Source: Malassezia japonica (Eukaryota; Basidiomycota; Malasseziomycetes; Malasseziales; Malasseziaceae). Taken from it: DNA of 64,000 nucleotides. A program made the translations under genes and the position numbers. The notes beneath the pieces were generated by a model. That model did not search any database and was not told the origin of the DNA. It saw only the letters and a program-made list of their open reading frames with translations. This document shows positions 1-64,000 of the stretch, in pieces. Each line of letters starts with the position of its first letter. The stretch's first letter is position 1. Location: NCBI RefSeq assembly GCF_029542785.1, contig NC_083374.1, positions 673,653 to 737,652 of the forward strand. Reading direction: 5' to 3'.

Positions 1-544
1 AAAGCACTGTTCCACGACGCAATTGCGCAGATGCAGGTGGCGACGCGGCGTTATGCCAAGCGCCAGACGTCGTGGATCCGTAACCAGCTCTTGCCGGAAA
101 TCCACCGCGCTCAGGAAAAAGGCGAGGAAGTGTACATCTACGTCCTGGATGCGAGCGACCCCTCGCAATGGGACGACCGCGTGCACAAGCCTGCAGAGGC
201 CATCACACAAGGTACGTTTTACTTCTTATACAGCCTTTCTTGCTCATGAGCCAATGCCTGACCCAGTGTCAGTGTGCCCAGCAGCGACCGAGCTGCTTGC
301 TGGTGCGAAGCGGACGCAAGGCTCTTTGGAGCGCAACCAGATGTACACGTGTGATGTGTGCACGAGCGACCCCGAGCGCCCGTTCCGGGTGCGTGAGAAC
401 GAGCGGGAGAAGCACCTGCAGTCCCGCACGCACCGCTACGCGCTCAAGCGCAGGACACGTCAAACGTGGATTGCCGAGCACAAGGAGCATGGCGAGCAGA
501 CACGCAAAGAACGTGAGGCACAGCGCAAAGAATCTACACAATAG
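1..544 (+). CDS. MOD5: tRNA dimethylallyltransferase, C-terminal part (5' end outside window)
   Basis: This enzyme transfers an isopentenyl group to A37 of tRNAs. Exon 1 (1-211) carries the motif TRRYAKRQTSWIRN typical of the MiaA/Mod5 family. A 55-nt intron (212-266, donor GTACGT, branch CCTGAC, acceptor CCCAG) joins it in phase to exon 2. Exon 2 encodes the C2H2-type zinc finger found only in eukaryotic members (YTCDVC, then EKHLQSRTH). The tail is basic. The catalytic P-loop half lies upstream of the window. The intron is the longest one reconstructed here. The gene converges on the next one with a 17-bp gap between stops. Confidence 0.9.
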   Translation, partial: KHCSTTQLRRCRWRRGVMPSARRRGSVTSSCRKSTALRKKARKCTSTSWMRATPRNGTTACTSLQRPSHKVRFTSYTAFLAHEPMPDPVSVCPAATELLAGAKRTQGSLERNQMYTCDVCTSDPERPFRVRENEREKHLQSRTHRYALKRRTRQTWIAEHKEHGEQTRKEREAQRKESTQ

Positions 545-561
545 CTACGAGCCTTTTCAAG

Positions 562-1260
562 CTAGATATTCGCCATAGACACACAACAGGCCAAGTCGCA
601 GCCGAGGCTGCATGCATACCCTACAATACTTTGAATCGCATACGACTTTTGCTGCAGCAGTTCCAAGCACGTCCTGTGCTGCCACTGTTCTTCTTCCATC
701 GCTTGCACCAGCTCCATGTCGAGACGAGATACGGATTGGACCACCTTGTTTAGCTCGCCCCACGCATCAAACAGGCAGGTGTGGCGGCGCGTGTAGATCT
801 TGTTGTGCAGGACGCGCATCGAGTACTTGCACCCATGTACATCGGCCTGTAGGGTATCCACAAAGAAGGCTTCGTGCTTGATGCTGGTGGTGATATCTTG
901 CTCTCGCAATTCAATGTAGTAGAGCGCCGTACGTAGCACTTCATTGACGTAGTGCAAGCGGTGCGAGCATGGTTGATTGCATTCATCGGTATCTTCGTTT
1001 GTTTCCTCGGCATCTTTGGCATGTAGGACGTTTGGGGCGGTCAAAGACATGACCGAGACACGCGCATGACCAAGGACCCTGTCCATCTGCCTGATTTCAT
1101 CCATGCGTTCGTCAAAAGCGTGCTGGAGTTGGATTTTTTTGGTGGCATTCCTGTTGCGGAGGACTCGGCATCGAACGTGAATATCCTGACACCATTCCTT
1201 GATCTCCCCACAGCACGAGTCGTCCACAATACACACAATGGCAGGGTCCGACATTTCCAT
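562..1260 (-). CDS. hypothetical protein, 232 aa, probably helical
   Basis: A single uninterrupted frame of 232 codons. I do not recognise the family. The protein is rich in Cys, Glu, Gln and charged residues, and its central and C-terminal parts look like long amphipathic helices (for example MDEIRQMDRVL, and the segment around ELVQAMEEEQWQHRTCLELL). No signal peptide or membrane segment is visible. It lies between convergent MOD5 and tandem ATG3. A coiled-coil structural role is possible but unsupported. The start used is the first ATG; a later start at a nearby Met is possible. Confidence 0.6.
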   Translation of the reverse strand: MEMSDPAIVCIVDDSCCGEIKEWCQDIHVRCRVLRNRNATKKIQLQHAFDERMDEIRQMDRVLGHARVSVMSLTAPNVLHAKDAEETNEDTDECNQPCSHRLHYVNEVLRTALYYIELREQDITTSIKHEAFFVDTLQADVHGCKYSMRVLHNKIYTRRHTCLFDAWGELNKVVQSVSRLDMELVQAMEEEQWQHRTCLELLQQKSYAIQSIVGYACSLGCDLACCVSMANI

Positions 1261-1546
1261 AGCAGGAGAAAGAAATGGGTGCCGCGCTCGCTCTGCCGCG
1301 TTTTTTAAAACAGCACGACGTAGGCCGTGCTTGCCGTGCTCGCTTTCGAGCGCATAGAACCTACAGAGAGCAGTGAGTCCCTTGCCGCACCCCCGCTTGC
1401 GGGGCAGTCTATGCGTACCTCGCCGGAAAAGGGGCGTGCACGGTCCTCATCCAATGCAACACTTTCGTGCATAAGTAAGCACCTTGCAGGACCCTGCTTT
1501 TTTGTGTCGACACCACATCACCAACTTTGTCCTTTGTCCTACGTAC

Positions 1547-2864
1547 CTATACAGCCTGTGTCGCGTCAATTTCAATCGTGGGCACAATGCTGGCCATAAA
1601 CTTGAGGAAAATGACCAAGTACTGATCCACGCGTACACCCCCCGTATCCTGGGGCGGCGTGGCCTTGGCCGTGCCCCATACACGACGCAGCGCGCTTGTC
1701 CACGGCGCCTGGTCCTTGTCGTTGGTTGTGTCGAGGGGTGGGCTATCCGGGGGCGAGTCCTGTTCACGGTACTGCCCGCTGTCATTCATGCGCTGGATCA
1801 TCTTGCGCATCATGCTCGCATGTTTGCACGGGTGGATACTGGCGACATGCACCGACAGGTTGCGGGGCGAATGTGGTGCTTCGCTGCGTGATGCAAGTAG
1901 GCTATCCATCGCCCCTGCACCGGGGCTGCCGTGGGGAAACGGCTCGATGGTTACCGTCTTGAAGGCATAGTCTGAAGCCACATCCTCAAAGATCTGGTTC
2001 GGCTGCAGCGGCAGCCCATTCTCGTCGTATCCGATGAGCCACATACGGGGCGTCTGATAGTACTTGTCGTACGTGATCATGCAATCGTAGGTCCGTACAG
2101 CAACGAGGGGTGAGGAGTGAGGCGAATGCAGTGGCCCGAGACTGTCGCCCAAGGAGGGATTGAACTGGGCAGGGTCCTCCTTCTCTTGGAGTCCTTGCGC
2201 AAAGCCGCTCAGGCCGTCGGCGTCTTCAAATTCGTCAAAATCGGGGATGCTGCCGACGCCATTGGACACCGGCGCTTGAAAACTGCTTCTCCGCGAGCTT
2301 GCGCGGCTCTCGCTCAGCGAAAACTTGGCCAAGCGATTGGACAGCTCGCGGTGCGGCGGGTCGTCCAAAGTTGACTGCCGTGTCGACCGTGGCGAGCGGG
2401 CAGCGAATGGATCGTCTGGGTGAGATGCAGCACGTACTTCCGGTATGCGTCAGGATCCAGTCCTCGCTATCGTCTGCATCGCCTTCCAAGTGCAGCACCT
2501 GCTCGGTATCGTCCGAGGTTCCTCCAAATCTGCGCGCCTCGCGCTCCAAGCGCGATAGACTCGTGGTGCTGCTGGGCGACGATATCAGACGGCTGCGCCG
2601 TCTCTTTTCGCGCAGTTGACTCACACGTCGAAAACACGGCACACCTTTGCTTATGAGGAACTGTTTGTCTTTGGGAAGGTACTCGCGCGCCTTGGACGAC
2701 TCGCCCGCCGACCACTGCCACGTAGGGAACTTGTACGACAAGAAGTCGCCCGCAGCGACGAATTCCTCCGGCGTGATACGCCCATGCTCCTTAAACTTGG
2801 ATTCCCGTAGGACGGGCGCGAGATAGTCGCGCACCGCCCAGAACCGGGTCTGCACCGCATTCAT
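1547..2864 (-). CDS. ATG3: autophagy E2-like enzyme Atg3
   Basis: Atg3 conjugates Atg8 to phosphatidylethanolamine during autophagosome formation. The start at 2864 gives the conserved N-terminus ([18 protein letters not shown], then [13 protein letters not shown] and FPTWQW). A 22-nt intron (2416-2437) follows the conserved EDWILTHT segment, and the joined protein is 431 aa. The E2 half contains [17 protein letters not shown] and the catalytic HPCKHA motif, with the active cysteine near residue 339. The C-terminus ([13 protein letters not shown]) is typical. It is longer than yeast Atg3 because of low-complexity Ser/Asp-rich inserts in the flexible region and after the catalytic site. It lies head-to-tail 53 bp behind LYS4. 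Confidence 0.95.
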
Positions 2865-2917
2865 GCTGGTGGTCCAAGCGGAATAACGCCATTGTGTACG
2901 AATGTGGAGTCCACGTG

Positions 2918-5122
2918 CTACAAACGCTCGGCTACCCAATTCTCCATGCCGCCAGCGACATAGATCTCCTGGATGGAGCGGCCAATGCCAGCAGGGCGCG
3001 TCGTGTACTTGGACACGGTGCCGTTCGCATGGCGCAGCTCCACCTCACCGGTACGGCTGTCGAGGCGGAGCGAGGCGCCGTCGAGCAGCACGCTAATCTC
3101 GCCCTCCTTCTTGCTGCCTTGGCCACGTACGCCGTCGCGACCAAACTCGGTCGTGAGGTCCTCGACCAGTTCGGGGCACTGCAGGCAGATTAGGCCGTTA
3201 TTGATGGCATTGCGCTTGAACACGTCGCTGAACGAGCCGGCAAGTACAACAGGCACACCCGCGTACTTCAGCGCCGTAGCGGCTTGCTCACGCGACGAGC
3301 CCGTGCCAAAGTTGTAGCCCGACACGAGCACTACGCCAGGCTGCGAGTTGGGTTGCGTGGCCTCGTTCAAGAGGCGCTTGCGTTCCTGCGCGACGACGCC
3401 GGCAAATGCAGGGTCGTAGTTCTCCATCACCACCTCGGCTTGCTTCTCAGGCGTAATGTCGTCCTGGTAGGTATATTTGCCGGGGTAGAGCGCGTCGGTG
3501 TTGAGGTTGTCCTGCGGCGCAAAGATGAGCGTGCCCGAGAACGACTCGGGGAATGCGGGGTCCAGCGTCGTGGTCGGCGCAGCAGCCGCGGGCGCAGCGG
3601 GCGCCGCCGGCGTGTCGACCACGCTCAGCGTCGGCGTCGCGGGCTCGGTGGGGGGGCGCAGCGACTCGGGCGCGCAGATGCGACCCTCGGCGGCGCTCGC
3701 AGCGACGACCGAGGGCGATGCAAGGTAGGCGAGGGCGTTCGGGCTGCCCATGCGACCCTTGTAGTTGCGGTTCGTGGCAGAAATGCCCACCTCGCCATCT
3801 TCGAGCAGACCAACACCGAGGCCAATGCAAGGGCCGCAGCCGGCGGGCAGGGGACGCGCACCGGCCGCAAGGAGCGCACCCCAGTCGCCCGAGTTCTCCG
3901 CCTCTTGCTGCGCGATGGACGAGGCAGCGCCGAGATAGAACTCTACTCCCGGCGCCACTTTGCGACCCTTGAGGACGGCAGCCGCGGCGGCAATGTCGGA
4001 CGCGCGCGAGTTGACGCACGACACGAGGTATGCCTTTTGGATAGGAATGTTTTGCTTCTCGAGCTCGGCGAGCGGCGTCGAGACCTTGACACTGTTCGGG
4101 CCCGAGACATGGGGCGACAGCGTGCTGAGGTCCAGACGCAGGTGCTTGGTGTACACTGCGTCCGGGTCCGACGCAAAGCGCTCGCGCTCCAGCTCCGCGA
4201 GACGGTTCCAGTTCAGACGCGGGTGCGTGTCGGAGCGCTTCGGCGCACTGCCAACGTGAAAGCTGAGCTTGTCCATCTTGCGCAGCAGCTGCTCGTACCA
4301 CGACAAGGTCGTGTCGTCTACAGGGAACACGCCGGCCAGTGCACCCCACTCGGTGGTCATGTTGGAGATCGCGAGACGCTCGTCAACAGACAGCGCCGAG
4401 ACGCCCGAGCCGGTAAACTCGATCGCGCCGTTCAGCACTTCGTCCTTGTTAAAGTAGCCACACAGCGCCACGATCACGTCCTTGCCGGTAACGCCAGGGC
4501 GCAGCGCACCAGTGAGCTCGACCTTGATCATGGGCGGGATCTGCCACCAGGTCTTGCCTGTCGCCCAGATCGCAGCAGCGTCCGTGCGGACGATCGGCGT
4601 GCCGACAGCGCCCACACCGCCATACATGTTCGAGTGTGAGTCAGAGGCGACGACCAGAGACTGGGGGAACGCATATCCCTCTTCCACGAGCACCTGGTGG
4701 CCAATGCCACGGCCGGCGGGGTAAAAGTCGACACCCTTTTCGCGCGCAAAGGCCTCGATGCGGCTGTACTTTTCGAGGTTCTTGGTGCTCTTGTTCTGCA
4801 CGTCGTGGTCCAGCGTGAACACGACCTGGTCTGTGTTGCGGATCTGCGTCGCGCCGATCGACTTGAACTTGCTAATGACCGGTCCGGTGTTGTCGTGCGT
4901 CATGACCGTCGCCGGCTCGATGGAGACATAATCGCCCGACTTGACCTTCACGGTGGGGTCCCAGTCAACAGCGTACTTTTGAACGACCTTTTCAATGTAG
5001 GATTGCGGTGTGCCCTTTGCAGCATTGGCAAAGCCGCGCACGGAGCGTGCCTGCATGCCCCGCACACTACGCAAGAACATTAGCATGGCAAAATCGTTCA
5101 AGGCGCTCCGGCGCGTGGGCAT
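2918..5122 (-). CDS. LYS4: homoaconitase, mitochondrial (lysine biosynthesis)
   Basis: A [4Fe-4S] aconitase-superfamily enzyme of 734 aa that converts homocitrate to homoisocitrate in the fungal alpha-aminoadipate route to lysine. The N-terminus is a probable mitochondrial presequence rich in Arg, Ala and Ser. Conserved elements are [29 protein letters not shown] and the cluster-binding CGPCIGLG. The swivel domain near the C-terminus carries [17 protein letters not shown] Pro/Ala-rich linker (about residues 505-530) joins the catalytic core to the swivel. Length fits the family. It is transcribed divergently from ILV5 with 102 bp between starts, so two amino-acid biosynthesis genes share one short promoter. 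Confidence 0.95.
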
Positions 5123-5224
5123 TGGGTTATTTGTCAGCGTCGGCCGTGACTCATTATCTTCGGCCGAGAGAGAAACGCCGAAGTCCGGCTCCGCTGCGCT
5201 TTTCGGATCTTCTTATCCCCTACA

Positions 5225-6424
5225 ATGCGTGCTTGTGCTATCCCCCGCAACGGCCTGCGCGCCGCTACGCGCGCCGCTTCGCGCCAGACCCCCGCCCGCT
5301 CCATGAGCGTTCTTGCCGCTCGTGCCCCGCGCCCGGCTACTGCCCGCACCGCCGCTGTGCCCGCCATGGTCCGCGGCTACAAGACGCTTGACTTTGCCGG
5401 CACCCCCGAGAAGGTGTACGAGCGTGCTGACTGGCCCCTCGAGAAGCTCCAGGACTACTTCAAGAACGACACCTTCGCTCTGCTCGGCTACGGTTCGCAG
5501 GGTCACGGTCAGGGTCTCAACCTCCGTGACAACGGCCTGAACGTCATCATCGGTGTCCGCAAGGACGGCGAGTCCTGGCGCCAGGCGCAAGAGGACGGTT
5601 GGGTCCCGGGAAAGAACCTCTTCAGCGTTGAGGAGGCTGCTACCAAGGGTACCATCCTCATGAACCTCCTCTCGGACGCGGCCCAGACCTCGACCTGGTC
5701 CGAGCTGCAGAAGTTCGTCACCAAGGGCAAGACTCTCTACTTCTCGCACGGTTTCTCGATCGTGTACAAGGACCAGACCGGCGTCGTCCCCCCTAAGGAC
5801 GTCGACGTGATCCTCTGTGCCCCTAAGGGTTCGGGCCGCACCGTCCGCACCCTCTTCAAGGAGGGCCGTGGTATCAACTCCTCCGTCGCCGTCTTCCAGG
5901 ACGTGACCGGCAAGGCCCTCGAGAAGGCCGTTGCCATGGGCATTGCCGTCGGCTCGGGCTACGTCTATGAGACCACCTTTGAGAAGGAGGTGTACTCGGA
6001 CCTGTACGGTGAGCGTGGCTGCCTCATGGGCGGTATCCAGGGTATGTTCAAGGCCCAGTACGACGTGCTCCGTGCCAACGGCCACTCGCCGTCGGAGGCT
6101 TTCAACGAGACCTGCGAGGAGGCCCTTGAGTCGCTCTACCCGCTTGTTGCCCAGAACGGTATGGACTACATGTACAAGGCCTGCTCGACCACCGCCCGCC
6201 GCGGTGCCCTGGACTGGGCCCCCGAGTTCGAGAAGGCCTGCAAGCCCGTGTTTGAGCGCCTTTACCAGTCGGTTCGCGACGGTAGCGAGACTCGCCGCAC
6301 CCTCGAGTTCGCTTCGCGCCCTACCTACCGCAAGGACTTTGACAAGGAGACGGACGCCATCGCCGACCAGGAAATGTGGCGCGTCGGCCACGTTGTCCGT
6401 AGCCTGCGCCCCAACCGCAAGTAA
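5225..6424 (+). CDS. ILV5: ketol-acid reductoisomerase, mitochondrial
   Basis: The second step of valine and isoleucine synthesis: an NADPH- and Mg-dependent alkyl migration plus reduction. The protein is 399 aa with no intron. It starts with an Arg/Ala-rich mitochondrial presequence (about 50 residues), followed by the Rossmann motif GYGSQGHGQGLNLRDNG and the NADP-specifying GVRKDGESW. The C-terminal knotted domain is complete (around GCLMGGIQGMFKAQYD and NEACEEALES-like sequence). Third codon positions are strongly C/G-biased, as expected of a highly expressed gene. This also produces long antisense open frames, which I do not treat as genes. Downstream lies the AT-rich island. Confidence 0.96.
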   Translation: MRACAIPRNGLRAATRAASRQTPARSMSVLAARAPRPATARTAAVPAMVRGYKTLDFAGTPEKVYERADWPLEKLQDYFKNDTFALLGYGSQGHGQGLNLRDNGLNVIIGVRKDGESWRQAQEDGWVPGKNLFSVEEAATKGTILMNLLSDAAQTSTWSELQKFVTKGKTLYFSHGFSIVYKDQTGVVPPKDVDVILCAPKGSGRTVRTLFKEGRGINSSVAVFQDVTGKALEKAVAMGIAVGSGYVYETTFEKEVYSDLYGERGCLMGGIQGMFKAQYDVLRANGHSPSEAFNETCEEALESLYPLVAQNGMDYMYKACSTTARRGALDWAPEFEKACKPVFERLYQSVRDGSETRRTLEFASRPTYRKDFDKETDAIADQEMWRVGHVVRSLRPNRK

Positions 6425-8407
6425 ATGCGCGGCGAGCGATAGAATCTGATAAATGCACGTGTCGTATAGGCAAAAATCGCAGATTAACATAAACATAATT
6501 TAGGCATGCGGGGAAAGAATAATTTAGACACCAGGCAGTACGCAGCTTTACAGTGTGGGGGGTGATGGTGCAATGTCTTGATTATGGGGTAGAAGCGCTT
6601 GCGATTTCTATTCAATTTCTTCTTCCCCTTCAATCCAGTGCTAGAGTGCGTTAACAATATCGCCACTATCCCTTTAGTATTTCTACATGCATCCAGAGAG
6701 TATTTGTAGATGTCGAAGGTTAGCAAATGTCACTTTATGCACCGTAAGGGGAACACGAAGCAAGTTACTCTGGTTTGGAACAAAAATGGCTTCCAAGTTT
6801 TGTCTGTAATTCCTCGCTTAGAGATACCACCGTAGCAAGCATTCCAATGATTTCCTTTGTTGGCTTTTTAACACACCCAGTGCTGTTGGTCAAGGTCGCT
6901 TCGTTACAGTCGCTTACATCAAGCAAGAACTCAATGCATCCCAATTGAGATTTTTATAGACTTCCATAACACTTCCATTTTGTTGATTGTTTGAAGGAGA
7001 CAGTGAATAACTCTAAGTTCAGAAGGAAGACTGCCACAAGCATTTGTTATGATGGACTGGAGTTCATTAGGCGCATTACCATCTCAAGCTGCATCGATGA
7101 GTTCAGAACCAACGCTGGAGGCCTCTTCAAAGCAAGCTTCTTTCTTTGGCATCGCAGTGTGGCTGTTCTTTACGCTGTATACGGCATCCGGGGAGCTTTG
7201 GACCAATAGTAACCCGTCAAAACCAGTCTTAAATGCAAGGTCCCGCCTGGATTTCCCCGTGAGCGTCACAGTCAGGATTGAGCGGTTATTGAATTTCATT
7301 TCTAAAGAAATCCGCAATGGCGTAACTTCTTCGTGGTTACATTCTACCAAATGTTTTCCAGCACAGGAGGCTCATTGCAACTATCCTGCACCATTTCCAT
7401 ATCTGTAGAGGATACCTTGGTTGGCAGCCTATATATTGCGTTCGTTTTGGGCTGTGTGTTTTTATTTTATTTTATTTTTCCTCCAGAACTATCTACCTAT
7501 CCCACTTCTGACATTAAGAAACACTTGATAATCTAGCTGATGTCTATAATTCTTGTCTTGTCAGTCTCTCCAGCCTGTTTTATCACTTCGATGGAGCATT
7601 GTTCAAAGTCGAAGGAGTTCTTGTAATAACACTTCCGTCAATAATGGACCGACATACATAAAAATTAAAACCGGATTTAATTTCCTAGCATTGTGGTTCA
7701 GCCATACTTGAGGAAAATAGAGCAAGAGGAAGATTATAGGTGGGGTGAGGGAGAGGAGTAACGGGGGGGGGGGCAGTATATATAGGTTTGATTTTTGTCG
7801 TTCGTTTTGGGGATGTGGGGTGCCTACATGTAATCATCAATATGAATCTTGTTACATTTTAGGTGTGGCACTGTCTCGAGCATGTGACGATAGTGCTGCG
7901 ATGAGATTGATGACAGGCACACAAACTCTTCGAAAATTACAAAACCCAAGACGGCTACCATTTTTAAGGGTGGTTTACTTTTAGGATCCTCAGTACTTAG
8001 AACAAATTGTACTATACCCCTGCTTTGGTTCTTATCTTGAATATAAATGTATATCATTTTCTACTTTAAAGTGTTGTGACAACCCCCTCTGCTGAGCGCC
8101 ATTTAACTGAGCGTGTTGCACTATGTAAAGTGGGAATCAGTATGAGAAATTTAGAATCGATCGGCTATTGAACAGCTTTGCATACCTCTATTGTTCGATA
8201 TAAACAGCAGTTTCGAATGCCATCCAATGAAGGGTTCACTAGTGATCGATGTGCGTTGGATAACGCGACGAGCAAAGTCCACGTGGCTGCTGCTACCATT
8301 TTGCGCGCCACGTGGGAGTTCGACTCCATTCTTGAAAATAGTCCGAATTATTCGTTTTCGCACCATAACGAAACAACGATCTATAGGCCTCCACATTGAC
8401 CAGCACG
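6425..8407. other. AT-rich gene-free island; candidate centromere core
   Basis: Almost 2 kb without a convincing gene, in a window where gaps are usually under 100 bp. Composition is visibly AT-richer than the flanks, most of all around 7430-7700 with T-runs near 7460-7490 and A-rich tracts near 7655-7680. A run of G and an orphan TATATATA lie near 7762-7784, but the next ATG is followed directly by TAA. Short open frames exist on both strands around 7050-7410 without recognisable domains. Malassezia centromeres are described as short AT-rich, transcript-poor cores between genes; identity here is inferred from composition alone. Confidence 0.45.
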
Positions 8408-9481
8408 CTATGGCTTGGGGTGCATTTCCCTATACAGCTGCAATGGCTGCTGGCGCCTGCCCACGTAATGCGCGGTAGTATTGTGTTCAACGACCCATGC
8501 ATTAACCTTGCCGTATGCAACAGATGAAAGAGCAGACTTCATGACAATCGCGCTTTGGGCACCGCCATAAGCCTTGCTTATACCCGTGTCAATGACCAAA
8601 ATCTTGTCGTCCTTGCACCGCCTTCGGATCCCGGAAAAGTGAGGTGTATGTCCCATTACCATCCGATAAGACCCGAGGCCGTGCAAGGCATCCTGCACCA
8701 AAGCACATGCAGTAGTCTCGTCGTCTGTAGCGTACCCACGGTACCAAAACGGTCCATCGGAGCTCCATAGCGCAAGCTCTGGCTTGGTAATGTTGTTCGG
8801 TAGGTCATACTCTTCGGAAGGGCTTGACAGAGCCTTGAGAAGGAGCGAATGTCCAAGGTCATTGATGGCGTCTGTACCGATATTGGCCCAGTGAGGCGTA
8901 ATTCCGCCGTGAACAAAAGTAATTGAGCTGTTTGTTACCCAGTCGTCAACAATGCCACGCGCAGCCTTTGGAAGGAGTGCGACATTTGCCGTCACATTGT
9001 AATAGTCGAGCCATTCCTTTCCAAGCCACCCATCAATCGACATGGCCCGGCGGCGTCCCGCTTCGCCACCGAACGAATCAATGTCACCATTAGTAACATA
9101 GCGCCAGTCGTGCAAAGCATTCATCATTTCATGGTTGCCCAGCAAGTTAATGACTTGTCCGCCTGCCTTGGCGCTCTGTTCGCGCAGCGACTGGTACAAC
9201 GTGTACAACTTGATCGTGTCATCACCACGATCAACTGTGTCACCTGTGCTCACCAGGATATCCTTCCCAGCGATCCACTTGGTCGAGTCTGGTGCAATGA
9301 CACCTGTGTTGCGCAGGACGGCAAGTGCGTGGTCATAGTCGCCATGAAGATCTGCGACGCCAATGATGCGACGCTCAAACAACAGCGTCTCTTTATTCTC
9401 CGTCGAAGATGGAGCAAGCAGCCAAAAATAGGCGCCGACTAGCACCACAGCCAGCGCACCGATCCGGCGCAAGGAAGGCAT
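8408..9481 (-). CDS. calcineurin-like (Shelph-type) metallophosphoesterase, copy 1
   Basis: A 357-aa protein with one N-terminal hydrophobic segment (about residues 8-24), probably a signal anchor, followed by a PPP-like metallophosphatase domain. The metal and phosphate ligands are in order: VADLHGDYDHAL, STGDTVDRGDD, LLGNHEMMN, VHGGITPHW and MGHTPHFSGI. The pattern resembles Shewanella-like protein phosphatases more than PP1/PP2A. The substrate is unknown, and the anchor suggests action in the secretory route or at the cell surface. It is a tandem paralogue of the next gene, separated by 27 bp that include a CCTCCAC element. Confidence 0.85.
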   Translation of the reverse strand: MPSLRRIGALAVVLVGAYFWLLAPSSTENKETLLFERRIIGVADLHGDYDHALAVLRNTGVIAPDSTKWIAGKDILVSTGDTVDRGDDTIKLYTLYQSLREQSAKAGGQVINLLGNHEMMNALHDWRYVTNGDIDSFGGEAGRRRAMSIDGWLGKEWLDYYNVTANVALLPKAARGIVDDWVTNSSITFVHGGITPHWANIGTDAINDLGHSLLLKALSSPSEEYDLPNNITKPELALWSSDGPFWYRGYATDDETTACALVQDALHGLGSYRMVMGHTPHFSGIRRRCKDDKILVIDTGISKAYGGAQSAIVMKSALSSVAYGKVNAWVVEHNTTAHYVGRRQQPLQLYREMHPKP

Positions 9482-9500
9482 AGACGGTCCGAGCGGTGAA

Positions 9501-9507
9501 CCTCCAC
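9501..9507. promoter_or_regulatory. GTGGAGG/CCTCCAC element
   Basis: This heptamer recurs near many start codons in this window. Here it lies 20 bp upstream of the first phosphoesterase ATG, inside the 27-bp gap between the two paralogues. Confidence 0.4.
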
Positions 9508-9508
9508 A

Positions 9509-10606
9509 TTACAAACCGAACCAGCTACGGAGTCCTTGGTCAGCCGGCTTCTTCCAAGGATGGACGTAATAAACCCTGTTGAGCACTCTTGCTGGTTCAC
9601 CCAGTTGGTGTGCACTAATACGGTGGTATGCTGCCCAGTACCTGTCATAAACCTTGGATCCATCATTGGACTGGGTCCATCCGGCGCCTAACTCGGACTC
9701 GAACACAAGCGCGCTCTGTTTTCCTCCATAGACACTGCTGATCCCCGTGTCAATGAGGATTCCAGTGCCGTTACAGCGCTTGACGATGCCGTCCATCTGG
9801 GGAGTGTGTCCCATGACCATATGATCATATCCCAGCGTGTCGAGCGCAGTCTTTATGGTAGGACAAGCCGTTTCGTTCTTCTCCAGGGCGTAGCCGCGGT
9901 ACCGAAAGGGCCCGCTTCTCTCCCATAACGAGCGCTCCTCGTCAGTGGTATTGGCTGGTAGCGCTCCCGATGAATTAGGGTCTGCAAGCGCTTTGGAGAG
10001 CAAGGAGTGACCCAGCGCATTGATAGTGTCCGTACCAATGGCAGCCCACTCGGGCGTGATTCCTCCGTGGACAAAGACCGCCGCGTCCATAGGGCCGTAT
10101 TTGCATGCCTCCTTCGGAAGCAGCCGGACTGAAGCGGTGACATTATAATGGTGAAGCCATTCTTTACCCAGCCATCCGTCGGTGGAGATAGCCTTGCGGC
10201 GCGCCTCGGCGCCTCCAAATGATTCAATGTCACCCGGCGCAACGTAGCTCCAGTCGTGCATAGCATTCATCATTTCATGGTTGCCGAGGAGCGTGATCAC
10301 CTGACCACCCATCTTGGCGCTCTGCTCGCGGAGCGACTGGAAGAGCTGGTATACTTTGACGGTATCATTTCCACGATCGACTGTATCGCCTGTGCTGACG
10401 AGAATGTCTTTCCCTGCGATCCAATCTGTGGTGTTCGTCCCGATGATGTCCGTGTGACGGAGGATTGCGAGAGCATGGTCGTAGTCACCGTGCAAGTCTC
10501 CAATTGCGACAATGCGACGCGCGAAATGCGGATCGGGCGTGCGCTCGACAAAGTATATGCCGAGCAGCACGATCGCTAAAGTCACTACGGACCCGAGCAG
10601 GGTCAT
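9509..10606 (-). CDS. calcineurin-like (Shelph-type) metallophosphoesterase, copy 2
   Basis: A tandem paralogue of the preceding gene, with the same ligand order (IGDLHGDYDHAL, STGDTVDRGND, LLGNHEMMN, VHGGITPEW, MGHTPQMDGI). I place the start at 10606, giving 365 aa, because the protein then begins with a clean hydrophobic anchor (MTLLGSVVTLAIVLLGIYF) and leaves 70 bp to divergent LSM5. Frames further upstream would run into LSM5. The C-terminal extension is longer than in copy 1 and contains a Trp/Tyr-rich stretch. The two copies share long identical blocks, so the duplication is clear but not very recent. Confidence 0.85.
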   Translation of the reverse strand: MTLLGSVVTLAIVLLGIYFVERTPDPHFARRIVAIGDLHGDYDHALAILRHTDIIGTNTTDWIAGKDILVSTGDTVDRGNDTVKVYQLFQSLREQSAKMGGQVITLLGNHEMMNAMHDWSYVAPGDIESFGGAEARRKAISTDGWLGKEWLHHYNVTASVRLLPKEACKYGPMDAAVFVHGGITPEWAAIGTDTINALGHSLLSKALADPNSSGALPANTTDEERSLWERSGPFRYRGYALEKNETACPTIKTALDTLGYDHMVMGHTPQMDGIVKRCNGTGILIDTGISSVYGGKQSALVFESELGAGWTQSNDGSKVYDRYWAAYHRISAHQLGEPARVLNRVYYVHPWKKPADQGLRSWFGL

Positions 10607-10676
10607 GGGGGTCTGAGCGCGGACACACACCTCCATCACATCTCCACTTTGCAGTGCACACCTCCATTCATACACG

Positions 10677-11016
10677 ATGGCCGGCGCTTCGACAATCCTG
10701 CCGCTGGAGCTGGTGGACCGCTGCATTGGCAGCAGCATCTGGGTCGTGATGAAGACGCAGCGTGAGTTTGTGGGAACTCTGCTGGGCTTTGACGACTACG
10801 TCAGTACGTACCAACCGCGCTCACACAGACATGGTGCTCGAAGACGTCACGGAATAGTAGGTCGCCCGCTTGACTGACCGCAGCGAGGGCACGCCGGAGG
10901 GCTACAAGAAGACGAAGCTGTCCAAGACGCTGCTTAATGGCAACAATATTTGCGCGGTACGTAAGAGTATCGGCTCATTTCAGCTGATTCCGGGCGGCGA
11001 GGGCCCTGAAGCGTAA
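10677..11016 (+). CDS. LSM5: Sm-like protein LSm5 (four exons)
   Basis: A subunit of the LSm1-7 mRNA-decay ring and the LSm2-8 U6 snRNP ring. Four exons (10677-10803, 10829-10856, 10884-10956, 10984-11016) are separated by introns of 25, 27 and 27 nt and give an 86-aa protein. The joined sequence reads [36 protein letters not shown] and [14 protein letters not shown], which is a textbook LSm5 with both Sm motifs. Phase agreement at all three junctions and homology on both sides support the splice sites. Exon 2 is only 28 nt. The promoter is shared with the upstream phosphoesterase and holds three CTCCA repeats. Confidence 0.93.
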
Positions 11017-11332
11017 AAGCGCCCGGTGGATCTGGACGCACTCGTGTGCACAGCGGTGTATTAGTATAGAGTGCACGCGCTACGTGCCATCGAACTGTGC
11101 ACTTGGCTATGGAACCCATAGCATTTAATCGAATGGTTATGCCATGCCGAGTCTATGCAGACACGTGCCGAAGCCCACGACTTGGCCGACGAGGACGTCG
11201 GTTTGTGACAGGCTCAAGGCGCAGGGACGATGCCCGTCCAGCCCAGCGTCAGCAATGGGGATGCCATTCGCAAGTTTGATCGCGCTTTTGGCTCTCTTCC
11301 CGCTACACACAATGAGACCAAGGACGATTGCA
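11017..11332. other. intergenic, convergent 3' ends
   Basis: Spacer between the stops of LSM5 and ITC1. It contains a GTGCAC inverted repeat around 11047-11074 and a second imperfect one near 11088-11136 (CCATCGAA and its near complement). No convincing gene is seen; the open frames here lack a start context and run antisense into ITC1. Confidence 0.4.
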
Positions 11333-14198
11333 CTACTTGCTATTGCCGTTGCGCCATGTCATGTACGGCAACCGCATCTGCGCCGACTGCTCTGTACGTG
11401 CGCGGGCCGAGCGGCGCGTCTCCACCACTGGCTCGCGCCAGCCCAGCGCGATGTCATCGTTACGCTTCCGCATGCCCCCCTCGATGTAGTCACGGTACTT
11501 GAGGAGCTGAGCTTTGAGTGCGTTCTCACGCACGCCCTTGATGCGGAGCCAAGCAATCAGCTCCTCGATCTGCTCGGGCTTTGTGTAGACATTCCACTCG
11601 CCCAGCTCTGCATCCGGCTGTATCTGCAGCTCGGATGCGCGGCGTTGTGTCAAGGCATGCGAGCCGCCGGAGTAGCCCTTGCAGAGGTCGTTCCATTCGC
11701 GCATGCTTGCTGCCTGGACAAAGACGCGGCCGGTTTGGTAGAGCACGCTGCCGCTGCTTCCCGCAAGCGATGCCGTGCCGATGCCATCCACCCAGTAGTA
11801 GCGGTTCAAGAAGCGGTCCTTGCCTAGCGGGCGCAGGCGAGGAATCATGGCGTACCGCCTAAACTCGCGGTCAATAGCCTCTTCGCGGCGCGCAAGCCGC
11901 AGATCTTCGTCTTCCATACGCTTGCGCTCGGCATTGATCTGCTTCGACTCGCGCTGCTGCTCCTTGGCCTTGGCAAGTTCGGCCGCCATGCGAGCCTGCT
12001 CGGCGTCACGCTGCAGCGCCTTTTCACGCAGTGATTCCTGGCGCGAGCCAAACAAGCGCTTGTAGCGCTCCGAACCTGCGTCCGATGCGAACGAATCGTT
12101 CGAGTCGCTGCCCTCGCTGCCCTCTTCGTCATCGTCCGATGCAAGCTCGTCCTGCTCCGAGTCCGAGTCGGAGTCCGAGTTGGACTCGGGGTCTTGCTCC
12201 ATCGGCGTGACCTGCTCCTCCTCTTCAGGCACGGGCGACTCATCCTGCTTCTTGATGCCATCGAGCTCGTGGCGTTGCTCCTGTGTGCGTTTGCGTACAC
12301 GGATGAGCTCCAGGCGCTCCTTGCGCAGCTCGGTCAAGTGGTTTTCACACTCTTCGTAGTACGTCTTGACGTTGCGTGTCACGACCGCGAGCTGGCACAG
12401 GAACAAGAGGATCTGGATCTTGTCCGCGAGTGGGAGGTGGGGATAGCGCTCGGCAGCCGTCTTGTACGTATGCGCGAGGTAGACGCCGTCCTCGACGGCC
12501 TCGTCGTGCTCTACGCCCGTCAAGAGCGAGAGGATGGCGTACATCCGCGGAAGCGATTCCGGCGTGGCGCGCTGCGTTAGCCAAGGTACGTACGTGCGAG
12601 AGGCAGCCCACCAAATGGTTCTCCCAGCCTGCGCGGTGGTCGTCGGCGTGCAAAATTTTCTTCTCCCAACCCCGCCCGATGGAGTGCGCAGCATCCATGA
12701 CACTCTTCTCCGGCGACTCGTCCAAGTCGTCGGGCTCGCTAATATCACTGCTCATGTCTCCATCGTCCTCTGCTGCCGGCTCCTGGGGGTGGGGCGAGGC
12801 GGTTTGACTCGCAACTGCGGCGGCTTGGATCTGCAGCGCCTGCTTTTTCTTGGCATCAATTGCGGCAGGAGCGAGGTCGCGCGAGTGAGCGCCGTCGCGC
12901 ACGATCGCATTGAGGACCACGCCGTGCATCTCGGAGAGAAGCACGCAAGTCGGGTCGTGCGTGGGATGCCGCAGGGCACCCTCAAAGTCGTCCCAGGCGA
13001 TGGCCGAGATACCGAGCGGTTTTCTGTGTGAGATAGGCAAGTGACGTACCCAAGCGACAGGAAGAAGTAGTACACCATCATGTACGGCTCAAAGTGGTCC
13101 TGCGGCACGCCCAGCAGTTCAGGCCCATCGAGCTCTGGGCGCTGAGCGCGTTTCGAGAGCTCGCCGGGCGTCTCTGCACTGAGCTCCTGCTCAGTGATGG
13201 TGTCCAAGAGCAGATCCTCGCACGGAAACTTGAGCGGCTTCTTTTCCGTCTTGTCTTCCTCGCGTTTGCGATCTGGGTGAGAACAGCGGCACGTACCTTT
13301 GCGCTCGTCACGCGCCTTGCGCCGTGCTACCGACGCGTCGCCGTCGAGGAGCTTGCGGCGTTTCGAAAGCTTGCCCTCCTTGATATCCTCGTTCCTCTGC
13401 ATGATCTCCTCCGTGGGTTCCAGGGGAATATCAAAGCGCCGCGCCAGGTTCTCGCGCACGAACCATGGGCTCCCTACCTGCGGATCGCGCACGACACAGT
13501 CGCGCAGGTACTTGCGCATGATCGACTTGGAAAAGACCAGGCGATCGCGGGAGAGCACCTTGGCGCGTGCCTCCATGATGCTCCCTGTGAACATCCCTTC
13601 GTTGTCCACGAGCTGGATGGAGTAGAGGTATTCAGCGGGGTTGTCGAGACGCGCCGCGTCCTCCTGCGAGAGCCACAGCTGCGTGCCGACCTCGTGCTCG
13701 TACTGCGCAGGCGCGCCGCCGTCTGCAGGGCGGGGCGGGAAGACCTCCTTGACCAGAGCATGGTATCGATCGCCATCCACTTCGACCAGGACGGTTTCAT
13801 CCTTGAAGAAGCGGTCCTTGAACCGCTCGGCCACCAGTTCCACCAAATTGTCCAGGCGGCCGGTGACTTGGAACTGCACAGCACGCAGAACAGGTGCGCG
13901 GAGGGCATCGGGGAAGCGTTTTTGGATCGCAAGCGCGTGCTGCGCCTCGCTCTGTGCGGCTTCGAAGAAAGTCAGGTTGGACTTTCCCGAGAGCTCACAC
14001 TGAAAAATACGCTGGTGATAATAGCTCAAACGCGCTGCGTAATTTCTGGATTAGCGTCACAACATACTCATAGTCGGCAAACACCTCGCCTGTCGCGGCC
14101 AAGTAAAAGACGTTGGGATTCTGTCCCTTCTCTGTTGCACTGACAAGCGCGTCGGGCAGCCCTAAGGGGAGCACCGGCTTCCGCTTCACAAATGGCAT
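11333..14198 (-). CDS. ITC1: ISWI-complex subunit Itc1/Acf1-like (WAC, DDT, WHIM domains)
   Basis: A non-catalytic partner of the ISW2/ISWI chromatin remodeller. Four introns (14046-14067, 13273-13296, 13024-13049, 12573-12594; 22, 24, 26 and 22 nt) join five frames into 923 aa. An N-terminal WAC domain (NVFYLAATGEVFADYEE, NYAARLSYYHQRIFQCELS) is followed by a DDT domain (LGVPQDHFEPYMMVYYFF, then ISAIAWDDFEGALRHP) and a WHIM/WSD-type region with acidic and Lys/Glu-rich coiled coil. Near the end, FLNRYYWVDGIGTASL is the WSD signature. Each junction keeps frame and restores a conserved segment. An Asp/Glu/Ser acidic tract lies at about 12070-12230. Confidence 0.9.
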
Positions 14199-14386
14199 CC
14201 CGTCGCTCGGTGAGCAGAGACCTCCCCACTGCGGACGATGTATAAATTCGCAGCAAACGTGCCTGCGGCAGAATTCGGTGCCCGTCTACAATGCACCTCT
14301 TTCGGCACGCCTCGCGCGTAGGTGACGCGCGTTTACTTCCTATACTTGCACCGTGCGCCATCGAAATCGGGCCGTGTCGGCCGAAA

Positions 14387-15369
14387 CTACAACTTGGCCG
14401 GAGGGCCGTCCAGAAAGTGGGTGAGGGGACGGACCCAGGCCGACTGGAGGTCAAAGTAGTCGAACCACATGTGCCCAAAGGCTTCCGCATCGCCCTGGAC
14501 AGAGGGAATGTGGCGCTTGGCCTGCGGAATGTTTTCCTCGAGGATCTTGGCCTCGCCATAGTCGACCATCCGGTCATACTTGCCGTGGATAATGAGCACA
14601 GGGAGCGTGCGGGGAAGTCTTTGCAAGCCCTCGCGCGCATCAAACTGCGCAATGGCGCCAGCCTGCTGCGCAATGACCATCTGGGGGCGGCTGTCATTAG
14701 GGCGAAGACGTACCGCGTGCCGAGCGCCAAGTCGATGCGCTCACTGGCGCGCTTCGCGAGCGGACCGTCGGGACCGATCGCCGCGTCGTGGTACTGCATC
14801 TTGATCATGAATTCAGTCACGGCGCGGTTCCGCTCCTCGCGGCTCATACCTTTACCAGTGGGACTGCGTCAGAATGGTGAACATACATGTTCTTCGGCTT
14901 GAACTCGCTCTTGGGCATCTTGGCAAAGGTCGCCGAGAGCACAACATGTCGCACTTCCACGCCATCAATCACCACGCCGCCCTCGACGGGCTTCGCATCG
15001 GGGTGTGTCACGACCGCCTGGACGACCAGGCCGCCCATCGAGAAGCCCAGCAAGTCGACCTTTTGGAAGCGCAGATGACGGAGCAGAGCAAGCACATCGT
15101 CCGCCATCATATCGATCGTGTAGTCCTCCTCTTCGTTCTCGGACATGTGTGATGCGCCAATGCCGCGGTGATCCAGGAGGACAACTGGGTGAGTCGGGGT
15201 GCATACCTTTGCGCGTCTGCGAGATGCTCTGCGCGAGCTCCTCCCAGTCCTGCATGATGGCGCTCATGCCATTCACCAGCACAAGGGGGAGGTGCGCATC
15301 GCTCGTGCCGTACACACGGTACCCGATCCGTGCGCCGTCTTTCGTGCCAAACACCTGGGGTTCCGCCAT
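14387..15369 (-). CDS. alpha/beta hydrolase (four exons)
   Basis: An alpha/beta-hydrolase fold protein of 304 aa. Introns of 22, 23 and 23 nt (15185-15206, 14864-14886, 14691-14713) join four frames without a shift. Visible elements: LVNGMSAIMQDWEEL after strand 3, LLDHRGIGAS, the nucleophile elbow GFSMGG, and a late acid and His region (LIIHGKYDRMVDYGEA, then FGHMWFDYF). Substrate unknown; it could be an esterase or a lipase-like enzyme. No signal peptide, so probably cytosolic or peroxisomal. It shares a 31-bp divergent promoter gap with SPF30. Confidence 0.85.
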
Positions 15370-15400
15370 CAGGGATGTGGAGAAGTGGCGACCGACGACG

Positions 15401-16144
15401 ATGGACGCTTCTGAGTACGTGCCCTGGCTGACCTAGACTCCGGACGTATGAGTGTGCGTAGACGTGACTAACGCAGTCCAGCTGAGCCAGGTGGATGCCG
15501 CGCTCCAGGCGGAGCCGGAAAATGAGGAGCTGCAGTCGCTGCGGGCCGAATTGGCCAACCTCATCGAGCTGACCAAGTCGGCCACCGCGCAGGCCGAGGC
15601 GCCCATGCCAAGTGCGCCGGCACCCGAGAGCACACAGACCTTTCGTACTGGTGACGAGGTCATGGCGCGGCACCAGGCGGACGGAAAATGGTACCCTGCG
15701 CGCATTGCGTCGGTGGCAGGTACGGCAGAGAGTGCCGTGTACTCGATCATCTATACCAAGACACGCACGACCGAGATGCTGCATGCTCCTGACCTGCGCA
15801 TCCGCAAAGTCGATCCCAACGCACCCCAGCCGAGTCATGCCAAGACGGTCAAGGCACAGGCGCAGCGCATGATGACGAACGACGAGCGCGCACGCGAGCG
15901 CGAGCGCAAAAAGGCCAAGAAGGAGAAGAAGATGCGGCGCGAAGCAGAGAAGGACAAGGTGCACGACGACAAGAAGATGGCGTGGCAAAAGTTTGCTGCG
16001 AAAGGCGTCAACAAGGGATACCCTATGGGGGGCCGCAAGACGGACGATACCACGATGGTCGGTGTGTCGGGAGGCAGCCGCATGACACCGAATCCGCAGC
16101 GCACGCGGCATGTGTTTGGTCCGGGCGCGAATGGCGAGGAGTAG
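15401..16144 (+). CDS. SPF30: splicing factor SPF30/SMNDC1-like Tudor protein
   Basis: A Tudor-domain survival-of-motor-neuron-like factor needed for tri-snRNP joining. I reconstruct three exons: 15401-15414, 15437-15453 and 15477-16144, with introns of 22 and 23 nt. The first two exons are 14 and 17 nt. The joined N-terminus (MDASELRTYEFQLSQVDAAL) matches the start of the SPF30 family, which ends in an IELTK-like segment also present here. The Tudor domain is FRTGDEVMARHQADGKWYPA to RTTEMLHAPDLR. The C-terminal part is Lys/Arg-rich, with the family's KGVNKGYPMGGRK-type sequence. Length 232 aa. Confidence 0.9.
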
Positions 16145-16652
16145 GTGCTCGAGGCAGAGTGTATAGCAGAAAAAGATACCTTATGGCCGAAGGATGCGCT
16201 TTGTGGCTCACGGTGTACCCCTGAGGGTCATTGTCTGCCGCATATGGCAGTCGTGCCGAGTTTCCGTGGCGTGTAGACTAGTGATACGGTGCAAAAAGTG
16301 CCGAGGCAAGATGGGCACTGCTCATTGCTGCCTACATGGTCGTCTTTTTCTGCATGGCAGCACAGCATACACCTAGTCCTGCCGCCCTCTTGGAGCCCAT
16401 CCAATTCCTGACATGATCCTCGCTCGCATCGTGTCCAGCAAGCGCTACGTCTCTGACTGTATCCCCTCGTAATGTCGCTCCTTTCCCCCTTCAATCCAAC
16501 TGACGTCTGCTCTCGATAGTCAGAAGAAGCCATGCCATTCACACAGCAAGCAGCATTCTACTACTGCCTGCCCTCATCTGCGCTAGCAATATAGTTTCAT
16601 TTTGGGTTAACAGAAGAGAATGAGGTCGTGACAACAAGCACAACGCTTATCC
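16145..16652. other. intergenic between convergent SPF30 and RPL31
   Basis: About 500 bp between two 3' ends, long for this window. An open frame of 104 codons on the minus strand has no recognisable domain and poor codon character. A small non-coding RNA is possible, but I could not identify paired C/D or H/ACA boxes with confidence. Confidence 0.35.
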
Positions 16653-17121
16653 TTACTCGTCCTGCTCAATGACAACGGTCTGGAGGCCGTGGAAGTTGGT
16701 AATGCCCAGCACCGGGGTGGCGTAAGTGTAGAGCTTCTCCTTGGCATCCTCGTCGTCGTTACGCTTGCGCTCGAGGCGCACGCGGATACGGCGGGGGGCG
16801 TCCTTGACACCGAGCTTCCAAACCTCCTGGTTGAGCTTGGGGTCGACGCGGACGTCCTGGGTGCCCATGGTCTTCTGGGCGAACTTGATCACCTCCTTAA
16901 CACCCTTCGGCGCGCGCTTCTTGAAAGCGGTGTCGTGGATACGCTTGTGCAGGTTGATGGTGTACTCACGCTGTAAGGTTAGTATTCTGTTCTTTTTACG
17001 CCGGTGCTGAAATACTCACAGTCACCACATCGTCTAATGGTTAGCAATGATACACGCAATGGTACGTACTCAGGGCCGAGCGGGTCTTCTTGCCCTTCTG
17101 GGACTTGTCCGTGGGAGCCAT
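16653..17121 (-). CDS. RPL31: 60S ribosomal protein L31 (eL31)
   Basis: A structural protein of the large ribosomal subunit at the peptide exit tunnel. Exons are 17070-17121, 17020-17033 (14 nt) and 16653-16970, with introns of 36 and 49 nt that are long by local standards. The joined protein (127 aa) reads [38 protein letters not shown] and [20 protein letters not shown], and ends in VVIEQDE. All match eL31. Longer introns in a ribosomal-protein gene fit the general fungal pattern. Codon bias is strong. Confidence 0.96.
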
Positions 17122-17290
17122 GATGTATGTCGTGGATGGCACGTACAGAAGAAAGAGTGCACGGCTGGGTCGAGCCCTAGCCCTGCAACATGCCCCCAGC
17201 CTAGTAGGTTGAATGAGAACACAAGCATACAACTGTATCACGTGTGCTATATAGTTTATCCACGTGGAGCCACGTGTGAGTGATGTGGAG

Positions 17291-18744
17291 TTAGCCCATG
17301 ATCTTGGTCACGATGCCGGTGCCGATCGTCTTGCCGCCCTCGCGGAGGGTGAAGCGCGAGCCCTCCTCGAGCGCAATGTCGTGGACAAGGTCGCAGACAA
17401 GCTCAACGTTGTCACCGGGCATGACCATGGCCTCCTCGGCGTTCTCCGTACCCGGAGGGTGCGTCAGCGAGACGGTCACGTCGGACGTGCGGATGAACAT
17501 TTGCGGACGGTACTGCTGTTAGAACATAGAAACGTACGTTGTTCATAAAGGGGGTGTAGCGACCGCCCTCCTCCTTGGTCAGGATGTAGCACTGCGCCAT
17601 GAACTTCTTCACGGGCTTCACCGAGCCGGGGACAATGAGCACCTGACCACGGCGGATCTGCTCACGCTTCACACCACGCAGCAGGGCACCCATGTTGTCA
17701 CCCGCCTCACCACGGTCGAGCTCCTTGTGGAACATCTCGATACCGGTGAGCGTGGTCTTGAGCTGGTTGCCGAGACCAATGATCTCAATCTCGGAGCCCT
17801 TGGTAATCGTACCACGCTCCACACGGCCCGTCACGACGGTACCACGACCCGAGATGGAGAAAACGTCCTCGACGGGCATCAGGAAGGGCCTGTCGAGGTC
17901 ACGCGGGGGGAGGTCGAGCCACGCGTCGGTCTCCTCCATGAGCTTCAGGATGGCGTTCTTGCCGATCTCGTCGTCGCGGCTCTCGAGCGCAGCAAGGGCC
18001 GAGCCCGAGACGATCGGGGTGTTGTCACCGTCAAAGCCGTAGGTCGACAGGAGCTCGCGCATCTCCATGTCGACGAGCTCGAGCATCTCCTTGTCGTCGA
18101 CCTGGTCGACCTTGTTCACGAACACGACCAGCTTCTTGATACCGACCTGGCGCGCGAGCAGCAGGTGCTCACGAGTCTGGGGCATCTGACCGTCGGTAGC
18201 CGACACGACAATGATCGCACCGTCCATCTGAGCGGCACCCGTAATCATGTTACGGATGTAGTCGGCGTGACCGGGGCAGTCGACGTGCGCATAGTGGCGG
18301 CCGCCCGTCTCGTACTCGACGTGGGCGGTGGAGATGGTGATACCACGCGCCTTCTCCTCAGGGGCCTTGTCGATCGAGGCGTAGTCGACAAACTTGCCGT
18401 TGCCCGAGTTCTCGTGGAGAACCTTGGTGATGGCGGCCGTGAGCGTGGTCTTGCCGTGGTCGACGTGGCCGATCGTACCAATGTTCATGTGCGGCTTGGT
18501 ACGCACAAACTTGCCCGACTCCGTGGCGTAAGTGCGCAGCGCACCGAGCGCGCGCGGGGGAAGCGCGGCGCCACGCACGTTCCGCGCCTGGTTCGCCACT
18601 GCACTAGTGTGCTTCGTACGGGCGAGAGCTGCGTTAATTCACATAAAAAGACATACCAGGAACAGCGGCACGCACAGGCATGCCGCGCGCCACAGGGGCG
18701 ACGGAGCGCAGAGCACGCATAGAAGCAGCACGAGCAACACTCAT
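17291..18744 (-). CDS. TUF1: elongation factor Tu, mitochondrial
   Basis: A GTPase that delivers aminoacyl-tRNA to mitochondrial ribosomes. Three exons (18657-18744, 17538-18628, 17291-17515) with introns of 28 and 22 nt give 467 aa. Exon 1 supplies an Arg/Ala-rich presequence. G-motifs are all present: [26 protein letters not shown] and a SALAALE-type G5. Domain 2 ([13 protein letters not shown]) and domain 3 ([14 protein letters not shown], then [10 protein letters not shown]) are complete. It is head-to-head with SPT5, with only 33 bp between the two ATGs. Confidence 0.96.
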
Positions 18745-18777
18745 CGAGGATAGCACGAAGTTTGCCGTCGTCTTCCG

Positions 18778-21700
18778 ATGATGACTAAGCGGACGCGGCC
18801 AACGGGCGCCGTCGCATCCCACAATATGGAGCACGGCGGGGAACAAGCCGCGCCGCCCGTGTCCGAGGTGCAGATCAAGGATGAGCACGGGAACGCGGTG
18901 CCGTCCGAGGCGCAGCCGGTAGGCGTGCAGGCCGATGCCACGACCGACGCCATCGCCGAAAATGACGCGCAATTAGGCGAGGAAGACGAGGAGAAGGAGG
19001 AGGACGAGGAGGAGGACGAGGAGGAGGAGGACGAGGAAGACGACGAGGAGGATGAGGAAGAAGACGACGAGGACGACGATGAAGATGGTCCTCGGCGTGC
19101 CAAGAAACAGAAGCGCAACCGCTTCCTCGATGTCGAGGCCGAAGTCGATAACGACGAGGAGGACGTCGACGACGAAGAGGCCGAGGAGCTCCTGCGCGAA
19201 GACGGCTTCATTGCCGATGATATGCTGGACGAGTCGCGCGAGGAGCAGCTCAAGACGGCTTCCGATAACCAGCGCCTTGACCGCTTCCGGCGCCAGGAAG
19301 AAGAGATGAGCGCCGAGGCGCTCGCCGAAGAGCTCCGCCAGCGCCACGCGCGCAACAGCCGGTACTCGTCGCAGTCCGACTATGCCGAGGTTCCGCAGCG
19401 CCTGCTGATGCCCAGTGTGGACGACCCCGGTTTGTGGCGCATCCGGTGCAAGCGCGGGCGCGAAAAGCACCTGGTCGCTACGCTCATGCGGCGTGCGCTC
19501 ACGCAGGAGGCCTCGGCCAAGCCGCTGCGCATCTTTTCCGCGTTCTGCCGTGACTCGCTCGAGGGCCAGATTTTTGTCGAGGCGCGCCGCGCAGACGACG
19601 TAACCGACGCGTTCAACGGCCTGGCCGGCGCGTATGTGACCAACACCAAGCCCTTTTTGGTGCCGATTCTCGAGATGGCCGATCTCCTGAAGCTCCAAAA
19701 GAAGCAGAGCGAGGTGCCGATCGGCGGCTGGGTGCGTATCAAGCGTGGCAAGTATGCGGGCGACCTCGGCCAGGTGCTCGATGTCACCGAGAACGGCGAG
19801 ATGGTCGGTGTGAAGCTTGTCCCCCGTCTCGATCTCAACGCGAGCGAGGCGGAAACCTACACGGACCGCGCGGGACGCAAGCGCAAAAAGCCCGTGAACG
19901 CGGCGCTGACTGCGCTCGGCTTCCGTCCTCCCCAGCGCCTCTTTAATGCGGAGGAAGTGCAGCGTGCGTACCCCCATGAGCTGCCGAGCTACCGCCAAGG
20001 CGCGTGGGTCTTTGGCGGCGAGACCTTCCGCGACGGCTATCTGGAAAAAGACTTTAAAGTGACTGCGCTCTCGATGGAGGACGTGAACCCGTCGCTGGAC
20101 GAGGTGCTTGCCTTTACCGGCGAGCCGCACACCGAGGACGGCAGTGCGCCGAATGTCGACCTGCACCTGCTCGCCGATGCCTCGAAGCGCGGTCTCGAGG
20201 CGACGCTGCAGCCCGGCGACCACGTCGAGGTGTTCGAAGGCGAGCAGGCCGGTGTGTCTGGTGTGATTGAGTCGCTCGAAGGCGAGGTCGTCGTGATTGA
20301 TCTCGGCGACGATGCGCTCGACGGGCAGCGCATCGAAGTGCCTGCCAAGAGCGTCCGGAAGCAGTTCCGCGCTGGTGACCACGTCAAGGTCCTTGCCGGC
20401 AAGCACGCGGACGAGACCGGTCTTGTGGTCAAGGTCGAGGACGGCGTGACGACCTTCCTCTCGGACCTGTCGCTGAAGGAAGTCTCGGTCTTTTCCAAGG
20501 ACATTCGCGAGGCCGCCGAGGTCGGCTCGGGCGTCAACGTGATTGGGGGCTACGAGCTGCATAACCTCGTCCAGCTCGATGCACAGACGGCCGGTGTGAT
20601 CTTCAAGATCGAGCGCGAGTCGTTCAAGGTCCTCGACCAGAACAACCAGGTGGTGACGGTCAAGCCGCACCAGATCAACCTGCGCCGCGACACGGCGCGC
20701 TCTGTTGCGCTGGACCACAACGGCCACGAGGTCCACGTCGGCGACATGGTCAAGGAGGTCGAGTGGCAGCTCTCGCAGTTCCGTCAGGGCCAGGTCCTGC
20801 ACATTTACCAGTCGACGCTGCTCTTTATCCACAACCGCGACTATACCGAGAACGGCGGCGTGTTCCTCGCGCGCGCGCGCCAGGTCGAGCCGCTCGCGCC
20901 GACGACGGTCAAGACCGGCTCCACGGACCTCGCCAAGATGAACCCCGCCCTGGCCGAGCCGAGCACCGAGGGCGGCGCAAATGCGGTCGCCGCGCGCAAG
21001 GGCGGCCGCGACATCTTTGCGGGCCGCCATGTTGCGATCGTGCGCGGACCCTACAAAACCTATCGCGGGATTATCAAGGAGACGACCGGCGGCATGGCGC
21101 GTGTCGAGCTGCATACCATGAGCAAGATCCTCACTGTGCCGCTCGACTCGATGGTCGAAAAGAACCCGGTCACGGGCGAGTCGCGCCGCCTCGTCGGGCC
21201 GCCGGGGCCAGGCATGGGGCCGCCGCCGGGCGCGAACCCGTACGCGAACCCGTACGCGGGCGCACAGACCCCCGCGTACAACCCGTACAGCGGCGCACAG
21301 ACGCCGGGCTACGGCGGCCGCACGCCGGCCTACGGCGGGATGGGTCAGACACCGAACCCGTACAGCGCGACGCCGAACCCCTACGGCGGGCGGACACCCG
21401 CGTACGGCGGCATGGGCCAGACGCCGAACCCCTATGGCGCGACGCCGAACCCCTACGGCGGCGGCCGCACCCCGGCGTACGGTGCAATGGGCACGCCGAA
21501 CCCCTATGGCGGCCGCACCCCGGCATACAGCGGGATGGGCGCGACGCCGAACCCCTACTCGGGCGCGACGCCGAACCCGTATGCGGCCCCCACGCCGAAC
21601 CCCTACGAGAGCGCCAACCCCTGGTCGTCGGCGGCGAGCGGCGCGCCTGCTGCGCCGCCTTCGCTCCTCGAAGGCATCCGCGTGCGTATCGTGCGCGACG

Positions 21701-21996
21701 CACAGGGCACGTCATACCAGCGCGGCGCGTACGACGACTCGGTCGGCCACCTTACGTCGCGCAACCCCGTCTCGTGCAAGGTGGAGCTGGAGGCGGGGAC
21801 GCAGCTGGCGGACGTGCCGCTCGGCTGCGTCGCCCCTCTGCGGCCAAAGTCTGCGGGCGACGCGTGTCTCGTGACGGACGGTGCATGGCGCGGATCGCGC
21901 GTCACCTTTGAGTCGGCCGACGGCGAGATTGCAGAGTGCACCATGGGCGACGGCCAGCCGCAGGAGCTGCCCCTCGACCAGCTCGCCCTCGCATAG
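18778..21996 (+). CDS. SPT5: transcription elongation factor Spt5
   Basis: The conserved partner of Spt4 that clamps RNA polymerase II (DSIF). It is 1072 aa in one exon. Residues 60-110 form an acidic Glu/Asp tract, the NGN domain follows (about residues 215-305, starting LWRIRCKRGREKHLV), then several KOW modules (VRIKRGKYAGDLGQVLDV; GDHVEVFEGEQAGVSG; GDHVKVLAGKHADETG; GRHVAIVRGPYKTYRG). The C-terminal repeat region is built of NPYGGRTPAYGGMG-like units (about residues 815-950), the kinase target of the elongation machinery. A final KOW-like segment closes the protein. A slightly later Met (MEHGGEQ) is an alternative start. Confidence 0.96.
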   Translation: MMTKRTRPTGAVASHNMEHGGEQAAPPVSEVQIKDEHGNAVPSEAQPVGVQADATTDAIAENDAQLGEEDEEKEEDEEEDEEEEDEEDDEEDEEEDDEDDDEDGPRRAKKQKRNRFLDVEAEVDNDEEDVDDEEAEELLREDGFIADDMLDESREEQLKTASDNQRLDRFRRQEEEMSAEALAEELRQRHARNSRYSSQSDYAEVPQRLLMPSVDDPGLWRIRCKRGREKHLVATLMRRALTQEASAKPLRIFSAFCRDSLEGQIFVEARRADDVTDAFNGLAGAYVTNTKPFLVPILEMADLLKLQKKQSEVPIGGWVRIKRGKYAGDLGQVLDVTENGEMVGVKLVPRLDLNASEAETYTDRAGRKRKKPVNAALTALGFRPPQRLFNAEEVQRAYPHELPSYRQGAWVFGGETFRDGYLEKDFKVTALSMEDVNPSLDEVLAFTGEPHTEDGSAPNVDLHLLADASKRGLEATLQPGDHVEVFEGEQAGVSGVIESLEGEVVVIDLGDDALDGQRIEVPAKSVRKQFRAGDHVKVLAGKHADETGLVVKVEDGVTTFLSDLSLKEVSVFSKDIREAAEVGSGVNVIGGYELHNLVQLDAQTAGVIFKIERESFKVLDQNNQVVTVKPHQINLRRDTARSVALDHNGHEVHVGDMVKEVEWQLSQFRQGQVLHIYQSTLLFIHNRDYTENGGVFLARARQVEPLAPTTVKTGSTDLAKMNPALAEPSTEGGANAVAARKGGRDIFAGRHVAIVRGPYKTYRGIIKETTGGMARVELHTMSKILTVPLDSMVEKNPVTGESRRLVGPPGPGMGPPPGANPYANPYAGAQTPAYNPYSGAQTPGYGGRTPAYGGMGQTPNPYSATPNPYGGRTPAYGGMGQTPNPYGATPNPYGGGRTPAYGAMGTPNPYGGRTPAYSGMGATPNPYSGATPNPYAAPTPNPYESANPWSSAASGAPAAPPSLLEGIRVRIVRDAQGTSYQRGAYDDSVGHLTSRNPVSCKVELEAGTQLADVPLGCVAPLRPKSAGDACLVTDGAWRGSRVTFESADGEIAECTMGDGQPQELPLDQLALA

Positions 21997-22006
21997 TGGA
22001 GAAAAA

Positions 22007-22013
22007 GTGGAGG
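22007..22013. promoter_or_regulatory. GTGGAGG element
   Basis: Exact heptamer in the 36-bp gap between SPT5 and ESF1, ending 20 bp before the ESF1 ATG. Confidence 0.4.
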
Positions 22014-22032
22014 TAGAAAAAATTCGGTCCTC

Positions 22033-24129
22033 ATGGCGAACGGCCACGGGGTGAAGGATGCGCGCTTTGCGCGTGTGCAAAGCGACCCGCGATTCCGGCG
22101 TGCAAAGCGCGATGATACCAAGGTCGTGCTAGACGATCGCTTTAAGGATGTGCTGCAACCGACAAAGGGCAAGAAGCTCGACCGGTTCGGCCGCCGCCAG
22201 GCAGAAGGCGAGGCCGAAGAGCTCCGCCGCCTGTACCGCCTGGACGGTGGCGATGCCGCACGTGGTGAGGTCGAGCTCGAGAGCAGTAGCGACGAGGAGG
22301 ACGAGGAAGAAGAGGAAGAGGAGGAGGAAGACGACGACGACGACGAGTCGGAAGAGGACGAGCCGGTGGTCATCGGCCGCCAAGACGCCGTGCGGCGTGC
22401 ACAGGCCTACGACTCGGACGACTCGATCGATCTGGAGGAGGATGACTTTGATCCCGAGGTCGTCGCCGAGCTCGACAAGCAGGCGTCCGGCTCCAAAGGC
22501 TCGAAGAAGCGCGAGGTCGTGGCGCGTGGCGACGATACGTGCCGCCTTGCGGTGGTGAACATGGACTGGGACCATATCCACGCGCGCGACCTGTACAAGG
22601 TCTTTGCGTCGCTTGTGCATCCCGAGGCGACGCGCCTTCCCCATGAGCCGCTGCCGGCGTCCGGCAAGAACGGCTTCCAGTCCCTGACGGCCGTGCGTGG
22701 CCAAGTCAAGTCGGTGCGCGTGTATGTCTCCGACTTTGGGCGCGAGCGCCTTGCAAAAGAGGACATTGAAGGGCCGCCGCGAGCCATCTTTAAAGAGGCC
22801 AAAGACTCGGACGAGGACGAGCCGCTGTACCAAGTCGACGAAGGCTCCGAGTTTGACGAGCAGGCGCTGCGCAAGTACCAGCTGGAGCGCCTGCGCTACT
22901 ACTACGCGGTCGCCACCTTTGACTCGAAAGAGAGCGCGCGCTTTGTATACAACGAGATCGACGGCACAGAGATGGAGCGCTCGGCAAACCTCTTTGACCT
23001 GCGCTTTGTCCCGGACGATATGGAGCTGCCGGACGGCGAAGACGGGCGCGAGTGCGGCTGGCGCGACGAGGCGACCGACGACAAAGGGCACTACGAAGGC
23101 CTCGACTTTAAGACGGATGCGCTGCGCCACTCGCGTGTGCGTCTGACGTGGGACCAGGACGACCCGCGCCGTATGAAGGTGACGCACGCCGCGGCACGCA
23201 ACCAAAAAGACGTGCACGAAGACGATATGAAGACCTACCTCGCGTCCGACTCGGAGGAGGAGGAGGAGGATACGGCACAGAGCCGCGACCGCCTGCGCTC
23301 GCTCCTTGCCGCGCCCAAAGCGAACGCGTTTGACGACGCGGACGACGAGGAGAGCATGTACGCGCCCAAGTCGCGCGACGGCGACATGCAGATCACGTTT
23401 GTGCCTGCGCTCGCCCCCGGTGCCAAGCCCGCCAAGCCGAGCGAGGACGAAACGACGATCGAAAAGTACATGCGCAAGCAAAAGGAGAAGCGCGAGCGCA
23501 AAAAGGCGCAGCGCGAAGAGAAGGAGAAGGGTGAAGAAGAGGCGGAAGAAGAAGAGGAGGCGGGCGCCGGCGAGGACCTCGGCTTTGACGACCCCTTCTT
23601 CGCGTCCGACCCCGGGGACTTTGAGCAGGCGCTCGCCCAGGAGCAAGGTAACAAGAAGGACAAGAAGGACAAGAAGGACAAGAAGAGCAAGAAGAGCAAG
23701 AAAGTGCGCGAGCCGTCGCCGCCGGCCGACGCCGACGGACACGACTCAGACGCGGACCAGCACTTTTCGCTGCAGGACATTGTGCGCGCCGAGAAGCTGC
23801 AGAACAAGAAGCTCTCAAAGCAGCAAAAGAAGCGCGAGGCACGCCGCGAGGCGAAGCGCACGCCGCTCACGCAGCCGAGCTTTGCGATGGACACGCAAGA
23901 TCCCCGTTTCGCGGCGGTCAAGGAAGACTACCGCTTTGCAATCGACCCCAACCACCCCGGCTTTGTCAAGACAGAAGGCATGCAAAAGCTGCTGGAGGAA
24001 GGCCGCAAGCAGCACCCCCAGTCGCAAGATGCCCCTCCCCCTTCTGCGCCCGACCTCCAGTCGCTGGTCTCGTCGGTGAAGCGCAATGCACCGCAGGTCA
24101 ATCGCCGTGCCAAGAAACAGCGTTCATAG
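22033..24129 (+). CDS. ESF1: pre-rRNA-processing protein Esf1
   Basis: A nucleolar factor of 18S rRNA maturation. The protein is 698 aa, one exon. It opens with a family-typical DARFARVQSDPRFRRAKR, then DRFKDVL, an acidic stretch (about residues 80-115) and the RRM-like ESF1 core (LAVVNMDWDHIHARDLYKVF, VRVYVSDFGRERL, LRYYYAVATFDSKESA). Lys/Glu-rich regions follow, and the C-terminal NUC153 domain is present (DTQDPRFAAVKEDYRFAIDP, then HPGFVKTEGM). It follows SPT5 in the same direction with a 36-bp gap. Confidence 0.95.
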   Translation: MANGHGVKDARFARVQSDPRFRRAKRDDTKVVLDDRFKDVLQPTKGKKLDRFGRRQAEGEAEELRRLYRLDGGDAARGEVELESSSDEEDEEEEEEEEEDDDDDESEEDEPVVIGRQDAVRRAQAYDSDDSIDLEEDDFDPEVVAELDKQASGSKGSKKREVVARGDDTCRLAVVNMDWDHIHARDLYKVFASLVHPEATRLPHEPLPASGKNGFQSLTAVRGQVKSVRVYVSDFGRERLAKEDIEGPPRAIFKEAKDSDEDEPLYQVDEGSEFDEQALRKYQLERLRYYYAVATFDSKESARFVYNEIDGTEMERSANLFDLRFVPDDMELPDGEDGRECGWRDEATDDKGHYEGLDFKTDALRHSRVRLTWDQDDPRRMKVTHAAARNQKDVHEDDMKTYLASDSEEEEEDTAQSRDRLRSLLAAPKANAFDDADDEESMYAPKSRDGDMQITFVPALAPGAKPAKPSEDETTIEKYMRKQKEKRERKKAQREEKEKGEEEAEEEEEAGAGEDLGFDDPFFASDPGDFEQALAQEQGNKKDKKDKKDKKSKKSKKVREPSPPADADGHDSDADQHFSLQDIVRAEKLQNKKLSKQQKKREARREAKRTPLTQPSFAMDTQDPRFAAVKEDYRFAIDPNHPGFVKTEGMQKLLEEGRKQHPQSQDAPPPSAPDLQSLVSSVKRNAPQVNRRAKKQRS

Positions 24130-24130
24130 T

Positions 24131-25582
24131 CTATTTACGTCTGTCGCGATACAGATCGACCTGGCTCAGTCGCTTCTTCCGGCGCGCCTTGGTCTCGTCG
24201 CTGCCGCCGATCGACCCCCACCCCGCCAAGGGGACGCAGAGGACGGTGGCATTGTCGACGCTCCCCAAGTTCTCGGCGTACTTTAGCACGCGTTTCGCGG
24301 CCTCTTGCGGCTGCTGGGCGCCGCGGCACAGGTCCACAATCTCCTGGTCGCTCATCACGTCGCTGATGCCGTCGCTAAAGCCGATCGCAAACGCAAACTC
24401 GGTACCGCGCACAATGTGCGAGCGCACCTCTGGCTCGGCCGTGACGCCGTACCGCTTCGCCTCGGTATCGCCAAAAGCACGCGTATTGGCGAGTGTGCCC
24501 ATCCACCGCATCTCGCCGAACGAGTCGGTGACGATTCCCGCGCCGAGCCGGCTCAGCCGCTCGGCCTCGCCGGGCTCGTCGGGGTGGTGGTGCGTAGTGA
24601 GCGGCACGGCCTTGCCGTCGGACGTGGGACAGAGCAGAAAGCGCGTATCGCCGACGTGGATCGTCGTGAGCGAGACGTACTTGCTCGAGTACCACGGCAC
24701 GGCGGGTTGGTCGAGGCTGTGCACAAGCAGGATCGATGCGGTGCTTCCCGCGCCGTCGTACTCGGGGTTCTGCTGCACTTCGCGGTCCATCTGCGTCAGA
24801 CGCAAGCAAAACGTACCATGAGCCATGCGAGTGTCGCGCGCTCTTTCAGCGTAATTTCCTTGCCCTGCATTTCGTCCGGCGGGGGAATGAGCTTGGTATG
24901 CGTTGCGTTGGAGTCGCCATCGTCGGCAAGCGCATCGTAACGCTCGAGCGCGGACGGCGTCGGCTCCGACGAGCTCTGTGCGAGCTCCGAGAGAGAACGA
25001 AAGTTGGGCGCGGCTTCGCGCTTTCCGCGGCCTAGCAGGTCCTTGCGCACCCAGCGCTCGAGCACTCCGCCCGAGTACCGCCCAAAGTAGCCGCCCAAAG
25101 AGCGCGTATATCGTACTGCGTCAAAAAAGCGACGTACCTGTGTCTGTCACCATCTCCGGCTCGGCCGCCTCGAAAACCCGGTGCAGTTTCTTGGACAGGA
25201 GCTGCGACACGCTCGGCCCGCCATGCCCGTCAAAGCAGCCGAACCACACGACCTGCGCGCCAAACTCGGCGCCGCCCGCTTCCTGGCACGTCCAGCCGTA
25301 CCACGGATCGCGGGCCTGGCCGCCGGGCGTCGAGTGAAGGATATGCTGTCGTAATTGCTCACAGGGGAGCATGATACATGAAATCGACATGGCGTCCTCC
25401 TGGCCCGCGCGCTCGCCGCGGCTGAGGAGCGCTCCGTATGTTTTTCCCGTCGCCAGCGACACACGCATCGCAGCGCCGCCGGGAGAGCGCGTGCGTACAT
25501 AGTCTTGATACATGCGCTTGTCGTGCATACGCATCCGCACAGTGCGCGCCACTGTGCGCACCGACGCCTGGACGAACGGCAT
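24131..25582 (-). CDS. PP2C-family protein phosphatase (three exons)
   Basis: A Mg/Mn-dependent serine/threonine phosphatase, 467 aa after removal of introns at 25116-25137 (22 nt) and 24791-24816 (26 nt). The start at 25582 gives an Arg/Val-rich, possibly mitochondrial leader. PP2C motifs: SRGERAGQEDAMSI, the metal site VVWFGCFDGHGG, VSLTTIHVGDTRFLL, LANTRAFGDTEAKR, and FAIGFSDGISDVMSDQEIV with VDNATVLCVPL. The order and the short catalytic core resemble yeast Ptc6/Ptc7-type enzymes, but assignment to one is not certain. It converges on ESF1 with a 1-bp gap between stops, and its start lies 55 bp behind the IST3 stop. Confidence 0.88.
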
Positions 25583-25628
25583 TACCACACCATCCGCGTC
25601 GCGGCCAAAACCAAGTCCCGTGAAATTA

Positions 25629-25635
25629 CCTCCAC
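25629..25635. promoter_or_regulatory. CCTCCAC element
   Basis: Exact heptamer 47 bp upstream of the PP2C start, just past the IST3 stop codon. Confidence 0.35.
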
Positions 25636-25637
25636 AT

Positions 25638-26631
25638 CTACGGCGTTGCGGCGCGAAGGCCGCGGGGATACGGCGGGGTCGCGTCGCCTGCGGGATAAGG
25701 GGGTGTGACGTCGCCTGGTGGCGTAGCTTCGCGGGGGGTATCTCTAGCCGCCGGGGTGCGGCGGTGGGGCGACGCGCTGCGATCCGGGCGCCGCTCCTTT
25801 TCGCGATCGGGGGAATCGGGGGGTGCGCGTCGGTCGTGGCGGTGGCTGCGGCGCCGCTCGCTGTCGCCCTGCTCGCTGTCGTGGCGGTGGCGGTGGCTGC
25901 GGCGCCGCTCGCTGTCGCCCCGGTCGCTGTCGTGGTGATGGCGGTGGCTGCGGTGGCGCTCGCTGTCGTGGCGGTGGCTGCGGCGCCGCTCGTCGCCCCG
26001 CTCGCCCCGCTCTTTCTCGCGGCGGCGCTCCTTTCTCCGGCGGCGCTCCTCGTCTGTCTCGGACGGCCTGCGTTTCTTTTTCTCGTCGGCAATGTACGCG
26101 GCCATGGGGTCGGACAGGTCGATGTCGTCCTCTGGCTCTTCGTCGACGACCGTCTCGGGCGGCGCACAGTTGAACGCCTGCTCGTCCGGCTCGACGAGGT
26201 TGCCGTCGGCGTCCGGAACACGCTCGTGCTTAAAGTTGGCGACATGGTCGACGCGCAGCGTGCGCCCCAGCACCTGTGCGCCGTTCAGGTTGTCGACCGC
26301 GAGGATCGTCGAGCGCTGGTCCTCGTACATCAGGAACCCAAATCCTCTATGCCGCGGCTGCTTCTGTGGACGCCCATCGCGTCCCCGCTCCTCCTTCGCC
26401 TCCTCGCGCGGCTTGGGCAAGTGGATATTCATGACCTCGCCAAACTGGGAAAAGATCGTAATCACGTCGCCTTCCGTGAGGTCAAACGGCAGCCCTCCGA
26501 CATAGATATACGCCGAGTCTTTGTACTGCTCATGCCATGACCCCGACCCGACGAGCCCCAGCTCGAGCTCCTGCTCGTTGCGCCGCTGGATATCCCGCAC
26601 CGAGCTGCGTCAGTCGCGTTACGTACTTCAT
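25638..26631 (-). CDS. IST3: RES-complex splicing factor Ist3/Snu17 (RBMX2-like)
   Basis: An RRM protein of the RES complex in the activated spliceosome. A 5-nt first exon (26627-26631, ATGAA) is joined across a 22-nt intron (26605-26626) to the main exon, giving MNSVRDIQRRNEQELELG, the exact family N-terminus. The RRM reads SAYIYVGGLPFDLTEGDVIT, RGFGFLMYEDQRSTILAVDN and GRTLRVDHVANFK. After the RRM comes an acidic linker and a long Arg/Ser/His/Asp repeat tail (about residues 190-310), longer than yeast Ist3 and like human RBMX2. Total 323 aa. Confidence 0.93.
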
Positions 26632-26697
26632 CGCGGTGGAGAGCGCGTGGGTGCCACGTGCCAGCCCGGCGACGGGCCGCGACTCCGCACGGCCACC

Positions 26698-27951
26698 ATG
26701 CCCTCCGAGTCGAGCTACTGGATCGTGAGTGCGCCCGTGCAGGAGGAGAAGAGCACGGAGCAGATGTACAAGGATCTGTCGCAGCGGCTTGTGTCCGACT
26801 CGGCGGCCGAGCGCTCCGAGGTCGCGCCGCTGGCCTTTCCGCAGCTCAAGACCGGCACGCTCGAGTCGCTGATTGCGCTGTCGGAGGAGCTGCCCAAGAC
26901 GGATGCGTTCTTTGCGTCGGTCGTTACGCGCATTGTGGACACGCTGCGTGCGCTCTTTAACGACGACGACCAGGCGCTCAACGAGCACCTGGTGCTCGAC
27001 GGAGAGAGCGTCGAGGACTACCTGATGCACTGGCAGTGGAACGCGGGCAAGTACCGAGCGGACCGCGCACTGCCCGAGCTTGTCGAGACGCTGAACAAGG
27101 TATGTTGCAATGCTCACACAGGAAATGCAATCGATCGACAACGTGATGAAGCAAAAGCTCAACACATACAACCTCGCCAAGGGCCAGCTCCAGCAGCTCG
27201 AGCGCAAGAAGCAGTACGTGTCTCGGCTCACCCAGCGGCAACCTATCCGTGTGCTCTCTGGCGGACGTCGTGCGAAAGGACGACGTCGTGGACGCCGACT
27301 CGGACTTTTTGGTGACGCTCCTGGTCGTCGTGCCCAAGACGCAGAAGCAGCAGTGGCTGGACAAGTACGAGCGCCTGACGTCGATGGTCGTCCCGCGCTC
27401 GTCCAACGAGCTCGCGCAGGACGACGAGTACGCGCTCTACAATGTGACCGTCTTTAAGAAGGTCGAGCAAGAGTTTGTGCAAAAGGCGCGCGAACAAAAG
27501 TTCCAGGTGCGCGAGTTTACCTTTGACGAGGAGGCGCTCGGTCGCGAGCGCAAGGAGCTCGACGAGGCGGGGGCGTCTGAGAAGGAGCTCTGGGTACGTT
27601 GCCGTGCTAACCCAGACCGAGCTGGTCCGCCTGAGCCGCACCAACTTTGCCGAGGCCTACCAGGCAGCAGTCCACTTCAAGGTGCTGCGCACGTTTGTCG
27701 AGAGCGTCCTGCGCTTCGGTCTGCCGGCAAACTACTTTGCGGCGGTCGTACGCCCCAACCCGCGGCGCGTCAAGCAGCTGATCAAGTCGCTCGTTGCCGA
27801 GTTCAGCCACCTCTCCGAGTATATGTCCAAGAGCGACCAGAACGGAGAAGAGGCGCCGACGACGCACGAGACGCCGGGCGAGTACGCCAACCTGCTGGAG
27901 CAGGAGGTGTATCCGTTCGTCTTGACCGAGCAGCCTATGATTACTGTGTAG
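26698..27951 (+). CDS. VMA5: V-type proton ATPase subunit C
   Basis: Subunit C holds the stator stalks of the V1 sector on the vacuolar proton pump. Four exons with three 22-nt introns (27100-27121, 27214-27235, 27594-27615) give 395 aa. The start MPSESSYWIVSAPVQ is the family N-terminus. Later blocks: NLSVCSLADVVRKDD, FLVTLLVVVPKTQK, YALYNVTVFKK and LRFGLPANYFAAVVRPN. All junctions are phase-consistent and fall inside conserved stretches. It converges on TPT1 with five bases between stop codons. Confidence 0.95.
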
Positions 27952-27956
27952 GAGAA

Positions 27957-28844
27957 CTAGGGCCATATCTGCACACTGTGCGCATCCTCGACACAGTCCA
28001 CGTACGCCAATGGCAGCGCACCGTCCACGCCGGGGGTGAGCACCACGCCGTTGGACGACACGGAAAAGGGGACGCCGTCGCGCAGCGCTTTTGACACGTC
28101 GACATAGATATGGCGCGTGCACGACGTACGCATGCCACTAATCACGCCCGACGCGCCAGGCAGGCCTTTGGCGAGGTGGATGTGGTTGCGGCCCATCGGT
28201 TTCAGCGCTTGGCTCGCAAGAATCAAGTCCCATGCCATATTGTTCGTGCCGTGGATCGCATAGTACTTGCCGCCGCGCTCGGCAAGGTGCTCGTGCACGT
28301 TGGCGGGGGTCAGATCGACATGCTCGAGCTGCGTCACGCTCGAAAGCGAGTGGCCTTGCACGGCCCGCATCCAGTACACGTCGCCGGCGCCGGGCGCATC
28401 GGCCGTGCCACCACTCAGCTCAAAGCGCTGCTTGTCGCTCGAGGCGGTAATCGCCTGGATATCCGCGAGCGTGGGGGGGCGCGTCTCGGCGCCGTCGGGC
28501 ATCTCGATTTTTTGGACTTTGGGACGCGCAAGCAGCGCATCGACTCGAATGAAGCCGTCAGGGCGGATAGACAGAAACTCTTTCTCGGCGCCGTGGCGCA
28601 GCAAGTAGGACAGCGCTTTAGAGAGCTGCACCTCGGGCGACGCGTCGCGGGGGGGGCGCTTGGGTTTCGACAAAGACACCTCGGTCGGTGCGGGGGGCTG
28701 CTCTTTTTTCTTTTGCGCCTGCAGCTTACGCTCTTTCTTCCACTGCTTGGCCTGCTCGCGCGAGCGCGCATCGGGCGCACTGGACGGCGCGCCCGCCGCC
28801 GACGCGGCGGCGGACGCCGGCGCAGATGCGTTGGCGTCGCTCAT
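27957..28844 (-). CDS. TPT1: tRNA 2'-phosphotransferase
   Basis: The final step of tRNA splicing: removal of the 2'-phosphate with transfer to NAD. The start MSDANAS (28844) gives 295 aa; an alternative Met lies two codons upstream. The N-terminal 75 residues are Ala/Lys-rich and low complexity. The Kpt1 core follows: LSKALSYLLRHGAEKEFLSI, DGFIRVDALL, YWMRAVQGHSL, YAIHGTNNMAWDLIL and NHIHLAKGLPG. The core matches the bacterial KptA fold and keeps the Arg-His-Arg-type catalytic residues as far as visible. A CCTCCAC element sits directly before the start. Confidence 0.93.
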   Translation of the reverse strand: MSDANASAPASAAASAAGAPSSAPDARSREQAKQWKKERKLQAQKKKEQPPAPTEVSLSKPKRPPRDASPEVQLSKALSYLLRHGAEKEFLSIRPDGFIRVDALLARPKVQKIEMPDGAETRPPTLADIQAITASSDKQRFELSGGTADAPGAGDVYWMRAVQGHSLSSVTQLEHVDLTPANVHEHLAERGGKYYAIHGTNNMAWDLILASQALKPMGRNHIHLAKGLPGASGVISGMRTSCTRHIYVDVSKALRDGVPFSVSSNGVVLTPGVDGALPLAYVDCVEDAHSVQIWP

Positions 28845-28850
28845 CACCAT

Positions 28851-28857
28851 CCTCCAC
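28851..28857. promoter_or_regulatory. CCTCCAC element
   Basis: Exact heptamer seven bases upstream of the TPT1 start codon. Confidence 0.4.
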
Positions 28858-28948
28858 AAGACTAGGGGAGCGAAAAGCGTTCGGTGGGGAACTTTTTTAT
28901 GCGATGGCGTCTCTTGTATCCCTCTGCGACACATAGCTACCTGTACTA

Positions 28949-29816
28949 TTACACGGCCCCGTCCTTGGGCAGATCACGGCGGCGCCACAGCTGGAACTGG
29001 ATCGCGATGCCCTTGTCGTGAAAGATCTGGCCGACCTGTGCGGCGTGCGGCGCGTCGGCCAGGAACGTCTTGTGCTCGGCAGACGTTGCCTGGCGCCACA
29101 CTGCACGGTCGTCCAGCTCGTCTGGGCATAGGCGCTCGTCGGTCGGGAGCACGTCGACGCACGCCTTGGCGGTATCTTCTTCCCACGCCTGCTGCTTTTC
29201 CGAGCGGAACTCGTCGAGGAACACGTCGTACAACTCGTTCTCCGCATGCGGGCGCATGATGCGCGTCACGAGCAGGTTCTCGAGCGCCCACGCCGGGCTT
29301 GTCGTGGTGAGGACGTGGCGGTAAATCGCTGCGCCGCCGACAATAAACGTGTGCCCCAGTGCAGAGCCGCTCGAGACGTCCATGTACCGCGCGAGCCGGC
29401 GCTCTTGCAAAAGAGACACTGCGTCCTCGAACGAGGCGACGACGACCGTGTCCGCGTCCGGCGCAGGCCTGGGTTAGGTTCGATACGTACAGTCCGAGGT
29501 CCGCCTGCTTCATTGTCGTGCTCACCACGACATTGATGCGGTCCGACAGGGGGCGGAACTTGGGCGGGATGCTGTCCCACGTATTGCGTCCCATGATGAC
29601 CGCGTTTTTGATCGGCACCGCGCGCTTTTCGTAGCCTGCCGCGCCCATTGCCGCGTCGTCGCGCGGCGTGTCGACGACGTGGCTCGTCGCTGCACGAAAG
29701 TACGCCATGTCTTTCGGCAGGCGCCACGGCAGCGTGCCCTTTGCGCCAATCCCGTTCTTCAGACTGGCCGCGACGACAATCGTCATGCGCAGCGCGCCGA
29801 GATTCGGGCGCGTCAT
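28949..29816 (-). CDS. DFR1: dihydrofolate reductase
   Basis: An NADPH-dependent reductase that regenerates tetrahydrofolate for thymidylate and one-carbon metabolism. A 22-nt intron (29469-29490) joins two frames to 281 aa. Core motifs: MTIVVAASLKNGIGAKGTLPWRLPKDM, of which the NGIG and LPWRLPKDM parts are diagnostic; VIMGRNTWDSIP; DRINVVVST; and FIVGGAAIYRHVL. The acidic active-site residue is Asp in KDMAYF. It is longer than bacterial enzymes because of fungal-type insertions in the C-terminal half. No fused thymidylate synthase. A CCTCCAC element lies six bases before the ATG. Confidence 0.95.
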
Positions 29817-29821
29817 GGTAA

Positions 29822-29828
29822 GTGGAGG
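29822..29828. promoter_or_regulatory. GTGGAGG element
   Basis: Exact heptamer six bases from the DFR1 start codon, between DFR1 and the GUS1 stop. Confidence 0.4.
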
Positions 29829-29884
29829 TGGCCTATGGGCTACATAATCGGCTTGACGCGGTACATTTTGGCTGCGTCAGTGGG

Positions 29885-32257
29885 TCACGACGTACTCTGC
29901 GGGTTGGTGTCCACCGGCTCATTAATGTTCGGGAGCGAGTACATGTTGACCTTCTTGGCGCCCTCCTCGAGAAGGTTCTGCACAGGGTCGGCACCAGCGG
30001 TCTTCTTGCCCGCCTTTTTCGCCTCCTTTTGCTTGGCCTTCTCCGCCTTCTCGGCGGCCTTTTGGGCACGCGCGGCGGCCGCGGCGGCCTTCTTCTCCGC
30101 CGGATTCTCGTCCGGGGCAGCCTTGCTCGCGCTCGAGGCTGCGCGGCCGTCGGGAATGCGGATAAACTCGCGGCGGCCGTCCGCGCCTTGGACCTTGTCG
30201 AGGATGTAGTAGCCCTTGCGCTCGAACTGCATCGCGTCGCCCTCCTTGAGCTCGGCGACATTCGCGTCTGCCAGTGCAAGGGTGGTGAAGCGCGTCTGGG
30301 GCGAGAGGAAGTCGGTAAACTTGTCCTCTTCCTCGAGCTTCTTCTTGGTGATGAGGTAGTCAAAGTCCTCGAGCGTCACCGGCGTGAGGTGGTGCGTCGC
30401 GTTGGGCTGCGCGAGCCACGTCACCTTCTTCTTGGTCGCCTTAAAGTCGCCGTCGAGGTTCGCCTCGAGGTCGAGCGAGGAGACCGAGCCGTCCTCGGCG
30501 AGGTGCTTGGCACGCACAATGACGTTGCCCCAGTCCATGAGCGTGATCTCCTCATTGACGTCGAACGAGGCCGCATCGGCCTGCTCGATAAAGATCTGGC
30601 TGTCGTACACGGTGGTCTTCATGCCGAGCTCGGCGTTCTTCTTGTGCTTCGGCACCTGCTTGTCCTCCGCAGGAGGGCAGTTGGCGATCGACGCCTTGAC
30701 AAGCTTCGCCTCGTCGAGCGCGACATAGCGCGGCACCACGGGGTCGATTAGACGCTTGTTTAGCGCCCAGATATTGTCCCACTCCATGTTGATGATCTGC
30801 TGCGAGGGGCCCTGCGACAGGATAAACTGGCGGATACAGTCGATCGTCATACCACGGCGGCGGATACCGCGCACGGTCGGGAAACGGGGGTCGTCCCAGC
30901 CGGGCACGATGCCGTTGTCGACGAACCACTGCAGCTTGCGCTTGCTCAGCAGCGTGTACACAAAGTTCAGGCGACCATAGTCCCAAATGTCCACATGGCG
31001 CAGGTTCAGCTTCTCCAGGAACCACTCATACTGGGGGTTGCGGTCGTGGTACTCGTTCGTACGCAGCGCGTGCGTAATGCCTTCGAGACTGTCCACGACA
31101 GGGCAGCAGAAGTCGTAGGTGGGGTACACCTTCCACTGCGTGCCGGTGCGCGCGTGGGGCGTGTCGACGTTGCAGCGGTAAATAACTGGGTCGCGCATCG
31201 CCTTGTTGGGGTTATCGACGCTCATCTTGGCACGCAGGCACCACTTGCATCCCTCGGGTGTGCCGCGCTCCATCTCCTCAAAGCGCGCCAGGTTCTCCTC
31301 GACAGAGGCGTCGCGGCGCTTGCTGGGCAGACCGTCCATGCGCTGCGCGCGCATCTCCTCCTGGAGCGTGTCATCGCAGTAGGCGTTGCCCTCCTTGATC
31401 AGGCGCACCGCAAGCTCCTTGAGCGTCTCGAAAAAGTCCGAGGTGTGGGAAACAGCATCGGGCGTGATGCCGAGAAGCGCAAGGTCCTCGACGATCGAAT
31501 CCTCAAACTCCTGCTTCTCCTTGCTGGGGTTCGTGTCGTCGAAACGGACGATGAGCTTACCCTTGTACTCCTGCGCAAAGTACTGGTTGAGAATCGCGGC
31601 CTTGGCGTGGCCGACGTGCAGGTAGCCAGACGGCTCCGGGGGGAAACGCGTCACGACCTCACCCTGCTTCGCGCCCTTAAGGAACAGGTCGAAACCAGCG
31701 GCGGTCTTCTTCTGCTTGAACATGTTGCTCTTGGCATCCGCCATCGCCGTCACAGCCGAGGAGAAGGCAGGGAGTGCATCGAGGTGGGCGTACCAGCGCG
31801 CAAGGTGCGTATGCGCCTGCTTCTTGATGATACCAAGCAGCGGCGACGAGGAGCGGATCGCGCCCCAGATCGCCACGTCCGCGGCCGTGACCTGGTGTCC
31901 GGTCAGGTACGTGCGCAGCGCGAGGTGCTGGTCGAGATCGTCAGCCTGCTGCGACGCCTCCTGGAACGGCGCCGCGGCGAGTTTGTCCGACTGCTCAAGG
32001 TAGGCGCCGACCGCCGCACGGTTCTCGGCACTGCCTGCAAGGCCGATCGGGGCGTAGAGCTCGGTCAGGGCCTGCAGGACGGCAAGGCCACCTTCGACCT
32101 TCTTGCCGTCTTTGAGGGTCACAGCAGGGCCCTGGTTCACTTCGTAATCGATTTTAGCATCCTTATCGCCATGCTCTGCGGCGACGTTCACCAGTACAAT
32201 CGGCGACACAAACGGAAGCCGCGCAGACGGATCCAGTACCACCGTCACGACGCTCAT
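29885..32257 (-). CDS. GUS1: glutamyl-tRNA synthetase, cytosolic
   Basis: A class I synthetase that charges tRNA-Glu. The start MSVVTVVLD (32257) is preferred over an upstream in-frame Met and gives 790 aa. The N-terminal GST-like domain (about residues 1-170) would bind Arc1. The catalytic part holds the HIGH-type motif SGYLHVGHAKA, the class Ic segment KWCLRAKMSVDNPN and the KMSKS-type LLSKRKLQWFVDNG. The anticodon-binding beta-barrel domain and a Lys/Ala-rich tail complete it. No intron. Convergent with nothing: it faces SMD2 head-to-head with 59 bp between ATGs. Confidence 0.96.
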   Translation of the reverse strand: MSVVTVVLDPSARLPFVSPIVLVNVAAEHGDKDAKIDYEVNQGPAVTLKDGKKVEGGLAVLQALTELYAPIGLAGSAENRAAVGAYLEQSDKLAAAPFQEASQQADDLDQHLALRTYLTGHQVTAADVAIWGAIRSSSPLLGIIKKQAHTHLARWYAHLDALPAFSSAVTAMADAKSNMFKQKKTAAGFDLFLKGAKQGEVVTRFPPEPSGYLHVGHAKAAILNQYFAQEYKGKLIVRFDDTNPSKEKQEFEDSIVEDLALLGITPDAVSHTSDFFETLKELAVRLIKEGNAYCDDTLQEEMRAQRMDGLPSKRRDASVEENLARFEEMERGTPEGCKWCLRAKMSVDNPNKAMRDPVIYRCNVDTPHARTGTQWKVYPTYDFCCPVVDSLEGITHALRTNEYHDRNPQYEWFLEKLNLRHVDIWDYGRLNFVYTLLSKRKLQWFVDNGIVPGWDDPRFPTVRGIRRRGMTIDCIRQFILSQGPSQQIINMEWDNIWALNKRLIDPVVPRYVALDEAKLVKASIANCPPAEDKQVPKHKKNAELGMKTTVYDSQIFIEQADAASFDVNEEITLMDWGNVIVRAKHLAEDGSVSSLDLEANLDGDFKATKKKVTWLAQPNATHHLTPVTLEDFDYLITKKKLEEEDKFTDFLSPQTRFTTLALADANVAELKEGDAMQFERKGYYILDKVQGADGRREFIRIPDGRAASSASKAAPDENPAEKKAAAAAARAQKAAEKAEKAKQKEAKKAGKKTAGADPVQNLLEEGAKKVNMYSLPNINEPVDTNPQSTS

Positions 32258-32316
32258 TGTGGGAGGAAAAGCGCTTTGGAAGGTCACGTGACTTTCCATC
32301 CGCGTCGACGAGTACG

Positions 32317-32743
32317 ATGAGGTAGGTGGACGAGGCTCACGCAGTCAATACGTCAACGTGCCCAAGTCCGATCTGGACGAGGCGCAGATTCGCGAGCTCG
32401 AGCAGTACGAGATCTCTCAGGGGCCGCTGTCTGTGCTCCAGCAGTCGGTGCGCAACCATACCCAGGTCCTGATCTCGCTGCGGAACAACAAAAAGCTCCT
32501 TGCGCGCGTCAAGGCGTTCGACCGTCACTCGAATATGGTGCTGGAGAACGTGAAGGAGATGTGGACGGAGGTGGTACGTATCCTGTCTGACAACAGCCAA
32601 AAAGCAAAAACAAGAAGCCGGTGAACGTGCGTAGTGCGACTAACAACAGAAGGACCGCTTTATCTCGAAAATGTTTTTGCGTGGCGACTCGGTGGTGCTG
32701 GGTACGTTGATAGGCTAACGCAGTCTTGCGCAACATTGCGTAA
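32317..32743 (+). CDS. SMD2: small nuclear ribonucleoprotein Sm D2 (five exons)
   Basis: A core Sm-ring protein of U1, U2, U4 and U5 snRNPs. Five exons (32317-32321, 32345-32573, 32597-32626, 32650-32701, 32724-32743) are split by introns of 23, 23, 23 and 22 nt. Exon 1 is only 5 nt (ATGAG). The joined 111-aa protein reads [71 protein letters not shown] and RGDSVVLVLRNIA. This follows human SmD2 almost residue by residue, so every splice junction is supported by homology on both sides. Confidence 0.95.
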
Positions 32744-33205
32744 CCGGGCCGAGCGCTCACTCCTGTACTGTATATTGGTAGTGAGAACGCACTGTGCTGC
32801 GAAAGGAGACAGGTCGTGCTACGGAAACTAGACTGGGGTTGGGGGCCGATGAGTTGCCGAACGAGGCTGTAAAAGATAACGTCAGGCTATTCCTTGCGCA
32901 ATAGGTCGCCCTTAGTGGCTCGAATGTCTTCGGAGCGAGGTTCGCGATTTGCCTCCACGCCTCCACGAAAGACTGGCGCGGGCGGGCTTTTGGCGCGGGG
33001 GCGCCGCCTGCCTACTCGACCGGGCAACATATCTGGCGTTTTTTTAAAGTGCGAATGACGCACAAAGTCGGTGTAGCACCCTTGTCCACAGCATTAGCAT
33101 CGGTTCTTGCAATACGGTACGCGTTGTTCTCTAGTCCCTTGCTAGCAACCCCCCCACCTCTATGCGGTCGAATCGGTGTCACACTCTTTCAATTCTATAG
33201 GTCGA
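32744..33205. other. unassigned 460-bp interval between two 3' ends
   Basis: SMD2 and FOX2 both end here, so no promoter is expected, yet two adjacent CCTCCAC heptamers (32952-32958 and 32960-32966) and a T-run (33040-33047) are present. No coding frame with a good start was found; a 69-codon minus-strand frame begins with GTG. A small non-coding RNA transcribed from this spacer is possible. Confidence 0.35.
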
Positions 33206-35991
33206 TTAGTTGTCGGCCAGGGTGACGGCAGCAGCGCCGAGGGCCTGGGTGTCGCGCTCGACGACCTTGGTCACAAAGATGACCTTGTTGCCCTCCTTCC
33301 ACATGTGGGTCTCGAGAGTCTCGCCAGGGAAGACGTGGCCCGTGAAGCGCACCTTGATGTCCTTGTAGGGACCGTAGGCGTTGTACACGTGCTTGCCCGA
33401 GATACCGAACGAGCAGAGACCGTGGAGGATGGGCTTGTCGAAGCCACCCACCGACGCAAAGTTGGGGTCCACGTGCAGCGGGTTGTAGTCACCGCTGAGG
33501 CGGTAGAGAGCAGCCTGCGACTCGTCGGTCTTCTCCTTGATGACCTTGTCGGCGGCGCGCGACGGGGGCTTGTTGGCGGCGGTGGCGGCGCCACGGTCGC
33601 TGCCGGTCTTCTTGCCCTCGAAGCCACCCGAGCCACGGATGAAGAGGGTGCTCTGGTTCTCAAAGACCTCCTCACCGGTCTCCTTGTTGACCGAGATGGT
33701 GCGCGAAGTGACGGCAGCAGCCTTGCCCTTGTCGAGCACCTCGATGATGCGGGGAGTGTTGACGAGGTTGCCCTCCGTGGGGATGGGGCCCTTGATGGCA
33801 AGGTACTGCTCACCGTGCAGGAGCATCATGGGGCTGAAGTTGGGCAGGAAGTCCAGGTTCAGGCTCGAGCCAGCCATGAACTGGGGAATGACACCCCAAG
33901 TGGGCAGCGCCTGGAAGTTTTCGGCCTGCTCGTAGACGTAGTCGAGCTCGTTGGCCTTGGCACCGATACCAAGGTTGTACAGGATCACGTCACGGTTGCC
34001 GTACGAGAACTCGGTGGGCTCAGGGCGCTCAGCCTTGGCCTCCTTGACGATGGCGGGGTCGGCGGGGTCGGCGAACTCGTCGTCGCCCTCGGCGCCCTCG
34101 TCGTCGTCGTCGTCCTCAGCGCCAAAGTTGGCAACAATGTCACCGAGCGACTCGCTGGGGCTCGTGGGCCACGAGGCACGCTCAGGGTCGAAGTCGCTGA
34201 TCTTGCTCCAGTTCTTCTCGATCTGCTCAGGGGTGACGCCCTTGGCAGTGTTGAAGGCCTTACCGCCCGAACGCTCCCAGCGGACAGCGGCGACCCAGCC
34301 ACCCGAAACCTCAAAGAGGGCGCGAGTGACCTCGGTGTTGTCCTTGCTACCGAGGTAGGCAACGACCGGGGCAACGTACTCGGGCTTGAAGGCGTCGACC
34401 ATCTCCTGCGGCCAGATGGTCGAGGTCATGGCGGTACCAGCGTTGGGGGCGATGGTGTTGGCCAGAATGTTGTACTTGGCACCCTCAACGGCGAGCGTCT
34501 GGGTGAGACCAAGGATACCCGACTTGGCGGTCGAGTAGTTGGCCTGACCAAAGTTGCCGTAGATACCGACAGCCGAAGTGGTGTTGATGATGCGACCGTA
34601 CTTCTGCTGCTGGAAGATGGGCCAGGCAGCCTTGCAGACCTTGTAGGTACCGCGCAGGTGCACGTTCTGGACCGCATTCCAGTCCTCGGCAGTGGCACCG
34701 GCGAACGACTTGTCGCGGAGGATACCGGCGTTGTTCACAACGACGTGAAGGCCGCCGAAGGCGTCGGTGGCGTCCTTGACGAGCTTGTCACCGTCCTCAA
34801 CGGAGCCGATGCTGGCAGTGGCCTTGCCGCCGTTCTTCTTGATCTCGTCAATGACGGCGTTGGCGTTCTTCTCGCTGAAGTCGTTCACGACGACGTTCGC
34901 ACCGAGGCGGCTAAAGAGGAGGGCGTAGGCGCGACCGAGACCGGCACCAGCACCAGTGATGAGCACGGTCTGGTCCTTGAAGCTGACCGGCGCATCGCCC
35001 TGGGGGTTCTCAGGCGCCTCCTTGGCGCGCTCGAGGAGCTCAAGGTAGTTGGCGTCGGTGATGCGCTGGGGGTACTCGGGGTTGGTCTCGAAGTCGAGGA
35101 TGTCGTCGATCTTCTCGCGGACAGCCTCGGGGGTGAAGGTCTTGTCGGCGCGGAAGACGTGACCGTGCGAGCGCTCGCGGCGGAGCATGGCGTAGAAGCC
35201 GGCACCGCACTCGAACACCTCACCACGAACGCTCTCGTTCTGGGCCGAGACGAGGTAGGCGACGAGGGGAACGACGAACTCGGGCTTGAGGTTCTCGAGC
35301 ATCTCCGGGGGCATCACCGTCTCGGTCATCTTGGAGGCAGCGACAGGGGCGATCGAGTTCGCGATGATGTTGTACTTCTCACCCTCGATGGAGAGCGTCT
35401 TCGAGAAGGCAACCAGGGCAAGCTTGGCCGACGAGTAGTTGGCCTGGCCGAAGTTACCGTAGAGACCGGCAGCCGACGAGGTGTTGACCACACGGCCGAA
35501 CTTCTGCTGGCGGAAGTAGGGCCAGGCGGCACGGGTACAGGCGAACGAGCCAAAGACGTGGACGGCCTGGACGGCATCCCACTCCTTGTCGGTCATCGAC
35601 TTGAAGGACTTGTCGCGGAGGATACCAGCGTTATTGATGAGGATCTGGGGTTAGTTCGAATAGACGTACGTCAATGCGGCCCCACTTGTCGATCACCTGC
35701 TTGATGATCTTCTCGCCCTCGACGTTCGAGTCGTAGTTGGCGATAGCCTCACCACCAGCCTTGGTGATCTCCTCGACGACAACATCGGCAGCCTTCTTGT
35801 TCTTGTCGTCGGCGGCAGGACCGAGGTCGTTCACAAGGACCTTGGCGCCGCGCGAGGCGAAGAAGAGGGCATATCTAGGTAAGCCAAAGGGGTACGTACG
35901 TCTTGCCGAGACCGCCACCGGCACCGGTGACAACCACGACGCGGTTCTTGAACGAGATCTTCCCGTTATCCGTAGCAGGGAAATCAGCCAT
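33206..35991 (-). CDS. FOX2: peroxisomal multifunctional beta-oxidation enzyme (Fox2-like)
   Basis: A fungal 2-enoyl-CoA hydratase 2 plus (3R)-hydroxyacyl-CoA dehydrogenase. Three exons, introns 35875-35899 and 35645-35669 (25 nt each), 911 aa. Two short-chain dehydrogenase modules stand in tandem: [16 protein letters not shown] and [16 protein letters not shown], each with [11 protein letters not shown] and a [10 protein letters not shown] active-site block. A MaoC-type hydratase 2 domain follows, with [16 protein letters not shown] and the hot-dog motif [20 protein letters not shown]. There is no SCP2 domain. The C-terminus is TLADN, not a canonical PTS1, so peroxisomal import would need another signal. 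It is divergent from a second beta-oxidation gene. Confidence 0.94.
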
Positions 35992-36241
35992 GATGAAGTT
36001 GTAGAAGAAGTCCCCTACGGGCGGACCACCCCGCAGGCCCCGCCCCGCACGTCACCTCCGGTCCGGTGGAGTTTCAGCCGGACATGCGGCCCAATCGCCA
36101 GCGCGATGCGTAAGCGGCGGGAGGGACCTTCGGCCGAGCTAACTCCGCCCTTTCCGGAGGTGGAGAGAGTGCACGGCCCGGCCAAGGCACGGTCAGCTGG
36201 TCGCACGCAGGACACGGCTTCCAGGAAACCATTGGTGCATT

Positions 36242-37247
36242 ATGCCAGCTGTTGAATCGCCATTTTCTAGAATTGCCGTGCTAGGATGCGGCCAGATGGG
36301 TATCGGTATTGCGTACGTCGCGGCTGTGATTGCGCGTATCGAAGAAATCATCCTCTTTGATGTGAACGAAGAGCAGGTGCAGACGGCGCGTGACGAGCTC
36401 GAGCTCCAGATCCGAAAGACGGCCAAGTACCGCCTGATTGAGCCGCGCCTTGTCGATCCGATCCTCGCGAGCTTCCGCCTGGTGACCGACATGAAGGACC
36501 TCGGATCGGGCGACCGTGCGCCGCAGCTCGTCATCGAGGCGGCCTCGGAGAATATCGACATCAAGACCAAGATCTTTGCGCAGCTCGCGCAGCAGCTGCC
36601 TCTTTCTACGGTCCTGGCAACAAATACATCGTCGCTGAGTGTGACGCGGCTGGCCAACGCCGCCTCGACCCCACAACTTTTCCCGAAAGAGGAAGAGGCG
36701 GCAGAGAGCGCAGGGCGCGTGATTGGCGTGCACTTTTTCAACCCGGTGCAGAAGATGCGCCTCGTCGAAATTATTCCAGGTCTGCAGACACGCGAGGATG
36801 TGACAAAGCGCGCGACCGACTTTGCGCTCGCCTGCCGCAAAAAGACGGTGCGCTGCACCGACACGCCCGGCTTTATCGTGAATCGCATCAACATCAGTGC
36901 GCTGCGCGAGGCAATCCGCATGGCAGAGACCAAGGTCGCGACCTTTGAGGATATTGATACGGCGATGATCTACGGCATGCGCTCGCCCATGGGGCCGCTG
37001 CGCCTCGCGGACTTTGTCGGACTGGTGCGTATTTTTTTTACTCATTCAGGATATCGTCTTGCAGTACGCCTCTACACTCACACAGGGTCCTCAATTCTAT
37101 TTACGAAGATACAGGCGAGCCGCAGTTTGCGCCTCCGGTGCTGCTCCAGCGCATGGTCCAGGCTGGCTGGCTCGGCGTCAAGTCCGGCAAGGTAGGCAGG
37201 CCTCCACACTCACGCAGGGCTTTTACGACTACCAGGCGAAGGCCTAA
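36242..37247 (+). CDS. 3-hydroxyacyl-CoA (hydroxybutyryl-CoA) dehydrogenase
   Basis: A short-chain L-3-hydroxyacyl-CoA dehydrogenase of 310 aa. The N-terminal Rossmann fold has IAVLGCGQMGIGIAYVAA. The catalytic segment is GVHFFNPVQKMRLVEII, and the dimer domain starts TPGFIVNRIN and continues DIDTAMIYGMRSPMGPL. Three introns (37025-37049, 37064-37085, 37192-37217; 25, 22 and 26 nt) lie near the 3' end; the 14-nt exon between the first two (37050-37063) is supported by phase and by the sequence ADFVGLDIVLQVLNSIY. It shares a 250-bp divergent promoter with FOX2, suggesting co-regulated fatty-acid breakdown. The C-terminus QAKA is not a canonical PTS1. Confidence 0.92.
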
Positions 37248-37351
37248 TGTGTTTAGTCATCATAGAACCAGCCAACCCGCAGGCGCGCGTTGGCAAACCC
37301 GCCGCGGTTTTGCTCCCGGATCGATCGCCTACGGCCTAGGACAAAAAAGCG

Positions 37352-37843
37352 ATGTCTATTGCGCGTACCGTGGACTATATCCGCAAGGGCGGTTTCGCCA
37401 AGTACTGGCGTGACATGCAGTACATTGATGATGCCAAGTGGGGTACTATGGTCGGCATCGACAGGTATGTATCCGCCTCCGAATGCTCATGATAGCAACG
37501 GCAACAAGTACTGGGAAAACGTCAACGAGCAGCCCGGCCGTACGCGCTGGGTGGACTACAAGAGCTCGGATCCCGACACGACGCAGCTCGAGCCGATCTG
37601 GCACGCCTGGCTGTGCAACACCCGGATGTTGCCCCCGAACGCGGACCCGCTCACTCAGAAGTTTGAGCACCCCTGGGAATCGGTACGTGTGCTGTGTGGC
37701 TTACCCTAGGTCACATTTGAGAATATGACGGGTACGCGCGGCTCGTTCAGGACGTACAACACTACGAAGCCGAAGCTGGTACGTGGACATGACTGACCTA
37801 GTACTCTTGGGTGCCCAAGATTGCTGAGCGCGGCAGCCAGTAG
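37352..37843 (+). CDS. NDUFA12: NADH:ubiquinone oxidoreductase subunit NDUFA12 (B17.2)
   Basis: An accessory subunit of mitochondrial complex I. Four exons with introns of 31, 27 and 23 nt (37465-37495, 37683-37709, 37779-37801) give 136 aa. Joined sequence: KYWRDMQYIDDAKWGTMVGI, DSNGNKYWENVNEQPGRTRW, VDYKSSDPDTTQLEPIWHAW and TTKPKLYSWVPKIAERGSQ. This is the conserved NDUFA12 pattern. The organism therefore keeps a proton-pumping complex I, unlike Saccharomyces. Its start lies 104 bp after the dehydrogenase stop. Confidence 0.92.
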
Positions 37844-38167
37844 ATATGTAGCAACACGACCTCGGTCTCGATGAGGGACATGCAGTAGTACGTGGGAGTG
37901 GGATGAGGGGGATGGAGCGTGGCTCGGCGCGAGCCACATTTAGCCACATTTACTGCCGTGGTCGTGCACGGTGCACAAGCATCGAGCTAGTACGCCTGGG
38001 TCACCGCTAGCCACCGGGAACAAACAGCTCACATGGGGCAAGCAAGGCAGAGCGATCCATGCTATGTGCACTCGCTATTATCCAATAAGCTGCGCTGCTA
38101 CCCAATTCCCACGGCACACTGCTCAGGCAAGGCGTCTACAGGCCTAGTCGGAAGGTCCTGTCCTGGT
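37844..38167. other. intergenic between convergent NDUFA12 and PBDC1
   Basis: About 320 bp between two 3' ends. No gene seen. A short repeat (GCCACATTTAGCCACATTTA) occurs near 37931-37951. CCAAT-like boxes occur near 38081 and 38101 but do not face any start. Confidence 0.3.
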
Positions 38168-38729
38168 TTACGACTGCGTTAGACGATCCACGTACCGACT
38201 TCGCGGCGTTGGCGTGCTCACGGACCCAGTCGTTCATACCGCGGCGGCACCGCGCGATCTCGAACACGTAGAACTGGAAGCGCGTCACTGTGTAAGAAGA
38301 AGAAACACGTACAAAAGATCGTGTTCGTCTGCGTGTACTCGTCCGAGGCATCTGTACGGATCAGCGTACCAAAGTTGAAGTCGGCGACTGGGTCAGAAGG
38401 AGAAGCACGTACCCTTCTTTTCGTACTTGGCGATGAACTCGCGCCACTTTTGCTTGCCAGCGGGGCTCTTCATGCTGTCCTCGTTGATCAGGCGGACCGC
38501 ATTGTCGTCCTTGAACGTGTCAGGGAACATCTCTTCAAAGTCGGCCATGATGTCATCGTCAAATCTAGGTGAGCATTGCAACGTACTTGGTCAGGCGGAG
38601 CGCAGAGCCCTTGACCTTCTCGAGCAGGTTCCAGTAGGTCTGTGCATGCTCGACGCAGCGCACGGCAATCTGCTTCTCGATTTCAGGGAGGTTCTCGGCC
38701 TGGTTGGGGTCAAACGTATCCAAAGACAT
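38168..38729 (-). CDS. PBDC1-family protein (yeast YPL225W type)
   Basis: A small conserved eukaryotic protein linked in yeast to translation-factor folding. Five exons (38587-38729, 38413-38564, 38313-38387, 38196-38287, 38168-38173) with introns of 22, 25, 25 and 22 nt give 155 aa. Sequence in order: HAQTYWNLLEKVKGSALRLT, FDDDIMADFEEMFPDTFKDD, KQKWREFIAKYEKKVADFNF, GTLIRTDASDEYTQTNTIF and RFQFYVFEIARCRRGMNDWV. The last exon contributes a single Ser codon plus the stop (6 nt). It shares a 40-bp divergent gap with ASNSD1 that contains one CCTCCAC element. Confidence 0.9.
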
Positions 38730-38749
38730 GGTGGTCAAACAACTCCCGG

Positions 38750-38756
38750 CCTCCAC
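38750..38756. promoter_or_regulatory. CCTCCAC element
   Basis: Exact heptamer inside the 40-bp gap between the PBDC1 and ASNSD1 start codons. Confidence 0.4.
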
Positions 38757-38769
38757 GTGACAAAGTGCG

Positions 38770-40412
38770 ATGTGCGGCATCGCGTTGGTGTGCGGGCCGT
38801 GCGCAGGGGATGTGTGGGCCTCGCTCCTGCGCGCGATCGAGCGGCGAGGTAGGTCCTTTGGCTTATGCAGGGCCGGACGCCGTGCAGGAAAGTGCGATTT
38901 CCGTCGGTGCACAGACGGCGCATCTCGGCGCGTCAGTGCTGTGTCTCCGTGGAGAAGGCGTGACGCGCCAGCCGTTTTCCGCAAATGGCCTGCATTTCGT
39001 GTGGAATGGCGAGGTGTTTGACGGACGCGATGGTGCGTGGGCGCCGAGTGAAAATGACGGCGCGGCGCTCTTTCAAAGTATCGTAGAAAAAGCCGGCAAA
39101 GGCGACGTGCGTGCTGCGCTGGTCGCGGCGCTCGCCGAGATCGAGGGGCCGTACGCGTTTGTACTCGTGGACGTGCGTATCCGAGGCTAACCCAGGAGGA
39201 GCATCGCTGTGTATACTACGGCCGCGACCCTCTAGGGCGTCGGTCACTCTTGCGGTCCGCATCGCCGTTTGCGCTCGCCTCGGTCTCGACGCAAGAGTCG
39301 GTCGAGAGCGGCTGGGTGTGGGAAGAAGTGCCGTGCGCTTCGCTTTGGTGTGCCCAGCTAGATACCCCGGCCACGGATGCGGTGGACCGCACGTCTGAGG
39401 TACGCTGAATAGCTAATGCAGTTTGCCTCGCGTCTCCTCGTGTCGGACGCGGAGTGGAAAGACAATGATACCCCCGCCCTGGATGCCTTCCACGCGACAC
39501 TATCTGAAAGTGTCGCGCGGCGCGTCTGTGATATCCGCCCGGATCCTACGTACGTCGCCCGCCTAACGCAGGCAATCCAAAACAGACGCCCACGTCGCCG
39601 TGCTCTTTTCTGGGGGCGTCGACTGCACGGTGCTCGCCGCTTTGGCGCATGCGCACATTCCCCCGGAGCAGTCAATTGATCTAATCAATGTCGCTTTCGA
39701 GAATCCTCGCTCGCTCGCGGCGCACCACAGAGACGACCCCTATGCCGTACCAGACCGCATTACGGCGTATGCCAGTGCACAGGAGCTGCGTGCCATGGCG
39801 CCGCATCGGCAGTGGGACCTAATCGAGGTCAATGTGCCGTATGCTACGTACGAGGCGCACTTGGACCAAGTCAAGGCGCTCCTTGCGCCATGCACCAGTG
39901 TCATGGACCTGAGCATTGCTGCGGCGCTCTACTTTGCGGCGCGTGCGCAAGGTCGCGTCGGCGGGTGTGCGTATACGTCTCCTGCGCGCGTATTCCTATC
40001 TGGCCTCGGCGCGGACGAGCTGCTTGCGGGTTACTCGCGCCACCGCCAGGCCTTTCGGCGGGGCGGCGACGACGCGCTGCGCGCCGAGCTCCAGCTCGAC
40101 CTCGACCGGCTGCCTACCCGCAATCTCGGGCGCGACGACCGCGTAATTAGTGCGCACGCCCGCGAGGCACGCTTTCCCTACTTGGCGCGCTCAGTCCTAG
40201 TCCAAGTCTGTGCGTTGCCGCTTTCTACGAAGGCCGACCTGTCCCCCGGCACCGAAGGCACTGGCGACAAGCGCCTGCTGCGCAAGCTTGCGCGGCGCCT
40301 CGGCCTCCCCCATGCGTCTGCACTCCCCAAACGTGCGATCCAGTTTGGCGCACGCAGCGCCAAGCTCGACGCGGCGTCCGCCCGCCGCAAAGGCTCCGAA
40401 GCGCTCTCGTAG
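38770..40412 (+). CDS. ASNSD1: asparagine synthetase domain-containing protein 1
   Basis: A glutamine-dependent amidotransferase-like protein (yeast YML096W type), 517 aa. Four introns (38849-38870, 39173-39195, 39400-39421, 39550-39571; 22, 23, 22, 22 nt) join five frames. The N-terminus MCGIALVCGP has the nucleophilic Cys2 of class II glutaminases, followed by LHFVWNGEVFDG. The synthetase half has the PP-loop VAVLFSGGVDCTVLAAL and LSGLGADELLAGYSRHR. The gene is thus intact in both halves. Its exact reaction is unknown even in well-studied fungi; it is distinct from true asparagine synthetase by its shorter C-terminal domain. Confidence 0.92.
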
Positions 40413-40457
40413 TGGTCTGTGCTCGTGCAAAATAATTCCTCAAACCACCATTTTTAG

Positions 40458-41339
40458 ATGATGCTCCAGAGCGTCGCTAAGCTGGGCCTGCGCGTGCCGC
40501 GCACCGCGTGTGCCGGCGCGTACATGCGCCTGGGCTCGCCGGGTTATGCCCGCATGCCGCTGATGCCCGCCACTCCTATGCGTGTGTACAGCACGGAGCA
40601 GGAGATGCACGCTGCGCAGAGCAAGACAAACATGACTGCGCAGTACATTGGTCCGATGCGTATGGCCTACTACCGCCTCAAGCTCTTTTCACTCTCGTCG
40701 CTGAGTGTCGCGGCGATCTTTGCGCCGATCTTTATGTTGTGGCCGCACAAAATGGAGATGGCTGCGCGCCTCGGCATCACCGTTACGACGCTGGGCGCCA
40801 GCTCGGTCAGCACCGCGCTGATCTCGTGGATCGGATCGCCGTACGTCGGGCACATGACGCTGCGCCGCTCGGCTACCGACTCGGTGCCGATGCACTACAT
40901 CTCGGACGGCGTCAATGAGGTGGTGCTCGAGGACACCCCTAGCGATCCCCGCATCCACGCCAGCGAGCCGTACTACCTGGAGATGGCCACGCTTTCGTGG
41001 AACATGCGCTCGCTCAAGACGACGGTCTATTCGCCGTCGCTCCTGCGCGCGACAACGCGCCCGCTCGCGACGTGGGAACTGCCCGCGCTTCCGCCGCCTC
41101 TGCTGCTTGACCAGGGCGTCGAACAGCGCGACGAGCACACTGTGTCGAAGCTCGTTGCCGAGACCGTGGATGTCACGCGTGGCAAGGTCATTGGCCGCTG
41201 GTGGGCTCGCTGGCGTGTCACGCCGACCGACGGCGAGGCGATGGAGTTCTCGGGAACGTGCGAGGGCGAGGGTTCGCCGGTGCGCTACTTTTACGTCGAC
41301 GAGACGCAGCTTGGCGACGAGTGGCGCGTACTTGAGTAG
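40458..41339 (+). CDS. probable mitochondrial inner-membrane protein, TMEM70-like
   Basis: A 293-aa protein in one exon. The first about 45 residues look like a mitochondrial presequence (Arg, Ala, Ser, no acid). Two hydrophobic segments follow (about residues 75-95 and 100-125), with LFSLSSLSVAAIFAPIFML and ITVTTLGASSVSTALISWI separated by a short loop. The remainder is soluble. The hairpin and the YRLKLFS and SPYVGHMTLRR borders resemble the TMEM70/TMEM223 group involved in ATP synthase or respiratory-complex assembly. Family assignment is by eye and moderate. Confidence 0.65.
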   Translation: MMLQSVAKLGLRVPRTACAGAYMRLGSPGYARMPLMPATPMRVYSTEQEMHAAQSKTNMTAQYIGPMRMAYYRLKLFSLSSLSVAAIFAPIFMLWPHKMEMAARLGITVTTLGASSVSTALISWIGSPYVGHMTLRRSATDSVPMHYISDGVNEVVLEDTPSDPRIHASEPYYLEMATLSWNMRSLKTTVYSPSLLRATTRPLATWELPALPPPLLLDQGVEQRDEHTVSKLVAETVDVTRGKVIGRWWARWRVTPTDGEAMEFSGTCEGEGSPVRYFYVDETQLGDEWRVLE

Positions 41340-41448
41340 ACTATAGCAGAAAGTGATACGGTCGCTAACACAGGCACAGCAGCGCCGCACCGCCCTCCGC
41401 CTGCCGCCGCCGCCGCCGCCGCCACGCTCCCCACCGCCCTTTTTTTGT

Positions 41449-41455
41449 CCTCCAC
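41449..41455. promoter_or_regulatory. CCTCCAC element
   Basis: Exact heptamer ending 15 bp before the ATG of the next gene. Confidence 0.35.
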
Positions 41456-41469
41456 TTTGCGACCTTCGT

Positions 41470-42470
41470 ATGAGTGCTGGGCGCGAGCCACGCCCCACGG
41501 TCTCGTTCGCGGCGCTGGCGACGTCCGAGGCGTTCGTAGGTGCGCTGTTACGCGACGTCAATATCCTAGTGCATTCCTTTGCGCTCACATGGTCATGGCT
41601 CGACGGCCAAACGGCACAGCCCCCTGCGCCGCCGGTGCCCCTCCGGTGGGAGTACGGCGCGCTGCTGGTATTCGAGCGCGTGTGGACGCGCAACCAGTGG
41701 CAGCAGCTTCCGAGCCTGTTTGGAAGTGATCCGAGTACGCGCCGTGCATTTTACGAGTCCACAGCCCGCGCCTTCCTTGGTACGTTGCGCGGCTGACCCA
41801 GATACCATTGCCCAGGCCGAATCCGACGTCTCGCTCCTGCATGCGGTCGGTGCGCTAATGGGCCTATACCTCTTGTGGTCGGGGCAGGGCACGCCGATGG
41901 TATGGCCGTCGATCGGCGTCGACAAAGGTACGTCGGTGCACTAACGCAGCCACTTTCTTGCAAGTGTTTGCCTTGCCGGAGCGCGCGCGGCGTGTCCTGG
42001 ACACGGGCGTCGCGCCGGGGCACACGCCACCGTCGGCGGACGTGTGGTACACAGTGCAGGTGCTGCTGGGCCGTGCAAGCCGGACGCAGGGACCTGTGCT
42101 CGTGTTGCACGTACCGAAAGCGCCTACGCGCCTCGAGGCACAGACGACGCTCATGCCACGGGGCGAGCGCGCAACGCGCCCTAGTACCCACGGCGAGGTA
42201 GGGCGCCGCAACGAGCTCGTACTGCGTTCCGAGACGAGCCACGCGCCGAGCCAGGAGCAGGTGCACGCCTCAATCGTCGACATGCTCGGCATTCCACATC
42301 CCCAGGCGCAGCCGGTCGGCAGCAGCCGCGCGACCGCGCAGTCGCTCGATGCGCTGGTGCAGTCGCAAGGCGCGTACGTCGGTGCACGCAATGCGCTGCG
42401 CGACGTGACCTCGGGCGTGCCTGGCCTTTATGACGAACAAGACGCCATGGCGTTTCCCACATTCATGTAG
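41470..42470 (+). CDS. hypothetical protein; possible SNAPc subunit 1-like
   Basis: Three exons with two 22-nt introns (41780-41801, 41928-41949) give 318 aa. The start at 41470 is the first ATG; upstream frame sequence is a CCG repeat without a good start. The first 150 residues hold an all-helical region (FVGALLRDVNILVHSFALTW, WEYGALLVFERVWTRNQW, AVGALMGLYLLWSGQ) that vaguely recalls the SNAP43 domain of snRNA-activating complex subunit 1, including the length and the late LYLLW-like block. The C-terminal half is low complexity. I would not rely on the functional guess. The stop abuts the MSS1 stop with no spacer. Confidence 0.55.
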
Positions 42471-44159
42471 CTACTTTCCAATGCAGAATCGCGAAAAGAT
42501 GCCCCCGAGCACCTCGTCGGCAGCAAGCGTCTCGCCGGTGATCTGGCCGATGAGGTAGGCGGCGTGCCGCAGCTCTTCCGCAGCGAGCGTCAAGTCGGGC
42601 TGCGGCGCCTCGATAAATGTCGTGGCAAACGTGTCGAGCGCCTCGAGGACGTGCCGCAAGAGGTGCAGATGGCGCGCCTCGGTCACGAGCGGCGGCTCGC
42701 CCATCTCTGCTTCGTGGCGTGCCTGGAGCAGCTCGCCGAGGCCAGCAAGGAGCGTGTCAATGCCTCGGTCCTCCAACGCGCTTCCGTGCCAGATTGTGCA
42801 CGGGACGCCTTGGTCGGCGGGCGGCGGCGCGTCGACCAGGTCCATCTTGTTCATAAAGACGAGTACCTCGGCGTCGGTCGGCAGCATGCCAAGCTGCTCG
42901 AGCGCCTCTTTGGGTATATGCCATGCTCCACTGGGCGGAACGCCGCCGAGCATTTCGCAGACGTCCGGGGCGTCGCATACCAAGATGGCCAAGTCGGCCT
43001 CGGTGACGTGCGCTGCGTTAGCCAAGCCACGTACTGCGCGTGCGCGTGATGCCGATGCGCTCAATCTCGCCGGTCGCCTCGCGCAGACCGGCTGTATCGG
43101 TGAGCAGGACACGGAAGCCATGCAGTTCCAAGGCGACTTGGACAACGTCGCGCGTCGTGCCCGGCTCGGACGAGACAATGGCCGCCTCGCGCCGCACGAG
43201 GCGGTTGAGCAGCATCGACTTGCCCGCATTCGGCCGGCCGTACAGAACGAGGCGCGTGCCGTGCAGCACGGCGTCCAGGTACGAGTGCTTGCCTTGGGGA
43301 ATCTCGCGCCGAATGCGCGCGCGGAGCGACTCGACGGACGCACAGACCGGCCGCCAGAGCGCATCGTCGATCTCATCCTCGTCGCTAAAATCTAGCATGG
43401 CCTCGACGCGCACCATGGCCTCGAGCAGCTCTTTGCGGATCGAGGCATAGAGCTGCGCCTGCCGCCCTCCGCCCGTCTGGAGCGCCAGTCGGCGCTGGGT
43501 GCTGGTTTCGGCACGCAGCAGCGCATCGAGCGCCTCGCATGAGTTCAGATCCATGCGCCCGTGCTCAAACGCACGCCGCGTAAACTCACCGGGAAGCGCA
43601 GGGCGCAAGGGCGCAAGAGGGACGTGGGCCAGAGCCAAGAGCACGTCGCGCACGACAGCAGGACTGCCGTGCACTTGGAGCTCGAGCACATCCTCGCCCG
43701 TGAACGAGTTGTTCGCTGCACATAAGACTCGCGACATACCTGGAAAGTAGAGCACAAGCGCGTCGTCGAGGTGCTCGTCGGTGGTAGGATGCCGAATGGC
43801 ACGCAGCGTCGCGCGGCGGGGCACGATCGGACGCTCGCCGCACAGGCTGGTATAAATAGCAAGAGAGAGGGGACTATATGAGCCAAAAGTACCTACCCAG
43901 ACACGCGCACAATGCTTACGGCGCACGGCGGATTTCCGCTCGACAAGGCATAGATGGTATCCTTGACGATCGTCGTCATGTGCCGCACCGAAAGGAAGAA
44001 TTGCCCGCTCGCGGCGCGCGTCCGAGGCGCCCCAAGCTGTGGCAATGTGCCTGCACAGCACTCTCCTCGTACCAGCCCCGGCACGGCCCGCGGCCGCGCC
44101 AGCGCGCCGGTCCTGGACCCTGGCCAATTTCGGGGTGCCTGGACGCACCTTGCTCGCAT
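42471..44159 (-). CDS. MSS1: mitochondrial tRNA-modification GTPase (MnmE/Mss1)
   Basis: Acts with Mto1 to modify wobble uridine in mitochondrial tRNAs. I choose the ATG at 44159 because it adds an Arg-rich, acid-poor leader of about 60 residues typical for import; a start at 43979 would lack one. Introns at 43874-43896 (23 nt) and 43013-43034 (22 nt). Total 547 aa. Motifs: TIYALSSGNPPCAVSIVRVS, GEFTRRAFEHGRMDLN, the P-loop LYGRPNAGKSMLLN, SSEPGTTRDVV, LLTDTAGLRE, FMNKMDLVD and the C-terminal FCIGK ending with the invariant Cys. Confidence 0.94.
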
Positions 44160-44166
44160 GTGGAGG
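44160..44166. promoter_or_regulatory. GTGGAGG element
   Basis: Exact heptamer in the 40-bp gap between MSS1 and the next divergent gene, touching the MSS1 ATG. Confidence 0.4.
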
Positions 44167-44199
44167 CGCAGGGGAACCCCCTCGTTGCTTTTCGCTTGG

Positions 44200-44790
44200 A
44201 TGGGACAGGTACAAACGCGTGAAGGGCCCGCACCCTTGACGCCGGAAAAGTACCGTGCGGCGGTAGAGCGTATCGATGCACTATTGCAGTCAAAGCCGAA
44301 TGCCGAGGAGCTGGCGTCGGCACAGAAGCTGCTAGGCTCCCTGTACAAGACCATGAATACAGGCCGTTCGGTCGCGATGCCCGACGCAAGGCGGGGCATC
44401 CCGCTAGGCATTGCAGTCAAGTCGCTCAAGCACCACTGGCATGTCGACGGCACATGGCCGCTCATTGGTTACGACGAAGCAGAGAAGCACAAGATCTGTG
44501 ATCCGGCCATTTGTATCCTACGCACGATGCAAGTCTCGCAACACAAGCACAAGGACCTCGTACGCAACGATGTGTACGAAAGTGGAAAGAAGAAGAAGAT
44601 TATCCTCCCGTGCTGTCCAGCCGTACACGAAATCTGGTTCGAGGAGAAGGGTGCAGACGCCATCGCAGCCGCCTACGTTGCCCGGGGGCGGGGCGGCGAC
44701 AGTTCAGCAGGAATCAGCAGCGCACCCGTGCCGCTTACACAAGGCACGACCATCTCTCCATGGGGCTCCCCTGTCCAGGAGCGTCGATAG
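44200..44790 (+). CDS. hypothetical protein, 196 aa
   Basis: A single exon. I do not recognise the family. The N-terminal third is helical (PEKYRAAVERIDALLQSKPN, then AQKLLGSLYKTMNT). The middle holds four cysteines (KICDPAICIL and ILPCCPAVHEIWF) and a Lys-rich stretch, and the C-terminus is Gly/Ser/Pro-rich. The start is placed at 44200; an upstream ATG at 44158 would overlap the MSS1 start. No signal peptide or membrane segment. Convergent with the next gene with a 10-bp gap. Confidence 0.6.
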   Translation: MGQVQTREGPAPLTPEKYRAAVERIDALLQSKPNAEELASAQKLLGSLYKTMNTGRSVAMPDARRGIPLGIAVKSLKHHWHVDGTWPLIGYDEAEKHKICDPAICILRTMQVSQHKHKDLVRNDVYESGKKKKIILPCCPAVHEIWFEEKGADAIAAAYVARGRGGDSSAGISSAPVPLTQGTTISPWGSPVQERR

Positions 44791-44800
44791 TATATACCCT

Positions 44801-46225
44801 CTATGTCCCTTCACTCGGCGTGCTCGGCCGCGAACGGCGCAGCGACGAGGCGCGGCTCAGGAGGCCGCGCTTCTCTGTCTTCTTCGTCGCGAGCTTATTC
44901 GAGGCACCCGCCACAAGCTCGCGGATCGTCGCATTGTACACTTCCGCGTCCGCATTGAACGCCTCGCGGATCATCAGGTGGTGTGCCAGCAAGTCGCTGG
45001 TCTGCTGCGAGAGTGTTTGCATCTCCCTGGCCATCGCACGCAACTCAGGCAGGGCTTTGAGCGCGAGCTGGTCGCTGGACACGTTCGCCAGGTGCTCGAC
45101 GCGGTCCATGTCCACAGCAGGCGCGGGACCGCCAAGCTCTCGTCGCCGGCGCTCGCCCCAGCTCTCGGCGGGCGCGGCAGGCTCGGCGGGCGGCGCGGGC
45201 GCGCGCTCGGCAGGCGCAGCAGCGCTCTCTTGCGGCACAGGACCCCCTTTGGACGGCTCCACGTGCAGCTCGAGTGGCGGAAGGGGGGCGGAGCGCGACC
45301 ATGCCGGCTGGTGCACTTCGTCGAGATTGATGGGGATGCCGAGCGAGATGAGGTGCTGTCGCCTTGTCACAGACCGCGTCCAGTCCAGCGGCGTGCTGGG
45401 GATCGGCAGGGGGGCCTGCAGCTCGCGGAAGAGCGTGCGGCTCTTGTCGTTCGAGAGCACTTGCGACAGCCCTTCAATCTGACGCAGGCCTTCGTGCGAC
45501 ACATTGCTCTCGACGTCGGACGCGGGCACGGCCGAGGCATCCGTATATTCCGCAGGAAGCAGGTTTTGGATCGTCGTACGCAGCGCATCCAGCGACGACT
45601 CCGCGTCCACACATGCATACTGCGGCGCAGGCGACGCGGGCGCGGGCGGAGGCGCAGCGGCAGGCGGGGGGGCTGCGACGGGCGTCGCCTCGACAAAGTC
45701 GTCGCCGAATTCGTCGTCGTCAAAGTCGCCAAAGTCGTCGTCTTGCACGGAAAGCGACTGCATCGGCGCATCGACCGCAGCAGCTAGCTCGGTGGGCTCG
45801 AAAGACACTGGAGGCGCGTCCGCCTCTTTTGCATCGGCCGTCGCGGCCGGTTCGGGGTCAGCAGGTGCTGTGGCCGCGGGCGCAGCCAGGGCCTCGGTCG
45901 GCGCAGGCGCGCTTGCCTCGGCCGGCACGCCCAGCGGTACCTCGGTCGGGTCCTGTGTCGCTTCCACCTCTGCCTCTGCACTGGGCTCTATTGCTGGAGC
46001 GGCATGCGCGTCGGTGCCGTGCACGGCATGCTCAGTATGCGCCCCCGCGGTTTCCCCGTCGGCCCCGTCGTCCCATTCGTCCCATCCATCGTCCTTGACG
46101 GTCTCGTCGCCGTCCGGCACACGTGTTTTCTTCTCATACTCGTCCACCTCAGCATCGTGGAACTCATCCGCATCCGCGTGCGACGCTTCGTCGCCGCTCA
46201 GCGACGCAGCTCGCTTCGCGTCCAT
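44801..46225 (-). CDS. acidic protein with DFGDF motifs, possibly clathrin-adaptor related
   Basis: 474 aa, one exon. The first 200 residues are strongly acidic and low complexity (Asp, Glu, Ala, Pro). DDDFGDFDDDEFGDDF (about residues 167-182) is the type of motif that binds the ear domain of clathrin adaptors, as in aftiphilin. A Trp motif (DDGWDEWDDG) lies near residue 47. The C-terminal 120 residues are predicted helical (LANVSSDQLALKALPELRAM and following), ending in a basic Ser/Arg-rich tail. I infer a role in vesicle traffic from the motif alone. A GTGGAGG element lies 16 bp upstream. Confidence 0.6.
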   Translation of the reverse strand: MDAKRAASLSGDEASHADADEFHDAEVDEYEKKTRVPDGDETVKDDGWDEWDDGADGETAGAHTEHAVHGTDAHAAPAIEPSAEAEVEATQDPTEVPLGVPAEASAPAPTEALAAPAATAPADPEPAATADAKEADAPPVSFEPTELAAAVDAPMQSLSVQDDDFGDFDDDEFGDDFVEATPVAAPPPAAAPPPAPASPAPQYACVDAESSLDALRTTIQNLLPAEYTDASAVPASDVESNVSHEGLRQIEGLSQVLSNDKSRTLFRELQAPLPIPSTPLDWTRSVTRRQHLISLGIPINLDEVHQPAWSRSAPLPPLELHVEPSKGGPVPQESAAAPAERAPAPPAEPAAPAESWGERRRRELGGPAPAVDMDRVEHLANVSSDQLALKALPELRAMAREMQTLSQQTSDLLAHHLMIREAFNADAEVYNATIRELVAGASNKLATKKTEKRGLLSRASSLRRSRPSTPSEGT

Positions 46226-46240
46226 CGCCGTCGGAGAAAA

Positions 46241-46247
46241 GTGGAGG
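46241..46247. promoter_or_regulatory. GTGGAGG element
   Basis: Exact heptamer 16 bp from the start of the minus-strand acidic-protein gene, in a 65-bp divergent gap that has a second copy for the other gene. Confidence 0.45.
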
Positions 46248-46268
46248 CGATCCGGGGCGCGCTTTCGT

Positions 46269-46275
46269 GTGGAGG
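46269..46275. promoter_or_regulatory. GTGGAGG element
   Basis: Second copy in the same divergent gap, ending 16 bp before the ATG of the plus-strand allantoinase gene. The two copies have equal spacing to their respective genes. Confidence 0.45.
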
Positions 46276-46290
46276 ATAGGCGTAGATACG

Positions 46291-47271
46291 ATGCCGTACG
46301 ATCCCTACGCGAAGCGCGACCTTATCGGCTACGGCCAGACGCTGCCCCAGGCCCAGTGGCCCGGAAATGCGCGAGTCTGCATTTCCTTTGTGGTAAACTA
46401 CGAAGAAGGCGGCGAAAACACGCTGCTGAACGGCGATGCAGGCGCCGAAGTGTATCTGACCGAGTACGGCGCACCGACCGGCCCTGCGCCGAATGGCCTG
46501 CGCAACCTGTCGGTGGAGAGTTCGTACGAGTATGGATCGCGCCGTGGGTTCTGGCGGCTGATGGACCTCTTTAAAAAGTTCGACTACCCCTTTACCTCGT
46601 GGGCCGTCGGACGTGCCGTCGAGCAGAACCCCGCGGCGGTTGCGGCGATGGAGGATGCGCGCGGCGAGGTCGCGAGCCACTCGTACCGCTGGATCAACTA
46701 TGTCCAGGTGCCTGAGGACGAGGAGCGTGCGCACATCAACAAGGCGATAGACGCGATCCACGACGCAAGCCCCTCGGGCGCGTATCCCTTGGGATGGTAC
46801 ACCGGCCGCCAGTCGCTCAACACGCGCCGCCTGGTGTACGAAGAGTACAAGAAGCGTGGCCTGCATACCAAGCTGTATGATTCGGATGCGTACGACGACG
46901 ACGTGCCGTACTATGTGCCGGCACCGGACGGCACGCCGAACGAGCACTTGCTCGTCATTCCCTACACGCTGGATGTGAACGACATGAAGTTTGCCAACAC
47001 GCCGGGCTTCTTCAACAGCGACTCGTTCTACCAGTACATGGTCGACTCGCTCGAGACGCTCCTTCTCGAGGGCGACGAGGCGCCGCGCATGATGACCGTC
47101 GGGCTCCACTGCCGCATTGTCGGCCGGCCGGGCCGCGCGTGCGCCTTGCGCAAGTTCCTCGAGTACGTCCAGCGCAAGGACGCCGAGCTGCGCGCAACCG
47201 GCGGTGGAATCTGGGTCGCGACGCGTGGCGAGATTGCCGAGCACTGGCGCAGCGTGCACCCCCCTCTGTAG
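46291..47271 (+). CDS. PuuE-type allantoinase (polysaccharide-deacetylase fold)
   Basis: A 326-aa protein of the NodB/polysaccharide-deacetylase superfamily. Blocks: RVCISFVVNYEEGGENTLLN, SSYEYGSRRGFWRLMDLFKK, FTSWAVGRAVEQNP, EVASHSYRWINY and WYTGRQSLNTRRLVYEEY, then MMTVGLHCRIVGRPGRA. This set is the signature of PuuE, a non-classical allantoinase that opens allantoin to allantoate, unrelated to the amidohydrolase Dal1. The neighbour is allantoicase, the next enzyme of the pathway, which strengthens the call. One exon, no signal peptide, so probably cytosolic. Confidence 0.9.
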   Translation: MPYDPYAKRDLIGYGQTLPQAQWPGNARVCISFVVNYEEGGENTLLNGDAGAEVYLTEYGAPTGPAPNGLRNLSVESSYEYGSRRGFWRLMDLFKKFDYPFTSWAVGRAVEQNPAAVAAMEDARGEVASHSYRWINYVQVPEDEERAHINKAIDAIHDASPSGAYPLGWYTGRQSLNTRRLVYEEYKKRGLHTKLYDSDAYDDDVPYYVPAPDGTPNEHLLVIPYTLDVNDMKFANTPGFFNSDSFYQYMVDSLETLLLEGDEAPRMMTVGLHCRIVGRPGRACALRKFLEYVQRKDAELRATGGGIWVATRGEIAEHWRSVHPPL

Positions 47272-47283
47272 ACTACAACAGAC

Positions 47284-48444
47284 TTAGCTACTGGGAATCG
47301 GGACAGCAGGAAGCGCGGCGCGCTGCTCTGGCGTCGTGATGCCCGCCGCCTCGAGTGCGCGGTTGCGGCGGCCGACGATGCGCAGGCGCTTGATTCCGCC
47401 GTCCGGGAAGATGATCAGGCGCACATGCGTAAAGACGCGCGAACGTGCACCCTCTTCCACCTCGTAGTAGTGCTGCTTGCCTGGGCCGAGCTTGGTGCGG
47501 CCCAGGATCGGGAACCACTTGGGCGAGTCGACCGCCTCGTGCTCCCCCGGCACATCCTCGGGCCCTTCGTAGTAGCAGCCGTGCAGCACGCAACTCTCGG
47601 GAAAGTTGCCCAGGAAGTGGATGGTATCGATCTCGACACGGCTCAGCACGCCCGCCTCGCCCAGCCGCACGACCACCCAGTCGTGGTGGTTCGGCGTGCG
47701 CGAGCGCTTGGTCTCCCAGCCGTCGCCCATATCCTTGCCGCGGCCGGGCAGGAGGATATTGGGCCCGATACCAAAGTGCTGGTCGTTGGTGTACACCACG
47801 CGACCGCCGTTGAGCACATGCGCAAGGTCGAGCGTGTTCAGCTCGGGATGGCCCGGCACCACCTCTTCACTCACACCCGCACCGACCGGGGGGACTTGCA
47901 CGACACCATACACGCGGAAGCGCGAGATACCGCCGTCAGGGATCATGTGCAGCTGGATGTGCGTGTACGTCTTGGGCGTTCCCGCAGGGTCCGAATAAGC
48001 GTAGACGTGGTGCGCAAGCGGGCCACACGGCACCTCGGGCAGGATCGGCTCCCAGCACTTGTCGTCCGCCTTGGGCGCCGGCGCGTCTTCCGGCAGGTGG
48101 GCGCCGTACACGGCGGCGGCCGGGCCCTCGTTGCCGTTAAAGGTCGTGGTATCGATATCAAATCCGGTGATCCGACCGCCGCCCGAAGGTCCAAGACGCA
48201 AGATCGCCCAGTCGTACGTGGGATTGTGGCGACGCGACTCCCAGCCATCGTACAGCGCGCCGTTCGGCCCAAACTGGCCTTTGAGTGACTCGGCGGGGCC
48301 GGGCTTGATGAGGTTCGAAGCAGCAGCAAACCACTCGTCCGAGCATCCTAGGACCTGGCCGCCAAGAGCGGAAGACGACACCTCGACAGAGGTCACGGCC
48401 AGCGTACGGCTTTGCTCCTCGAGCGAGATGGGCAGGAAGGACAT
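47284..48444 (-). CDS. allantoicase
   Basis: Hydrolyses allantoate to ureidoglycolate and urea. It is 386 aa from the ATG at 48444; a Met 12 codons upstream lies beyond the promoter element, so I prefer the later start. Two tandem jelly-roll allantoicase repeats are visible: GALYDGWESRRHNPTYDWAI with GFDIDTTTFNGNEGPAAAVY in the first, and DMGDGWETKRSRTPNHHDWV with VEIDTIHFLGNFPESCVLHG in the second. Both end in IPDGGISRFRVYG- or FPDGGIKRLRIVG-like strands. Tail-to-tail with the PuuE gene, a two-gene allantoin-degradation cluster that would release nitrogen from purines. Confidence 0.95.
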   Translation of the reverse strand: MSFLPISLEEQSRTLAVTSVEVSSSALGGQVLGCSDEWFAAASNLIKPGPAESLKGQFGPNGALYDGWESRRHNPTYDWAILRLGPSGGGRITGFDIDTTTFNGNEGPAAAVYGAHLPEDAPAPKADDKCWEPILPEVPCGPLAHHVYAYSDPAGTPKTYTHIQLHMIPDGGISRFRVYGVVQVPPVGAGVSEEVVPGHPELNTLDLAHVLNGGRVVYTNDQHFGIGPNILLPGRGKDMGDGWETKRSRTPNHHDWVVVRLGEAGVLSRVEIDTIHFLGNFPESCVLHGCYYEGPEDVPGEHEAVDSPKWFPILGRTKLGPGKQHYYEVEEGARSRVFTHVRLIIFPDGGIKRLRIVGRRNRALEAAGITTPEQRAALPAVPIPSS

Positions 48445-48467
48445 GGGGAATGATAAACCTTCAGACG

Positions 48468-48474
48468 CCTCCAC
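48468..48474. promoter_or_regulatory. CCTCCAC element
   Basis: Exact heptamer 24 bp upstream of the allantoicase start; another copy lies at 48491-48497 next to the PPE1 stop codon. Confidence 0.4.
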
Positions 48475-48496
48475 ACCCAAGATAAGCGTGCCTCCA

Positions 48497-49685
48497 CTAC
48501 GCCTGGCCTACTTTCTTCAGTCCGGGGATGGGCAGCGAGAGCTTCTCGTTGCGTTCCCAGAACTGGACGAGGGTGCGTGCCGTAGCTTGAGGCTGGTCCT
48601 GCATTAGTTGTTATACGCACTTCTTGTACACAATGCCCCGCATGGGGCTCTACATTCAGTTGGTATTTGCCTTGCATCTGCCCAATCATCAGCTCCTGGT
48701 CGAGATTGTCGGTCTCGGCAAGGATGAGCAGCCGCGCCGCGCGGCACGTCAGGAACCGGCTCGAGAGCCCTGTAAACCAGCCTCGCCAAAAGGGCTCCGT
48801 AGAAATAAGATCGGCCGACCAGCGATAAGCAAGCGGCTCGCACGACGGCACTTTGCGGACGAGCGAAGGGACGCTGCGTCGCGCACTGTCCAGGTTGCGG
48901 ATCGTGCGTGTCTCGACGTGCCACTGGATCGCAGCCTCGACACTGACGAACCCTTCAGGACGGCGCCGGACGATTTCGCCCATCTGGGGTAGGAGACGCA
49001 GCGACGTGCCTTCGACAATGTCGATCATCGCCACGCCGCTCACCCGCGCAAGCGAGCGCGACTGAAGGGCATGTGCAACAGATGTTACGACAGCGCCGCC
49101 CATCGAGTGGCCGATCAGGACAAACGCAGGGCGTTTGTGCTCCTCCGGAAAGACGGTCGAGAGTACCGACCAGAGATCCGAGGTGAGCGCGTCGAGCGAC
49201 ATGTCGCGCACCACATTGTCGGGATATTGCGAGCGCCCGTGCCCGCGGCAGTCGTACGCCAGAACGCCGACTTCGCCGCGCGTGAGCCGCGTTACCTCTT
49301 TTGCCATAAGCGCAAAGGAAAGCGCGCCGAATCCGGCGCCATGGTGGCACACAAACACCGTCGTATTCGCCAAGCTCCCGTCCGGCGCAGCATTCCGGGG
49401 CGGAGTAAAGTAGGTGCGCACTTTCGCAGGGACCTCGGCGCCGTCCACGGGAATCTCGACTTCCAGAGCCGCCGCGAAGCAGTCGTCTGACTTTTCCGGT
49501 GTATAGGCCGCGGGGGCGCGGGCGGGGGGGACAAGCAGCCCAGGGTTCACAACACGTGAAGGACGCTCCCCAGGGAGGTCGCCAAGGGTATCCGCTTCTT
49601 CCTCCTCCTCTTCCAAGGGAGGGTTAGGCGCAGCCGAGGCACGCTTCTTGAGCGCCGCCACGCGTAAATTCGCCCCGTCGGGCAT
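48497..49685 (-). CDS. PPE1: protein phosphatase methylesterase 1
   Basis: An alpha/beta hydrolase that removes the C-terminal methyl ester from PP2A catalytic subunits. 388 aa from the ATG at 49685, with a 22-nt intron (48599-48620, donor GTGCGT) near the 3' end. Core: FVCHHGAGFGALSFALMAKE, VLAYDCRGHGRS, the nucleophile elbow LIGHSMGGAV, VAMIDIVEGTSL and the PME-1-specific RRRPEGFVSVEAAIQWHV. The catalytic His is in VEPHAGHCVQE. After splicing the tail reads ATARTLVQFWERN, as in the family. An upstream Met (49703) is possible. Confidence 0.93.
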
Positions 49686-49686
49686 T

Positions 49687-49693
49687 GTGGAGG
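49687..49693. promoter_or_regulatory. GTGGAGG element
   Basis: Exact heptamer two bases from the preferred PPE1 start codon. Confidence 0.35.
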
Positions 49694-49756
49694 CAAGACG
49701 CACGGCGGCTTGGCCAGGGCAGCGAGGAAATATTCATGAGGTCGTACGCTATGGAA

Positions 49757-50380
49757 TTACAGGAAAAAGGTGCCGGCCAGAAGCACACAGAGAGTCATCG
49801 CAAGACCCGTCATGGCACTGTTCATCGGCACCGTGCGGACACCCGCGTTGGGGGCAGTAGGGTTGGACGTGCCCGTGGCCGAGCCTTCGGCATTGAAAGC
49901 GTTGATGGTGTTGGACGACTTGGCCGAGTTCGAGACGGAATTAACGTAGCTCGACGCAGCGTTGGCATTTCCAGAGTACTTGGAAGAAGCGTATTGGGAA
50001 AGCGAGTTGGCACTAGCACCATAGGTCTGCAGCGTGCCCATCGCCTTGCTGTAGGACTGGTTGGGGTCCTTGGCATTGACCGTGACCGGCGCACCCGAGG
50101 TAGGAGCGGCTACATTAGTATTAAAACATACCATTCGTCGAGGCAGATTCAGCGTGGTTCTGGACGCCTTGGACGACTTTCGAGGCACCCTTGTTCACGT
50201 CGGAGACCGCAGTGGTAATGGCGCCACCGAGGTTGTCCGTAGCGTGCGCCCAACCTTGTGCGATGCTGTCGTAGGCGGACTTGGCCGCGTCTTTGTAAGT
50301 CAGTACAACGTACCCTTCTGCGCGGCAGTCAGCTGCACGAGCAGCGCGACCAGAGCAACCAACGCGAGCCAAGCCTTCAT
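49757..50380 (-). CDS. secreted, probably GPI-anchored surface protein
   Basis: 192 aa from three exons; introns 50291-50313 (23 nt) and 50110-50131 (22 nt). The N-terminus (MKAWLALVALVALLVQLTAA) is a clear signal peptide. The body is Ser/Thr/Asn/Ala-rich (SKYSGNANAASSYVNSVSNS) with few charged residues, typical of a glycosylated wall protein. The C-terminus is a hydrophobic tail (NSAMTGLAMTLCVLLAGTFF) preceded by small residues, as for GPI attachment. The first intron ends in AAAG rather than CAG. I recognise no domain. Likely a cell-surface protein of the yeast. Confidence 0.75.
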
Positions 50381-50530
50381 GGCGGATGGAGAGAAAGGTG
50401 GCGGTGTGCGACAAAAATGCCAGGGGGTGTCACTCCGCACGATGACGTAATGTATCGGTAGAACTCTATGCCAAGACAGACCAATGAGATGTTGTAATTA
50501 TGTGGTCTGTGCGGGGTGGCAACTACGGCG

Positions 50531-51577
50531 CTAATAGCCTTGGACGACCTTGGGCTGGTAGGGCGCCTCGAGGTACGCAATCTCTTCGTCAGAAAGCTTG
50601 ACCTTGACAGCGTCGATGGCCTGGTCAATGCGCTCTTTCTTGCTCAGGCCCATGATAGGGTAGACGCCCTGCTTGGATAGACTCCAGGCAATGGCCACTT
50701 GGGCCATAGGGACGCCTTTCTTCGCAGCCACCTCCTCGACACGGTTGACAATCTGCTTGTCGACTTCCGACTCGCGCGAACGGATCATGTTTTTCAGCAT
50801 GGCATCCGACTGCTCGCGCGTCGTGGAACGCTCGGACCACGCACGCGTCAATACGCCGCGCGCCACCGGCGACCACGGCACGAGGCCAACGCCAGTGGCC
50901 TGACAGTAGGGGATCATTTCGCGCTCTTCTTCGCGGTACAGCAGGTTGTAGTAGTTCTGCATCGAAATAAACTTGTGCCATCCATGTTTATCGGCAATGT
51001 TTTGCAGCTGCTGGAACTCCCATGCAGCCATCGAACTGGCTCCAATGTAGCGGACCCAGCCTTTCTCAATTACGTCGTTCAATGCGCGCATAATTTCTTC
51101 TTTGGGAGTTTCGCGATCGAGACGGTGGATTTGGAGCACGTCGATGTACGTTCCAAGGCGTTCGACACTGGCCTCGACGGCGTCAAAGATGTGCTTTCGC
51201 GAGAGGCCCACACGGTTCACCATCGGGCCATCGTTCGACGTCATCTGCGCGATGGGAGGGAACGAACCGTCATCGGACACGCCAAAGTAGCACTTGGACA
51301 GAATCACCACACGGTTGCGGGGAATGTTGTACTTCTTCAGCGCTTTGCCAACAATCTCTTCCGACTTGCCCATGCTGTACACATCAGCCGTGTCCCAGGT
51401 GTTGATGCCTTTCTGGTAGGCGTATTCCAGGAGGGGCAGCGATTCTTCTTCATTCAGCACCCAGTCCTGCCACTCGGGTGTGCCATACGACATGCACCCA
51501 AGGATAATCTTGGACACCTTTAGGCCAGAGTTTCCGAGACTAGTGTCAGCGCCGGCCACCTACTTTGCGTACTCCAT
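50531..51577 (-). CDS. aldo-keto reductase, tandem copy 1
   Basis: 340 aa after joining a 14-nt first exon (51564-51577) to the main exon across a 24-nt intron (51540-51563). The junction gives MEYANLGNSGLKVSKIILGC, identical in layout to the two neighbours, which is strong support. It is an aryl-alcohol-dehydrogenase-type NADPH reductase: catalytic Asp and Tyr in WDTADVYSMGKSEE, Lys in VVILSKCYFG and His in DVLQIHRLDRETP. Substrate probably an aldehyde. This is the only copy with an intron and the most divergent of the three. Confidence 0.92.
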
Positions 51578-51688
51578 CGTGGTTGGTCGGTCAGGGGTGG
51601 ATGGGCAATTAACTTTTTGGGGGATTATGCACGGACCGGCTTTTTTAAGCAACATTGTGTATTCCATCGTCTATCGTCTAGTACAACA

Positions 51689-52708
51689 TTAACCGTTTAC
51701 GTTGGCCACGGGCTTCGCCTGGTAGGGTTCGTCGAGGTATTTGACCTCGTCCTCGGTAAGCTTCACCTTCAGCGCCTCCACAGCCTGGTCAATGCGCTCC
51801 GGCTTGCTGAGACCCAGCAGAGGGTTCACGCCCTTGCTCAGCAGCCACGCAATCGAGATTTGTGCCATGTCGACGCCCTTCTTCTTGGAGAGTTCCTCGA
51901 CGCGGTTCACGATTTCGTGATCCGAAGCGCTCGAATTGGCGCTCATAATCATCTTCATCATGCCATCCTTCTGGGCACGGTCCGTAGAGTTGTCGCCCCA
52001 AGGGCGAGTGAGGACACCAGCGGCAACAGCGTACCAGGGGATAACACCGACGCCACTTGCCTTGCAGTAGGGAATCATCTCACGCTCCTCCTCCCGGTAC
52101 AGAAGATTGTAGAAGTTCTGCATCGAGATGAACTTGTGCCAGCCGTGCTTTTCAGCCACGTTCTGCAGGCGCTGGAACTCCCAGGCGCTCATCGAGCTCG
52201 CACCAATGTAGCGCACCCAGCCCTTTTCGATCACGTCGTTCAGTGCTTTCATGATCTCCTCGCTGGGGGTCTCACGGTCCAGACGGTGGATCTGGAGCAC
52301 GTCAATGTAGGTGCCGAGACGCTTGACACTCGCCTCGACGGCGTCAAAGATGTGTTTACGCGAGAGACCCATGCGGTTGACGTACGCTCCATCGTTCTTC
52401 TCCATCAGCACGGCATCTTCACTGTCCTCGTTCACAGCGAAGAAGCACTTGGTAAGAAGAACGACGCGGTTGCGGGGGATGTTGTACTTCTTGAGCGCCT
52501 TGCCAACAATCTCTTCCGACTTGCCGTTGCTGTACGCATCAGCAGTGTCCCAAGTGTTGAGGCCCATCTTGTAGGCATGCTCAAAGATAGGGAGGGACTC
52601 GTCTTCGTTCATCACCCAGTCCTGCCACTTGTCTGACCCAAAGGTCATGCAGCCGAGGATGACGCGGGAGATCTTCAGACCAGAGTTGCCGAGGTTGGTG
52701 TATTCCAT
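51689..52708 (-). CDS. aldo-keto reductase, tandem copy 2
   Basis: 339 aa, no intron, MEYTNLGNSGLKISRVILGC at the start. Tetrad residues are present (DTADAYSNGKSEE, VLLTKCFFA, VLQIHRLDRETP), as are the NADPH-binding end segments (GLSKPERIDQAVEALKVKL). Strong C-ending codon bias suggests high expression. A TATAAAA on the coding strand starts 46 bp before the ATG. An 80-bp tandem repeat block lies upstream. Closest relative in the window is copy 3. Confidence 0.95.
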   Translation of the reverse strand: MEYTNLGNSGLKISRVILGCMTFGSDKWQDWVMNEDESLPIFEHAYKMGLNTWDTADAYSNGKSEEIVGKALKKYNIPRNRVVLLTKCFFAVNEDSEDAVLMEKNDGAYVNRMGLSRKHIFDAVEASVKRLGTYIDVLQIHRLDRETPSEEIMKALNDVIEKGWVRYIGASSMSAWEFQRLQNVAEKHGWHKFISMQNFYNLLYREEEREMIPYCKASGVGVIPWYAVAAGVLTRPWGDNSTDRAQKDGMMKMIMSANSSASDHEIVNRVEELSKKKGVDMAQISIAWLLSKGVNPLLGLSKPERIDQAVEALKVKLTEDEVKYLDEPYQAKPVANVNG

Positions 52709-52748
52709 GTTGAGTGGATGGGTTTGAAACGGACATTTCCTATCATCT

Positions 52749-52754
52749 TTTATA
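52749..52754 (-). promoter_or_regulatory. TATA box of AKR copy 2
   Basis: TATAAA on the minus strand, first T at 52754, exactly 46 bp before the A of the ATG at 52708. Three other genes in the window show the same spacing. Confidence 0.65.
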
Positions 52755-52857
52755 CATTTGACTCAAAACGGGCGGGATCTTTGTCGCGCCTTCGAAAGGC
52801 ATCCCGAGGGGGTTGCACAGACCATCCACGGACTTTTCTTCGGCCGACATGAGACCA

Positions 52858-53113
52858 GTTCCACGGAGCCCGCACCGAGAGCCTGGACAACGCACCAAAA
52901 TCCGCCTCGACAGCGTCTCCTCAGGCTTGGTTCGGCCGAGCCTCCACGGAGTTCGCACCGAGAGCCTGGACTACGCACCAAAATTCACCTCGACAGCGTC
53001 TCAGGCTTGGTTCGGCCGAGCCTCCACAGAGTTCGCACCGAGAGCCTGGACTACGCACCAAAATTCACCTCGACAGCGTCTCAGGCTTGGTTCGGCCGAG
53101 CCTCCACGGAGTG
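52858..53113. repeat. tandem repeat of about 80 bp, three copies
   Basis: Unit starts CGCACCGAGAGCCTGGAC and continues through CGCACCAAAATTC, CTCGACAGCGTCTCAGGC and TTGGTTCGGCCGAGCCTCCAC. Copies begin at 52871, 52954 and 53034, so spacing is 83 then 80 bp. The last two copies are nearly identical; the first differs by a few bases and a 3-base insertion. It lies between AKR copies 2 and 3, upstream of the copy 2 promoter. Each unit carries a CCTCCAC heptamer. Confidence 0.9.
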
Positions 53114-53190
53114 ACATGCGGTCCGTGCGGGAAGTCTTCGGGAATCGTCCAAGATAAATTGCTTGGAAAGCCTACTCGTAGAGCTCCTAC

Positions 53191-54210
53191 TTAGAGGCCG
53201 ACACCGACAACGGGCTTGGGCTGATAAGGCTCCTCTAGGTACTTGACCTCGTCGTCGGTCAGCTTCACCTTGAGCGCCTCTACAGCCTGGTCTATGCGCT
53301 CCGGCTTGCTCAGGCCCAGAAGCGGGTTCGCACCCTTGCTCAGCAGCCACGCAATCGAGATCTGCGCCATAGCCACGTTCTTCTTCTTTGCGAGCTCTTC
53401 CACGCGGTTTACCACTTCATGGTCAGCAGAAGTCGAGGTCCTGCGCATGATCGACTTCATGAAATCATCCTTTTGAGCGCGCTCCGTAGAGTGGTCGTCC
53501 CAAGGGCGAGTAAGAATGCCAGCGGCAACGGCATACCAAGGGATAATACCGACACCGGTCGCCTTGCAGTATGGGATCATCTCGCGCTCCTCCTCGCGGT
53601 AAATCAGGTTGTACAAGTTCTGCATCGAAATAAACTTGTGCCAACCGTGCTTTTCAGCCACGTTCTGCAGGCGCTGGAACTCCCAAGCCAGCATCGAGCT
53701 TGCGCCAATGTAGCGCACCCAGCCCTTTTCGATCACGTCGTTCAGCGCCTTCATGATCTCTTCGCTGGGGGTCTCACGGTCCAGACGGTGGATCTGGAGC
53801 ACGTCAATGTAGGTGCCGAGACGCTTGACACTCGCCTCGACAGCATCAAAGATATGCTTGCGCGACAGACCCGAAAGGTTAACAAGAGGACCGTCGTTCT
53901 TCTGGCCGAAGAGTGGCTCGTCGCCATCCTCGTTCACAGGGAAGAAACACTTGCTCAGGAGCACGACACGGTTACGGGGAATGTTGTACTTCTTGAGCGC
54001 CTTGCCGACAATCTCTTCCGACTTGCCGTTGCTGTACACATCGGCAGTGTCCCAGGTGTTGATGCCCATCTTGTACGCATGCTCGAAAATAGGGAGCGAC
54101 TCTTCTTCGTCCAAGATCCAGTCCACCCACTGCTTGGAGCCAAAGGTCATGCAGCCCAGAATGACACGAGAGACCTTCAAGCCAGAGTTTCCGAGGTTGG
54201 CGTACTCCAT
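53191..54210 (-). CDS. aldo-keto reductase, tandem copy 3
   Basis: 339 aa starting at MEYANLGNSGLKVSRVILGC (54210), which aligns with copy 2 over its whole length. Tetrad and cofactor motifs are intact (DTADVYSNGKSEE, VVLLSKCFFP, VLQIHRLDRETP, GLSKPERIDQAVEALKVKL). A longer in-frame upstream extension exists but does not match the family. The C-terminus differs (PKPVVGVGL). No TATA at the 46-bp position, so its control differs from copy 2. Upstream is a 1-kb divergent region shared with the dioxygenase gene. Confidence 0.93.
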   Translation of the reverse strand: MEYANLGNSGLKVSRVILGCMTFGSKQWVDWILDEEESLPIFEHAYKMGINTWDTADVYSNGKSEEIVGKALKKYNIPRNRVVLLSKCFFPVNEDGDEPLFGQKNDGPLVNLSGLSRKHIFDAVEASVKRLGTYIDVLQIHRLDRETPSEEIMKALNDVIEKGWVRYIGASSMLAWEFQRLQNVAEKHGWHKFISMQNLYNLIYREEEREMIPYCKATGVGIIPWYAVAAGILTRPWDDHSTERAQKDDFMKSIMRRTSTSADHEVVNRVEELAKKKNVAMAQISIAWLLSKGANPLLGLSKPERIDQAVEALKVKLTDDEVKYLEEPYQPKPVVGVGL

Positions 54211-55224
54211 GATGTCGAAACGTTGAGTGGCGAGGGGCGCGGGGCGCGCACAAACCACTGGCGAGGCCCTCGGCCGAGGAAGATGTCCCTCCGCGTGTGA
54301 GCAGGTCCCCAAAGCGCAGCGCGGCGGAGCACTCTCTGGAGTCGCGTACTGACGGCCGAGTAGGGCCCCATAAAAGTGCTTCCCTGTGCTGCGGATGACT
54401 TAGTGAAGGAGCTGGGGCCTAGCATCCATCCAAGTCGGAAGGAATCAACTCGCACGGACCACACTGGAGGTCGAAAGACGCGTCTCTGCGCAAGGCGTGG
54501 AGCAGCTATGCACGAGTTGTATGGATCGGATAGTATGTGCCATCCATCTATGACAAGTGTAGTCCAATGCAAAAGGTAATCTCGAAAATCTACAAGTGAC
54601 CACGCAATCGACTCTTGTGCTGGAAAAGGCTCGTCTCACCGCCCATCATAGATCGTCAATGTTATTGCACCATGGTGATAATCTATGGTTAAAATAGGCG
54701 TAGTAGGATCGAGATCGATCAGTACAGTTTAACCGCCGGCCGTGCGAGCGCAATTTACGACGCACATTCACCCCACGTTCTGATTCGCGCATGAGGGGCG
54801 ACACTAATGACCGCAATATCGATCCGTCGTCCGCACTGACGGGTTTAGCGAAAGCACGTCATCGGCCTTGGAGCGCTGGACTGGGTCTTGTACCCAGCTG
54901 ACCCTATCTAGCCTTGAGCGCAGTGGCGGTGAGACTCCGTGCGCGCATTTTGGCCTTTGGACGCACCAAGTCTAGTAAAGCCGCACACATATGTGGAGGG
55001 ATGGTGCAATAGGGGCAGCCATTCGCCTCGCAATTGCGTGCTTGCGCTGATATTTTTGTGGAGGATGTACTTGTTCGATGGTGTTATCGCGCGTTCGCAA
55101 TTTTGTCATTGCTGTCCGTCGCACGCAAGCGGTTGGGACGGGTCGTGTGTAGAGGGGATCCGGGGATGAGTGTATACCTATAAAACAAGGGGTAGAATGT
55201 AGGTAGTACCGACATCACAACACA
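54211..55224. other. 1-kb divergent intergenic region
   Basis: Long for this window. It is AT-richer in the middle (about 54560-54760) and includes GATC-rich sequence near 54708-54720. GTGGAGG occurs near 54996 and at 55058-55064. No gene seen. It probably holds regulatory sites for AKR copy 3 and the TauD-family gene. Confidence 0.4.
55179..55184 (+). promoter_or_regulatory. TATA box of the TauD-family gene
   Basis: TATAAA starting exactly 46 bp before the ATG at 55225. Confidence 0.65.
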
Positions 55225-56364
55225 ATGGCACCTGCAGCAGAAGTTCTTCCTAGCTTTGAGGCGACCCCCGCCCCTACCAAGGGTGCCAAGGTGGCTGCCC
55301 CTACCGCCCCCCAGTCTGACTCCTCCATTGGCCCTCGTGCCCCACTCCAGGTGTCGGGCCTCCTCGACTCGCTCTACGAGTTTGACGAGCTCACGCCTGG
55401 TCTCGGCCGCACCTACCCCACTCTCCAGCTCAGCGATCTGGTGCACCACGAGAAGGCAGATGAGCTCATTCGCGACCTCGCCATCATCATCTCGCGCCGT
55501 GGTGTGGTCTTCTTCAAGAACCAGGACCTCTCTCCTGAAGACCAGAAGTTTGTCACGGACCGTCTGGGCCACCTGACTGGCAAGCCTGCTAGCTCGGGCC
55601 TTCACATCCACCCTGTCTACAACGCCGAGCGCGAGGGCAAGGATCAGATTGTCGACGAGAAGGGCACTAGCAACAAGGACAATGAGATCAGTGTCATCTC
55701 GAGCAACCTGCACCGCCAGCTGGATGTCGGTCCTCGCTCGGGTGCTGACGAGTGGCACAGTGACATTGCCTTTGAGCCCGTGCCGGCGGACTACACCTCT
55801 CTGAAGGTGCACACGCTGCCTCACACGGGCGGTGACACCCTCTGGGCCAACGGCTACGAGGTGTACGACCTGCTCTCGGCCCCCTTCAAGAAGCTCCTCG
55901 AGGGTCTCCGCGGCCACTTCTTCGGTTACGAGTTTGTCGACTCGGCCCTCCGTCACGGTTACAACCTTCACGCGGGCCCCCGTGGTGCGGCTGACAACGT
56001 TGGCCAGAGCCTTTCGACTGAGCACCCTCTTGTGCGTACCAACCCGGTCACCGGCTGGAAGTCGGTGTTCGGCATTGGCCACCACTTTGACCGCGTGCTT
56101 GACGTGACGCGTGACGAGAGCGACATGCTCAAGCGCTATGTGCGTGACCTTGTCACGCAGAACCATACTACTCAGCTGCGCTACCGCTGGGGCAAGAACG
56201 ACCTTGCGATCTGGGACAACCGTTCGACCTTCCACGCGGCTACGCCTGATTACTTTGAACTTGGTGCTCGCTCTGGCGTGCGTGCTGTTTCGTGCGGTGA
56301 GCGCCCTTACTACGACCCCAACAGCTCCTCGCGTCGCGAGGACCTCAAGGGCAAACTTGTCTAA
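55225..56364 (+). CDS. Fe(II)/2-oxoglutarate dioxygenase, TauD/Jlp1 family
   Basis: 379 aa, one exon, highly biased codons. The fold is TauD-like: SRRGVVFFKNQDLSPEDQ, LHIHPVYNAEREGKD, then the metal triad His178 and Asp180 in DEWHSDIAFE and distal His337 in NRSTFHAATPD, with the oxoglutarate-binding Arg in SGVRAVSCGERP. Yeast Jlp1 uses this fold to release sulfite from sulfonates, and related enzymes oxidise taurine or other alpha-substituted acids. The substrate here is not fixed by sequence. A sulfur-scavenging role is plausible for a skin-living yeast but is inference. Confidence 0.9.
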   Translation: MAPAAEVLPSFEATPAPTKGAKVAAPTAPQSDSSIGPRAPLQVSGLLDSLYEFDELTPGLGRTYPTLQLSDLVHHEKADELIRDLAIIISRRGVVFFKNQDLSPEDQKFVTDRLGHLTGKPASSGLHIHPVYNAEREGKDQIVDEKGTSNKDNEISVISSNLHRQLDVGPRSGADEWHSDIAFEPVPADYTSLKVHTLPHTGGDTLWANGYEVYDLLSAPFKKLLEGLRGHFFGYEFVDSALRHGYNLHAGPRGAADNVGQSLSTEHPLVRTNPVTGWKSVFGIGHHFDRVLDVTRDESDMLKRYVRDLVTQNHTTQLRYRWGKNDLAIWDNRSTFHAATPDYFELGARSGVRAVSCGERPYYDPNSSSRREDLKGKLV

Positions 56365-56699
56365 AGTGTTATATACCATTTTGTAGTTTTAACGATGTTT
56401 CCGTGCTCATGTGTCCCTTCCCGCGGCCTTTTTTTGGGCTTGAATGTTCTGCGTGAGGAGTTACGACGCATGCTATGTATAACTCCATGACTCGTGATTT
56501 CGAACTGCACCTGGGAGCGAAAACAAGAATCACCCCACAGGAATGCCAAGCGAGAGGGCGTAATTACGACTTTGACCTGCAGGCCGGACATAAAGGTGGC
56601 GGATAATGAACGCCAAATAATGAGTCACCTTAAATGCGGCGAATGGGCCATATGCGTATTGGGCACTTAAATACCCAGGGACCAGCAAGGGCCATCCTC
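56365..56699. other. intergenic, AT-richer
   Basis: Spacer of 335 bp with a T-run near 56429. A TTAAATA sequence at 56668 lies 32 bp before the chosen start of the next gene. No gene seen. Confidence 0.35.
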
Positions 56700-58246
56700 A
56701 TGGATACTCTTGCTCCCTTCTCTGGTAGGGTGCCAGTAGTGGAGCGCGCAAAGCGCCTTCCAGTGATGTCCTCGGCTTGCACGTTAGAACGTCACTTGTG
56801 GCTCTTGCAATGCTTCGACATGCTGCACCAACAAGTTACCGCAGATGCCCCACCGTCCTACGACAATATGCCCAAAAGAGACGGCGTGAGCTGGGATGCT
56901 TTTGTACACAAAGCCATGTTCCGCACCGTTGCCTATGCCAAGCACGTCTTGCCCAAGACAGATTCAGAAAAGCCCGTGCGAGTGCAACCTGACTTGCTTC
57001 CCCCCTTGGACGTCGCGTTCATTTGGTGTACGTACATTGATTGTTAACAGTAGATACATACCTTACGCATCCTCTTCGATACCAAGAAGATGTTCTACGC
57101 TCTACGAGCTGTGCTACGTTGGGCCAGTATCAGTACCCGCTGTGTCCACTGGTAGACGTTTTGGATGTGTCGAGCTGGACATTGTATGCTCCGGATGCCA
57201 CGAAGCAGTTTGAGGAATTAACCGGGATGCCATTCAATCCATTAGAGAAGGATACAAGTGAAGCTGCCGATGGATGCCCCATGATCTGCCCCTACTGCTC
57301 TACCTCGAACTTGGTCTCCTGGATGACGGTTGGTTCGGATTGGACCGCAACTTGCCAAGAATGTTTTAAGCAATATGCGCGAAGTAACGTCCTTGGTTTC
57401 CAGTTTATTCATGAACTCACACGTTGGGCCGAAGGCGGTAATGACCGGGACGGATACCGGCTGCGTGGCGGCGTTGTCAGCCGGGCGGGGGAAAAGAGCA
57501 AAGATTCCCATATGGAGGTTCTGATGCGTATTGTCAAACACGAGCGTTCCATTTTGATTGCAAACACGGACAAGAATGGCAAACTGTTGAAGGACTACTA
57601 TACGGACCGTTTTGGTAAGATCCATTCGGGTCTGTTGGCACCCACAGAACTAGGTATGGCCAATTCGTACGATATTGATCGAATTGAGCGCAATGTCTTG
57701 CATATCATGCGTGATTCGACTCCAGAGCGAAGTCGCAGTCAAGAAAGGGATCTGGAGAAAACTGTCGCTGCCGTGTTTTGCTACTATCGCAAAGCAAACC
57801 CGGTCGTGGACATGAGCTTTGATGTGGCCCGTGCGACACAGCGCACCCTAGATTTGATTGTGGCGGTCAAGAAAAATAATTGGCTCCTTGCTCCAGCAAC
57901 TGCACCTCATACTTTTTGTGCTCGTCGGTACTGTGCCTGGCTCAGTTTGGTGCGCTTTGCTCGTCGTTCACTCGAAACAACTCGCGACATTCAGTTCGCA
58001 TGGTACAGCCACATGTTGTGCCCCGATTACAGAAATGACTGTGCCCGCCATGTGGGATTCATTGTTGACAATGCCCCAGAAGAGGAACCTTTAGTGAACG
58101 CATTCTCCATGGTTCCTACGGCTGAGCTGTGGAAAAATGTCTACGGACAACCTATGGTAACGAGTCTTCCCGGCGAGCTGACATCGAAAGCGGAGTGCTC
58201 TCGGACCAGAGGCTTTCTGCGGGCTGTTTGGGACAATTTAACTTAA
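56700..58246 (+). CDS. glycine-rich-domain-protein-like (DUF1399) family protein
   Basis: Two exons joined across a 23-nt intron (57028-57050) give 507 aa from the ATG at 56700; an upstream Met (56634) is possible. The family features two copies of a hydrophobic-Trp-His block: here PPLDVAFIWLDTYLTHPLRY near residue 110, and IQFAWYSHMLCPDYRNDCAR near residue 425. A Cys-x2-Cys zinc-ribbon-like insert (MICPYCSTSN, then CQECFKQYAR) lies between. Codon usage is much less C/G-biased than in its neighbours. Molecular function is unknown; related fungal genes are often multi-copy near telomeres. Confidence 0.75.
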
Positions 58247-58875
58247 TCGCTTGGCTTCGACCTTTTTTTTAAGAAAAAAAAAGAAAAGCCCTTCAAAACT
58301 GGTGCGAGAGGCAAAGGAATGGAGCCTACGTCTTTATTATGCAACATGCTTACCACTGGCCTGGCGGTGATCGTTCCTTTCTCAATGGAATACTCAAGCG
58401 ATGCCAGAGACGACATGGTTCCATTTGAGCAGCGTTCAAAATCGGTAATAGTACCGTGAAAGTATCCTTGAATGGCTCACTTCTCGGTATGAGATTGTGG
58501 ATATGGGTGGTATATATGAAGTCGCAAACTGGGTACAATTGGGAATGAAACATATTTAGTATTAAGTACCTGTGATGGAAGTATTGCCTAAGAATAATCA
58601 GTCGCCTATGTTATATCTTTTGTACGTCCGAGGCCGAGTTACTGGAAAACAGAATATTGAAAATGGTACTATGTTCAAGTTATAACGCGTCAAATTGGTA
58701 TATTTTGGTCCTTAGAAAGGGCTGTCCTTATTCTGCCAGATGACTCGACAGAGACCGTCCGCCCAGGGAGTGTAAGGTGGCACGTGCGAAGTGCGGAGGT
58801 GATTTGGCATTTGTGCGTTTCGTCGCCATTCCACCTGCCACATTAAAAGCCTTCCTTGTGTCGTTTGCGGCACAT
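58247..58875. other. AT-rich intergenic region
   Basis: About 630 bp between two 3' ends with poly-T then poly-A tracts at 58263-58285 that can pair as a hairpin, consistent with 3' end formation. No gene supported. Confidence 0.4.
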
Positions 58876-59539
58876 TCAAGCAGTTTCAGTGGCCTCCATT
58901 GCCTTGAGTAGCTTCTGGCTTGTATCAGTGTGCATGGATTGAAGACGCTCCTTCCAAAAGACCCAGCGCTCTTTGCTGAATCCGGGTGCGCCCTTCCAGA
59001 GATCACCACCCTTTGCGATTGCCGAAGATCCGCCGTGCTGTTTGCCGTCGTTGTACAGTTCCTTGCCTGCGCCATCCACCCACGCAATGAGAGCCTGGAG
59101 GCGCGCATCGAGGTCCTTTGGCTCCTTCTCTTCTTCCAGGACACCACGGAACAGAACTACTGCAAACATGAGTGTGTTTGCAACATGAGCGTGGGCGCAC
59201 TTGGCAAACATGGCCGAAATGTTGATGAGCTGTTCGGGCTTGGCCTCATTGTCATACACTAGGGTCAGCACGATAGGACATACGTTGGAAGCTCTCGCGC
59301 ATCGACCAGGGAAGACGAGGAAGGTCTCCCCAGAGCTTCTGGTCATCAATAGTGCCTACATCGTGCTTCTGCAACGCCTGCACCAGAGCAATCAAGCGGT
59401 CCTGGGCATCGGCGTGGTGCGCAGCACAGTCGAACCACTGGTTCCAAAATTTAAACGGATCCTCCGTCGCCTTGGCCACGGCTTCCGCGGCAGCATTCAC
59501 GTCTTCGCCTTGTAACACCCGATTCAATGCGCCATCCAT
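58876..59539 (-). CDS. hypothetical protein, 212 aa
   Basis: Two exons (59284-59539 and 58876-59258) with a 25-nt intron (59259-59283, donor GTATGT) give 212 aa starting MDGALNRVLQGEDVNAAAEA. It is all-helical by appearance, with conserved-looking aromatic blocks (PFKFWNQWFDCAAHHADAQD, LWGDLPRLPWSMRES, WVDGAGKELY, FSKERWVFWKERLQ). The pattern recalls fungal DUF3632-type proteins, but I am not certain. No signal peptide. It faces the secreted RNase gene divergently. Confidence 0.65.
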
Positions 59540-59665
59540 CGTGGTAAGATGCGCGTGTCGAGTACCTTGCGTCGGACTATCTTTAGGCGTCCAAACCCGG
59601 GGTAGACTCCGCGCACGTGCGCTCGGCGTTTGTAACTCTCCTATTCGGCGTACCAAGTAGGATGC

Positions 59666-59671
59666 TATATA
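59666..59671 (+). promoter_or_regulatory. TATA box of the secreted RNase gene
   Basis: TATATA starting exactly 46 bp before the ATG at 59712. Confidence 0.65.
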
Positions 59672-59711
59672 GCTAGCCGAGATTCGTCTGTCAAACCTCA
59701 CACCCTCCATA

Positions 59712-60116
59712 ATGAAGTTCGCTGTTGCCCTTACTCTCGCCTTCGCCGGCCTCGCCGCTGCCTCGCCCATTGTCCGCCGCGACACCATTGCTCACTGCGG
59801 TCAGAGCACCGGCGGTGACATTGACGTCGACCAGATCCGCTCGCAGGTCGAGAACGCGCCCACCCAGAGCACTGGTGGTCACAGCTACCCCCACCAGTTC
59901 TACAACTACGAGAAGATCCCCCTGTCGAGCGACTGCGACGGTGCTTCGATGATGCTTGAGCTCCCCATCTTCGCCGACGGCCACCCCTACAACCTGCAGC
60001 ACGGCGAGCAGCCCGGTGCTGTGCGCGCCATCTACTCGGCTGACAACAACGCCCTTTGCGCTGTTGTCGCCCACAACAACAACAACGGCGACTTCCACCT
60101 CTGCTCTACCAACTAA
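59712..60116 (+). CDS. secreted purine-specific ribonuclease, RNase U2/T1 family
   Basis: 134 aa. Signal peptide (residues 1-18, MKFAVALTLAFAGLAAAS), then a short propeptide ending in a Kex2-type Arg-Arg. The mature domain has the microbial RNase fold signature: SYPHQFYNYE, LELPIFADG, PGAVRAIYS and CAVVAHNN. These supply His61, Glu83, Arg105 and His121, with spacing almost as in RNase U2 of Ustilago. Four Cys could form two disulfides. The long loops of ribotoxins are absent, so a general secreted nuclease is more likely. Very strong codon bias suggests high expression. Confidence 0.88.
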   Translation: MKFAVALTLAFAGLAAASPIVRRDTIAHCGQSTGGDIDVDQIRSQVENAPTQSTGGHSYPHQFYNYEKIPLSSDCDGASMMLELPIFADGHPYNLQHGEQPGAVRAIYSADNNALCAVVAHNNNNGDFHLCSTN

Positions 60117-60380
60117 ACGCGCATTTAGGTCCCTTGCACACGCAACAAGTTTTATTCATGTTTGAAATCGTACCCTTTTACCCTTACGAACTTTCTTAGT
60201 TATCCTATACCTATCTAGTGTTTGAAGCTACCAATCATTGTTGAGGGAACAACACAGCCTCAGCAGTTGATCTCGCACACTCCTCACGAACCAAAAACAT
60301 TCCCGTCCATGTTGGCACGTGTATACGTTCACACGGGGGCACAAGCAGACGAGCCTATTAATAAAATGAAGCAAAAATAG

Positions 60381-60503
60381 CGCAGCGGCGGTGGTGGCAG
60401 CGACGACAACGGTAATGAGAACGGTGATGGCGACGGTAATGGCGACGGTGATGGCGGCGGCAACTCCTCCACACAGGAGTGTGACCTCAAGAACGGCCGT
60501 TAG
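60381..60503 (+). pseudogene. relic of a Gly/Asp/Asn-rich C-terminus
   Basis: A GC-rich patch inside AT-rich sequence. In one frame it reads as repeated Gly-Asp-Gly-Asn units, then NSSTQECDLKNGR and a stop; the frame is closed upstream by TAG at 60378. It looks like the decayed last exon of a secreted or wall protein gene whose 5' part is lost. It could also be a simple GGYGAY repeat with no coding history. Confidence 0.35.
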
Positions 60504-61739
60504 ATCCGCGCGTAGTGTTCCTTAATAACGATAGCTATGGACCTTGGCCTCATTTCCCATGCTCTCCTATGTAGTGCAATCCATCGTTGGTGTGAACTTG
60601 GGAATTTGTCGACCACATATTTGCGGAGATCAGCGTACATTGATCTTGACAGGGACCAATCTCAAAGGATCACATCGTTTGCAGAGTCGTCTCTATAGAG
60701 GGTGAGTTGTATTATGGATCAGGAGCCAAGGCTAAAAATAAAATAAAATGGGGAATTGCCGCTTAGATGCTGCAGAAGACCTGTATAACCACACGATATA
60801 GCGAATGGAGGCGCAAACGAAACCATACACAGTATGAATGGGCAGAGTATAGACGAAACTATTGCACCTGCTTGGCGTAGTTGCGACTCCACATCCCAAA
60901 TTGGCACAATTTAATCAATTATGGATTTCCTTCCTGAGGTAGACTATATCGGGCTATACTGATCGGGAATCCTTCCCACGAACAAATTGCATTCAGGCAC
61001 AGCCCCGTCCGTACCTCGCAGTGCATCATGTTCGTTGTTAGCGGTCAGCACAAGCTGGGAGGCGTGGTGAGGGTATGGAGTAGTCATAGACAGCATCAGA
61101 ATGCGTTGTCAACTATGGAGCCACATTTGTGACCCGCTTTTCATTGTACGGCTGACTTTACACATGTCAACATCGCAGCACTTGTTGATAGATCTAATAC
61201 GGAATACTGAAGCCTAAGGTATACACGGTCCTGTCGTTTATCCGAAGGCGAACACTCTGAATGATTGGATAGTACCGATCCTCGTGCTCACCATTGTCGC
61301 TCAGATTGGCAAGTACGACTACCTGGAGTCATCTGATGCTAGTGACGCTGACAGAAATTGGCGCAGCATGTTCCGATGTATCCTAGTCTAGTGCCTGTCG
61401 CTCGGGCACAGTCCAATGGCAATTCGAATACATCCGTGTTGGGGCACGGTATTCCGCCTGCTAGACCAGTTCGTGTCCCGCTCAGTTTTTGCCGAATAAC
61501 CCCCGTGCATAGAAGGCACAGAGTAATTGTTTGGACGATTTTCGCGTATCACACCGTGAATCGAACATGGGGAAATGCTTACGCAATGGCCTATCACAGG
61601 GGGGACTCCCAGAAAACTCATCAAGTATTGGCTGAATTATTACTAATTCTGAGAATGCCACTCCTCACCCTACAAAGGTTTCAGGACCCCCGACTGGCGA
61701 GAAACTGTTTGACAAGTGCTTGGCGCCCTAGGGAGAACA

Positions 61740-61745
61740 TATATA
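61740..61745 (+). promoter_or_regulatory. TATA box of the secreted-protein gene
   Basis: TATATA starting exactly 46 bp before the ATG at 61786. Confidence 0.65.
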
Positions 61746-61785
61746 GAAGAAAGTAGTCACAGTATTGAATTCCACCACCACCAAA

Positions 61786-62364
61786 ATGTTCAAGCTCACT
61801 GCCATTGCTGTCCTTGCTCTTGCTGCCGTTGCCAGCGCTTCGCTCGACTGCAAGCCTCACGGCTCGCAGCAGGAGCTCAGCGCTCTCGGCGAGCACAGTG
61901 TGAAGCACTTTGCTTTTGATGGAGGCAAGCTTAAGGAGGGAGACAAGGGCGAGAAGCTGCAGTTCTACGAGTGCAAGGCGCCGAAGCACTTCACGGGCAC
62001 GAACGAAAACGCCGTCTTCGGCCAGCTCCGCAGCACTTCCGAGAAGAACAAGTGTGTGACTAGCGGCAACTACTTCGTTACCGCTCCGGGTCCCATTGGC
62101 GGCCACACTTTCAAGAGCCTTCCCAAGGGTGCCTCGCCCGCCGTTACCCTGCAGGACTGTGCCGAGTCCGGTGATAAGCTCCGCCAGCAGTGGTTCGGTC
62201 TTACCAGCCTTAAGAAGGGTTGCAAGCCGATCTACTTCGCCGGTGAGGAGGAGGATGTCGCTGCTCCTACGATTGGCTCTCGCAACGGTGGCGTGTCGTT
62301 CTCGCCGATGTCCGACGAGGGCCCTTCGTCGATTGCCATGTTCTCGGCTGCCGACTCGTGCTAA
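61786..62364 (+). CDS. small secreted cysteine-containing protein
   Basis: 192 aa starting at MFKLTAIAVLALAAVASAS, a clear signal peptide. Mature part has about six cysteines spread over the chain (LDCKPHG, FYECKAPKH, NKCVTSG, LQDCAESG, KKGCKPIYF and a C-terminal DSC). No known domain recognised; beta-rich by appearance. Codons are strongly biased to C/G endings and the TATA box is well placed, so it is probably abundant. Spacing of Cys and GGKL/ECK-type motifs suggests distant kinship to the broken gene downstream. Confidence 0.8.
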   Translation: MFKLTAIAVLALAAVASASLDCKPHGSQQELSALGEHSVKHFAFDGGKLKEGDKGEKLQFYECKAPKHFTGTNENAVFGQLRSTSEKNKCVTSGNYFVTAPGPIGGHTFKSLPKGASPAVTLQDCAESGDKLRQQWFGLTSLKKGCKPIYFAGEEEDVAAPTIGSRNGGVSFSPMSDEGPSSIAMFSAADSC

Positions 62365-62924
62365 TTTCCAAACTTTGATATGGTCAAAGAAGATTCGTTG
62401 CTCACAGAATATATGATGTGCTTGAATCTTACTATAGTCAACACACTTCGACGTCTAGAAATTTGTTTTGATCGTGTATAGAAGACGAGATCACGAGTGA
62501 TTTCAGTAGGTTGGCTCCAGAAAGGTGCGGAGCATGCTGATTACTACGATCTCTGGCCCGTGCGAGATGTTTGGGAGCGAGTTTCCGCGATCGCCGCATA
62601 TCCTTGTGAGACTGGCAAAATGCTATACTATGAGGGCGGTAAATGTATGCCATGTGCACTTCGGCCACAGGTTGCGTTAAAGACAGGCACCACATAGCAT
62701 CCTCGGAAATCCGAAACACTAACTGGGACGCTGGGACAGGCAAGTCCGACACATAAAACCAAAGAAGGCTCAGGTTACAAATTTACCCTCATGCCAAGAC
62801 GTCAGCACGCAGTGCCTACTCCGAACATCGTGCAATGGGAAACTATTTAAGAGACAGAGGGTAGGCAAAGACATCGGTACGGGAACCAAACTCACTTGTT
62901 TATTCTGTTACGACTAAAACAACT
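62365..62924. other. AT-rich subtelomeric spacer
   Basis: 560 bp without a supported gene. Open frames on both strands lack family features. A TTTAAG sequence near 62844 is the only TATA-like element before the next gene. Confidence 0.4.
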
Positions 62925-63509
62925 ATGAAGATGCACATGAAGATTGGAATGATTGTGTCTGCGTTGCTGGCCGTCGCGATGACTGCGCCGGTGGAAAAGA
63001 AGAAAGCAGACAAATGCCAAGACCTCTAAGAAGGGAAGCTGGTTGTACCGCTTCCTTTTACGAGTAACGTTTCAGGGATGAAGTTGAGCAGTAATACGGT
63101 CAATGCGTACGGCGGTAAACTGCTGGAGTTGAAGCACCATGAATCCGAAGTGGAGGTTGTATTTTCGAAGTGCAAGAGCAAGCATCAAGGTGTACTTTCA
63201 GTGAAGGGCGAGAAAGACAAGCGTGTGCTGCATTCGCCCAGGAAAGGAGAGAAAGGAGAACAGGAATTTGAAGTGTTGTATGTCGGAGATTGCAAAAAGA
63301 CGACGGAAGGACTGTTTCATCTGTCTGGGGTCGCGGGTCAACGTGCAAACCTTGAACCTTACAGGCAAGATGGGAAGACTCTATTTCCTGAATTACTTTT
63401 TGAGGATATTGAAGGTGAAGAGAAGGTCGCTATGATGGAGGAATCAAACAAATACTGGAATGCAATTTATTTACAGCTTAAGGTTACGAAATACCTACAG
63501 AAGATGTGA
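62925..63509 (+). pseudogene. telomere-adjacent secreted-protein gene interrupted by one in-frame stop
   Basis: The frame opens at ATG 62925 with a hydrophobic leader (MKIGMIVSALLAVAMTAP) followed by a Lys-rich stretch and a Cys, then TAA at 63027-63029. The same frame continues open for 160 codons to 63509 (GKLVVPLPFTSNVSG, then EVEVVFSKCKSKHQGVLSVK and LYVGDCKKTTEGLFHLSG). A signal peptide and a mature domain in one frame separated by a single nonsense codon indicate a recent pseudogene, or stop-codon readthrough. No intron that would remove the stop is apparent. It is the last gene before the telomere. Confidence 0.7.
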
Positions 63510-63565
63510 ATTGAATAGAGCCTTTTGAAGATGTGAGAACAAACGAAACGGGAAGTCCGGGGAAG

Positions 63566-64000
63566 TAGGATTAGGATTAGGATTAGGATTAGGATTAGGA
63601 TTAGGATTAGGATTAGGATTAGGATTAGGATTAGGATTAGGATTAGGATTAGGATTAGGATTAGGATTAGGATTAGGATTAGGATTAGGATTAGGATTAG
63701 GATTAGGATTAGGATTAGGATTAGGATTAGGATTAGGATTAGGATTAGGATTAGGATTAGGATTAGGATTAGGATTAGGATTAGGATTAGGATTAGGATT
63801 AGGATTAGGATTAGGATTAGGATTAGGATTAGGATTAGGATTAGGATTAGGATTAGGATTAGGATTAGGATTAGGATTAGGATTAGGATTAGGATTAGGA
63901 TTAGGATTAGGATTAGGATTAGGATTAGGATTAGGATTAGGATTAGGATTAGGATTAGGATTAGGATTAGGATTAGGATTAGGATTAGGATTAGGATTAG
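63566..64000 (+). repeat. telomeric TTAGGA repeat array
   Basis: About 72 perfect head-to-tail copies of the 6-mer TTAGGA run to the window end. The G-rich strand points 5' to 3' toward the terminus, as expected of a right chromosome end. The unit differs from the common fungal TTAGGG by one base in every copy I can read. Only 56 bp separate the array from the last stop codon, so no long subtelomeric repeat block intervenes. Confidence 0.92.

What the first reader, a model, noticed from the sequence alone, without database searches (positions are those of the whole stretch)
2416..59283. Genome-wide style of 22-nt spliceosomal introns with a hard lower limit
I reconstructed about 55 introns in 25 genes by joining frames at conserved residues. 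About 24 are exactly 22 nt, about 11 are 23 nt and none is shorter. Nearly all have GTACGT or GTATGT donors and a branch motif (CTAAC, CTGAC, CTCAC) ending 4-6 nt before CAG or TAG. Donor, branch site and acceptor together fill almost the whole intron. These are among the shortest spliceosomal introns I know of, and the sharp peak suggests a physical minimum for this spliceosome.
Basis: seen in the sequence. Interest (0 to 1): 0.75.

Follow-up and report, generated by a model that had tools for sequence, protein, structure and literature searches.

The report
Yeast introns at a 22-base floor
The genes of this skin yeast are interrupted by removable segments only 22 bases long, and their shortness seems to be set by two separate spacing limits, which makes the minimum size of an intron something that can be tested directly.

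Summary
In the window my gene models carry 57 introns, 22 of exactly 22 nt and 10 of 23 nt, none shorter. In 264 kb of the same genome a finder with no length term introns, 71 of 22 nt and 0 below. A finder that knows only GT..AG already peaks at 22 nt, with GTACGT donors emerging unasked. Solved homologues support 21 of 27 junctions examined.

The new point is why 22 nt. It is one layout: 69 of 70 have the branch A at base 17 and five bases after it. Two limits act separately: no branch A lies before base 17 (0 of 139), and a frame-free scan gives 169 hits inside both limits against 3-6 in four controls, with no excess outside either. So the floor is 17 + 5, not a total length.

It is not the general minimum: Stentor introns are 15 nt (10 + 5). 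The genus is Malassezia, already said to have very short introns. U2 and U6 RNAs look ordinary; RED was not found, inconclusively. No RNA data were available. I read these as canonical introns shrunk to the steric limit of this spliceosome.

The parts
212..266 (+). intron; 55 nt as called, signals fit 212-233 (22 nt)
2416..2437 (-). 22-nt intron
10804..10828 (+). 25-nt intron, LSm5 gene
   Evidence: gapless homologue alignment
10857..10883 (+). 27-nt intron, LSm5 gene
   Evidence: gapless in the best alignment
10957..10983 (+). 27-nt in-frame, stop-free intron of LSm5, missed by the finder
   Evidence: 9-residue excess against human LSm5; place
12572..12593 (-). 22-nt intron
13024..13049 (-). 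26-nt intron
13273..13296 (-). 24-nt intron
14046..14067 (-). 22-nt intron
14691..14713 (-). 23-nt intron
14864..14886 (-). 23-nt intron
15185..15206 (-). 22-nt intron
15415..15436 (+). 22-nt intron
15454..15476 (+). 23-nt intron
16971..17019 (-). 49-nt intron, ribosomal protein eL31
   Evidence: gapless
17034..17069 (-). 36-nt intron, eL31
   Evidence: gapless
17513..17537 (-). 25-nt intron, mitochondrial EF-Tu; AG at +3 from the branch A skipped, AG at +6 used
   Evidence: gapless NNYRPQ
18629..18656 (-). 28-nt intron (leader region of EF-Tu, outside the aligned part)
24791..24816 (-). 26-nt intron
25116..25137 (-). 22-nt intron
26605..26626 (-). 22-nt intron
27100..27121 (+). 22-nt intron, V-ATPase subunit C
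   Evidence: gapless
27214..27235 (+). 22-nt intron, V-ATPase subunit C
   Evidence: gapless
27594..27615 (+). 22-nt intron, V-ATPase subunit C
   Evidence: gapless
29469..29490 (-). 22-nt intron, dihydrofolate reductase
   Evidence: in a poorly conserved stretch, not counted as support
29872..29895 (-). 24-nt intron
32322..32344 (+). 23-nt intron, SmD2 (start of the protein)
32574..32596 (+). 23-nt intron, SmD2 (variable loop)
   Evidence: gap nearby
32627..32649 (+). 23-nt intron, SmD2
   Evidence: gapless
32702..32723 (+). 22-nt intron, SmD2
   Evidence: gapless to the end of the alignment
35645..35669 (-). 25-nt intron
35875..35899 (-). 25-nt intron
37025..37049 (+). 25-nt intron, 3-hydroxyacyl-CoA dehydrogenase
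   Evidence: gapless
37064..37085 (+). 22-nt intron, 3-hydroxyacyl-CoA dehydrogenase
   Evidence: gapless
37192..37217 (+). 26-nt intron, 3-hydroxyacyl-CoA dehydrogenase
   Evidence: gapless
37465..37495 (+). 31-nt intron, NDUFA12-like
   Evidence: gapless
37683..37709 (+). 27-nt intron, NDUFA12-like
   Evidence: one-residue gap nearby
37779..37801 (+). 23-nt intron, NDUFA12-like
   Evidence: gapless
38174..38195 (-). 22-nt intron, YPL225W homologue (beyond the aligned part)
38288..38312 (-). 25-nt intron, YPL225W homologue
   Evidence: gapless
38388..38412 (-). 25-nt intron, YPL225W homologue
   Evidence: gapless
38565..38586 (-). 22-nt intron, YPL225W homologue
   Evidence: gapless
38849..38870 (+). 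22-nt intron
39173..39195 (+). 23-nt intron
39400..39421 (+). 22-nt intron
39550..39571 (+). 22-nt intron
41780..41801 (+). 22-nt intron
41928..41949 (+). 22-nt motif hit, not called by the finder
   Evidence: only
43013..43034 (-). 22-nt intron, MnmE-like GTPase
   Evidence: gapless
43716..43739 (-). 24-nt intron, MnmE-like GTPase
   Evidence: gapless
43874..43896 (-). 23-nt intron, MnmE-like GTPase
   Evidence: gapless
48599..48620 (-). 22-nt intron
50110..50131 (-). 22-nt intron
50291..50313 (-). 23-nt intron
59259..59283 (-). 25-nt motif hit, not in a gene model
   Evidence: only

Best explanation
These are ordinary U2-type GT-AG spliceosomal introns of a Malassezia yeast that have shrunk until they press against two separate limits of its spliceosome. 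Limit 1: the branch adenosine cannot lie before intron base 17 (GTACGT, 7 free bases, then CTNA). Limit 2: the 3' splice site can hardly lie closer than five bases after the branch A (CTNAC-N-CAG). The most common intron sits on both limits at once, 17 + 5 = 22. Mechanism: after U6 holds the donor and U2 holds the branch site, at least seven linker bases are needed to let the branch A reach the 5' splice site (step 1), and about three bases between the branch A and the AG are needed to fold the 3' splice site back for step 2. Shown: layout, both edges, frame restoration, homology, ordinary U2 and U6 recognition sequences. Inferred: that the RNA is spliced at these sites, that the edges are steric, and that deletion pressure pushed the introns there.
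For: Motif scan 60 of 118 hits at 22 nt against 0-3 in five controls. GT..AG-only finder: 38 of 176 at 22 nt against 1, 9, 4, 4, 3 for five other dinucleotide pairs; it hits 31 of the 60 22-nt motif matches exactly although it knows no motif. No length term: 177 introns, 71 at 22, 0 below. 139 high-confidence introns: branch A at 17 in 76, before 17 in 0 (positions from 9 on were allowed); tail 5 in 107, tail 4 in 2; 69 of 70 22-mers are 17+5 (tails under 4 were excluded there by the filter). Frame-free, tails from 3 allowed: 169 hits inside both limits against 3, 5, 6, 4; branch at or before 16: 6 against 9, 19, 7, 1; tail 3-4: 4 against 4, 2, 1, 1. Held-out 46.6 kb from seven contigs: 13 of 29 introns at 22, none below. 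Of 78 22-mer hits in modelled DNA 74 are called introns, none antisense. 21 of 27 junctions in ten genes align gaplessly to solved homologues. In EF-Tu the AG at +3 is skipped and +6 used, as the protein shows. U2 GUAGUA and U6 ACAGAGA intact.
Against: No RNA evidence of any kind. Only 311 kb of 8.43 Mb was seen, so rare shorter introns are possible (about 2% of introns as a rough 95% bound, my estimate). The tail limit leaks (two introns with tail 4; in a recount of the models two with 4 and one with 3). One control pair (CT..AC) also has its highest count at 22 nt, 9 of 176, unexplained. An edge in the genome need not be steric; early recognition by U1/U2 or selection could give the same. 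Lengths divisible by three are rarer than others outside the 22 class (22, 28, 40 hits for 0, 1, 2 mod 3), so selection on frame also shapes lengths.
Confidence: 0.7

Rival explanations
1. The limit is set by early recognition, not by the active site: U1 on the donor and SF1/U2 on the branch site cannot sit side by side on fewer than 17 bases.
For: The same spacing data fit; SF1 and a U2AF large-subunit-like gene are present. In human extract the donor-branch spacing limit acts on assembly and activation (PMC6692369, passages).
Against: Nothing here separates the two; U1 was not identified.
Confidence: 0.22
2. 22 nt is favoured because a retained 22-mer shifts the frame and exposes the mRNA to decay; 21 and 24 are disfavoured as multiples of three.
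For: Lengths divisible by three are under-represented outside the 22 class: 22 of 90 hits.
Against: It does not predict a branch limit independent of length: 16+6 and 16+7 introns would be 22 and 23 nt and have 0 hits. It does not explain the lack of 19 and 20 nt.
Confidence: 0.05
3. The 22-mers are copies of one recent intron family (introner-like), which explains the single length.
For: One layout in 92 hits. Spacer pairs show a mild excess of close matches over column shuffles (identical 5 against 1.3; two mismatches 157 against 123.2, of 4186 pairs), but also of fully different pairs (370 against 299.3).
Against: The bulk of spacer pairs differ at four or more of seven bases; lengths run on from 22 upwards with the same signals.
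Confidence: 0.02
4. Assembly errors or frameshifts, not introns.
For: None found.
Against: Recurrent GTACGT..CTNAC.CAG, homology and sense-strand bias.
Confidence: 0.01

Closest known systems
Stentor coeruleus 15-16 nt introns (PMC9505925, sections 2.1 and 2.5 read)
   Same: Near-constant length, fixed branch A, five-base 3' tail, conserved U2/U6 recognition sequences.
   Different: Branch A at base 10 or 11 instead of 17, no strong branch consensus, AU-rich; here strong GTACGT and CTNAC.
Yarrowia lipolytica / Trichomonas / Giardia introns with a fixed branch-to-AG distance (PMC2483917, section 9 read)
   Same: Branch motif close to the acceptor at a fixed distance, no pyrimidine tract; Yarrowia has two bases between motif and AG, i.e. 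the same five-base tail by my count.
   Different: There the 3' spacing is what is described as fixed; here the donor-to-branch spacing also sits at a minimum.
Trichomonas vaginalis type B introns, about 25 nt and down to 23 (PMC12316389, passages)
   Same: Similar total length.
   Different: 24 type B introns in that genome; here thousands by extrapolation, and the branch motif lies closer to the acceptor.
Introns of other Malassezia: 'very short introns' (PMC7426719, passage); M. restricta median 30, mean 37.2 nt (PMC9241646, table in passage); M. globosa mean 76-79 nt (PMC4634964, passage)
   Same: Same genus, known compact introns; the M. restricta annotation allowed introns down to 15 nt (PMC6473144, passage).
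   Different: No 22-nt mode or 17+5 layout is stated in the passages I saw.
Human short introns needing SMU1/RED (PMC6692369, passages)
   Same: A donor-to-branch spacing limit.
   Different: About 50 nt in human extract against 16 here; RED domains not found here, inconclusive.

Membership tests
U2-type spliceosomal introns | GT-AG ends | tested here: met
   Required by the finders; among six dinucleotide pairs GT..AG gives 38 calls at 22 nt, the others 1-9
U2-type spliceosomal introns | Branch motif fitting U2 GUAGUA, before the 3' splice site | tested here: met
   CTNAY in 139 of 177 introns kept for layout; it also appears in introns found without asking for it; U2 GUAGUA intact
U2-type spliceosomal introns | Removal restores conserved protein | tested here: met
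   21 of 27 junctions in ten genes gapless; 6 at protein ends, beside a gap or poorly conserved
U2-type spliceosomal introns | U1, U2, U6 RNAs present | tested here: inconclusive
   U2 and U6 found; U1 not found by Rfam model nor by the 11-base canonical 5' end; U4 and U5 not sought
U2-type spliceosomal introns | Excised from RNA as lariat | not testable with these tools
   No RNA data
Ultra-short introns of the Stentor kind | Near-uniform length with fixed branch position | tested here: inconclusive
   One layout for 69 of 70 22-mers, but 22-mers are 80 of 178 introns, not over 90%
Ultra-short introns of the Stentor kind | 15-16 nt, branch A at 10-11 | tested here: not met
   Branch A at 17 or later in 139 of 139
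Fixed branch-to-AG introns (Yarrowia kind) | Constant short distance from branch motif to AG | tested here: met
   Five bases after the branch A in 107 of 139
U12-type introns | ATATCC donor, TTCCTTAAC branch (recalled) | not tested
   Not sought

The most novel reading that the evidence does not exclude
The five-base tail after the branch A is a limit shared by all spliceosomes (Stentor, Yarrowia and this Malassezia reached it independently), while the donor-to-branch limit is tunable by lineage (10 in Stentor, 17 here, about 50 in human extract), and this yeast reaches 17 without the RED helper that human spliceosomes need for short spacings. Intron length minima would then be a direct read-out of spliceosome geometry.
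Probability: 0.25. Interest if true: 0.7.

Novelty: new variant of a known kind. Interest (0 to 1): 0.52.

Why it matters
What sets the smallest intron is an old open question. A fungus whose commonest intron sits on two limits at once gives a natural substrate with a known layout: change one spacing by one base and ask which step fails. It also warns that gene annotation with a minimum intron length above 22 nt would miss the commonest introns of such a yeast.

Tried and rejected
Length effect of motif choice: rejected, because the GT..AG-only finder peaks at 22 nt too and branch positions from base 9 on were allowed. Nine sub-22 calls of the GT..AG-only finder (13-21 nt): five lie inside longer introns of the models with the donor mis-set, among them all four with a branch motif; the other four have no branch motif and no counterpart. 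A single total-length limit: rejected by the empty 16+6 and 16+7 cells. Introner copies: weak. Loss of second-step factors because of the short tail: rejected, Prp18 and Slu7 are present. RED loss: RED_N and RED_C gave no candidates and LisH_TPL two candidates but no match; the control genomes hold no eukaryote, so absence is not shown. U1 in the loci at hand: no convincing candidate. Extended donor pairing with U6: looked at on paper, not convincing. A viral-contig search for relatives of one window protein found none.

Dropped rows: 38 of 177 introns left out of the layout count (over 60 nt, no CTNAY, or no YAG); that filter and the finder also exclude tails under four bases, so tails of three were tested only. 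L001 and L032 left out of the held-out set as overlapping the sample; L002-L008, L029-L031 and L033-L035 used. The junction tally was read by eye from printed alignments, best hit of each; one SmD2 junction has only about four residues of alignment after it.
Full report
Source. The window is C5:673653-737652 of an 8.43-Mb genome in nine contigs, and its right end is the end of contig C5. For an aldo-keto reductase at 53191-54210 the best-ranked named relatives, among 120 listed of 7,999 scored, are Malassezia proteins (M. obtusa 72%, M. furfur 77%, and others), so the genus is Malassezia. The species is not proven; size and relatives fit the M. furfur/obtusa/japonica cluster described in PMC4634964 (passages). 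The window ends in a telomere of TTAGGA-type units at 63566-64000.

Is it there? A scan of both strands of 264 kb (window plus 20 sampled stretches) for GTAYGT, CTNAC and YAG, with the branch motif ending 3-14 nt before the intron end, gave 118 hits: 60 at 22 nt, 13 at 23, 14 at 25, none at 17-21, one at 16. Five controls with permuted motifs gave 18, 15, 46, 11 and 8 hits, with 3, 2, 0, 0 and 0 at 22 nt. Next I wrote a gene finder that knows coding statistics and GT..AG and nothing else about introns, with a flat length prior of 10-150 nt. It called 176 introns, 38 at 22 nt and 11 at 23; 60 donors were GTACGT although no donor motif was given. Five other dinucleotide pairs gave 163-176 calls each with 1, 9, 4, 4 and 3 at 22 nt; the pair with 9, CT..AC, also has its highest count there, which I cannot explain. 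Many of the longer calls of that finder look like noise, as in the controls. Of the 60 motif matches of 22 nt it hits 31 exactly.

With donor, branch and acceptor profiles learnt from these, and still no length term, 177 introns are called, 71 of 22 nt, 21 of 23 nt and none below 22. Adding a preference for the observed branch-to-acceptor distance gives the final models: 178 introns, 80 of 22 nt, 26 of 23 nt, none below, in 87 of 140 gene models. On 46,560 bases that were not used for training, from seven contigs, the same profiles with that preference find 29 introns, 13 of 22 nt, none below. Of the 78 fixed-layout 22-mers in modelled DNA, 74 are called introns, one is sense but not called, three lie outside genes, none is antisense; this is partly circular, because the finder uses the motif.

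Homology. I compared ten spliced gene models with solved structures: SmD2, LSm5, a YPL225W homologue, V-ATPase subunit C, DHFR, mitochondrial EF-Tu, a 3-hydroxyacyl-CoA dehydrogenase, an MnmE-like GTPase, an NDUFA12-like protein and eL31. Of their 27 called junctions (placed), 21 lie in well-aligned stretches without a gap within five residues or to the end of the alignment (my reading by eye, best hit): seven 22-mers, three 23-mers, one 24-mer, five 25-mers, and one each of 26, 27, 31, 36 and 49 nt. Six give no support: three at or beyond protein or alignment ends, two beside a gap, one (DHFR) in a poorly conserved stretch. Two cases are telling. In EF-Tu the intron ends ..CTAACAGCAG; using the first AG (three bases after the branch A) would give a 22-nt intron and an extra Gln, but homologues read NNYRPQ, so the second AG, at +6, is the one that fits. 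In LSm5 a further 27-nt intron (10957-10983) keeps the frame and has no stop, so frame-based finders miss it, but human LSm5 lacks nine residues there. Frame-based counts therefore under-report lengths such as 24, 27 and 30; the frame-free scan does not.

What the limit is. In 139 introns of up to 60 nt with a clear branch motif and YAG, the branch A is at base 17 in 76, at 18 in 19, and before 17 in none, although positions from 9 on were allowed. The tail after the branch A is five bases in 107, six in 12 and four in two; shorter tails were excluded by that filter. Of 70 22-mers 69 are 17 + 5. A wider scan that ignores reading frames and allows tails from three, over 310.6 kb, has 92 hits at exactly 17 + 5 and 169 with branch at 17-26 and tail 5-8; four control motif sets have 3, 5, 6 and 4 in that field. 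With the branch at or before base 16 there are 6 hits against 9, 19, 7 and 1 in the controls, and with tails of 3-4 there are 4 against 4, 2, 1 and 1. If only total length mattered, 16 + 6 or 16 + 7 should occur; both cells are empty. So the floor is two limits that meet at 22. The seven spacer bases vary widely, with a mild excess over column shuffles both of close matches and of fully different pairs; base 8 prefers G (49 of 92), base 9 avoids G (3 of 92) and base 19 avoids T (1 of 92), which I cannot explain.

Machinery. U2 and U6 RNAs each gave one strong match with intact GUAGUA and ACAGAGA. U1 was found neither by the Rfam model nor as ATACTTACCTG on either strand (the control, the pattern read backwards, gave 1 and 1); as donors are GTACGT, a changed U1 5' end is possible but untested. 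Slu7 and Prp18 are present, as are SF1 and a U2AF large-subunit-like protein (224 bits, below the curated cut-off of 310). That Prp18 is kept is notable: in budding yeast it is reported to promote docking of 3' splice sites at a minimum of 10 from the branch point, and Prp18 and Slu7 are reported dispensable when that distance is short (PMC10711555, passages). With a three-base gap there is no room for a pyrimidine tract after the branch. RED_N, RED_C and LisH_TPL gave no match, without a eukaryotic control.

Most likely working. Inferred: the donor is held by U6 and the branch site by U2; seven linker bases are the least this spliceosome needs to bring the branch A to the donor, and about three bases the least to fold the AG back. 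Recalled structural knowledge (AG contacts the first G of the intron and the branch A in step 2) fits a minimal tail of this size. Whether the first limit acts in early assembly or in catalysis cannot be told. Deletion pressure in a compact genome would leave most introns on the limits, which fits the one-sided shape of both distributions.

Known or new. Stentor introns are 15-16 nt with the branch A mostly at 10-11 and a five-base tail (PMC9505925, section 2.1), so 22 is not a record and not a general minimum. Yarrowia has two bases between branch motif and AG (PMC2483917, section 9), a five-base tail by my count. Human extract needs about 50 nt from donor to branch (PMC6692369, passages). 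Malassezia introns are already called very short (PMC7426719, passage), with a median of 30 nt in M. restricta (PMC9241646, table in passage). In the listings of searches (5 and 8 show only 20 of 323 and 25 of 1,261 papers, 12 shows 25 of 26) and in the passages I opened, I saw no statement of a 22-nt mode or a two-limit layout for Malassezia. The library holds only openly licensed papers, and the M. sympodialis annotation paper I looked for was not held, so it may be in print elsewhere. A shared five-base tail in Stentor, Yarrowia and this yeast, with donor-to-branch minima that differ, is the comparison I would pursue.

Limits. No RNA was seen. The sample is 3.7% of the genome. Branch points are inferred from motif. 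Extrapolation (80 of 22 nt in 264 kb) suggests roughly 2,500 such introns genome-wide, which is only an estimate.

Noticed in passing
63566-64000: Chromosome end: 72.5 perfect copies of a TTAGGA-type telomere unit; TTAGGA is reported for M. furfur (PMC10100673, passage).
   Followed up: partly
10957-10983: In-frame, stop-free 27-nt intron in LSm5 that frame-based gene finding reads as coding.
   Followed up: yes
whole genome: The canonical U1 5' end ATACTTACCTG has no match on either strand and the Rfam U1 model finds nothing, although U2 and U6 look ordinary.
   Followed up: partly
22-nt introns, bases 8, 9 and 19: Spacer preferences without explanation: G at 8 (49 of 92), little G at 9 (3 of 92), almost no T at 19 (1 of 92).
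   Followed up: no
window:50531-54210 (-): Three tandem, similar aldo-keto reductase-like genes without called introns (relatives of the third).
   Followed up: no
window:8408-10795 (-): Two tandem similar long ORFs; the one at 8408-9508 carries a calcineurin-like phosphoesterase domain.
   Followed up: no
window:59712-60116 (+): Small protein with a signal-like start and a ribonuclease domain (PF00545).
   Followed up: no
window:61786-62364 (+): Signal-like start, no Pfam family; a search of about 5.8 billion proteins listed one match, 99% identical.
   Followed up: no
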